NCBI GenBank assembly: GCA_032622095.1
Contig: CP136067.1
Location: forward strand, 93,796,707-93,860,706
Length of the DNA: 64,000 nt
Direction of reading: 5' to 3'
DNA from: Siphonodentalium dalli
Taxonomy: Eukaryota; Mollusca; Scaphopoda; Gadilida; Siphonodentaliidae
Part shown: positions 1-64,000 of the stretch, in pieces
How positions within the stretch are numbered: the first letter of the stretch is position 1
Layout: every line of letters starts with the position of its first letter
The notes under the pieces: model-generated
The model's input: the letters and a program-made list of their open reading frames with translations, nothing else
The model's database searches: none
Told to the model about the DNA's origin: nothing
Translations under genes and position numbers: made by a program

Positions 1-1158
1 ACCAAATTAAATTAAATTTTGTATGTGGGTTTACTAGCAGAAAAGACAGGTCAAGTTCGAATTCTGGTTCCGACTGCCAATTTTCACCAGAGTTACGGCC
101 CTTTTTCGACTTAGAATTTGACGGTCTGTTAACATTTTTGGTTTCCGACCGATAACTCCAGTTTGGATTATTTGATCTGAACCAAAGTTGGTATGTGTCT
201 TTCTCCCAGCAAAACACAGGTCAAGTTCGAATTCGGGTTCCGCCCCGCCAATTTTCACCAGAGTTATGTCCCTTTTTTACTTCGAATTTTTGCCAATATG
301 AGGTTTCCAGATGATAACTTTAGTAAATGTGTACTGAATGAAATTAAATTTGGTATGTAGGTTTACTAGCACTAAAGACAGGTTTTTATGCGCAAACAAC
401 AGTCGTATCAAGCCGACACTTAGAGGCGGACATGAGGTCTACCGACCTTTTATTCAACTTAGAATTTGACCAATTTCATAACATTTCGGTTTCCGACCGA
501 TAACTCCAGTTTTGATTATTTGATCTGAACCAAAGCTGGTATGTGTATTTCCCAGCTAAAACTACAGGCCAAGTTCGAATATAGGTTCTGTCTAATTATT
601 TTTACGTGAGTTACGGCCATTTTTCTACTTAGAATTTGACCGCATTTTGGCATTGAAATTAGGGGTATATCATATTTTCTTCAAATGTAAGCTCAAAGTA
701 TTATTTTATTTTGCGATAGTACAATTCGAAATGGCTAAAGGGCGTATTTTGCCATGCCCTAGCGATGCTCTTGTTTGTGACTAGCCGTACTTTTTCACAT
801 GACCGCCTTACACCCAGTATAGTTTTTCGTGAGCGCCTTGACCATGTTGACTATACACAAAACAATATTTCAATTAATAACTTTTTTACGGTTTATCCAT
901 CATTCGAAGTTCGTCACTGACAGACATTCGCAATTGCATCATCAATGCAGTGTCATGCCATGCCAGAAATATACACTCTGGAGTAGTTATTATGCTGACT
1001 TGTATTGAGGTCTAACGGTGAATGCGAGTGGTATCAATGTTGGCCACAGTATGATTGATCAGTTAATCGCATCAACGCAGTCGAGTAACCCAGTAATATC
1101 AGTGATCAACATCATTAAGGAGGTCGATTAATTAGATCATAGTTGTTTATCATTTCAG
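1..1158. other. Intron/upstream sequence with dispersed repeat copies
   Basis: A unit with GTATGTGGGTTTACTAGCA, then CAGGTCAAGTTCGAATTC and GAGTTACGGCCCTTTTTC, recurs at about 1-110, 175-280, 345-480 and 530-640. Related copies lie near 6990-7075 and 19880-20060. No exon of the MAM gene is seen before 1159; the missing MAM N-terminal exon is upstream. Confidence 0.6.
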
Positions 1159-1500
1159 GGCACTATATGTTTATAGAAACCAGTGGACATATGGCTCCGG
1201 GTGCCTTTGCAATGCTAGAAACTGATGAATATTATGAATCGAGTGCCGTCTGTACACTGACATTCTGGTACAACATGTATGGGACAACGGTAGGAACACT
1301 GTCCGTACTCACAAAGTCACGTGACCTCGGTTTTACCAAGGTGTGGTCACTGACTGGGAATCAGGGCGTGGCATGGAAGAAGGCTATAGTGAAAATCGGT
1401 TCTATGCATCAGTTCACGGTCATGATCGAAGCTTCGAAGGGGAAATCCTACCGTGGAGATATTGCTATTGACGACATCAAGTTCACAGACTGTGCAGCGG
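1159..1500 (+). CDS. Exon: C-terminal two thirds of a MAM domain
   Basis: Acceptor TTTATCATTTCAG precedes 1159 and donor GTAAGC follows 1500; both ends are phase 1. The 114 codons contain the MAM hallmarks [15 protein letters not shown], a central W and the closing DIAIDDIKF followed by Cys. The N-terminal part of this MAM must come from an exon before the window. It is uninterrupted here, whereas the corresponding part of the second MAM is split over two exons. Confidence 0.92.
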
Positions 1501-4500
1501 GTAAGCATTAACCTCGATTATCACCAGCCCCCTCATGCTAGCGGGTAAAATATATGATATAAATGCATTAATTATCATCAGCCCCCTCCCGATAGAAGGT
1601 AAAATATAGGAAATCATTGAACCATTTCATGACGGGAGCTGCATTCTCTTATATATGCAAGGTTCCCTATGGGAGAGAATGCACTGGCATACAAGGTCAA
1701 GGTAAATATTGTTAGGCCAATGTATTCTTTTATATATGCAAGGCTCCATAAAGGAGACTGGTATATATAAGAGAATATATTGGCACATGGTTTTCGCAAA
1801 ATTTCAGGAAGCTCCAGTCATGGAAGGGTTAAATGGGCAAGCCTAGTTAGAAGGTCTAAATGGCGCACAATAAGTATATGTACAGTAATACCCTAATTAA
1901 TCAACTCCCTAACCACAGCAGAATTATAGGTAACTTTCAGGATTTAGTAAGAAATATGGCTTGTTGCCATTCATTGGAAAGCTCTCAGCGAGAGCTTTCC
2001 GATGAATGGCGACAAGCCATATTTCCGACTAAATCCTGAAAAGTTACCCATAATTCTGCTGTGGTTATGGAATCGATTACTTAGGCCATTACTGTATCTT
2101 TATCACTGGTAAATTTATTCCCTGTAAATTTTATATGGCCATTTCTCTGTGCTGATTGGCAAAATTATGATGAGAACTTTTTAAATATATATGAATAATT
2201 TTCTAGTAATTTGATGCAACTTCAGTGATTTTAATTGTTATGCCTGATCTCATGACTAATGAATTTACAGCTATCCCGCTAACAACCATGTACAAACCAC
2301 AGCATTAATGTAGCAAGTTTTCCTCATGGTTTTTTAAAGGCCCACTTAATTTTCGAACCCCCAGATCACATTTGATAAAATATATGCCATATTATATACT
2401 GTTTGAAAGAGGAAGCTCCAAAACATTGTACTATCAACTTATCTGGTGTAGTCAACTGTGAACATGTTGTTGTTGATGAGTTCCCGACATGTTTTTGTGC
2501 GTTTCATCTAGATTGTAGTAAAAAGTGTATTATTTTCAATGGAGGGGGAATAACTCTATATTTTAATATTCCAGTGAAAATCCATCTTTAGTTTGAATTC
2601 TGTTCCATTCACGGAGCTTTCTATTTCTCTATGGGCATTTTTGTTTAAAATGGTGATGAATTATAGTATTTAAATCATATTTTATTGCATATATCGTTAT
2701 TAAAACCGTATATCAAGTCACTATAAAAAAAAAGAAGATCAGTGACTCGAAAATTAAGTTGGCCTTTATTTCGTGAATCCTTTGGTTTCTGACAGGATTC
2801 TCTGATTTTGTTAAAACTATTTACAGTCATTATCCAGTTATCATTGTAAATATTTCTTTCGGTATTGGTGGTGAAATATTCTGATACTTATTTGTGAATC
2901 TTTTCTTGCAGTGTTGGCAGTGAAAGCATGCCCCAACTCCCAATTCGCATGTGCCAACAAGCAACAGTGTATATCGCCGAAATACGTATGTGACAAGAAA
3001 CTTGACTGTCACGATGGATCTGATGAGATGAACTGCAGTAAGTAGCAAATACAGTAATGCCCTAAGTAATCGACTCCTTAACCACAGCAGAATTATTGGT
3101 AACTTTTCAGGATTTAGTCGGAAATGTGGCTTGTTGCCATTCATCGGAAAGCTCTCACGGAGAGCTTTCCGGTGAATGGCAACAAGCCATATTTCCGACT
3201 AAATCCTGAAAAGTTACCCATAATTCTGCTGTGGTTAAGGAGTCGATTACTTAGGGAATTACTGTATACCTGAACTCGAGACACAAAAAGTTACTATATA
3301 AACTTTTGAATATTTTGGACTGTCAAACAAGTCTTTAATTAATAGGTTCATCTGTCTATCGAACGATTTCACCTCTGTTTCTTTCTCGTATAACATTGCA
3401 CAAAAGTAGTCAAAAGTTTATCGAAATACAGTAATGCCCTAAATTATCGACTCCTTAACCACAGCAGAATTATGGGTAACTTTTCATGATTTAGTCGGAA
3501 ATATGGCTTGTTGCCATTCATCAGAAAGCTCTCCCTGAAGGAATTCCCCTAGCCTTGGGTATTCTATAACCTGAGTGGTTACATCACTTTACTGATAGAT
3601 GTTGCAATTGGCTGGGACTGCCGTAATACCTGCTTGTAGTAAATTCACCCTCTGGGGACCTCATTCTGCAAATGACAGACACACTATTTCAAGGCTTGTC
3701 TACAGTTCACAAATCATGCCTTAGCTGTTTACGCCCCATAGGCTTCCTCCCTGGATGCCTTGCACCATTTCCCCGGTAGCGACTCTGTCGAGCGCCTCAC
3801 ATCATATCCTCAGTAGCGACAGAGAGCAACTTGCCAGATTTCTCATATGCACCCCTGAGCACCTCAATATGAGCCAGAATGCACTAGTTAATTAATCCAT
3901 GCGTTCCGGGTGGATGCTAATTGCGAACACTCTGGGTATGTCGATTCATTATTTGCCTATCTAATAATAATAAAAGTGGCATCGTCGGTATCGCATAGGA
4001 CACATTCTGTGTGAATTTCTGTGTTAGTTCTATGGGGTCCGAGTTTGGCCAATTCTTCAATTGTAACATCTCGAAATATTAGTCATTGAACATGGTTGCA
4101 AAATTATCTAAACTCAATTGGTCGATATTTTATTGCGATGTTTGTCTCAAATTATGAACTATATGCATAGACGCATAGACGGTGATACTGTCACATGAAC
4201 AGACTTCATATACTATGTCAATATAGGAGCAAAGAGAAAATCGTTCCAGACTGCCATAGCCCATAAGCATTGGGGAAATAGGATAGCATACTTGGCATAT
4301 CGCACATGTCGATGGTAATCATTTAAGGTGGGGAGATAGTGTGGTGGTTTTAACAGATAGCGTACAACCTAAAGAGTTAATTAGAATACTTGCAAATCGG
4401 CTATCCAACTCGGTCACCGATATCTGCATAAAATTGAATCTTGAATACATGTAGTTGCAGAACCGTACATGCATGCTTTAATTTAAAATACAGTAAAACC

Positions 4501-7500
4501 TCTCTAAACCGAACACCCTTCGGACCGGCCCTTCTGTTCAGTTTATAGAGGTGTTCGGTTTACAGAAAATCGCAAAAACCATCGGAATATATTGTTGCCG
4601 TCAGTAAGAGTTATCGAGACCCGAACACCTCATTACTGATTACTTTAACTTTATTCAATAAACTACAAAATTAACATAAATTTCAATAGATAAATATGCT
4701 ATAATAAGAAATATATGTATAGATAAACCAGGAAACACAGAAACGATACATTTTACGGTGATTCGCGGTTTTTGAAAATGTTGACGGTAGATTTCAACTC
4801 TGAGCTATGGTTTTCCCGACGGCTCATTAATGGTGATAATTTTATTTAATAAAACTGTGATGGTAACAATAAACCACCGTCCTGTACTTTTAGTGAATTA
4901 GTGTTTAGTTTGGACAATTGTTGTAAAAAGAGTGCATTCCAGCACAATAGCTGATGTAAAAACAATGTGTCACTGCTCTAATTACCTGTGAAGTCACCAT
5001 TGTTCAATCGGTTTGTGATACAAGCAAACTCGTATCTATCTGAATCTGCATGTATCTGAAGGTGGTGCAGTGCAGTAACCAATTCTGGTGTAGGCGCATC
5101 TAATTAGACACCTGTTGTTTTAATCCGTTTCAAAGCTTTGCCGATACAAAAGACCGCTAATTAAATTGCTACACTTATTCAATAGTACGAAATACATTAT
5201 CTGTGTTCACGCGCGTTCGTCTGGTATCGCTTTCGGAATTTATTTAGAATAAGATAAAATATAAAATACGGCAGTATCTTTTTATTCTCAGGCATTATAT
5301 TAGTTTTAATTTGTAAATAAATTTGATTAATGTACCAGTAACACTTCGTCCGTTTTTAACTAAATGTTGTCACTGACGGTGATCGAGGTCAAACATAGGT
5401 CAACTCAAATGCAGAAACGTTTACATCATTACCTTTTAACTGATTGCGTTCGGTCTCTTCCATCGCTTTAAGCGTTCGGATTTTGGAGGTAAACATTAGT
5501 GTATTTGTTCACTTACGGACTAATAAAGCTGTCCGATATTCGGAGTACAGAGGTTTCGGATTACAGAGGTAATAATTAGTGACAATGCACTTGGGTAAAT
5601 TCGAGACCGAACAATTCATTTGGAATGGAGAGGGGTTCGGATTGTAGGGGATCCGGTTTGGAGAGGTTTCACTGTATCTAAACCTGACTAATTTAAGTCA
5701 CTAACCTTTACAGACCCTCAGCATGGTGACTGCTCATTCGACCAATCAAACTGGCTTGCCATGTGTAACTACACACAGAGAACCGATGACGACGCCAACT
5801 GGATGCAGGGACAAACCACTCCTGTTGGGGAAATCGGACCAAGGGTAGACCACTCTGCATTCAAATCAGGTAACCAGTTAATTTGGTTATTTATATCTAA
5901 ATTGTTTATGACAATGAGAAAAATTCAGTTCCGTAATCACTGGATTATATCCGGAGGGCTAAGATTATCGAAAAACTGCCAATAATCATACTGATGTAGA
6001 TGGTGTTTTCAGATATGTGGAAGTTGACTAAATATTTGCAGCCTACAAATTCATTCCCCACTGGACTTTTTTCATGAAGAAAAATAAAAATTCAGACCGA
6101 CAAAATTAAAGTGATTCACAGTACCCTTTTCTGTCAGATATCTGTGATTATATGCAATTGATTTCTATCAAGAACATGTTTTTTAATATAAGAAATGGAC
6201 ATGCAGGAGTTGATTTAGTTCTTTAAAAGATTTATCAGTGGTTTGCAGATTTTTAATAGCATTATTTATCAAGAACATGTACATTGATTAAATGGAATTT
6301 CCTTTCATAAAATTGAAAATTGCTTTGAGAAATGTTATATATGCTAAAACAATTAAATTGACCCATAGTGAATTGATTTGAAACAGGATTTTAGACTAAT
6401 AGAATTTATTGTTTATTTTACAGGAAAGTTCCTGTTTATTGATGATTCTAAGCTGAAGGTCGGAGACATAGCACAGATACAGACTCCAGACTTCCCATCA
6501 AGTTTCAACATCTGCTTCATGAGATTCTGGTATTATATGAATGGATCTCCATATATGGGACCTCTCAGGGTGAGTTAATTCAATCTGCTTCATGAAATTC
6601 TGGTTGTATATGTATGGATCTCCATATATGGGACCTCTCAGGGTGAGTTAATTCACGTCTGATTATTGCAGTTCTGGTATTATATGTATAGATCTCCATA
6701 TATGGAGCCTCTCACTGCAAGTGAATTAACTTAAAAAAATATAACTGGATATGTGTAAATTTGTACATCAATGAGGGATGGAGTTTATACGTAATAACTG
6801 TCAACCAGTGACGTGGCTAGAGGGTTTCCGTTGGGGGTGGGTCCACTTTGAAGTTTCCAACTGCACCCCTCCCCCTTGAACCAAACCAAAATCCTATGTT
6901 TGCAAAAAATTTACCCCCCCCTTCCCCTTTGGGTAGGAACTTTCCAACTAGTACCTCAAACTTTCCAATTATTGGAAATTTCTAATCTGACACAGGTCAA
7001 TTTTCACACGAGTTATGGCCTATTGTTAAAATCACCACAGGCGTATTTTGCCATACCCTGGCAATGCTCTTGTTAATAGACTTTAAGTAGGGAAATATTT
7101 ATTTTATCATAGGTATACATAGAGACGGCACAGGGAAGTCGGTATCTGGCTTGGTCTTTAACAGGAAGCCAGGGTTCAAAGTGGAATTATGCTAACCTCC
7201 CACTGGGTAGCTCTAGCAGATATCATGTGATAATATCCGCCCAGAAAGGAGATTCTTCGCTGTCAGACGTCGCCATCGATGATGTGACCTTCACCCCTGG
7301 ATGTAATATTGGAGGTGAGATACCTGTTTTATGTCTGATACACCTGTTTTGTTGTGTGTTACACCAACATGCTCATTTGAGCCCCAAAATTATGTATACA
7401 TAATTTGGTAAGAGGTGTCTCAAAATATACATATGTAGAAAATTTCCGAACTAATTTGTTGATATACCGCTGAAACCAAGCCTTGAAATAGGGTGTCTGT

Positions 7501-10500
7501 CATTTGCAGAATGAGGTCCCCAGAGGGTGAATTTAGTGATGCTACCCCGCATAGCGGGCTAGCATAATCAAATTCACCCTCTGGGAACCTCATTCTGCTG
7601 AGGTGTAAGCAGAATGAGGTCCCCAGAGGGTGAATTTGGTGATGCTAGCCCGCCATGCGGGGTAGCATCACTAAATTCACCCTCTGGGGACCTCATTCTG
7701 CAAATGACAGGCTCACTATTTCAAGGCTTGGCTGAAACTACGTGTTTTGTTTCTTACATTTTTTGATAAATTTGAGTGTCAATTTTCTTGATTATCATCC
7801 CCTCTTGACCCTGTTTTTGGTCCCTTCCTCAATTTTTTTTATTTGGATAATTTTGAAGTAAACTCTTTTTCTCATGCTTTAAGTACATTGCAATGACTTA
7901 TTAATCAGGTATATTTCAATCAAATTGGGCAATTTAAATCACCTTGTATTAAATAGAACTGACAATGATCATTTAAAAATATACACTGGAAGGGTCTATT
8001 ATTCACCTGGAGAAGTGTCTATGGAAAATGAACAGACGACTAACAGACCAAAGGATGATGCAAATGCAGAAGGATTCCTTGTACATTTGTGGGAAATATT
8101 CATGGTAAGTTCTGCAAACGGCATATGGTCGTTTGTTGAACTTATTATCTGAATCTTTCCTAAGGGAACTACTCATCAATGAGTATTTAGTATAGAATGG
8201 GTTAAGAATAAAATATATAATAACAAATTGCCCACCCACCCGCCCGCCCCAATTTTCTAAAAAAGTTTGATGAGAATCATAATTTATTATACTTCCATAT
8301 TTTAATATGGAAGTCATATTTTAATATGGAAGTATATTGTTATTCAATTTTTTATTTTTCACTATTATTATTCATTATTCTTAATATATTTTGAAACCCT
8401 TATATCTCAGAAAGTTTAAAAGATAAAGCATTGAAATTTGGTAGGTATATGCACCATGCCAAGTTGCGTGGTATCGAAGCATTTAGGTTTGTGTCCTAAC
8501 TTGCTTACCAGAGTTATGGCCCTTAAACAAAAAATTTGGAAAAAGTTTGTGCGCAGATCTTCTCCTATAAGGAGTCAAGCAGCTGAATTCGGTTCTCGTA
8601 ATCGTGTTAACAAACGAAAGGGCACGAATCGGGGAAATTTTCACCAAGGTCCGAAAACAATTTGTTGACCTGGGGAGGGGTGCAAAATTTGTCAAATTTT
8701 TTCTTGTCACCGATTCCAACCATTCTTACTGTCGGGTATCTATACGACGTACTGATGCTACTCGTGAAAGAATTTTGTAAATCGGTTGAGAAATGACCAA
8801 GTTATAACACATCGAAAAATGTACTAATAAAGTCCGGGAGCTGCCAATTTCAAAAATTGTATCAATGACCACTGGCGATATATTTCAACATCCATTCCTG
8901 TCTGGCGCAATGTGTTAATTGTTATGTTGGCTAACGGGTAATCACTCAAAACATTGTCGGCTGTCTGTCTTGTCAATCGGTCGTCATTCTGCGGTTGTAT
9001 CAAGATGTGGCTGGAAAATGACATATATTGAGTCCAGAAATGGGCAAAATTCGTTAGTTTTAAAATAGTAGTTTTCACTTTTTTTAAAACGCCCATTTTT
9101 TACCAAAAAAAATCTCGACTTTGACACTTGAGAATTAACAAAACTGGTGTCCGTCGTATAATGTTATAACACTTCCCCGCATGGACCACGTTTTCATAAA
9201 GCACAGTCCGTCTTATACGCGGACTTTCGCTTGCAGATCTCAATTGAATTGAAACTATTTTCTATCCGTTCACGTGCCCGTAAACCATTTTAATATATGA
9301 TATATTTAAATTGAATGAATGGGAGTCAGCGTATCCCGCCCGACGCCCCAACCTTGCCACCCCTAAGTCGCTAATTTTGGTATCATAATTTCCGAACGTA
9401 ACTATCTAAGGTTTGGTATTAAATCCCATCTGGTATATGACATACGTTTGTTGAATTTAGATCTGACCATTTAAAAACTGTCTCTTTATCATCTGTATGT
9501 GTCACAAGTGAAAATGTATGACTTTATTGCCCGTTTGTTATGATCGCGGATTCCATATTTCGCATTAATTGGACGAGACGCAATGTTAAGTGTTATAACT
9601 TAGGAAGAGTCCGACAACGACGTCGTACGTTCTTCCGTTAATCGGAAAATAAACACAAATATGTCTTAAAGCGCCGACTAATTCACCACCTGCGTGTATT
9701 CAAGAATATGAATCACACCAAAATTAAGCGAATTGTATATGGAATGTGTAGGTATAAGCTGCCATGTATATATCATTCCCAGAATGCTACCATAGCATGA
9801 CAATCTACTAGTTAAAATAAAACACCTTCAACTGTTGGGACCATCGCGATATATCCAAGCGAGCAAAGAGAGTTTAATGTCATCATACGATATTTCGCTG
9901 TTGCGAAATGGGTGATCGTTCTATGTAGCATAACTACATTGAACAACATATTTAATTATGTTTGTGTGTGAATAACGATTGTTAACTTGTGAAGACTTGC
10001 AATAACATATTAAATGGTAAAATACGCGCGTTCGTATCCGTATATTCACAAGAATATCCGTCTATTTTACAAGCTCGACATGCCATGTTTGTTTATGGTA
10101 TACTACATTCCAACACATCGGCTATTTATCATTTTGCTGGTGAGAAAGCGTATGTTCACTTTGGTGCTATTTATATGCACAGAAAAAGGCACCATTACTC
10201 GGGAAAGCAACCTACTGAAATGCATGTATATGTACGCGAATCATGTTGCGTTCTCACATAATGCAGTTATCCCAAATCCGCGCTCTTTAAAATAGAATTG
10301 GCTGCATGGCTGGCCTACTTCTGATGGCACAGTGTGTTACGCACCTGTCCGACTAAGTCACTTTGAACCCAAAATGTATACAAAATTCGCACAAGCTGTG
10401 GAAAAGTTCGCGATCTTTGACAGTCAGTACAATCGGAATAAACATTTGTAATGACATAACGTGTCTTGACAGCATTACCTGTTATGCTATATTGATATGT

Positions 10501-13500
10501 TTCTGAATTATATTTAATGCTTGATTCCTGACACACATATATAGTGACATTTCAGTGATCTTTCCTGAACGTTCCCGAGCATGATAGAACTTCAAATAAA
10601 ACATATTCGCCTTTGTCCCATTCTGGTGATTTGGGCTCGTGTTTAGCATGTTACTAATTTTATAATAAGACGTAATCAAGACATGTGTTATCAGTTGTGT
10701 GAGTGATTTCCATTCGCGCTTAATTATTTCATAAATAAATATATCCGCTGCACGTAGATATAACCGTCACTTATATTACTGGCCGTTGAAATCACTGACC
10801 CGACAAACTGATAAACCAAGACTTAACACTTGACAAATTACAGATCGGCATTGATTTAAAACTTCGCACTTAATTGTGGACAGACTATAACTATCCGTAT
10901 CTTTCACGAGAATATACCATCCCATTGCAGTTATAATTTTTAACATCTCAAGTCTTTAAGTTGGAATATAGAGATAGACACATGCGTGTATGTGGAACTC
11001 GTGCATGTTCTTTATTCACATTGCCAATTAAATATACACATGTGTGTATCTATACTAATAAAACCGAACTGTGTGTGTGTTCATTTGTTTGTCGGTCTGA
11101 CCTGCTATTGGTGACCAACCGGTTGGATCATGACAAACAAAAATTGGAACACACGGTGAATGGTCACGTGGAGTGTCATGGGATAGGTACATCTGACGTC
11201 ATGGGATTTAATTTGGAATTCATGAATAATTTAATAACATTTTTACATCTATATCTACAATGTGCCCTAAGTAATCGACTCCTTAAACATAGCAGAATTA
11301 TGGGTAACATTTCAGGATTTATTGGGAAATAGAGCCTGCTGACATTCATCCGAAAGCTCTCCTGAATCCCGAAAAGTTACCCATAATTCTGCTGTGTTTA
11401 AGGGGTAGATTACATATGGCATTACTGTATATTTGCGATTTTCTGTCTGTCTGCCTGTGTCTGTCTTCTATAAAAATTACAGGAGACCATCTAGATGATA
11501 CCAAAGGGGTCTACTAGGGGTAATTTTTTACGAGAAATATAATTTCAAAAGTAGCCTCATTCTTCATCTTTTATTTTTGCGAACTGATGTGTTTATGATG
11601 TTCATGTATCATAATATAAGGTCTGAAGTATACATGGTTGTAACTAAATAAATACTTCAATAGTTGTGGAACGGATTAATCGAGATAAACAAAATTATGA
11701 TCGAAAAGATGAGCAACTACTTATATTCCATGACTTTTAAAGATATAGATATAGTTAGAATTATTGTGGTTATGGTTACAGCTAGAACATGGTTGTGCTT
11801 ATAGAAACATTTAGTATTGGGACATGGTACGGGTTGCCGATAGGTATGGTTAAGATTAAGGTTTGGGTTATGGGAAAGGTAATGATTGAGAGGGGATTTG
11901 GATAGGAATATATATGATAATTATATGGAAGTATCAAACTTCCAATTGGAAGTTTAAAATTTCTAGTTTATATTGGTTTTATATATATTTTTTTTTCTAT
12001 TCAATTTAAACATTTTTCTTTTCATTGTCTATTGGGATTTACAAATGTTTGCTAACCATTTCATGATGGGAGCTGTGCTGGTGCAGCATTCAAAATGCCA
12101 GTGCATTCTCTTATATATGCGAGTCTCCCATGGGAGACTGGTATATATAAGAAAATGCATTGGCACAGGGTTTTTTGCTAAAGGGTTAATATGTTTTTGT
12201 TTCTATTACGATATAAACGTTTTTCTTTTCAGTTTATTAGGATTTACAAATGTTTGTTTTTTCTTTTTCCATTAGGATCGACCATGGCTCCAGCGACTGC
12301 TCCACCTTGTTACGGATTCTTCTGTAAGCCCTTAGGGCAGTGTATGCCTAACAGCTGGAAATGTGATGGAGTCGCGGATTGTCCAGATAATTCAGATGAG
12401 CCTCCAACTTGTCCTACACACTCCGGTCCATTTACTGCAGGTAAGATTCATTTGCATGCGACCTGTTTAATATACACCCTCCGACCTGTCCAATCGCTGT
12501 AGGTGAGAGTTGCATAAATGCTACTATGCATATCTTCCGTCACCGGTAAATTGACCCATGTTGTCAATTACCTGCATCTCATTAGATGAAGACATGTCTT
12601 TATTTATTTCCATCACTAAAGTGGAACGGAAAGAATACGCCTATCTACTGAAAAAGACACCAATTGATCATTTCAGCCCTTTTGGCCTAACTTGTACAAA
12701 TTTAATTTGTGTTTTAGCATTCTAGAGGGTGTCACAATCTTTTGGATTTTCAGGTGGTACACAGGCTTCACATACCCAATTATACCCAATACCAGTATTC
12801 GGGATCCATATACCCAATTAAACCGGTATTCAGGATCCATATGCCCAATTAAACCGGTATTCAGGATTCATATGCCCAATTAAACCAGTATTCGGGATCC
12901 ATATGCCCAATTAAACTGGTATTCAGGATCCAAATGCCCAATTCAAATGGTATTCAAGATTCAACAAAAATGCTGGTATATAGCTTTCATAGCACAAAAT
13001 TGCACGACATTTTGATAATTTTGCAGCAAAAATGGCATATTTTGATGTAATTCATACTAATACATCTTGATGTGTTGAAGATATGGAGATTACTTCAGCA
13101 AATGTGTGAAATTTATCATGTTAGTGTTAAATAACCATGACTAGTATTAATCTGCAGTAATGCTCTAAATAATCAACTCCTTAACCACAGCAGAATTATG
13201 GGTAATTTTTCAGGATTTAGTCTGAAATATGGCTTGTTGGCATTCATCAGAAAGCTGTCAGTGGCATATTTTGTTGTATTTCATTCTAATACATCTTGAT
13301 GCGTTGATGTTGTGGAGATTACTTAGCAAATGTGTGAAATTTATCTTGTTAGTGTGAAATAACCATGACTAGTATCTGGTTTGGGGTAATCGTAATCAGT
13401 AATCGTAATCAAAGTAATCGATTACCAAATTTAGAGTAATTGTCAGTAATCATGACATTTTGTGATTACAAGTAATCGTAATCGATTACTTTCAAATGTA

Positions 13501-16500
13501 CTTGTAATCATGATTACATTTTGATTACTTTTACTAAATATCAATATGGATGGCTATTGGATACGCATAGTCTCACACTGTAGCACAGATACAAACAACA
13601 TATCAGAAATTTAGTACAATTTTTTCATCTGTTATGTTAGTGGTACACTATGTACATTCTGGCAGTGGACACAGATAACACATAATTGCTGAAATGTTGA
13701 ATACAGCAAGTATGGCAATAAACTTATGATAAAGACAATGAAATGTTCTAATATGAAAAAAATAGGCGAGCCAACTTCAATTAGGATTAAATATTATTGG
13801 GAATGCTGCAGACAATGGCTGTAGAGTCACACTTGTACAATAGGGCTAATTAACTTAACAAAGCAGGTGTGATGTACATCCGTAGACCTAATTAGCTGGT
13901 TTGTCATTTACTGCACTCATGCAGTCAAGCCTCAATTAATCCTCATCGGGATATCAACTGAATGGATGATCATCAAATAAATGTTAGTGTTATTTTCATT
14001 GTTGGGTATTGAATCTAACAGAACATGTAAATAATTTATAATTGTTTCTAATGATATTTTCACAAATAGTATGCGTTAGTTTCAATGCATGTAAGAAAAG
14101 AAAATATATATTAAAAATATATTTACATAAATAAATACACATAAAACATAATATATTCCCAATAAGTTGGTGCACAACTTCATGGTGAAACCTCACCAAT
14201 ACATGTTAATGTAAAAAGTCTATGTGTTTATTGCTTGCTTCTTTCTATTGTTTCAGTCGTTTCTTGTTTCCATGTTATGTAGTGATGTTTTTATTCAATC
14301 AAATTTGATATTTTAATTTGATTTATTTTATTATTTATTCCTATGCAATAAAAATGGTTTGAAACTAATAAGATGTAATCAAAAAGTAATCGATTACATT
14401 TACTAAAGTAATTGTAATCATAATCGATTAAATTGGTAAAAACTAAATCAGTAATTGTAATCATGTCAATCAAAAGTAATTGTAATCGTAATCTATTACA
14501 TTGGCATGTAATCACCCCAACCCTGACTAGTATTAATCTACAGTAATGCTCTAAATAATCAGCTCCTTAACCACAGCAGAATTATGGGTAATTTTTCAGG
14601 ATTTAGTCAGAAATATGGCTTGTTGCAATTCATCAGAAAGCTCTCATTGAGAGCTTTCCGATGAATGGCAACAAGGCATATTTCCGATTAATTCCTGAAA
14701 AGTTACCCATAATTCTGCTGTGGTTAAGGAGTCGATTATTTAGGGCATACTGTACCTATACTATATTGTCAAAACTTTTGCTAAATGTTCATATATAGGT
14801 AATACATGTATTAATTAGGATTGGAATAAAATGTGTTTACGTCAAGTTCAACAGGGGAAATTCAACCTGATCCTAGGTTTCCCATAGCAGTTGAGGCAAG
14901 CAGAATGAGGTCCCCAGAGGGTAAATTTGTTGATGCTAGCCCGATAATTACAGGAAGCCTCAAGCATATAACAACTGCTGCCGTCATTACAACCCCAGCA
15001 TCTCCATGTAGTAAGACCCAGTTCTGAAACTCACATTATTATAATTACTGATTACAGGAAGCCCCAAGCATGTAACAACTCCTGCCATCAAGACAACTCC
15101 AGCGTCTCCGTGCAGTAAAAAACAGTTCTATTGTGACAAGAAATGTATAGCGGCGGGATTTAAATGTGACGGCGTTAAAGATTGTAAAGACGGATCGGAT
15201 GAAGCTAACTGTAGTAAGTTGATAATAATGGATATTTGTAATGTCATTAACCTCTTCACTGCTATGACGTCCGTAACTATTATGGGCTTAAAAGTGCATG
15301 TCATGTGCTATATGATCCGTAGTACCTACAGACCTACTTCAATGCACTAGTGTGTGACCATAATTCATCATTGGAACTCAGAAATTAGTGCAACTGGACA
15401 AGTTTATCTCCAAGTTTCTAACAATGTATCATGTTCAAGGATTGTGTATGATAATAGCCTTTGCACGAAGTCAGTTGTATGGTTATCGCGACATTTCCAT
15501 TATATTTTTCCATTGCAAAATGTCAAGAACGTCAACGACCCAGAACACGACATTAAGGCATCATTCAGCTGTGATGAGGTTAAATTTCTATTCTGAACTT
15601 TCGACAAGAATTTCAATGTTTCAAAGTCATTCATATTCATAATGACCCCGTTTGGTGCCAAAGCGCCGTGCTCGGGTCATATATAGGTAACAGGCAGGTG
15701 TACATACTTGTGACGTCACACATACTTTACAGTATACTGTAAAGGTGACACACATTGTATAACTTTCACTATATACAGTATTATATGATAGGCCTGTATT
15801 GTCAAAGGCCGTTGTCTAAACCATAGGCTATATTAATAGGTATAATTATCGCTGTTTACTCAAATCCAAAACAATCAACCAGATTAATGAAGCATTTGCA
15901 TTGTTACTATGCATGCGTTAGGCATAAATAGGCATATGGTTTCATAACTAATTACACGAACTTTCGCATGGTCATTCCCTTTAACCCGGAGCTGTGCTGG
16001 TGCAGCGATATAGATTCTGTGCCATAATACTACCAATGCATTCTCTTATATATGCGAATCTCCCATAGGGAGGTACATGTATATAGGGAGGTCAAGGTAA
16101 ATATTGTTAGGCCAATGTATTCTCTTATATATTCTCCATTTGCAACACTTGCATATATAAGAAAAAGCATTGACACAGGTTATTCAAAAAATTTCAGGAA
16201 GGTCCAGTCATGGAAGGGATAAGCATTTCCATTGTTATCATTGCATGATTTAGGCCTAAATAGGTATATAGTTTCATATAGTTATTCCTCCACATTGATG
16301 TAAATTTTCAACATCTGATACATTAATGCCCTAAATGATCGATGCCTTAACCACAGCAGAATTATGGGTAACTTTTCAGGATTTAGTCGGAAATATGGCT
16401 TACTGCCATTCATCAGAAAACTGAATGAATTATACTAGAGAACCAACCAATATGAAGTTTTGTTTTGAAATTCAAATATTTTCCCAGCTTCAGTAAAATT

Positions 16501-19500
16501 TTGCACATAAAATGGCCATCTGTTGAAAAAAATTAAATTTGGGGAGGGGAGTGTTAGTGTTGGAAAGTTTGATTTTCAAGTTGGAAACGTATGATATGAG
16601 AATGATAGTAGTGCGACCCCTGTCGTATTCAGAGAAGCACCAACTTTTTCAGAAATATGGGGTGGGAGGGCAAGTTATATTTTTTTATATTTTATTCTTC
16701 ATAACATAAATGGTGATGGACAGTTCTATAGATATTGAAGCAGTATCCTATCTTATATAATGCAAGGTGATTTAGATTGTCCAATTGTGGAATCCTTAAA
16801 AAGTACTGGAAAAAGTTCATTTTGGTCTCCAAGGGTATGAATCCTGTCATGTTTAATTCACAATATTGAATCAATTGATAATTCTCCCAGTTTTTCTGAT
16901 ACTTGACCTTCTGCTGTAATAATTCTAAAACTTTTTATTCCAGAAATATGTGCTTCGGGATTCTTTTACTGCAACCCACTATGTCTCCCCAACAGCAAGA
17001 AATGTGACGGAACCGCAGACTGTCCCATTGATAGTTCAGATGAAAGCATGTGTAACCTCAAAGGTAAGGATCTTAAAGATGGTCTATCTCTTCCTATAAC
17101 ATATGATTTATATAGTTTCCTGAGTATAAAATAATAGTTCTGAATCGAATACCCCTGTCCAGAAATGCCCCTAGCAATTAATACTGATTTTATTTCAAAT
17201 TTTCCAGCTGAATTTTCTAGTAAAATAATATACATACAATCAATTTGGTACATCCTCAACCCTTGTACTCTAGGCATACTTTACAGAGACGGACGAGGTT
17301 TGCCAAATGGGGTAAAACACTTGGGTCATGCAGTGCAAAATGACTGATAAACTATAGAGTTATCCTGGTTACTCTGTATTTGTTAATCCATGTGGTTTGT
17401 CCTTCATGTCAGGTACCAGTCTTGAGGTTTGAAATTGGGAGAAGTCACTTCTCCCTGTTGTGACTTCTCCCTGTTTGGTTATTAGACTGTTATCAGGGAC
17501 AAGTAACTATGGATGAAATTCAATTTACTCCCCAACATCCCTTTTGTGATCCAATAAGTATTATGCAATACAAGAGCCCATTTATAAAACCAGTATATAG
17601 CTATTGGGACATATGCATACTGGTATATCAGAGAGAAGTCACTTCTCACAGGGACAATGATAGGGAGAAGTGGCACGTTTTAGGGAGAATGTCTCCCAAG
17701 TCGCCCTCCAGGCTGGTCCTTGCATCATATGGAACACATTGGATACTCCCCTTGCATCCATGTAAGATGCCTCGTGCCCAAAGTGAAAGATCCCGGTCTT
17801 AATTTCCGAAAATCTTGTCCAGTAGTATTCACAGTGAATCCTTCTGGTCCAATTTAATTTATCAAATAAATTTTCCAGTATATTATCAGCAAAATATTAT
17901 GGTGTACCGTGTAGGGCCATGATTAAGTGATTACTTGTACTCATCATTTGTTCTATAATCATTGTCTATGATAACAAATGGTTAATGTCGCTCAACATTT
18001 GATTAAGGGTCAGACACACGTTGTGCCAAAATTTTCTGGTATTTCAAAATGGATTTTCTCAAAATCTGTTTCGAATATCTTTGTGAAATTTGGTGCAAGA
18101 GATTATTTTTGACATATATTTTTTTCAAAAGTGGAGTTCATATATCCATGTTATCATATCTCAAGATCATGAGAGGAGACTTAATTGTTTATTTAATGAT
18201 TATTTTCATTAAGAAAGGCAACTACCCATAAATAATTTTCTATATTTGAGGATTTTCATGCCATGCCTGTTGGTCAGTGAACAATTGGGATGAGATGAGT
18301 TGTGGGTCATGGGTTCATAACCAAGTTAAAGCTGACCACCATATATCTTAACACTGTGGCCTAATTATTGTTGATTTCTCCCTGCTTGAGTCGACCACGG
18401 TGCATATCAACATATGTTTGCATTGGGCTGGAATATTTGTGACTGCTTTATTCTTCATTATAATATATGGGTATATGATGTTATATTATGCAATTAAAAA
18501 TCTGGCTCAACATACAAATGAAGCCTCCTCTCACAGAGCCAAGACAATGTGAATTATTAATTATTCTAGCAGTTCTTGGTACCGAAATGGGAAAAAATAA
18601 AACTAAAATGTCAAACCTCTCAAATGTATTAAAATCCATTGTTTTTGTTGTCTCTCAATAATTCCTCAGATTCTACATACAATGAAGATGATGATATGTG
18701 AAGTTCAAGATTTTTTGCCAGATAGATCCAGAAAAATTCTTTGTTGAAAATCTCTTGCCATTTTTGGCTGGATTTATGCAAAATGTGCGTCTCCCCCTTA
18801 AGATGGTTCGATTCGACAAAAAGATCGTGATTCGCAAGCCTATCATATTCTTGATTCTAGATATATGTCATTGTGTCTGTATATGGCTTTTATTCTCTTC
18901 CAGTCTGTACTCCTCTTCTCTTTGCTCCCGTTTTTCTCGTTGTGATATGGCTTTGCAGCTAAGACGACATTAAACCCTAACTAAACAAAAAATAAACTTT
19001 AATATGGCTACCCCATTTGTAACCCAAGAGCATAAACAGGGGTATCTTTATAGTCAAGCCTGCAAATAGTGTGCCTGTTATTTGCAGAATGAGTTCCCCA
19101 GAGGGTGAATATATAGCATCACCAAATTCACCCTCTGTGGACCTCATTCTGCTTTGGCCTCATCTTCTGTGAAGTATCTATATTCTCAAATTAACATTGT
19201 TTTAGTTACTTTTTCCCTTCTATTCAGTTTCTATATCCCCTAATTGGCAGAAGTTAAAATGCATAATCGAGGTGACTAATGGGTGAAGATCACCAACTTC
19301 AACCGGGGTACTTCAATCTGATCCTAGGTCTCCCATAGCAGTTGAGTCCTGAGGAGAATGAGGTTACCAGAGGGTCCATTTGGTGATGCTAGCAGGATAG
19401 CTTCACTAAATTCACCCTCTGGGGACCTCATTCTGAAATTGTCAGACACACTTAATTCAGACTTGTTTGTAACCCAAGGGCATAAGAGATATCCTTATAG

Positions 19501-22500
19501 ATCCATTGGGTAGGTCACATGTCTAATTGAAACATCTGCATATTTTTTGTTTCAGTTTGCCCACCTAACTACTGCCTTGATGGAGGAAGCTGTGTTGTCA
19601 CTGTAGGCTCGGCTCCTATGTGTCAGTGAGTACCCATCATTATTATGCCCACCCCACCCCCAATAGTATGGGGATATATAGGAATCGACTTGTCCGTCCA
19701 TCCATGGACGCAACTTAGTCCGAATTTGTATTGCTACATTTTTGAGTCAAAAATTTTGAAACTTGGCACAGACATTTATTAACATGGGAAACTGCACCTC
19801 CGATTATGAGGTTCGTCCAACTTTTTTTTTTAAACGGGACGCATTGTGTTATTGGCCCGTCCATTCATCTGTCCTTCCATTCGCTTTTTTACATTTCCAA
19901 ATGATAACTTTAGTATGTCTGAACTGAATGAAATAAAATGTTGTATGTTGGTTTACTAGCACAAAATACAGGTCAAGTTCAAATTCCGGTTCCGCCTGCC
20001 AATAATGGTTTCAATCAGATAAAAAAAGTTACTGCAGCATGCGTGAATTCTAAGTAAAAAAAGGGCCTTAACTCCTTAAAAAAAACCTCTGATCAAATCC
20101 ATATTCAGACTTGATCTGTATTTTGGGATGAGAAACACATATACAAAATTTGGACAATCTGGATGTCGATACTATGTGTACCATACACATAACAAAATAC
20201 TTATTTTTAAAGATGGTCTATCACTTCCTGGAGCCACTTTATACAACATCAAAATTTCTAGGAAACTTGTTTTAGCACTGCTGTTCCCAAACATACACAT
20301 GAGAATTAAAGATCTGGTGTTAAAAATTTGCACATATAAGTGCCTTCAAAGAAAAATTTCAATCAAAATTTAGTTATGTTCTAAAAATAGCAACACAAAC
20401 TGTCCCGTTTCATAGAAAATAATTCATACAACAATCAATTCATGACAGAAGCTCCAGTTGACTGGTTTCCCTGTCTCATAATTATTATTTTACCCCCCCC
20501 CCCATATATATTATTTGATTGAATACTTTTTCCCCTTGAACAGGTGTAACCATAACGACACAGGTGCTCGATGTCAGTCGCCTTCAGCTCAACGACAAAA
20601 TCAGAACTCACCTTCCGGTACCAGCGGTAAGTTGTTCAGAATAGATTAATATTTATCCAGCGACCCCCACCTGGCTAAAAAAGTCAAATATAACACCTGA
20701 ATGCGATTAACCCTTCAATGACTGGAGCTTCCCGAAATTTTGCGAAAACCCTGTGCCAATGCATTCTCTTATATATACGAGTCTCCCACAGGGAGACTGG
20801 CATATATTTAAATGAGTTTGAGGATCTTTAAATGCGGCACTAGCGCAGCTCCCGTCATGAAAGGGTTATTATCAAGATAGTGTCACATAAAAAGATTTAA
20901 GTCACAGTTATGACACTTTTTCTAATTTTCATTTTAGTTTTAGCTCATCAGCATAGTTATAACTTGAACACATGTCTGCTTATGTGGTTGATGTTTGACA
21001 TATGGCCTCTTCCTAATATCGTGATCTAGTATTAGTATAACCTCACTCACAGCCCGTTTTCCATATAACAAGTTTTGTTCATTTGTTTATTCTGAAATTA
21101 TGGCCCTTAACCCTTTACCCAACAAACCGGCCAAAACCGGCCAAATAAAGCTTCAACAGCCTAAACTATCTTCTGTCTGTCTCAATAGAACCATACAAAT
21201 ATGGGTATCATTGGAACCGGCTCCTTGACCACATTGTGATAGTTACAGTTATGCCCTGTGCCAATGCATTCTCTTATATATGCGAGTCGACCATAGGTCG
21301 CCTCGCATATATAAGAGAATGCATTGGCCTAAAAAAAATCTTTTTTTACCATTTTTTCTTACATTCTTTAACAATTTTATAATTTTTAATGTGTTAAGCC
21401 AATGCATTCTCTTATATATGCGAGGCGACCTATGGTCGACTCGCATATATAAGAGAATGCATTGGCACAGGGCCCTTCTGTTGGGTAAAGGGTTAAAGTG
21501 TAAGATACGCCCATTGTTTTATCTTCGTTATATTAGATTGGATGCATACAGTAATGCTCTAAATAAACGACTCCTTAACCACAGCAGAATTATGGGTAAT
21601 TTTTCAGGATTTAGTCAGAAATATGGCTTGTAGCCATTCATCGGAAAGCTCTGGTTAAGAAGTCAATTATTTAGGGCATTACTGTTCGATCTTTGGTATA
21701 TTCATGAATCCCGATTGGATGAAGGATATATGCACATGCTACAGCTTTTGTCCAGTCATCGCAAGCCAGATTAACCCTTTCACGTCGGATTATGCGCTAG
21801 TGCAGCATTAAAGATCCTGTGCCAGTGCATTCTCTTATATATATATAGGGAGGTCAAGGTAAATATTGTTAGCCCAATGTATTCTCTTATATATAAGAGA
21901 ATGCATTGGCACAGGGTTTTTCCCAAAATTTTAGGAAGCTCCAGTCATGGAAGGGTTAAGTCATTTATAATAAGCCAATTCCATCTTGCGAGAGTCACTG
22001 TGCTATGCAATTGTTCTGATGGCCAATGATATGACCTTGTTTTCAGGTTGGAAGATAGCGTTACCCGTGGTGTTCTCCCTTGTTGGTGTGGCATTGATTG
22101 TAGTTGTTCTCATTTTCAGGTTGGAAGATAGCAGTAGCCGTGGTCTTCTCCCTTGTTGGTGTGGCATTGATTGTAGTTGTTCTCATTTTCAGGTTGGAAG
22201 ATAGCGGTAGCCGTGGTCTTCTCCCTTGTCGGTGTGGCATTGATTGTAGTTGGTGTAATATTCTTCATCAGAAAGAGGCAATCCCAGTGAGTATTAAAGA
22301 CATATTATGGACTTGTTCGGATGCGTGAAATCGATCAGATAGTACTCAGGCCCTATGCCAACCTAAGGGATATAGCATTCTATTAACATTGCCAAAGTTT
22401 TCAAAGAAATCGACCATACCACTCCATAGAAAACATTGTCTGAACTATTTTCGATTGTAAATTTTTTACATGTCGATTCGGGATGCAACTATCGTCCATA

Positions 22501-25500
22501 AACTAACACAAATGATTTCGCCATCGAGAGTCATTACATTTAATTAATATATATTAAGTATGACAATGTGTGTTGTCATTTTGGATTAATATTTATAAAA
22601 AAGAACTACTTTGAGCAAGATTATTCTCAATTTCTAAGTACGATACCAGAGTGTTTCACATCACTAATAACACTCCCATAATATATCACTGATTGACACA
22701 ATAAAACTTCATCCTCAATATGTAAAATAAAAATATTTACAGTAATGCCCTAAATAATCGACTCCTTAACCACAGCAGAATTATGGGTAATCTTTCAGGA
22801 TTTAGTTGGAAATAAGCCATATTTCTGACTAAATCCTGAAATATTACCCATAATTCTGCTGTGGTTAAGGAGTCGATTACTTAGGGCATTACTGTATTTC
22901 CCTTAATATCCTAGTGAAAAGATCATAGGTCAGGATAAAAATGTTTTTACTTGAAAAATAATCGTCAAGTTTTATATCTGTGAAGTGAGTGGCTAGTCAT
23001 TGAAACTTCTGGTCAAACTTTGATATTGCATGGCAGCCATCTTTAGACTACTGGAGTTTGAAATCTCCTTAAAAATAGACTAATTTCCAGCGGCTAGATG
23101 TCGGTAGCCTTGTATTTTTTACATATGGTTATATTTGAGATATTTTTGCCATGTAGGGCTGCACGATATTAAGTGTGATCGGCACCGAAGCGTTTTAATT
23201 TAATGTAAGGTCAATATAGCTGCCGGTAAAGTGAACAGTTTATCCTGTTGTGCAAATTCTAGTATAAAAGTGCATCTATTTCAGATATAGTTCAAACATA
23301 AAATCTGACCTGTACAGCAACAGTACCCTATACGGAAAGACATAAAAAACGCTAATCCCATTGCCAATCTAACAACATCAGTAGAACAAGTTTACCCTTA
23401 CATGACAATATCGCCTTGCATCAGGTTACGGCCAACCACAGAGACACACAAAAACATGCCTGTTTATTGTATGGTTATATTTTGCGAATACCCATGTCTA
23501 TATTTTAAACAGCTACCATTTTACGAATACACACGTGTCTACCAGCATCTGGCCACAGTTGTTTATTTTCTGTTGGATGTTTTACTGTGGTCATTTCCAA
23601 GATGAAAAGTTCCAAATAATACAATTTGACAACTTGGTTTAGTGTTATCCACATGATAACTTATATCTTGCACTGATCCATAGCGAGACAACTCTGATTT
23701 CATTTATTTCATTTTTAGGCAATCACTATTTAGTCGAGAGACTTATCAGGGTATGGACAATCCAATGTATGGCTCGGACCTACCAGTAAGTATCCCTGAG
23801 TCCTGAGGTATATGATCTAGGCTATATAAGGGTAAACAATTAAAATTTTATCTGATTGAGCTATTTTTATTCATATATTACATCAAATTGTACATTCTAT
23901 TTTTGTCTGTATGAAACGGTTATCATCAATATTCTATATGTGATGGGGATGACTTAAGAAAACCACTATGCTTACTGCCAAATCATGTTATATTAAACAT
24001 TGTTTCATTCCGTCATCATACCGTGAGTTTTGTACAATACTTTGGTTACATGAAATAAGTTTAAACTAAGTATCCATACTCAATGTAGATTAAAGAGCAT
24101 TTAATTTTATTATTTTTATTTGTCTCCACACCATACTAATTGTACTGTAATCAATGTAATGGAATTACTAAGTCTAATGTCTTGCCCCATTTTTGTCATG
24201 TTTCTTAATTCTAAGAAAGTTATCTTTAGTTATTTGAAAGTACATTCCAACATAAGTAGGTGCAGCACCAGCGTGTGATGCCTGTCGATTTATCCTCTGG
24301 CAGTACTACCTGTGCATTAAAATACACTTTTCTTTTATTGACATATAAGAAATTCTCCCAATAGTATAATCAGGAGAGCCAATAATGTTTCCAACTACAT
24401 TACCGTATGATATAATTTGAATTCTTATTTCTTTAATGTTGTGTGGTACGTGTCCCCCATAGTGTTTATATTCCTGTGATTTAAAACTTGCTGACAAGTT
24501 TTACTGGTACGATTCCCGTCTATCACTTTTCATACTTATGTCAACATTCAAAATTGTCCATGTGGCGCTTCGAAATGTGTACCCAGGCTTACATTTTGCC
24601 TCTGTGTGGGTTAACGGAGACGGGTTGACCCCCGCATCTCGTGGTGAATCTACCCCCTTGCCCCAAGAGCTTTTGTTTCGACACTATTTTACAACCATGT
24701 ATGGCTTTGACCTACCACTAAGTATTCATACACCATGTTGATTGTATGAGCTTCATTTCAATTTGTGATTGAATAATTTCAGGTTGAGATGAACAAGATG
24801 GAGGCACCAACATTCGGAGAGCCATATAATGATGTGAGTAGTCTCCCTTGGTTCACTCTAATTCTTGCTTGAATATTCTGATAACGACTGAACTTTTATA
24901 TAGTGACTTTGTTTTTGTCAAGCAGTAGATATGAATCTGATGTATTTTACTCTTCCATGATATGAGCTGTGCTTGTGCAGCATTAAAGATCCTGTGCCAG
25001 TGCATTCTCCTGTATATGCGAGTCTCCCACAGGGAGCCTTGCATACATAAGAGAATGTACTGGCTTACAAGGTCAAGGTAAATATTGTTAGGCCAATGTA
25101 TTCTCTTATAAATATATGCGATACTTGCATATATAGGAGAATACATTGGCACAGGGTTTTCACAAAATGTCAGGAAGCTCTAGTCATGGAAGGGTTAACA
25201 GATATTATCATCTGAATTCTACCTCTATATACAAAGAATCAAACCACTATAAATGATTCTCCTAAACATTTCAATACTTATGTTATACCGCTGGACCTAA
25301 ATTCACTATAAAGTCAGACAACACAGTAAAAGGTAGACCAAGTCTTCTTGGGTAGCAGTACACGATTTCACGGGTTGTAGGGGGTCTGAAAAATAGAAAT
25401 ATAAGTATCTGGGGGCATAACAGCAAGTGTAGCCTGTGTTAACTGTGTCATTACTGGTTTGAAGGTTTATTTATTTTACAAAACTGGGAAAGTTCTCAAA

Positions 25501-28500
25501 AAAGTGAAAAATTTGGATACGCAACATGGTTTTCGTATTCAGTGAAGGCCAACTCTGTGTTATTGGTTACAGGAAAATAGCCCGATTTCTCTCCCCTGAA
25601 TTCTGTCCTCTGGGCTCGCAAGATTTTTTTTTTCAAATTGATACAATAATTTTTTTTCTATTTCAAATATTTCTCAGCTCTAACATAGCTCTATCAGGTG
25701 GAAGAATCTTATTTACTGACATTCGCTCTATTGTGGTCTGTTTTTGGGTTGAAAATGGCCAATTTGAGTCAAAAAATGGGTAAAATTGTATGCAAACCAA
25801 GGGGCATAACTCAATCAGGGACCAGCCTAGACCAGATTTTCAGGGCGAAATGACTTCGCCCTACTATGAGGGGGGCCACCCCCTTTTCGTACGCCGGATT
25901 CCGGGGTTAATATAGAGTATTCCGGATGCCGTGTGTCAGTACGCCGGATGCCGAAACCTGTATATTTCGTATTCCGGATGCCGAATTTACAATGACAGAT
26001 ATTATTTAGTGTTGATTTTTGCATTCATCATTAACTATGGTTGTCACATATTTAATTTTCCTACCCGTCGAACGACGGCATTTCACATTAGTCCCGCGTC
26101 AATAGAAACAATGACAACAATAGTGTAGATGGTGAACGTAAAATGTATAGTACGAGAGATAACTCGATCACTTTCGAGACTTCGACATGCGACCTTGAAA
26201 ATCTAACTTAGTAAACATGGCGCTCAAATTTATATATTGGTCTACCTCTGCACCCTCAGGACTCAACTTCACCCCACTAATTTTCTTTCTTAATGTCTCC
26301 TCTAATTTTTTTCGGTTGTTAACCAGAAAAAAAGTGGCCGCAGAGACTCCAGACAAGATGGCGTCCATCATGGCGACCATTTTTTTTTATATGATCCAGG
26401 TCTCTTTGATCACCATTAGAGTAAAGATGATACCACATGCGGTCTTGTTTTCAGCTCGTTTCGTTATGCTAATATACAACCCTTACAAATTAACCACAAA
26501 TCCGATACCAGAATCCAATATGGCGACAAAGATGGCCGCCGAAATGTGAAAATATGCTATTTTTCTGACATTTCACCACCTTTTGTTTGTCTCTGTGGGA
26601 ACATATTGGCATCATGGTGTGAATTTATACATTTATCGTATAGAAGAGTCATTAGCAAACACAAGGCGACCATAATATACATTCATTGTGGGATTTTTTT
26701 GTCCGATATCACATTTTCCCAAATGCCGGTATAATATCATATCCAAATAAAAGTCCTCCAAAATCTAAAATGGCGCCCACAGTGGCCGAAATATTTTTTT
26801 TAAATCATGGAAATTCCCTCATTTCCACATCATTGGGCAGTGCATTGGGCATTATTTTCGAGACAACTGGACACATGCTGACAGTTGAGTTGGAAAGACT
26901 GAGGTGAAGTAATTACTTTGCATCTCATGCAAGAAATTGTTTTCCAAATTGAAGATGGCGGCCAAAATGGCGACCGAAATTTGAAAACAAGCTCACATTC
27001 CTTTACTTTCTTACGATGGGCCTTATTGTTACGCGATTTATGCCCACAATTACATGTTCATATGGAAAATTGATATGAAGTACTCAATTGTGTTTGGCAA
27101 ATGTAAGGTAATTACTTCACCTCAGTATTTCCAACACAACTGTAAGAATCGGTGAGTTGGTCTCGACAATAATGCTCAATGATGTGAATATGACGGATTT
27201 CGGTGATTTTTCAAAATCTGTCTGCCATTGTGGGCGTCATTTTGTATTTGGGAGACTTTTATTTGGATATGGTACAGTGTTCCCAACTCACAATATGGTA
27301 TGGACTTGTCGTGACAATAATGCTCAATGGTGTTAAAATCAGCGATTTTCGGCGATTTTTCTATTTCTGTGGCTATTTTAGCCGCCATCTTGGATTGGGC
27401 TAATATTCCTCAACTCAGGTATAAGAGGATTCCTAGCTCGAGTATCTCATGCACATATATATTCATAGGTGTTGTTAGCATATAACATTCATTGATTCGA
27501 AACATTAGCGTCGATTCAGCTTTGACCTATTATACCGGTATTTGGGAAAACGTGATATCGGACAAAAATATTCCACAATGAATGTATATTATTGTCGCCT
27601 ATTTTGGCTAATTTGTAATGGTTGTATATTAGCATAACGAATCGAGCGGAAACAAGACCGCATGTGATATCATCTTTACTATAATGGTTATCAAAGATAC
27701 CTGGTGCATATAAAACAAATGGCCGCCATGATGGACGCCATATCTGCGGCCACTTTTTTTTTGGTAACAACAGAAACAAATTAGAGGAGACATTAAGAAA
27801 GAAAATTAGTGGGGTGAAGTTTAGTCCTGTGGGGGGGGGGGGTGCATGGGTCGACCAATATCTCCTGATGCAATTCAGTTCATCTCGCCCGCCCGGAACA
27901 GCGGAGTTTTTGTTTGTCTCTATCAAATGGAACCAATATTTCATTATCGGAGCTAAAAACCCTCCTAATCAAAGAGTACGGTGTTACTCAGTGGGCTGCA
28001 TTGTTGGGTATGGCGAATTTCAAAACAAAAATATCATTGAAGAGGCTTAAACCCGATCCAGAATCCCCCCATGGAAGGTTTTTATGCTGTGACACGGAGA
28101 CGGAATGCAGCAACGTAAAGGGATAGTTGCATAGCACTCCCACGTCTCATTTTTCTTTGCGTATAATGGTCATATATAGAATGAATTGTACATTTTATAC
28201 TACCAATGCGTTGCTTTAGCTATAAACGTTTGGCAACAATGGGTTAAATTGGTATAAATAGTATTCCGGATGCCACCCTCTGTTATAGAGTATTCCAGAT
28301 GCCACCCCCCATTTTAGGCCGGATGCCAGAGGGGGTGGGGTGGTCCCCCTCTACTATAAAAATAAGGCGAAGTGGCCGTTCTATAGGGCGAAGTGAGTCT
28401 ACAAAATTTAAATTGATCAGTACCGGTACTACGACAGGAGTCGCTATAGAACGAAAATAGGAGAGATGAAATATGTCAATTAAACTTATGAAACAATGGT

Positions 28501-30094
28501 TGAAATATGGAGTCATTATGTTCACTTCATGACCCTAATAACTATTAATAATACCCAAACATAATTGTGAGAGGATAGCAGCATTTTATATCGTAATTGT
28601 GGGAGAATGACAGGATTTTATTTCATATTTTTCGGGTTGTTAAAAATGCCAACAATATTTATCAAACAGAAACGAAACGAAATCATGAACACTTTTACTG
28701 CGCTCTGTTAGTAATCCCGTTTGAAATTTTAATATGCTTCACAAATGAATTTGTTTTAACATTTCTTTAACCAAACTCCATAGAGGGAGTGATGAAATGA
28801 CACATTGTGAGAGGTGTGAGTTGTAATCTTCATTGTAAGGTGTGGTAATCACAGTAATCTAAAAATAACAACAACCAGATTAACACTTGAGGCCCGACGA
28901 TGTTTTCACAGCTGCCAGTAATCAGACTACGTTGTCAACATGCTTCCAGATTGGAGCATTACAGGTGTTAATTGTTTTATAACACCATGATACACCCTGT
29001 AAGTGGAGTATTGTGTGCAATCACAGTTGACAGTTGTAAATTATCATAAATTATTTGGGGCATTTTGCCGAATTTCGTCAGTCAACTTTGGAATTTTTAG
29101 GGCGACTTGAACTTCGCCCGACTGCAAAAATAAGGCGAAGCAGACGGCGCTAGGGCGAAGAAGTCGCCCACGTCGCCCTCTCGGCTGGTCCCTGAACTCA
29201 ATGACAAATTGTACGAAGAACATAAAGTAAAGATAAATGATTACCCCTAAAATTTATTTCTGTCGAAATTAAAACATGCTTGATGCGATATATGCCAACG
29301 ATAATGGCTCAGCATTGATTTGAAGTACAGTACCCCCTCCCAGGTTGCTGGTCCAAAATTGCTGGAAATTGTGTATTGCTACCTTGGTCCACAACAGGTT
29401 GAGATTTGTTGGGTTGGGTTGATGCTGTTTTGGACGGAGTCCCGTCCTGTTAATCTTCTATAACAGATTTACACCCAGAATCGTTTGTTGAACATATTAT
29501 CTGAACATTTCCCACCAATGAATATCAATCAGTCTGCTCTTGTATTATCTGTTTTTCTCTCTGTCATCTGCTTTTAATAATAGATCATTCCAATGTATTC
29601 TTTTATAACTGAATGGGAGATTCCATTCAGTATAGAAAGGGTTTTGGTCTCTATAAAGATGTTTAGATTGAAAACTTTTGACTTCGCCCATCAAGATAAT
29701 ATCAGACTATATTATTCAGGAGATTGTGGCCATGCAATTGTCTCATTGACAACTAGATAAATCGGTGCGATGTTGCATGGACTTCGTTTGGAAATAGAAC
29801 ATAGCTGGCTGACTACTGGATAAAACTTTCATGCCTTCGGCGCCAAGAATTAGTCTGTTATGATTGACAGGTGAAGTTAGAAGTTATGTTCAATCTAAAC
29901 TGCCCCAATATATTATAATCATCAATAAATCCTATAATATCTTATAGTTATTTAATATGGCTGATAGGCAAGCTGGCTACAGCTTGAAATTGATTTTAGT
30001 CACAAAATTAAGATATTTATAATTCTATTTATTGTTGCAGTCATTGACGCTGAACCCGACATCGATAGAGAACCCGATGTATTCAGAATCATAA
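1159..30094 (+). CDS. MAM/LDLa/EGF type I membrane protein with NPxY tail (3' part of gene)
   Basis: Fourteen exons: 1159-1500, 2912-3037, 5714-5869, 6424-6569, 7113-7314, 12276-12440, 15058-15213, 16944-17063, 19556-19625, 20544-20626, 22193-22286, 23719-23785, 24783-24833, 30041-30094. All have AG acceptors and GT donors, and phases match at every junction (1832 nt, about 609 codons plus stop). Domain order is partial MAM, LDLa, MAM, three LDLa, EGF-like, one transmembrane helix and a tail of about 60 residues with two NPMY motifs. The extracellular modules are bounded mainly by phase-1 introns, as is usual for shuffled domains. NPxY motifs in LDL-receptor relatives bind PTB adaptors and drive clathrin endocytosis, so a surface endocytic or adhesive receptor is inferred. 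MAM-LDLa repeats followed by EGF and TM resemble MALRD1-type proteins, but orthology is not shown. The signal peptide and earlier repeats lie upstream of the window. Confidence 0.9.
1616..1832. mobile_element. TTAA-type palindromic MITE (family C)
   Basis: Contains the family core ATTCTCTTATATATGC with GGGAG hairpins, the inner segment GTCAAGGTAAATATTGTTAGG, and the end GCTCCAGTCATGGAAGGG next to TTAA. The left end is diverged (TTGA instead of TTAA). Confidence 0.75.
1883..2094. mobile_element. TA-flanked long-palindrome MITE (family B)
   Basis: Starts CAGTAATACCCTAA and ends TTAGGCCATTACTG; the two ~105-bp arms are near-perfect inverted copies. It is flanked by TA on both sides, as for Tc1/mariner-type elements. 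Related copies: 3052-3264, 11260-11427, 14541-14752, 21549-21684, 22740-22894, 61692-61802; single arms at 3429-3537, 13155-13258, 16321-16424. Confidence 0.88.
2334..2768. mobile_element. Dispersed element with TIRs AAAGGCCCACTTAATTTTCG
   Basis: The left end AAAGGCCCACTTAATTTTCG and right end CGAAAATTAAGTTGGCCTTT are inverted copies. The first ~150 bp recur at 42863-43005. No transposase frame is visible; a non-autonomous element is inferred. Confidence 0.65.
2912..3037 (+). CDS. Exon: LDL-receptor class A repeat 1
   Basis: A phase 1-1 exon of 126 nt. It encodes one LDLa module with six cysteines and the calcium-cage ending [11 protein letters not shown]. Acceptor TTTTCTTGCAG and donor GTAAGT are strong. 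A 213-bp palindromic MITE begins only 14 bp after the exon end. Confidence 0.93.
3052..3264. mobile_element. Family B palindromic MITE, 14 bp after LDLa exon 1
   Basis: CAGTAATGCCCTAAGTAATC at the left and its inverted match at the right, flanked by TA. The long hairpin sits just inside the intron and could affect splicing of the preceding exon when folded. A single-arm relic lies at 3429-3537, and a family D fragment ending ATTTCAAGGCTTG lies at 3645-3698. Confidence 0.85.
3699..4490. other. Intron, nothing recognised
   Basis: I see no exon, repeat family or inverted repeat in this stretch. Confidence 0.5.
4491..5674. mobile_element. Pogo/Tigger-like non-autonomous transposon
   Basis: Left end CAGTAAAACCTCTCTAAACC, right end GGTTTGGAGAGGTTTCACTG (inverted). 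It is flanked by TA at 4489-4490 and 5675-5676, and 1184 bp long. The sub-terminal CGAACACC/TTCGG repeats are also mirrored. TIRs of the form CAGTRRAACCTCTC with a TA target are characteristic of pogo-type elements. No transposase ORF remains. Confidence 0.85.
5714..5869 (+). CDS. Exon: N-terminal part of second MAM domain
   Basis: Acceptor CCTTTACAG, donor GTAACC, phase 1-1. The peptide begins [10 protein letters not shown] and holds the MAM start pattern CSFD, then C, then DDDANW. It finishes in the SAFKSG region where MAM domains continue with G-K-F/Y. It lies 39 bp after the end of a pogo-like transposon (4491-5674). Confidence 0.92.
5870..6423. other. Intron, nothing recognised
   Basis: Ordinary AT-rich intron sequence between MAM exons; no repeat family noticed. 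Confidence 0.5.
6424..6569 (+). CDS. Exon: middle of second MAM domain, donor end triplicated
   Basis: Acceptor TTTATTTTACAG, phase 1 in, phase 0 out (last codon AGG, donor GTGAGT). It encodes the MAM core with [11 protein letters not shown]. The last ~60 nt plus donor are copied twice downstream (see 6511-6720). Reading past the first donor meets a TAA stop at 6576-6578, so this donor is the one that keeps the protein intact. Confidence 0.92.
6511..6720 (+). repeat. Three tandem copies of MAM exon 3' end with splice donor
   Basis: The segment TCTGCTTCATGA...GGACCTCTCAGGGTGAGT occurs at 6511-6575 and again from 6584. A third, diverged copy runs from about 6672. The shared TTC of ATTCTGG lies at 6525, 6598 and 6672, giving periods of 73 and 74. 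Copy 2 keeps a good donor; copy 3 reads CTCTCACTGCAAGTG and has lost it. The copies differ at several bases, so this is not simply a repeated read. Confidence 0.9.
7113..7314 (+). CDS. Exon: C-terminal part of second MAM domain
   Basis: Acceptor TTTATCATAG, phase 0 in, phase 1 out, donor GTGAGA. It encodes [11 protein letters not shown], a basic and hydrophobic stretch, and the MAM end motif DVAIDDVTF followed by C. It matches the second half of the first MAM in order and spacing, and the phase agrees with the AGG-ending previous exon. Confidence 0.92.
7477..7730. mobile_element. hAT-type MITE (family D) with perfect 8-bp TSD
   Basis: TIRs CAAGCCTTGAAATAG and CTATTTCAAGGCTTG are perfect, flanked by GCTGAAAC at 7469-7476 and 7731-7738. 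Inside are two palindromes of CAGAATGAGGTCCCCAGAGG type. An 8-bp target duplication is the hAT signature. Related copies: 3645-3698 (part), 14893-14946 (part), 19055-19464, 35423-35856, 51305-51979, 60957-61090, 63705-64000. Confidence 0.9.
7940..8215 (+). repeat. Dispersed repeat (family G)
   Basis: GTCTATTATTCACCTGGAG, AACAGACGAC and GAGTATTTAGTATAGAATGG recur at 63105-63300, and a shorter relative lies near 29475-29640. The last parts resemble inverted copies of each other (TTGTTGAACTTATTATCTGA). Confidence 0.65.
8216..11259. other. Intron, no gene or clear repeat found
   Basis: Open frames here are short, overlapping and lack splice support. A perfect short palindrome of CTTCCATATTTTAATATGGAAG sort lies at 8290-8335. 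I see no element boundaries. Confidence 0.45.
11260..11427. mobile_element. Family B palindromic MITE, internally deleted
   Basis: GCCCTAAGTAATCGACTCC at the left and its inverted match ending CATTACTG at the right; the hairpin loop is shortened. The sequence from 11428 to 11985 shows nothing I recognise. Confidence 0.78.
11986..12256. mobile_element. Family C MITE between two copies of intron sequence
   Basis: The MITE (12052-12189, core ATTCTCTTATATATGC) lies between two ~65-bp direct copies, 11986-12051 and 12192-12256. Both end in GGATTTACAAATGTTTG with T-rich upstream parts. The second copy forms part of the pyrimidine tract before exon 12276 and carries an extra cryptic acceptor (CTTTTCAG). 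Confidence 0.75.
12276..12440 (+). CDS. Exon: Thr/Pro linker plus LDLa repeat 2
   Basis: Acceptor TTTTTCCATTAG, donor GTAAGA, phase 1-1. It starts with a short linker (TMAPATAPP) likely to be O-glycosylated. The LDLa module follows, with six Cys and the calcium motif DCPDNSDE. It lies 5 kb after the MAM exon; the intron just upstream carries a MITE flanked by a direct duplication of the pyrimidine-rich region. Confidence 0.93.
12776..12963 (+). repeat. Minisatellite, ~33-bp unit
   Basis: CCCAATTAAACCGGTATTCA followed by GGATCCATATG recurs about 5-6 times with decay towards the right. It is intronic and has no ORF of note. Confidence 0.85.
13028..14640 (+). repeat. Tandem duplication interrupted by a hAT element
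   Basis: Copy 1 (13028-13258) and copy 2 (13259-13375 continued at 14526-14640) share CATCTTGATG, GTGTGAAATTTATC, ATAACCATGACTAGTAT and an adjoining family B arm. Copy 2 is split at ACTAGTAT by the element 13376-14525; copy 1 has the uninterrupted site. Confidence 0.88.
13376..14525. mobile_element. hAT-type element rich in GTAATCGATTAC motifs
   Basis: 8-bp TSD ACTAGTAT at 13368-13375 and 14526-14533. Imperfect TIRs CTGGTTTGGGGTAATC and, inverted from the right end, CAGGGTTGGGGTGATT. Both ends carry many GTAATCGTAATC/AATCGATTAC sub-terminal repeats. Length 1150 bp, no transposase frame. A CAGGGTTGGG start with GTAAT-rich ends is typical of some hAT groups. Confidence 0.9.
14541..14752. mobile_element. 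Family B palindromic MITE
   Basis: CAGTAATGCTCTAAATAATC at the left, inverted arm ending GGGCATACTG at the right, TA flanks. It belongs to the second copy of the local tandem duplication. Confidence 0.85.
14948..15027 (+). pseudogene. Partial upstream copy of the LDLa-3 exon (pseudo-exon or cassette)
   Basis: About 78 bp here match the acceptor and first ~70 nt of the exon at 15058, 104 bp downstream, with substitutions. The frame runs through the linker and the first Cys, then meets TGA at 15025-15027. A possible donor (GTAAGA at 15011) would define a 57-nt exon, 14954-15010, with phase 1 at both ends, so it could be spliced in without a frameshift as an extra Thr/Ala/Pro linker with one Cys. 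The pyrimidine tract is weak because a MITE fragment abuts it. It is probably non-functional, but this cannot be decided from sequence. Confidence 0.75.
15058..15213 (+). CDS. Exon: Thr/Pro linker plus LDLa repeat 3
   Basis: Acceptor GATTACAG, donor GTAAGT, phase 1-1. A linker rich in T and P ([12 protein letters not shown]) precedes an LDLa module with six Cys ending [11 protein letters not shown]. The full set of Ca-binding acidic residues is present. Confidence 0.93.
15214..16943. other. Intron with one TTAA-type MITE and a family B arm
   Basis: A family C copy with decayed ends is at about 15978-16222, and a single family B arm is at 16321-16424. A short perfect palindrome, CTTTACAGTATACTGTAAAG, sits at 15724-15743. 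Nothing else is recognised. Confidence 0.6.
16944..17063 (+). CDS. Exon: LDLa repeat 4 with an inserted residue in the Ca motif
   Basis: Acceptor CTTTTTATTCCAG, donor GTAAGG, phase 1-1, 120 nt. Six Cys are present. The closing motif reads [12 protein letters not shown], one residue longer between Cys and the acidic cluster than the usual C-x-D-x-S-D-E. The acidic residues remain, so calcium binding may be kept or altered. Confidence 0.92.
17408..17740. mobile_element. Possible hAT-like remnant
   Basis: GGTACCAGTCTTGAGG with GGGAGAAGTC at the left and GGGCGACTT/CTCCAGGCTGGTCCTT at the right mimic the ends of the element at 25816-29194. Inner GGGAGAAGTCACTTCTCCC palindromes are present. No target duplication was found. 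The rest of this intron (17740-19015) shows nothing recognised. Confidence 0.35.
19055..19464. mobile_element. Full-length family D element between direct repeats
   Basis: Ends CAAGCCTGCAAATAG and (inverted) CAAGTCTGAATTAAG; two internal CAGAATGAGG palindromes surround a ~200-bp unique middle. It is bordered by two ~38-bp direct copies of TTTGTAACCCAAGAGCATAA (19016-19053, 19465-19503), much longer than an 8-bp duplication. Confidence 0.75.
19556..20626 (+). CDS. Two exons forming an EGF-like domain (19556-19625, 20544-20626)
   Basis: Exon 19556-19625 (acceptor TTTTTTGTTTCAG, donor GTGAGT, phase 1 to 2) gives [13 protein letters not shown]...MC. Exon 20544-20626 (acceptor CCCCTTGAACAG, phase 2 to 1) completes [12 protein letters not shown]. 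Together they give six cysteines with EGF spacing, including the C-x-C after the fourth. A polar Q/S/N-rich juxtamembrane stalk follows. This is the only EGF-like module seen, just outside the membrane. Confidence 0.88.
19870..20380. repeat. Dispersed repeat copies related to 1-640 and 38.5-39.0 kb
   Basis: GTTTACTAGCACAAAATACA, CAGGTCAAGTTCAAATTCCG and the ACTTGATCTGTATTTTGGG block recur in several other introns and intergenic stretches of the window. No ORF of note. Confidence 0.55.
20707..21959. mobile_element. Cluster of three TTAA-flanked MITEs and one family B MITE
   Basis: Family C at 20711-20864 (TTAA left, TTA right). A second type at 21111-21492 has TIR CCCTTTACCCAACA, a long ATTCTCTTATATATGCGAG hairpin and TTAA on both sides. 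Family C also at 21775-21955 (TTAA on both sides). Family B at 21549-21684. TTAA targeting points to piggyBac-type mobilisation. Confidence 0.82.
22047..22286 (+). repeat. Transmembrane exon: 73-bp tandem triplication with three acceptors
   Basis: Three copies begin at 22047, 22120 and 22193, each right after TTTTCAG and each starting GTTGGAAGATAGC. The period is exactly 73, not a multiple of three. The C-terminal part of copies 1 and 2 (GTTGTTCTCATTTTCAG) doubles as pyrimidine tract and acceptor for the next copy. Acceptor 1 gives the TM helix, then a stop at 22202-22204. Acceptor 2 gives the TM, a Cys-containing shifted tail and a stop early in the next exon. Only acceptor 3 stays in frame with the NPMY exons. 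Confidence 0.93.
22193..22286 (+). CDS. Exon: transmembrane helix and stop-transfer (third acceptor)
   Basis: Phase 1 in, phase 2 out, donor GTGAGT. It encodes [19 protein letters not shown] and further hydrophobic residues, then basic IRKR, a typical type I single-pass anchor with a cytoplasmic basic stop-transfer. This acceptor was chosen because only it joins in frame to 23719 and onward. A dispersed repeat begins within about 8 bp of the donor. Confidence 0.9.
22294..22680 (+). repeat. Dispersed repeat family A, starting beside a splice donor
   Basis: ACATATTATGGACTTGTTCG, TAGTACTCAGG, GATTTCGCCATCGAG and ACTACTTTGAGCAA recur in the same order at 42350-42676. They recur inverted at 62309-62675. 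About 380 bp; no ORF; copies are 80-90% alike by eye. Confidence 0.8.
22740..23718. other. Intron: family B MITE, then nothing recognised
   Basis: The MITE is 22740-22894 with TA flanks. From 22895 to the next exon I see no repeat family or exon. Confidence 0.55.
23719..23785 (+). CDS. Exon: cytoplasmic tail with first NPMY motif
   Basis: Acceptor TTTCATTTTTAG, phase 2 in, phase 0 out, donor GTAAGT. It encodes [26 protein letters not shown] fits NPxY, the PTB-domain/clathrin sorting signal of LDL-receptor relatives; function here is inferred. Confidence 0.9.
24683..24740 (+). pseudogene. Decayed copy of the NPMY exon
   Basis: CCATGTATGGCTTTGACC and the following CTACCACTAAGTAT mirror the 3' end of exon 23719-23785 (CCAATGTATGGCTCGGACC, CTACCAGTAAGTAT), about 930 bp away. 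The donor G of GTAAGT is now C, and part of the 5' half is deleted. The reading would give TMYGFDLP, so the NPMY motif is broken. Confidence 0.7.
24783..24833 (+). CDS. Exon: cytoplasmic tail, 17 codons
   Basis: A phase 0-0 micro-exon after GAATAATTTCAG with donor GTGAGT. It encodes [17 protein letters not shown]. It is symmetric, so it can be skipped without frameshift. The support is splice sites and frame continuity only. Confidence 0.82.
24947..25194. mobile_element. Family C MITE
   Basis: It has the family hairpins, the central GTCAAGGTAAATATTGTTAGG and the right end GCTCTAGTCATGGAAGGG next to TTAA (25195-25198). The left end is diverged. Confidence 0.78.
25816..29194. mobile_element. 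3.4-kb hAT-type element with an internal foldback
   Basis: TIRs CAGGGACCAGCC and GGCTGGTCCCTG, flanked by a perfect 8-bp TSD AACTCAAT (25808-25815, 29195-29202). Sub-terminal GGGCGAA/TTCGCCC and GTATTCCGGATGCC repeats are mirrored at both ends. Inside, 26217-26760 and 27515-27870 are inverted copies rich in AAGATGGCG-type sequence around a ~750-bp centre. Short ORFs (for example about 70 aa at 27914-28126) are not recognised as transposase, so the element is probably non-autonomous and compound. Confidence 0.9.
29475..29645. repeat. Family G relative
   Basis: TTGTTGAACATATTATCTGA, AACATTTCCCACC and the TATAGAAAGGG end correspond to parts of 7940-8215 and 63105-63300. Diverged. Confidence 0.5.
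30041..30094 (+). CDS. Terminal coding exon with second NPMY motif and stop
   Basis: Acceptor TATTGTTGCAG. It encodes [17 protein letters not shown] and ends with TAA at 30092-30094. The second NPMY lies four residues from the C-terminus. The preceding intron (24834-30040) holds a 3.4-kb hAT-type element. Confidence 0.9.
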   Translation, partial: SLTLNPTSIENPMYSES

Positions 30095-30820
30095 GCGAGG
30101 GAACCCATTATAAGAGAATCCAACATATTAATATTGTTAATTTATTGCAAAACTATATAAATGCTTATTTAAAGGATAGTTTGTAGTGAGATTACACATG
30201 ACCATGAAAGAAATGTGTCACAAATTGTCATGTGACCCATCTCTGAATCTGCACATTCGAAGTTGTCACAATCCACCGATTTCTTTTGTTTCAAAAAACT
30301 TTTTTGTGCTTATTAATTTTGGTGTACAAGTTACAGCTCTATATATACACCTTATGTAAACCTAAAGAGGTGCCAATAGTCTCCTGACTATAAGGTGATG
30401 ATGCTGTCTAAATTATCCGTCTCCTTATAACGTGACATGAGTTTTAAAAAAATGCCATATTTCAACATTAAACTATCAGCTCATTGGAAATAGATTTTTC
30501 AGTCTGATCCAGGATGGCATGGTATGGACCAGACCCTTATTTCCACAGTTGGCTCAAATTTATCCATAAAATTTGCCAATTGACTGAATTTCTTTAATAG
30601 ACATTTGTAAACTCGTAGCAAACTACCACTGGTAAGAGACATTTTATGATTTATTTAACAAATTTCATATACAAAATAAATTATTTTATTAGTCATAAAC
30701 ATTCTATATTTAATACCCGATAACAAGAATCATATTTCCATATTTTGTTATTGTTACATGTTATTGTTATGTTTTTGAATGGAAAATAAAATGGAGAAAT
30801 AAACTGTTTTCTATTGTGAT
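30095..30820 (+). promoter_or_regulatory. Probable 3' UTR with polyadenylation signals
   Basis: AATAAA hexamers occur at 30675-30680, 30785-30790 and 30798-30803, followed by T-rich sequence. No coding potential or repeat family is seen between the stop codon and these. The transcript probably ends near 30.82 kb. Confidence 0.5.
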
Positions 30821-31218
30821 TAATATTATTCACTATAAGGTGTCTTACCTCTTCGTGCCCTCTGGATATAATGTCCTTAGTAGGAACATCCAGTTATATT
30901 CTGCGATTCGCAGGTGTCAAGTGTTGGTCTCGATATATGGGTCCGTATGTGAGACTTGTATGACACGGCATGAAAGGTCAGATATTGTGTTCTCCTTCAT
31001 TTTTTTGTATAAAGGTAGCCTAATTTGTATTTGGGGGATATTGACCTTAACGTGTGGAAGTTTATTGTGTGTCTGGGCGGGAACAGTTAGTCATCGGGAA
31101 TTGTGTTAGGTTCACCTGTGTCAGATTTCTGATGTGAGCCATACATCGCTGGATGATGGTTTTGATGTAATTTGTGTATCCATATACTAAGTAGTTGGGA
31201 TGATTAATTACAAGATTA

Positions 31219-31577
31219 TAGTTTAGCAAGGGAAGCCTAACTGTCTTAGTAAAGCATATGTCGGTATAAATTGTTGTAAGTTGCTTGTTAGGTATGATAA
31301 CTTAGGTGATTAGATATTTGGTGTACAAATACTTATTGTATTAAAATATCGTGTAACTAATTTCGCTTGGGTTAAGCTCTTCATGTGAATCGTCACTTGG
31401 TGAATTCGTGATAATTCACCTGAAGAGCTTAACCCAAGTGAAATCAGTTACACTATATTTTAATACAAGTATTTGTACACCCAATACCTAATCTCCTAAG
31501 TTATCATACAAAGCAACTTAAGACAATTTATACCGACCTGTGCTTTATAAGACATTTAAGCTTCCCTTACTAAACTA
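31219..31577. mobile_element. Harbinger-like foldback MITE, TTA target
   Basis: Arms of ~165 bp: TAGTTTAGCAAGGGAAGC at the left and GCTTCCCTTACTAAACTA at the right. It is flanked by TTA (31216-31218, 31578-31580). The loop is near 31390. A 3-bp TWA target is typical of PIF/Harbinger elements. Confidence 0.75.
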
Positions 31578-32390
31578 TTATCATGTTTTCTATTGTGATT
31601 CACCATTGCCTGGAGTCACACTTGCATAATTACACTTACGTATGACCAGTCTCTTTGAAAACCCTATGAAAATGTTACCTTATTTAAGTCCACATATCTC
31701 GGATTTCATTTCTGTTTTGATGGGATTCCTTCCATATCATTGGTTTTGGCTCAGAACATGCACGATTTCATTGGTCTGTGATGTAACAGATCATTTCAAG
31801 GGCGGAATCCAATCTCCATAAAAAGCCAATACCTATTCTAAACACTTGATCAATATTATGCAGTGCCAATGAAAACACCTTACTTTAAAAGGGTATTGTA
31901 CACTAAATCTGGCCAATTATTGGACCATCTCCTAATATGAATCATACGTGACACGTAGTGCAACAACCACACACTGGTTGTCATGGATTATGCAATCTTG
32001 CAGCCAACATGCTGTAAATGATGTCATGAACTGTGCCATGACGTCTTCTCTGGTTTTAATTTAGCTAACAAAATTGGTCTAAATGAAACTGATATGCCTA
32101 AATCACATGGGAATTCTTCGCAAGTTGTGAAGTTGACAATTTTATCTCGTTTGTCCACTTCCAATTCCGCAATTTTACAATCTCCAGGCAGTTGCTAACC
32201 GGAAGTCAAGTGTCAATTCACAAAAAAAACATACACACCACCGGGATTTGGCTCATCGCTATAGAAATAAAAGGCCGTCCGGCCACAGTGTCCCTCAAAA
32301 AAGTGGCTTCATTGGGGGCATCAGCTTTTCTGGAAAAAATAACAAGGACCCTAAATCCGATACTAAATTTCAGAACAAAATGGGTGGATC
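31578..32390. other. Intergenic, one MITE fragment
   Basis: 31889-31945 matches one end of the foldback element at 41602-41948 (TGTACACTAAATCTGGCC, GGACCATCTCC). Nothing else is recognised. Confidence 0.5.
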
Positions 32391-34117
32391 GTACCCATAT
32401 TCGAACTTGATCTGTATTTCGAGCTGATAAACTCATATACCAAATTTGATTCAAATATGACCACACAAACTAAAGGTATCATTCGGAAACCAGAAATTGA
32501 CAAGATTATAAGTAAAAAAAAGGGCCATAACTCTACCAAAAATGGGCGGATTGTACCCATATTCGATCTTGACCTGTATTTCGAGCTGATAAACGCACAT
32601 TCCAAATTTGGTTCAGATATGATCACACAAACTGAAGTTATCATCCAGAAACCAGAAAATTACAAGATTCTTTAAGTAAAATGAAAGTGTCAATGACACT
32701 AGCTCAACTTTGAAAGGGAATAATTTCATGTGTTACAGTCAATGGAGCGATTAGGAATGCGGAAAGTTGAAAGGTCTAAGTAATAGTACTAATACTAGAT
32801 TATCAACATGAAGAGATATATAAAGTAAAATCCAAGATGGTTGCTGATGGCTGTTTTCCAATGAAATTCAAAAACATTTGATAGTATATCAATATCAAGA
32901 TTAATATGAAGTTTGGTGATGATCGGATGAGGGAGTGTATGGTTTGAGTGGACTGTATGGTTTGCCAAAGGATTTAGTCATGCAAATTGTAAAATCCAAG
33001 ATGGCTGCTGGTGGCCATGTTTTAGGGCCAAATGACCCCAAAATGACTTGTTCCAATCTAAATGTCAATATTAATATTCATGAAAAATTTCATGATGATC
33101 CGACCAAAGGTACGACCTGTAGCCCGTGCCAAAGGATTTGGTCATGCAAAGAGTAAAATCCAAGATGGCTGCAGGCGGCCATGTTTTTTGGCCGAATGAC
33201 CCCAAAATGACTCGTGCCCAAAGATCCGACCAAAGGTACGACCTGTAGCCCGTGCTAAAGGAAATTGTTGACGAATCACGGACGACAAAGCCATGGCAAT
33301 AGCTCAAACTTTACAAAGTAAAGTTGAGCTAAAAAGGGCCATAACATTCGCAATGAAAGTGTCAATGACACTGTAGCTCAACTTGGAAAGGGAATAATTT
33401 CATGTGTTACTACAGTCAATGGAGTGATTAGGAATGTGTTAAGTTCAAAGGCCTAGTTATGCAAAGAGTAAAATCCAAGATGGCCACTGGCAGCCATGTT
33501 TTTTTGCTGAATGAACCCAAAAAGACTCGTTGCCATTTACATGTCATTGTTAACATCCGTCACAAATTTCATGATGATCCTACAAAAGATACGACCTGTA
33601 GCCATGATGAATATGAAGTTTGGTGATGATCAGATCAGGGTTGTGGTCTGTAGGGTGTGTGAAAGTATTTAGTGATGCAAAGAGTAAAATTCAAGATGGC
33701 TGATGGCGGCCATGTTTTTTGGCAAAATGACTCGTTCCGATCTAGAGGTCGCCCCGATGATCCATATGAAGTTTGGCCGAATGATCCTAAAATGACTCGT
33801 TCCCAGCTACATGTAAATGTCAACATTCATGACAAATTTTATGATGATCACACAAACAGTACGGCCTGTAGCCAGCACCAATGGATTTAATTTTGAAATC
33901 CAAGATGGCCACCAGTGGCCATGTTTTTTGGCCGAATAACCCCAAATGACTCGTTCCCATCTACATGTCAATATTAATGACAAATTTCATAAAGATCAGA
34001 CCAAAGACACGACCTGTAGCCCGCGCCAAAGGAAATTGTTGACGAACACACGCACACATGGACGACGGACGCCAACCCATGGTAATAGCTCAAACTTACA
34101 AAGTAAGTTGAGCTAAA
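32390..34117. repeat. Array of dispersed repeats with AAGATGGC units
   Basis: Two successive elements (about 32687-33335 and 33357-34117) each start near GTCAATGACACTAGCTCAAC and end with AAAGTAAGTTGAGCT, the inverse. Inside are repeated blocks of AAAATCCAAGATGGC, GGCCATGTTTTTTGGCC and GATGATCCGACCAAAG. A CATATTCGAACTTGATCTG repeat precedes them (32390-32680). Confidence 0.7.
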
Positions 34118-34294
34118 AATGAAATGGCTCCAAAAAAATTCCTGATTGGCTACAAAATTGGCACCCAGCTTTTTGATACCCTGCGGGCATATAATACAAG
34201 CCAGTCAAAGACTGTGGGGTCGCTCACCAGACTGATAGGACTGGGACTCTGGAGACCACAACAGTCATAACTTTTCATAATCAATTTAAAAGAA

Positions 34295-34612
34295 GTAGAT
34301 CTAAACAGGATAGGTGGCTAGAGAGGCTTCATGTATGTAGATTGGTGAATATCTACCTCAAAATTACCAACTGTTCACTACTGATCTGAGCTAAATAGAC
34401 TTGGTGGTTCTTTCAAAGAACACTTTTCAAGTTTGCCAATTATGTTCACTAGAGGTAGATCTAAACAAGATAGGTGGCTAGAGAGGCTTCATGTATATAG
34501 ATCAGTGAATATCTACCTCGAAATTACCAACTGTTTACTACTGATCTGAACTAAATAGACATGGTGGTTCTTTCAAAGAACACTTTTCAAGTTTGCCAAT
34601 TATGTTATAGTG
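34295..34612 (+). repeat. Two-copy tandem repeat, 160-bp unit
   Basis: GTAGATCTAAACAGGATAGG starts at 34295 and again at 34455. Both units contain AGAGAGGCTTCATGTAT and GTGGTTCTTTCAAAGAACAC, with few differences. Confidence 0.85.
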
Positions 34613-34899
34613 AAGTGGTGGATGTGTTAAATGTCCTTATGAAAGATTTGAACAATACATATGATAGATTGTTGTTGTAATTGGGAATTAATGACCTCTA
34701 ACAGATCTCCAGGGAATGTTTATAAAAATGTCAGATTTCACTTGGCATGTGTAGGCATACCCCGCATACAGTTAGAGCCAAAGTAAATGCTTCTTGTTAA
34801 TGATTCTCTGTCAAGAATTTTAGTAAATATTATTTTTGAAACCAGGGTGGCAGAAGCAGTGAACTTGAGTAAAAGGCCAATAATTTTTTTTTTTTAAAT

Positions 34900-36935
34900 A
34901 TTTTTTGGAGTTATGTCCCTGGCCCCGCCCACATTTGACCCAGTCACCCAAGGATCCTTCATACCAAATATAAACCCATTTGGCCTGATGGTATTTGAAA
35001 AGAGGTTTAAAAGAATTTCTATGGAGGGAAAGAGTAATGGCCCTGGTTTCGCAACTATTTGACCCAGTGACCTCATTTGAACAAATCTGAATATGAGTCA
35101 CCTAGGGAACATCCACAACAAATATGAACCTTTTCGGTCTTATGGTTCCAGAGGAGAAGAAGTTTAAAGAATTGTTGACGGATGGACAGATGGATGGATG
35201 GACGTACGAGGAGTGATGACTATAGCTCCACCGGAGACTTTGTCAAAGGTTAAATGAAAAAAAATAGCAGATTTTTTTGGCATTTTAAATTTGAATTTTT
35301 GTCATTCTTTTTTTTTTAAATTGAGCAAAGATTTCAATTTAACAACATTTAAAAAAAAAAGTTATGTCCCTGGTATGATTTCATCTGGAAAAGTGGTGGT
35401 TAAGAAAATAATATGAAACCGCCAAGCCTGAATTTAGTGTGTTTGATATTTGCAGAATAAGGTCCCCAAAATGTGAATTTAATGACACTATTCGGAAAAG
35501 CGGGCCAGCATCGCCGAATTCATCCTCAGTCTGATTAGGCCTCAACGGCCAATAGAAACCTAGGATTGAAGTTCTACAGTTGAAGTTGGTGATGCACACC
35601 CATTGAACACCTCAATTATGTATTTTATCTTCTGCAAATTAGGGGGACATTGAAACTGAACAGGTGGGAAAAAGTCAAAAAGTAACTAAAAAAAAAATTG
35701 ATACTTATGATACTTCCCAGAAGATGAGGCCTAAGCATAATTAGGTCCCTGGAGGGTGTATTTGGTGATGCTAGCCTGCTGTACGGGGTAGCAACACTAA
35801 ATTCACCCTCTGGGGACCTCATTCTGCAAATGTCAGACACACTATGTCCAGGCTTGAGGAAATGAATAGACTTTTCCTATTTATTCTTGCAGAATAGGTG
35901 TTTAACTAATGCCATGAAACTGTTTCAACAGGTGGATTAACTTAATATTGCACAGAGAACTGGAATAATCATCAATCACAGCTTGACAGATGGTGTAAAC
36001 ATGTATGCAAGCAAGCAGTCTCTCCCAGTAGTATCAAGTGTCCATAGTGATAAATTGGCTCCTTCAATAATACAGCCTTCAGCGATGTGATGTTCTCTCT
36101 AAAATTCATAGGGCATGACAAAGAGGTGTGAATTATAAAGGGCCATAACTCTGTTAAAATATATGGGATCAAACCCATATTTGAACTTGATCTGTATATA
36201 GGTGTCAAAAATGCATATACCAAATTTGGTGTTGATCAGATGAAAAATGTTTGATTCATCCTGTCTTGGATGAATTCTATATAAAAACAAGAGAAGAAAG
36301 GGTTAAATAAATGATACCAAAATCCATACAGATGAAGATGGTGCTAAGAAAAATCTAGATAAGAAATATGAGGCTGTGATGCGTCCAAAAAAAAAATTAA
36401 AGGTCAAAATGCAAAAATGTTATTTTTTGTTTTTAGAGTTATGTCCCTGGCTCTGCCCCTATTTGACCCAGTGACCCCATTTGAAAAAATCTGAACCCCA
36501 GTCACCCAAGGTACCAAATATAAGCTAAATCGGCCCAATATTTCTTGAGAAGAATTCATTCTAAGAATTACTATGAGTTATGGCCCTGGTTTCTCAACTA
36601 ATTGACCAGGTGACCTCATTTGAACAAATCTGAACACCAGTCACCCTCCATACCAAATATTAGCTAAATCGGCCCAATGGTTATGGACATGAAGTCGTTG
36701 TAAGAATTACTATGGAGGAATAGAGTTATGGCCCTGGCTTCGCAACTATTTGACCCAGTAACCTCACTTGAACAAATCTGAATGAGAGTCACCTAGGGAA
36801 CATCCACACCAAATATGAACCAATTCGGTCTTACGCTTCCAGAGGAGAAGATGTTCAAAGAATTGTTGACGGATGGACGGACGAGGAGTGATGACTATAG
36901 CTCCACCGGAGACTTCGTCTCAGGCGAGCTAAATA
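34900..36935. repeat. Dispersed repeats with CTATAGCTCCACCGGAG tails and a family D element
   Basis: GAGTTATGTCCCTGGC, TTTGACCCAGTGACC and AACAAATCTGAAT blocks, then GACGGACGG and GACTATAGCTCCACCGGAG, occur at 34905-35255, 36430-36935 and 39395-39930. A family D copy (35423-35856) lies between the first two. Another dispersed block (CATATTTGAACTTGATCTG) is at 36140-36260. Confidence 0.7.
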
Positions 36936-37315
36936 GCTTGCAGTCAATCGGTCGGAAACAAAACACACATTGATATCCGGTCACGACATAGCCAATTGGG
37001 TCCTAATTGAAAGCGTATAATAGATTCGCGGCTTATGTCAGATCTACTTATTATATCGCTGGTGTGAATGGGTTTCGAATTTCTACTTGATTATAACACT
37101 GAGTACGGCTATTGACTCCAATTTGACAAACATTAGCCAAACAAAGGGCTTCCTGAAGTCTACATCGTTAGGAAACTGTATTGATAGTAGGTATTAGATA
37201 AACTATCATAAACAATTAAATATGTCCTTCGTAACTCAGCTTTCACAAACTGATTTCGGCAACAATGCATCAGACATATATTTTATATAATGTAATCTGG
37301 GGGTTAAAAAATTAA

Positions 37316-37910
37316 GTAGTTTACTATTTTATATTCATTTTAGTCTAAATAATTAATTTTGAGAAAACAAATTACATCTCATTGAACAAATCTGCTAATT
37401 CCACCCCTCAACCCATGGGGACATCCCTGCAAGAATAGGACATCTGTGATTTATTGGATGCTTGTCTATATTTGCCTAACAATATTTCCTTAACCTTGAA
37501 AGCCAGTGCATTCTCTTAGGTGAGGCTACCTATGGACACTCACATATATAAGACAATGCACTGGCATGATACTCGGTACCTTGTTATAAAATAATAAATA
37601 TTGGACAAATATTAAAACTAGGAGCTCATTTCTCTTGATCAATGGTCTATTATTTTATATTCATTTTATTTTAGTATATGTAATTGGTTTTGGAAAAAAA
37701 TTTACATCTCAATGAACAAATCTGAGAAATTTGCCACCTCCCCAAACATATTTGGGGACATCCCTGCGAGAATAGGACATGTGTGATTTATTTGGCCTAA
37801 CAATATTTCCTTGATCTTGAACCCCAGTGTATTCTCTTATATATAGGAGAATACACTGGTGCAGGGTCTTTATTGCTGTACCAGCATAGCTCTGGTAATG
37901 AAATGGTTAA
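37316..37910 (+). repeat. Local tandem duplication containing family C MITE parts
   Basis: 37316-37570 and 37643-37875 share TTTATATTCATTTTA, ACATCTCATTGAACAAATC, GGGGACATCCCTGC and CCTAACAATATTTCCTT, each ending in an ATTCTCTTATATA hairpin. Divergence is about 20% by eye. Confidence 0.7.
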
Positions 37911-38539
37911 TACTAATACTATTATACGAGAGGCCGATCACGATCGGCAGATGTTTAACCCATCCCTTGGCGATAGTAAATTGTTAAGATCAGAATCATA
38001 ATCTTTTAATGTTGAATTATAGAGTATACTGTTATGATCTAAAGTAGTATATGACAAATGTACATAATAACCAGTAATAACACAAATTATTGGAATGTAT
38101 GAGTCAATATAGAAGGGTTAATATAACATCTAAACTCTAGAGCCTGTCACCACTATCATAGTGTGAGCAGTTCTATTCATGTTGTTGCAAATTGCCATGT
38201 GAGATATCAAAATAATATAATTATTTATTTAACGGAAAAGGTTAAAAGACATGGAATGGGTAAAAGGGGTTAAATCACCTATCTCTGCCCCGTTTGATCC
38301 AATGTAGTCCCATCATCCAAGGACTTAGAGAGCTCCATTGGTCTAGTTAAATAAATTCACCTGGCTAAGTTGTGGTTAAAAAGATAGCTAAATCAATTTA
38401 TCCAATAATTCACTGTGTCTCTTATACAGACCTAACATATGAGGGCTATAAATAACTCTCAAAGCAATAAACTATATTGTCTTTTATCTTGCTCACAGAG
38501 AAGCAGGTATTCATTAATTGTAAGTTACTTGGGTTATAA

Positions 38540-39060
38540 TCGGGATAATTCTTAGTTTAAAAAGGGCCATATCTCTGGTATAACAAATTGGATCTAACCC
38601 ATATTCAAACTCGTTCTGTATTTTGAGTTGAGAAACTCACATACCAAATTTGGTTCCTATCAGATGAAAAATGGTTGATTTATCGAAGTACATGTACATG
38701 TATGTGTGAATCATATGTCAAAGGACCATAATACCATTAAAAAAAATCCGATCAAACCCATATTCGAAATCAATCTGTATGTTGGTCTGAGAAACTCATA
38801 CACCAAATTTGGTTCCAATCAGATAAAAAATGTTTGAGTTATGGCAGAATGCGTGAATTCTAAGTCGAAAAAGGGCCATAACTCTGTCAAAAAAAGTCGG
38901 ATCAAACCCATATTCGAACTCGATCTGTATTTTGAGTTATTGCATTACACGTAAAGTGTCTACGGACGGACAGACAGACAGACAGACGGACAGACGCACG
39001 ACGAGTGGTCAATCCGGACAACGACACTATGTTTACCATACATGGTATGGGTAAACATAA
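38540..39060. repeat. Tandem dispersed repeat with GACGGACAGACAG tail
   Basis: Three tandem units contain GGGCCATAACTCT, CCCATATTCGAA and ACCAAATTTGGTTCC, followed by a simple tail of ACGGACAGACAG type at about 38968-39000. A similar tail ends the repeat at 46850-47220. Confidence 0.7.
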
Positions 39061-39945
39061 AAATGTGTAAACTGTTAAACAGTTAGAGTTGTATTTGAGA
39101 TTGCTGTAAACACATAGGATTAAATTTCATTCACACACCTCTTTCTCTCTTAGCCTGAATAATGTGGATATTGAGATAAAAGTTAATTACTTTATAATGA
39201 CTGGACAAGCAGCTGTGAGCACTGAGAATTAAGGCTGGTCAGTTCCTGGCATGTCATAACTAAAGTGTAAGGCTTTTAATGGTGTGAACCTTGCAGGGAT
39301 CTGGTGTGGGGTGGCAGGGACATGCAGTGGTGGTGGTGGTGGTGGGGGAGGGGGGTTGGGCAAGGGTTTAAAACAAGGATTTGAATTAAAAAAAAATTAA
39401 GAGTTATGTCCCTGGCTCTGCCCCTATTTGACCAAGTGACCCCATTTGAACAAATCTGAACCCCAGTCACACAAGGACTCTCCATACCAAATGTAAGCTA
39501 AATCGTTCAAATGGTTAAAAAGAAGAAGTCATTCTAAGAATTACTATGGAGGAATAGAGTTATGGCCCTGGTTTCTCAACTAATCAACCTGGTGACCTCA
39601 TTTAACAATTCTGAATGTGAGTCAACTAGGGAACATCCACACCAAATATGAATCCATACGGCCTTATAGTTCAGTAAAAGAAGTCGTTCTAAGAATTACT
39701 ATGGAGGAATAGAGTTATGGCCCTGCTTTCACAATTATTTCACCCAGTGACCTCATTTGAACAAATCTGAATGATTCACCTAGGGAACAACCACACCAAA
39801 TATGAACACGTTACATCTTACAGTTCGGGACGAGAAGATGATTCTTGACAGACGGACGGACAGACTGACAGACGGACGACGAGTGATGACTATAGCTCCA
39901 CCGGAGACTTCGTCTCAGGTGAGCTAAAAACAGGAACATAACTGT

Positions 39946-40371
39946 TAGTGTTGAAACGATTAGCGATTTTAAGGAATCGACTAGTCGCCAGAGGTAATAG
40001 ACTACTAGTCGGACCCCTTCTAAGAGTTCCCGTTTCTATGCCCATATGACATATAAAATGGGCCATCTGGCATTGCAGTTTCGAGTATCCAACTCTTCCG
40101 TGTCAGAACGTTCAAATGGAAAGCACGTGAACTATGTAATCTCTGTTTTGCCCGTGAGTCTCCCAATTTGATGTATTAAACCCGGCTCTCCTGCAACCTC
40201 CATATAATCTCACGGTTTGGGGAATGCAGGTAATAAAAACATTTAATTTTTTTTAAATTGTCTCCGGTAACCTGGAAATAAATGGGAAATTCTCGTTCGT
40301 AAGTCTCGCTAACGAGATGTCGGGTGTGTTCCATTGTCTCTCTGAATTGGCGCCTCATGCCTCATGTGTCG

Positions 40372-40417
<46 letters not shown>

Positions 40418-40935
40418 ATGGGTATAAGAATGATCTAGAATTTATTCAGTTACCGAGTTGGCTTTACCAGCTTGACTTGTCGCGAATTATGTTTCGTATT
40501 TCATTGAAGCCATTTTGTTGCATCATTACTCTAGTATTACACGTGCGACAGTGAGAAGTTATCACTGGTGAATTGCGTCCCATGGAACTAGACAGTGTTC
40601 AGTCGGCAGCGACACTTTGAACATGTTTTTGATGATCAACATAAAAGAAACTGCGCCTACACGTGCATACATTGGGTTCAGTTCAGGGAGTTCACCACCC
40701 TTGCATGACTGGCAGTGGCATCGTTAAAGGAACAATGCAATAAGGCTTTAAGAAGTTAATGTGTTAACTGTTAACAGATTACATGATAATATGGCCGTAC
40801 AATGGCACTGGTGTCATGATAGCACATAGGTACTGCTTTTTCCCCCCCCCCCGACTAGTCGACTAGCAGATTTCGGGATCGACTAATTTAATAATCGCAT
40901 CGATTTCGACTAGTCGATTAATCGTTTCAACACTA
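39946..40935. mobile_element. hAT-type element carrying a 44-G tract
   Basis: TIRs TAGTGTTGAAACGATTA and TAATCGTTTCAACACTA are perfect over 17 bp. Sub-terminal GACTAGTCG repeats are mirrored. Flanking octamers are ATAACTGT (39938-39945) and GTAACTGT (40936-40943), 7 of 8 equal. An uninterrupted run of 44 G lies at 40373-40416. No transposase frame. Confidence 0.85.
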
Positions 40936-41601
40936 GTAACTGTTGATTTTGGAGAAAAAATTACATCATAACTAAAACGAAAACACTGTGCAGTTATATC
41001 CATGGGGATATTAGTACCATACATAGTGGAACAGTATGTAAAATTCATACCGGTATGTCAGAATGAAAATTTTCTCCCATGTACTGTTATTTGTCACTCG
41101 AGTAGACCATTCAGAAAATTGTAATCAGGCTTGAATTGCACGTCCTTTATGTAACAAATACATTTAGCACCCATTGAGAATCATTTTGTCATTGGTGGAA
41201 ACTTGGAGGGGTAACCACAACTAATATAAGTTGCAATAACAAAAACAAGTTAAAATGCAGAAAAGAAAGATTGAAAACTATTTAAAATTTATTTGATGAA
41301 TGATATTTACAGATAAATAGCAGACAGAACGGCAGTAGAGAATTTAACAGGTTTTTTAAATGGATGCCAGAAATAACACTAGGTTTGAATTAGGCACAAA
41401 GTCAGACCAGTTCAGAGCTAACGACCAGTCTCTCGGTATCCCATAAAGTTTTATTATATCAAAACAATCAATATTTCTTTCAACATAACACATGCTGAAA
41501 ATCTACTAAGTTATGTTAACCAAACAATAGCAGTCCTCAAATGTCATCAGCAATGTCTTTAGAAATAATATAATTGTAGTATATGCAGAGTTCAATCTTA
41601 A

Positions 41602-41948
41602 AGGGGGACTCTACACTAATTCCGGCCATTTATGGGACCATCTCCCTATTATACTCAACAGAATATATGCAACAAAATGAATGAATTTTAGCCATGGATG
41701 AGTTCAAAATACACTCATATACTTTATGAACAATGTAAAAAAACATGGTAATTATAATGAAAATGAGTTTATGACTTATTAACTCATTTTCATTGTAATT
41801 ACCATGTTGTTTACATCGTTCATAGAGTGCAATCCATATGAGTGTACTTTGCACTTGTCCAAGTTCATTCATTTGTTGCATATATTCTGCTGAGTATAAT
41901 AGAAGATGGTCCCATATATGGCCAGATTTAGTGTACAGTCCCCCCTTT
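41602..41948. mobile_element. Foldback MITE in the likely NACA 3' UTR
   Basis: Arms of ~165 bp are inverted copies: AAAGGGGGACTCTACACT at the left and AGTGTACAGTCCCCCCTTT at the right, with GGACCATCTCC and GCATATATTCTG internally. The loop is near 41775. A fragment recurs at 31889-31945. Confidence 0.8.
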
Positions 41949-42059
41949 AAATTGCACAAAGATGGTCTGAGAAACAGTTATTTTAATAGTATTGCCTGCT
42001 TTACTATGATCTGACAAATTGTAGCCTGTTGAAATCAACATTTTTTTGAAGATGCCAAA

Positions 42060-42240
42060 TTTTGTCCAATTTCGTGAAGAACATCTTGTTCGCCAGGACT
42101 TGAACCTGAAGAAATGTGAGCATTGTATGTTCTTGGTTTATGCTCCTTTAATCCCCCCGGAGAAAGCTCCGACCACTGGAAGTCTTGCATAGCACCTGCT
42201 CCTCGGGATCGCAGCCACCCCGAAGCCGAACAGGGTGGGT
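42060..42240 (-). repeat. Possible tRNA-derived (SINE-like) segment
   Basis: On the minus strand GGTTCAAGTCC (42096-42106) fits the Pol III B box, and GGTGGCTGCGATCCCGAGG about 100 nt upstream is GC-rich with weak A-box likeness. It is compositionally unlike its surroundings. No second copy was noticed in the window, so the call is weak. Confidence 0.25.
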
Positions 42241-42282
42241 GATTTATAAGTTTGTTCACACACAACACAAGCAGCACTAATA

Positions 42283-53145
<10,863 letters not shown>

Positions 53146-53146
53146 G

Positions 53147-53239
53147 CTGAAATTAAGGAGTATAATTTCATACTCAATGTGATTGTAGATGTAAAATGTA
53201 AATTACAATGTGTTTATGTAATCGAAAGAAGGAAAGGGG

Positions 53240-53273
<34 letters not shown>

Positions 53274-54617
53274 AAGATATACATTTTGTGATTAAAATAA
53301 GCATCATACTATTATACTTGCTCATTAAGTGTTGTGATCCATATTTAAATTTTTTACCCAAGAAATTAATAAATGTAGGGGTCCAAATAAGCACCATAGG
53401 AGTGTGAATATTTTCGCAAAAAACATCTGGATCCCAAGTGGGGGGGCATGTAGGTCTATAGGCAGACAGTGCAAGATATTTGAGCTTTTGTGGGGGTGTA
53501 TGACCTGGACATTTTCAATAAAATGTTACAAGAAATAATGAAGCAAATTGATAGTTTATATACATAATGTAATGTAGCCTACTATGTAGCACTAATAAGT
53601 GATGACAAACTTTTTACTGATTAACGGTCTATTAACTTTGAATATTCCATGTCCCAAGAACTGATCAAGGCATCTTACCACTGCCCACAAAGAATACTCG
53701 TCGGCCAGATACCGTATACATATACATATTATGTTATGCATCCGAAATATCTGCTGGGTCTTCCACAGTGAGTCTTTTAACATTAACGAGCATGTTTAAC
53801 TCGGGATCCAAATTACTGGTGTTCTGTACATGTACTTCGTAAATTAATTTATATCTAATCAATTTACTAGTTTTAAAGTTACAGGTACATGTATAAGGTT
53901 TGATAGCTTGGCACTTGGGCATAAATGGAACAAAACAATCTGCCATTTCTACTCTCACACGATTCTATTGGCCGATATAACGAAAGTAGTTCAACCAGTG
54001 CTAAAAGTAAAACATGTTACTTTTACGTGGATTTTTCCCCTTGACGGCTACCGGCCCCATTTCGCTACCCCCTAGCGGAAACCCTGCATTATATATTACT
54101 GGTAACGCTTAACTCGTGTCATAAGAAGGCTATGCGCGCGATCTCGGACTAAATACCAGCATCTCCATCCCAATATCTTAGCTGGTGTTAGTACTAGTAC
54201 GAGAAGACTTGGAGTCGGACTACTCTAAGGACGGTCAGTTTGTCAGACTAACTTCACTAAGCTAGATTCGTCGCGTTATCCAAGATTCCCACTTCTTCCG
54301 AGACTGAAGTTCTGTCATTAAACGTTGAGAGACGATCTATAGAACAATTTTAGTTACGATGTCTTTCTGTGAATGCATTCGCATTGCAATGCATTGCTAT
54401 AAATGAGGTCAATGTTAAACGCACGTCTTGGCACGAACGAGCTTTCGACAAGTTTCGAAGCCACACGGTTTTTTTGGGTCTCGATTTCAATTTTAAGATA
54501 ACTTATTGGCGATAAGAACTAAATAATTGTTCCGTCAAAATGGATGTTTCATATATAACAAATGGGTTTAAATTGCAGGGACGATGTTTTGTTCAAGATG
54601 GTGATTTTGGACGATAT
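53147..54617. other. NACA first intron (if exon 1 is right)
   Basis: A G30 tract lies at 53243-53272, preceded by GGAAAGGGGGGA. A 74-codon minus-strand frame (53734-53958) is unsupported. No transposon boundaries are seen. Confidence 0.45.
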
Positions 54618-54690
54618 AACTCACATGTTTAATATCGATTCACCAAAATAAATGAATGTCTGGCGGAAAAGGAAGTCGTGTGACGTCACG
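54618..54690 (-). promoter_or_regulatory. NACA: Candidate NACA promoter and non-coding exon 1
   Basis: On the minus strand, a full CRE palindrome TGACGTCA (54681-54688) is followed by CTTCCTTTTCCGCC from 54675. That resembles a 5'-terminal oligopyrimidine start, which NACA mRNAs and other translation-machinery genes use. About 50 nt later ACAT|GTGAGTT offers a strong donor (exon end 54625). This would splice to 53146, just before the ATG. No cDNA evidence; the call rests on motif order and the need for an upstream exon. Confidence 0.45.
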
Positions 54691-55184
54691 AACAGGTTCT
54701 CTCCCGTGATGTGCCACAAATATGTCTTCTTGGTTACGACGTAAACAAATATTATTTTCCGAATTTAAACTGGTCATTTAACATCAAAAACACATTATAT
54801 TGCGTAAGTATTATTGCTATTACATATACGATATAATATACTATTTGTATAGTTGTTCATTATGGCGAAATAATACTTTTTTGCTGTTGAAAATTGCATC
54901 AGAAGACAGAACTGCTAAAAGAAAATTTACTAAAAATTAAATTTGAGTTCTAATTTTGAAAATCACAGGAGCTTGAGAAATTAATAATGAATAATAATAA
55001 AGCTGTTCTGTCATATACTGTAGAATAGCCAGTGAGGCCAATTATTCTGCTGTAAGAAATTTGGCGCATATTTTGATGTGAATGCATGCGACATCCAAAC
55101 ATAAGAGATCATAAGACTTATCATCTTCGAATGTTTTCAATTTCATCAGCATGATCAGGGACACTTTTAGTTTTATCAGATTAT

Positions 55185-57616
55185 TAGTGATGTTCCGATA
55201 ATCAGAAACGGCCATCGGTCGATAATAACCCATTTGACATTAATCATACCTCGCAGATGAACATCGGCTTTTATCAATTGCCAAAAAACAACATAATCTG
55301 TTATTACACTTTACAGTAGTCGAAATTTCCCCCATACCTGTAATGGGAGCTTTTGCTTCAAGTCCGGAAAGGAAGAATATGACGCAAGACACGACCAAAC
55401 CGCGATGTTCCCCGGGCAATACATGTACTAATGCGTCACTCTGACATACCTTTCACCTTCCTTTTCCAAAAAAAGAGACATTTATGGAGCATTTTTGGCG
55501 AACATTTTTCAAACATTCGGGTGTGTTCAATCGGACTTCCGGTAACACCGCACTCGGTATCGTGGGCAAATAAGTTCTGTCAATGACATTGTACATAGCA
55601 CGAAACTATTTAGATGTCTCATTAATTTATACGTTCTGTCAGTTTCTCGTCTAATAACTTTGTTTATCTTATTTTTTCACTGGGATTCAACATACTATGA
55701 AAACCACAGTGATATCTTGGACGTTTCAAAAGAAACAGAAATAGAACAGAAACATGCCTGATCTCTTGGACGTAAAGATACAGAAATAGAACAGAAACAT
55801 GCCTATATATACAAATTAAATAAACATAAGTACCCGTTTTCAATCGTCGCACTCCCTCATGAAGCACTCTGTCATGCTCCCTCGCGATGTGCCCTCCAGT
55901 TTCTCATCTAATAACATTATAAATACAGGGATTTTTTCCACCCTGTTTTAGGGAATAGGTCCTGGGGAACATCGCGGTTTGGTCGTGTCTAATGCGTCAT
56001 ATTCTTCCTTTCCGGACTTGAAGCAAAAGCTCCGTTGGCCGTGGTGGGGAAAGTTGGACTATACATTTCAATGTATAGTCAATTTTGGACTACTGTTATA
56101 GTAACTATAACTTATAAGCACAACATGCACTCTTTAAGTTTAATAAACATATGCAATACAACCGTTGTATTGACTGTAGAAAACAGTTGTAACAGTACAA
56201 AAAGAAGCTATTGGCATCATCCAAACAGTCTGATATTATTATAGATATAAAGCATGTCATTATACACCTACCGGCCGGCACGCACGCGCATATGCTGTGT
56301 AATATGAATTTATTGCTTGAATCGTGTGGACACAAAATGGACTCAAAGAAACCTGTAAACAGCTGACCTCATTACATTGTAGTTTCCTGTCAAGCATGTG
56401 CCATCATATGCTGTGTCAATAATAAGCATACACTAATTGAATTAGTACAGTCACGATCAGATAAACTATCTCCAATAACGACCAATGTGAGCAGGCATTG
56501 TATAATATCCAAAATGAGGGCTTTTGTGAAAAATGTTTATAATTATAAACATTAAATAAAACTTTTAAAGGAATATACTTTGAAGACTCCAAATACATTT
56601 AAAGGAACATACGGTATAGCTGATGCATGTCAGAAGGTCAGTCTGTATGGGAAGCCAAATTGACATTTAATAAATAATTGAACTTAAGCGCAATAAGGAA
56701 TCTCTAATTGCGCTTAAGCGCAATAAGGGAATCTCTAATTGCGCTTAAGCGCAATAAGGAAATATTTAATCGCGCAATAAGGAATAGCTAATTGCGCTTA
56801 AGTGCAATAAGGAATATTCCTTATTGCGCTTAAGCGCAATTAGCTACATTGCATAAACTCCCTATAATTCAAATGGTGTATAGTCCATGGTTCAATGGGT
56901 GGAGCAAATATAGGATAATTCTACTATTTGCAGAGGGGGTGATCTCATGAGTGAGATATTAATTGCGCTTAAGCGCAATAAGGAATCCATAAATGCAATA
57001 CGGGAAGATCTAATTGCCCTTAAAAGCGCAATAAGAATATTCCTAATTCATTAAGCGCAATAAGGAAAATCTTATTGAGCTTAAGCGCAATAAGGAATAT
57101 CTTATTGCGCTTGAGCACAATAAGGAATATTCTTATTGCGCTTAAGCGCAATTAGAGATTGCGCATCTATTAAATGTCAATTTGGCTTCCCATAAGTCTG
57201 TGATGCTACCATGCATGCAAAACTCCTGTACTGTCACTGTGACTCAGTATACTCCAAGTCTGTATGATAGCAATTATTATCCATCAATCTAAATAATCAT
57301 TGACATTCCATAATTTGTCGCAACTTCCAAGTATTCAATCACAATTAAGTCACAGACTTTTACACCACGTGCACGCGTTTCACGCATGGTTACTTGGTAG
57401 TCACATCTCTGAGTAGTCCCCTTTGTCAAAACAACTACCGGCATACATCAAAGGCAGCGCACAGCTGACGTCGGCAGAAATACTTTTGTGACGCGTGTAT
57501 ATGGGAACAAACGCCCAATATATATTTTGAAAACATCGGAATCGGAAATCGGCCGATTGTGCCTCCAGTTATCGGAAATCAGTCCGATGGGTTTTTACAT
57601 TATAGGAACATCACTA
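55185..57616. mobile_element. 2.4-kb hAT-like element with nested foldbacks
   Basis: TIRs TAGTGATGTTCC and GGAACATCACTA. Flanking octamers are CAGATTAT (55177-55184) and CAGATTAA (57617-57624), 7 of 8 equal. Near both ends are CATCGGTCGATAATA/CCGATGGG and GGAAATCGGCCGAT motifs. Nested within are an inverted pair (about 55332-55430 and 55962-56049, GCTTTTGCTTCAAGTCCGG) and the foldback at 56647-57193. No recognised transposase. Confidence 0.75.
56647..57193. repeat. Foldback element filled with TTGCGCTTAAGCGCAA palindromes
   Basis: Outer arms ATGGGAAGCCAAATTGACAT and their inverse enclose about ten copies of the 16-bp palindrome TTGCGCTTAAGCGCAA or near variants. They are spaced by TAAGGAATNNCTAA-like linkers. 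A ~90-bp non-repetitive centre lies near 56850-56955. Flanks CAGTCTGT and AAGTCTGT agree at 7 of 8 bases. Confidence 0.9.
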
Positions 57617-59324
57617 CAGATTAACTAGCCATAACCATAACCCATGGCCATGCTACCTGATCAGAGGTTTACAGACCAGGAACAGGCAGCATACCGGTAT
57701 CTAATAAATGGTGGCGTTGTCCTTGTCTTGTCGTCATATATTCCTGCATTGACTTTTCGTATCTGTATCTGTAGATATTGCAGTGCAGTAACCTTTCGGC
57801 TATAGACGAACTGGTCCAGGTGCTACCAACATCTGAGTAACTTTATAACTCTGTTAACCCTGTGGTACTCCAGTAGCGTTCTTTAATGTGCACACCCCAA
57901 GGCGTGTACACGGGTCGGTCATTAATGTCCGTGCCCGATCTGACAGCAATTGCACCCACAACTACATACCTGGACAAATGTGGTAATGGGGGAAGTCGGC
58001 ATTTTGCATTCGGATCTTTATTCAGTGATCTCCAATGAGACTTTTCAGCCTGACAAACTTGGTATCTGACCGAGTTCTGATTTTTGTCAGAATACCCTGA
58101 CCAGGTTGTGATTCCCGGTTTGCTTATAAGTTATATAGCACTAGAGACAGATACGCTACCTCTCCGCTACTGATTTCGTACCACCTCTGATTCGGTTAAG
58201 CCAGAGTAATTTTGATTTCATAAAGTCTGAATAAGGTAACTAGAACAATGATAAAGGCCTATTCATATCATGAATGAAGCATTTTTTCAGCATTGGCTAA
58301 GAATGATGATTTTACCTACCGCATATAAATTATAATCATTTACTTATACTAGTAGATATATAATAGACACTGTCACACAGCTAGTTGGGTAACAATTAGG
58401 TTCCGTAGCCTAGACAGCTATTCTATCATAAAGACAGAACATGCCATACATTGATACAATGACGCAATACGGTTATAGAGTTTATATAGCATGTTGAAGG
58501 TGCATTAAGACCATGTTCAAGTTAAACGTGCTGCTTAGGGAATCAATGGAATCAACACAGTCGCGATTAAATCTCTGATCACCACGACACGAAGGTATAT
58601 GACGTAGGCCTATATACGTGACCATACTAACACTAACTTGCGTTAATTAGTCTATTTTGCAGTATATCTTTTAATTTTGTTTTATTTATATTCAGCTCTG
58701 AATAATTTGTTATTTTCCCACTCTTAGTCTCCAATCGGTTGCGGTTTAGTTGGCATTTTATCTGTCGGCAGTATCAAAGACATCCCGACATATCGCTGGC
58801 GGAACCTATGGCATCGTTACGTTTCATAATTGTTTACCTCCACCGCGTTAAGTTGCATTGATGGTTATCTCCAACGTGTTGAGGAACATTACAACCACAT
58901 TGTGATTGAAGCAATGTTTGAACTGTGTTGCATTAACAATATAGAACTACGTTGACAGTCTCTGTTCGATGCAATCCATGGGCTTGGCAGTTCCAATGCG
59001 GTTGAGGTGGGGGGCACTTATATTAAAAATATGCATACATGTGTGCTGTTAACATAGAAATTCAACTCTCCGTCAATGAGTTTGATCGAATTGTCTGTGG
59101 GGCACAATTAATCACCTCAAGTGACATGATGCTGTGTGATTTGAACAATGTGTTTCGATCGTACATGTAGGGCATACATCGCATGTGCGCTGTCTTGAAC
59201 AGTCTTCAAAAATCGCATGCCAGTATCTGGGGTAAGGGCTGTTCTGCCATATATAGCAGAATAGCCTCGTTGGCTATTATATGCCGTTTATTGCAGAATG
59301 GCCTCGGCCTAATAATAAATGTAT
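57617..59324. other. Intergenic, nothing recognised
   Basis: No long ORF, repeat family or inverted repeat stands out. Confidence 0.45.
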
Positions 59325-59711
59325 GAGGCCCCCCACCCCACCCCCCTGGAATACGGAATACCACTTAACACAGAGGATGGAATACGGAATACGAGTTAAC
59401 AACCATATGGAATTTTCCGGATAAATTTTCTATTGTCGTACGAACGCCGGTCATTCCGCAGTGTCCACGTTTAAAATGATCTAAAATGAAGATGATCGAC
59501 GATCTGTATGTCAAACCGTGAATTTATTGTGACAAAAATTGCATTTATATTATTATTATGATCATTTTTTGGAAGGTGTTGAAGGTCGGCGTACGAATAC
59601 CGGTATTTTTGGAATACCGAATACCTCCTAACAGAGGGGACGGAATACGGTGTACCTCATAACAGGGCATGGAATACGGCGTACGAAAAGGGGGGGGGGG
59701 GTGGGGGCCTC
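59325..59711. mobile_element. Inverted-repeat element with GGAATACGGAATAC motifs
   Basis: Left GAGGCCCCCCACCCC, right GGGGTGGGGGCCTC; ATGTAT borders both sides. Inner GGAATACGG(A/C)(A/G)TAC repeats and CGTACGAA resemble the ends of the element at 25816-29194, so they may be related. Confidence 0.65.
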
Positions 59712-60641
59712 ATGTATAATACTATATACATAATAAAGAAAAAGATTGCAACTAGACAATTAGTGATTTGACCTGATTGTTATTTTTAGAACATGACTCA
59801 AAATTCAGAAACGTGAAAAAGAGATCGACTATGATCTTTAGAAACATTTTTATTTGGAATATTATTCTGCAGCAATCTGTCTGCACGAGCTACATATGGT
59901 ACATTTAACACTGCATCATTTTCAGCACCCACAGTCTCACACTCCACCCCCTGTTGATGTCCATGAGTCACACCGTCAATCTTATATTATACATTATATA
60001 GTAACTCGCATAAGGCCATACATGTGTTGCATGAATCCAAGGTAAGACAAACATCTTTTAGAACGAACTACAGTGTAAATAACAGTTGGACCTTTTTGGA
60101 TTGAAATTAGTTGCCCCATTTATTCCGTCAGCGAAGATTCGCTCAAAATAGTTGCTTGGCATCCGTCCCCACATGGATCAAATTTGTCTCGCATGTGACG
60201 ACTGATTTTCTAAAAATAAACAATTAATAGGTCAAATCGCTAATCTCCTATTGCAATCCTTTTTTATTTATTATGTATATATTATGTTATATATTTATTA
60301 TTATTTATTATCATTTTGTCAAACTCCTGTGGTCTTTCTATATAAATTTTATTCTATGTTGGTCAGTGCCATAAATACCCATATTCATGAAGATCCTGCA
60401 CAACAGACCAATACTATACAAATACGTACATCCTACAATTAGTTTCTTTGTGGTCAAATTCTACTATACATGTACACTGATTCTCCATGTATCTTAATTT
60501 ATATAACTATGAGGTGTTCTTTGACTTTGTTTTATGTCCATGAACAAACTTTTATTGAATTGCCATGTAGTTTCATGTATTAATTTCTAACTTTATCTTT
60601 GCAATGAAATTCTCTATTAATCTCTTAATTTGAACTTATAG
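59712..60641 (+). other. Upstream of exon A: possible non-coding exon, otherwise plain
   Basis: ATTTTCAG at 59918-59925 and CCAAG|GTAAGA at 60041-60042 could bound a 5' UTR exon (59926-60041) for the gene starting at 60691. Support is splice motifs only. Confidence 0.2.
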
Positions 60642-60811
60642 GTAACTGTCTAAGCAATTGACTGTGGTCATACAGTTGGTAGCTATAAACATGCCAAGCG
60701 CCGGGGAAATCATAGCTCCCCAGATAACACCAATCTTTGAGTACAATCGAGAAGGAAAGCCACTCACCACCAACCACTTCACTTCAGCCACATTGATCCA
60801 ATTATCAACAG
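60642..60811 (+). CDS. Alternative first coding exon A of an unidentified gene
   Basis: Acceptor CTTATAG, an in-frame TAA early in the exon, then ATG at 60691. Forty codons plus one base start MPSAGEIIAPQITPIFEYN and end TLIQLST. The exon ends AACAG|GCAAGT, the consensus form of a GC donor. The 62049 exon is a paralogue with the same start peptide, phase and donor. I do not recognise the protein; it is polar, with no signal peptide or TM segment. Downstream exons are not seen in the window. Confidence 0.65.
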
Positions 60812-60956
60812 GCAAGTTACATCATGTAACTGTCAATCAACTCAGTTGATGATCAGAATGATTGAGATCGGTTCTCATATGAATGCTGGAAATGTTAAAC
60901 GCTGCAAGTAATTAAAAGCAGTGTATCAAACTGTATTAGTTTATACCTGTATGCAC

Positions 60957-61090
60957 AGACCTCAAAATATGGTGCTGGACATTTGCAGAATGAGGTCCCA
61001 AAGGGTGAATTTGGTGATACGTAACCCCTAAATGCGTAAACCCTAAATGCATAATCACTAAATTCACCCTCTTGTGACCTCATTCTGTTT
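60957..61090. mobile_element. Family D MITE fragment between alternative exons
   Basis: ACAGACCTCAAAATATGG end, then CAGAATGAGGTCCC and its inverse CTCATTCTG; shortened palindrome. Confidence 0.7.
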
Positions 61091-61313
61091 AGTTCTCATC
61101 TTCTCTGGAAAGTATCTTTATTATCATTTAACAAGTTTTTTTTAGTTTCTTCAGAAACTTCTTTCAAAATTTGTTTTGATGAAGATTTATGTGAACCTTT
61201 TGTTTAACTCTTGTGAAATGTTTCAACTTTCCAGTCCTTCATATACCTGATCTCAGTCACTTTCTGATCAGAAAGATGAACAACCTCTTCATGAACATTG
61301 TCATTCAGTTTAA

Positions 61314-61638
61314 CCCTTCCATGATGGAGCTTCCTGAAATTTTGTGAAAACCCTGTGCCAATGCATTCTCTTATACATGGATAGGATAGGATAGGATATT
61401 TTATTTGCAATACACATATCTATTACATAATAGTGGCGAAAATTATGGAAAATTATGTCGTATATTGTGGGGGATGGCATAGTCTGGCAAGACTGTCTTC
61501 CTGCCATCCCCAGTATGGTGAATATAGAAACTAATAACAATAGTAAGATGTTCAATAGAGAGCCTGATATATATATAAGAGAATGCACTGGCACATGATC
61601 TTTAATGCTGCAGCAGCGTAGCTCACATCACGAAAGGG
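61314..61638. mobile_element. Family C MITE with TTAA ends and an insertion
   Basis: TTAA at 61310-61313 and 61639-61642, with ends CCCTTCCATGATGGAGC and CACGAAAGGG. Between 61379 and about 61560 it contains foreign sequence that starts with a GGATAGGATAGGATA run. A family B copy follows at 61692-61802. Confidence 0.75.
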
Positions 61639-62048
61639 TTAAAGGCAAATATCTATTAGACTTTCTGGGAACTAAAATATTAGTAGAACCACAGTAATGC
61701 CCTAAATAATTGACTTTTTAACCACAGCAGAATTATGGCCAACCTGAAAAGTTACTCATAATTCTGCTGTGGTTAAGGAGACGATTATTTAGGACGTTAC
61801 TGTAAATAGAGGTCAGAAGCTCTTTCCAGTGTGAAAAATTTCTTGATAATTTTTTTATCCCAACACGATTTCTCTCGTGAGTTGGACTGAGATATATATC
61901 TTGCAGAAAAAATATTTTAAAAAACTGAGGTGCGTTTTTCACTGAGATCATTAAACTGAATGCAAATAAATGAGGAATTTGTTCATTTTCAACTATAGTT
62001 ACTTGCACCAATATAAATGGTGGTTAATTACAGTGATTCTCTTTGCAG

Positions 62049-62204
62049 GATAGATTTCATCTGATTTGTTAGGGAACCGGTCATTTGACAATATGCCATC
62101 TGCCGGGGGGATACATGTCCCCACCATCACGGCACTACGGCGACCCTCAAATGGGCTCTCCACGTCACATATAGATTCTACTGTTCTCATAGAGTTAGCA
62201 ACAG
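62049..62204 (+). CDS. Alternative first coding exon B of the same gene
   Basis: Acceptor TTCTCTTTGCAG, in-frame TAG just after it, ATG at 62093. Thirty-seven codons plus one base (phase 1) start MPSAGGIHVPTITALRR and end VLIELAT. It too ends AACAG|GCAAGT, and intron bases after the donor resemble those after exon A, so exon and flank were duplicated about 1.4 kb apart. The open frame, shared ATG context and identical phase suggest both are used, with the rest of the gene beyond 64 kb. Confidence 0.65.
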
Positions 62205-62308
62205 GCAAGTTATCTCATTGTTGTGACTGTTGTTAATGTGTAGTTGTCAAATTGCTCCATAAATGTTAGATTCTCAGTCTTTTTGATGCTTAGGCTTTAA
62301 AGTGATGC

Positions 62309-62675
62309 ACAGTGAATCACTCTGGTAGGGTGATCAAATAGAAATGGAGAATAATCTTGTTCAAAGTAGTTGTTTTACTAAAATAATATGTAAATTGACA
62401 ACGCACACCATCATTCTTATATATTAATTAAATGCAGTGACTCTCGATGACGAAATCGTATTCGTTAGTTTATCACCGATATTTGCGTCCCGAATCGAGT
62501 AGTAAATATTTACAATTGAGCATAGTTCAGATGATGTTGTCTATGGAGTGGTATGGTCGATTTGCTTGAGATTTTCGACGATGTTAGTAGAATGCTACAT
62601 TCACCCAGTTGGCACAACACCTGAATACTAACTTATCAGTTTCACGCACCCGAACAAGTACATAATATGTCTTTA
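62309..62675 (-). repeat. Family A copy, inverted
   Basis: Inverse of 22294-22680: CTCGATGACGAAATC, CTGAATAC and CGAACAAGTACATAATATG in the expected order. Confidence 0.78.
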
Positions 62676-62747
62676 ACATTAAATTTTGCACTAATCTTGA
62701 GACTCATTTGGTCAAGTTTTTACCATTTTTGAATATGCTGATTAATT

Positions 62748-63045
62748 AATAGAGGATATCCACACTTTTTCAGTGGATATGGGTTATATCTCATGAGTGA
62801 TAACAAAACATTGTATTTCCACGAGTGGAAATTCAAATGTTTTGTCATCACGAATGAGATTTAACCCATATCCACTGAAAAAGTGTGGATATTCTGTTTA
62901 TTATATACTTCAATAGTTACTTGCCTATGGCCCCCAATGAATGTCAATACATCATAAATTTCAAGCTGAAATCACTCACTAGTGGGATATCACTTATATC
63001 TCACTGCTAAAACCTTATAATTCATGGGCAAGTATATAATAAACT
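62748..63045. mobile_element. Two adjacent palindromic elements
   Basis: 62752-62894 is a foldback with arms ATATCCACACTTTTTCAGTG and inverse. 62896-63045 is bounded by TTTATTATATACTT and AAGTATATAATAAA with ACTTGCC/GGGCAAGT inside. No targets assigned. Confidence 0.65.
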
Positions 63046-63104
63046 GGTATACCATCTAAGGACCTAACCCTTTTTATACTAAATGGGTACTCCCACTCAG
63101 CTAC

Positions 63105-63300
63105 AAAAGTGTATATTGGAATTGTCTATTATTCATCCGGAGGGGTGTTCAGGAAAAATAAGCAGACGACAGATAACAAAAGTGCAGAGGAACAAGTCCT
63201 ACTTATTGGAGGGAAATGTTCAGATAATAAGTTCGACAAATGACCTGTGGGATAACTATTAATCTCAATGAGTATTTAGTATAGAATGGGTAAAATAAGA
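63105..63300 (+). repeat. Family G copy
   Basis: Matches 7940-8215 (GTCTATTATTCATCCGGAG, GCAGACGACAGATAAC, GAGTATTTAGTATAGAATGG). Nearby 63425-63600 repeats GAGTATTTACTATAGAA and TTGGC(A/T)AGGCTTTAAATATT seen at 63395-63425, a small local duplication. Confidence 0.6.
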
Positions 63301-63704
63301 TATGGTGATAATTTAGAATTTATGACCTCACCCAATTGGCACATCTGTTTTTTTTACCAATGCATTATTATAACATGTACATTTAGAGATGTGATTGTTG
63401 GCAAGGCTTTAAATATTTTGGCCACATGAAATCTCAATGAGTATTTACTATAGAAATGGTAAAATAAGATATGGTGATAATTTTGAATTTATGATCTAGT
63501 GCCCATTGACACTACTGTTTTGTTTTGTTTTTTGCCAATTCATTTGTATGTACATTTATAGAGGTGATTGTTGGCTAGGCTTTAAATATTTTGGCCAGAT
63601 GACATTTTCTTTTGTCTTTTCTAAATAATGGCAAATTTGGCCAGCAATGGCATCCAATTGGAATTTACTTCTTGGGGGTGGTTTGTTGTCATGACTGTTG
63701 TTAA

Positions 63705-64000
63705 CAAGTCTGCAAATAGTGTGTCTTTCATTTGCAGAATGAGGTCCCCAGAGGGTGTATTTAGTGATGCTATCATGCACAATGGGCTAATCAACAAATT
63801 CACCCTAGAGCTGTGAACCTCATTCTGCTTAGGCCTAAATCTTCTGGGAAGTATCTATAGTCTCAAATTTAACATTGTTTTTAGTTACTTTTTCCCTTCT
63901 GGGAAGTTTCTGTATCCCCTAATTTTCAGAAGACAAAATGCATAATCAAGGTGACTAATGGGTGAACTTCACCAACTTCAATTAGGGAAATGCAATCTGA
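63705..64000. mobile_element. Family D element, truncated by window end
   Basis: Starts CAAGTCTGCAAATAGTGTG; then the CAGAATGAGGTCCCCAGAGG palindrome and the unique middle as at 19055-19464. The second half is outside the window. Confidence 0.75.

Follow-up and report, generated by a model that had tools for sequence, protein, structure and literature searches.

Short tandem duplications across predicted splice sites at exon edges in the Siphonodentalium dalli genome

Results and Discussion

In a sample of 149 exon loci from five gene families, all located in the same 2.2-Gb genome but outside the window (the whole 64,000-nucleotide stretch of DNA analysed here), 280 exon edges were predicted, and 20 of them (7.1%) carry a tandem array. 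The density of arrays in unique intron sequence predicts 3.15 such edges, so that the excess is 6.3-fold (bootstrap 3.4-13.8). We consider it somewhat probable that short tandem duplication strikes exons together with their edges and that the copies bearing a splice site survive, the outermost site giving the normal exon.

Edge arrays in the window

The preliminary description had listed six cases of tandemly copied exon edges in three genes. Four of the six are true tandem arrays that span a splice site, and these four sit in two genes.

6424 to 6569, plus strand: exon encoding a MAM domain, with its 3' end copied (modelled by hand; acceptor TTTTACAG, donor CAGG/GTGAGT)
6508 to 6727, plus strand: MAM donor array, period 73, about 3 copies (TRF period 73 x 2.8)
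14947 to 15025, plus strand: upstream decoy copy of the LDLa acceptor and exon start (self-BLAST)
15051 to 15129, plus strand: LDLa acceptor, predicted functional copy, exon start at 15058 (self-BLAST, gene model and reading frame)
22040 to 22252, plus strand: transmembrane (TM) exon acceptor array, period 73, about 3 copies (TRF period 73 x 2.9, 95% matches)
44149 to 44274, minus strand: NACA exon 5 donor array, period 45, about 3 copies into the intron (TRF period 45 x 2.8)

The MAM, TM and NACA arrays were all recovered by TRF. The LDLa array, with two copies that are 83.5% identical over 79 bp at an offset of 104, was detected by self-BLAST and by the tandem scan and is missing from the TRF output. 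Self-BLAST offsets of the MAM array are 73 and 147. The predicted functional donor GT of the MAM exon is at 6570; its GTGAGT is retained in copy 2 and replaced by GCAAGT in copy 3. NACA exon 5 runs from 44359 to 44236 on the minus strand, and the third copy in its array has GTACTG where GTGAGT is expected. The joined NACA protein contains NAC and UBA domains.

Translation of the four arrays shows that use of a decoy would lead to early stops or frameshifts, and that the expected reading is obtained only from the outermost site. Read-through past the donor of MAM copy 1 meets an immediate stop, read-through of NACA exon 5 ends at once (...NAIMVS, then a stop), and a stop is produced when splicing joins to the LDLa decoy acceptor. 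The TM exon may start at 22047, 22120 or 22193, depending on the acceptor, and its frame is open to the end of the exon only from the last one, which is the predicted productive acceptor. We infer from these reading frames that the outermost site would be the one actually used.

The preliminary description did not weigh the repeats elsewhere in the window: 21 of the 25 local repeat clusters that the scan found there are located away from exons. Applied to shuffled sequence as long as the window, the same scan reported zero arrays.

Frequency of edge arrays outside the window

Of 60 search loci outside the window, 31 were set aside ahead of counting, being near-identical paralogs, copies without introns, multi-domain exons or loci overlapping the window. 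The locus that is the window itself (L001) is not part of the outside-window count. Predicted splice sites scoring below 2.5 were excluded, and the 149 exon loci therefore yielded 280 edges. All splice sites are predictions, with one window donor, the L158 donor and the L023 acceptor set by hand. Locus L064, which passed the gapped alignment test and failed the scan, was not counted. Hand and script estimates disagree where the copies have indels (NACA, L023 and L106). By side, 12 arrays are at donors and 8 at acceptors, each out of 140 sites. The only array lying entirely inside an exon, in 30.4 kb of sequence from 150 exons, is the L029 edge array. The weakest-looking of the 20 edge arrays are L127, L063 and L023.

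The excess would require no special process if tandem duplication were uniform and edge cases merely survived or stayed visible longer, the exon copy being conserved. This explanation is possible, but we find it doubtful. It draws on the richness of introns in arrays, with 52 unmasked arrays in 158 kb of background in addition to the off-exon clusters of the window, and on the drop of the excess to 2.1-fold (1.2-3.5) when repeat families are included in the background. Both this value and a masked coverage estimate of 1.8-fold are close to the factor of 2 attributable to slower divergence, and slower decay of the exon copy alone could yield up to a twofold excess. However, when repeat-family arrays are excluded, only 0.07% of the bootstrap samples of the 6.3-fold estimate are at or below 2, and for units of up to 110 bp the excess is 10.4-fold masked and 4.2-fold unmasked.

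Arrays with several spare copies bear on the same question, as they are recognisable without the exon copy and counting them in this way removes the slower-decay effect. A strict hand count gave 8 of 280 edges with at least two spare copies (L026, L086, L114, L158, L160, L171, L174 and L179) versus 0.51 expected, the background expectation being based on 6 arrays only. Intron-only arrays were present at 13 edges, five of which (L008, L105, L106, L124 and L177) were dropped because their 1.2-1.6 intronic copies make them two-copy arrays recognised via the intronic part.

A coverage test with a neighbourhood of 150 bp, run outside the window, gave an excess of 1.5-fold unmasked and 1.8-fold masked, the interval of the latter (0.88-5.09) including 1; earlier coverage tests over all offsets gave 1.1- to 1.8-fold. 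With offsets below 110 bp, a cut picked after the data had been seen, the result was 4.5- to 5.3-fold. When the neighbourhood was set to 110 bp, 15 of 205 edges (7.3%) were covered versus 2.1-3.2% of intron points, depending on distance. A coverage test scores all points along a long intron array, whereas an edge can lie only in the first or last copy of its array, and hence we used an event-based count (arrays times unit length). This count was taken up after the coverage test had looked weak, and both are given.

In a replication that was written down beforehand and covered 20 of 60 planned exons, 4 of 39 edges had an array versus 1.31 expected; this small set also had a higher density of arrays in its introns (5 in 8.7 kb) than was found elsewhere. 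The earlier proposal of a genome-wide process thus gains from the outside-window sample and the replication, but the coverage interval is compatible with no excess and the counts do not separate mutational bias from selection for redundancy. The greater frequency at exon borders holds in the event-based counts, both masked and with repeat families, whereas coverage leaves it less certain.

Properties of the arrays

The predicted splice junction lies inside the tandem copy in 20 measured arrays, four of which are in the window, and in the 4 donors of the replication. The arrays sit in existing introns beside predicted splice sites of conserved exons. In the 20 outside-window arrays the unit or spacing is 30-155 bp, which sets them apart from NAGNAG-like sites only a few nucleotides apart. 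Some edge arrays expand to about 12 copies (range 3-12), and on a strict reading 8 of the 20 outside-window arrays have the dimensions of minisatellites at exon boundaries (units of about 10-100 bp, at least 3 copies). Edge arrays were not richer in copies than intron arrays (7/20 versus 6/19, P=1). Donor units are largely exonic, with a mean intron share of 0.26 (n=10, P=0.003). Acceptor units do not lean towards the exon (mean intron share 0.57), and such a lean across all 20 arrays was not upheld (P=0.09), being confined to donors.

Another reading is that such arrays reflect selection for splice-site redundancy, the spare copies helping to recruit splicing factors or buffering mutations. 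The edge excess and the exon-rich donor units are consistent with this, as is the presence of GT or AG in 16 of 20 adjacent spare copies (7/10 donors and 9/10 acceptors). Nevertheless, we regard it as improbable. Unit lengths have no frame preference in either set of 20 arrays (7/6/7 by length modulo 3 with the window included, 6/4/10 outside the window), the site is lost in older copies (copy 3 of both MAM and NACA), and the window decoys, if used, would lead to stops or frameshifts.

An assembly or sequencing artefact appears extremely unlikely. Long near-identical repeats are prone to mis-sizing, but substitutions separate the edge copies in most arrays (identity 0.80-1.00 in 15 edges), and the arrays are spread over unrelated loci and several chromosomes.

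The raw event is identical to that of intron birth or new exon structure via tandem genomic duplication (the AGGT model), and a duplication over an intron-exon boundary that created a new intron is described in the excerpted text of PMC4974935. Still, intron birth, or the origin of mutually exclusive exons, is a very unlikely explanation here. The 20 measured units each span one predicted junction of a conserved exon, and their copies lie within an existing intron, so that no new intron is needed. The units also stop inside the exon, short of its other edge, and do not supply copies with both an acceptor and a donor, as mutually exclusive exons would need.

Proposed mechanism

According to the explanation favoured here, this genome would be actively undergoing short tandem duplication, in units of about 30-155 bp that are sometimes expanded, in a minisatellite-like manner, to about 12 copies. 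The process would strike exons and exon edges no less often than unique intron, and probably several-fold more. A unit placed across a donor or an acceptor would leave the outermost splice site intact. Splicing at the first donor or the last acceptor would then yield normal mRNA, and the spare copies would turn into intron. With the outermost site intact, edge duplications would escape the selection that purges exon-internal duplications, and they could persist, expand and slowly decay. We infer that the residual excess comes from exons or their edges being duplicated at a higher rate. When a 5' splice site is duplicated in a construct, the intron-proximal copy is often preferred; with such a preference, edge duplications would be harmful and not silent.

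More tentatively, exon ends may be mutational hot spots, at which a process tied to exons or junctions repeatedly copies edges into introns. As an equally tentative example, transcription or splicing complexes might stall replication and lead to template switching. If so, introns would grow edgewise from exon sequence and decoy splice sites would be present at several per cent of junctions.

Relation to known systems

The initial statement that no named mechanism is known to fit these observations exactly was too strong, as single events have been published. The excerpted text of PMC2630376 describes the human CBS c.844_845ins68 polymorphism, in which the tandem copy contains the splice junction, as at the predicted sites here, and in which splicing strongly prefers the distal site and produces normal mRNA. 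CBS 844ins68 is one polymorphism in one gene, whereas the present arrays, known from DNA alone, occupy about 7% of the sampled edges, some with 3-12 copies. Tandem genomic or internal gene duplication (Rogers 1989; Gao and Lynch 2009; Hellsten 2011), tolerated because the spliceosome removes the extra sequence, is treated in the excerpts of PMC3443670 and PMC4974935, which cite Gao and Lynch 2009, a wide-ranging survey of such duplications. As presented there, such duplication makes a new intron, whereas here an existing intron extends from its edge.

In human segmental duplications, minisatellite internal tandem repeats on exon-intron boundaries are retained or spliced out (PMC2812944, in excerpt). 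Those repeats belong to recent, often polymorphic paralogs and have units of about 30 bp, in contrast to units of 30-155 bp in conserved genes across the genome. Exon 4 of earthworm metallothionein has exon copies absent from the transcript together with intronic minisatellites (PMC12783039); this is a single gene, and the excerpted text describes no splice-edge geometry. Among the matches listed from the open-licence literature, we found no genome-wide survey of exon-edge tandem duplications. Single cases being known, what looks new is the frequency of edge arrays.

If several per cent of edges carry spare splice sites, splice-site choice is under a heavy natural test, and the arrays, being donors and acceptors duplicated by nature, would let its rules be probed by ordinary RNA-seq. 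At such a frequency they may also mislead gene predictors, and they would give introns a little-counted source of growth.

Other copies in the window

The remaining two listed cases are of a different nature.

24697 to 24725, plus strand: dispersed, decayed copy of the NPMY exon end and donor, non-tandem (exon 23719-23785)
60691 to 60811, plus strand: third gene, first exon copy 1, outside the tandem-edge phenomenon
62093 to 62204, plus strand: third gene, first exon copy 2, similar to copy 1

The NPMY copy is genuine, as its alignment with 23765-23793 scores 24 and the maximum among 500 shuffles is 18.5, yet it is not tandem, the two segments being 932 bp apart. The alternative first exons at 60691 and 62093, for which Pfam returned no family, share 24 bp of nucleotide similarity, with a score reached in 1 of 500 shuffles, and encode similar peptides; rather than a tandem-edge case, they are an old whole-exon duplication.

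Tandem copies at splice sites in the window

The window (contig CP136067.1, G000:C7:93796707-93860706, in a genome of 2.23 Gb and 9 contigs) holds three genes and four sets of tandem copies across predicted splice sites.

1160-30092, forward strand: gene A, MAM and LDLa domains, about 14 exons (hand-made model)
53145-44236, reverse strand: gene B, NACA, five coding exons found
About 60.7 kb: start of the third gene
6508-6714, forward strand: array of period 73 (TRF), spanning the predicted MAM exon donor
22040-22252, forward strand: array of period 73 (TRF), spanning the predicted TM exon acceptor
44149-44274, reverse strand: array of period 45 (TRF), spanning the predicted NACA exon 5 donor
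Forward strand: LDLa acceptor pair at offset 104 (self-BLAST, additional to the TRF arrays), spanning a predicted splice site

An ungapped scan at offsets of 20-260 found 25 local repeat clusters, four of them on exon edges, and none in the shuffled window sequence. Reading through the first MAM donor or the first NACA exon 5 donor leads to a stop two codons on (VS*), and the first LDLa acceptor also leads to a stop. From the first TM acceptor the frame passes the membrane segment and then stops; from the second it continues, but in a different frame (both were computed from a join without one upstream-exon G, and their frames need shifting accordingly). Judged by reading frame, the expected protein would come only from the first donor or the last acceptor.

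The preliminary description listed six tandem-copied splice edges, of which these four stand. Of the other two, the NPMY exon copy of about 36 bp is real (score 24 versus a maximum of 18.5 in 500 shuffles) but lies 932 bp away and is not tandem. The two first exons of the third gene encode similar peptides, but their nucleotide match is just 24 bp around the donor, with a score equalled in 1 of 500 shuffles; on sequence grounds we read them as an old whole-exon duplication. Both end in CAG|GCAAGT, at 60811 and 62204; these would be donors of the GC type, retained in the two copies alike.

Exon-edge arrays outside the window

Exons elsewhere in the same genome were found via Pfam families, using 29 of 60 search loci and 120 short stretches. 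The sample draws its 149 exon loci from five conserved gene families, with predicted splice sites throughout and, before the kinesin set, only 13 MAM edges; the resulting frequency may fail for other genes. Edge arrays occurred at TCP1 and MAM loci (L008, L022, L023, L026, L029, L052), among 60 dynein and adaptin exons (L063, L086, L105, L106, L114) and among 40 additional exons of TCP1 and dynein (L124, L127, L129, L158, L160). Shortly beyond the L052 array, of period 49, a minisatellite of about 29 copies of 43 bp lies within a MAM gene intron (2175-3438). Three SNF2-domain hits to one exon start within 374 bp (G000:C6:220294135-220294508) likely mark a further array, a candidate from domain matches.

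A coverage test asked whether 42-50 bp about a point recur within 240 bp, and so scores long intron arrays point by point. With the window included, 16 of 205 edges were positive versus 760 of 11807 control points, a ratio of 1.2, or 1.6 with repeat families masked. Outside the window, a later form of the test yielded a ratio of 1.5 without masking. In the event test, arrays were counted and multiplied by unit length to obtain the expected edge number; outside the window, 16 of 241 edges carried arrays, with 2.61 expected masked and 7.91 unmasked. A replication was planned on new kinesin and SNF2 exons, with two thresholds fixed beforehand: arrays at no fewer than 5% of edges, and a ratio clearly exceeding 2. 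The sample, 20 kinesin exons of 60 planned, yielded 4 of 39 edges (L171 x11, L174 x3, L177 x2, L179 x4) versus 1.31 expected; the frequency exceeded 5%, and the ratio was 3.0 in value, from small numbers. The intron background was high there too (5 unmasked arrays in 8.7 kb).

The suggestion that duplication favours exon borders genome-wide is partly supported in this sample, by the pooled masked count outside the window (20 of 280 edges, 3.15 expected, ratio 6.3, 3.4-13.8); the unmasked ratio is lower, 2.1 (1.2-3.5), and the masked coverage ratio of 1.8 has an interval spanning 1 (0.88-5.09). Restricted to units of up to 110 bp, the pooled ratio was 10.4 with masking and 4.2 without. Adding the window gave arrays at 24 of 317 edges (5.6-fold).

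Much of the background consists of diverged repeats of period about 140-175 bp (window 32377-39806 and many loci). Two palindromic families, gcagaatgaggtccccagagg... and ...cttatatatgcgag..., form tandem pairs in many introns, with offsets that recur at about 96, 103 and 138-148 bp (window 7506-7701 and 21260-21466; L091, L117, L163, L178); these pairs are probably inherited mobile-element structure, not fresh duplications. Two copies of a 70-bp intron stretch (11983-12051 and 12189-12256, offset 206) lie 5' of the LDLa exon that begins at 12276; a palindromic element separates them.

Visibility, mutation and selection

As the exon copy is conserved, edge pairs would diverge more slowly, at down to half the rate, and be detectable up to twice as long. 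Longer visibility alone could account for the unmasked ratio, but does not explain the masked ratio. Comparing intronic copies only, at edges with at least two spare copies, removes this effect: 8 of 280 edges by strict hand reading (13 in the script list) versus an expected 0.51. That expectation is based on 6 comparable intron arrays, a background so small that the size of the ratio is uncertain.

Only one array lay wholly within exons in 30.4 kb (150 exons), and it is the L029 edge array; this near-absence fits the prediction from purifying selection. No preference for unit lengths in multiples of three was found among edge arrays; the copies are therefore not retained as coding variants. 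Donor units are mainly exonic, with a mean intron share of 0.26 (P=0.003, n=10). Acceptor units show no such lean (0.57, n=10), and over both P=0.09 (n=20). Since a donor unit works with some 6-8 intron bases whereas an acceptor unit needs the pyrimidine tract, this difference may be partly functional. The favoured reading is that duplication would often strike exons and their edges, and that the copies which splicing can hide would survive; selection for redundancy is a less probable source of the spare splice-site copies.

Known relatives

Human CBS 844ins68 yields normal mRNA and has the same geometry as the arrays here, but is confined to one gene (PMC2630376); human segmental-duplication genes carry tandem repeats at exon-intron boundaries (PMC2812944); a potato tandem genomic duplication crosses an intron-exon boundary (PMC4974935); and a review names such duplication as the sole intron-gain route shown in vivo (PMC3443670). 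Leaving Gao and Lynch 2009 aside, none of the literature matches listed surveys tandem duplication at exon edges across a whole genome.

Genomic setting of gene A

At least 150 MAM hits were scored in the genome, 90 of them by our count in a single run on the same strand, about 380 kb long (G000:C7:93.42-93.80 Mb), whose end falls in the window at 1160-7314. Gene A appears to form the 3' terminal part of either a giant MAM array gene or a cluster.
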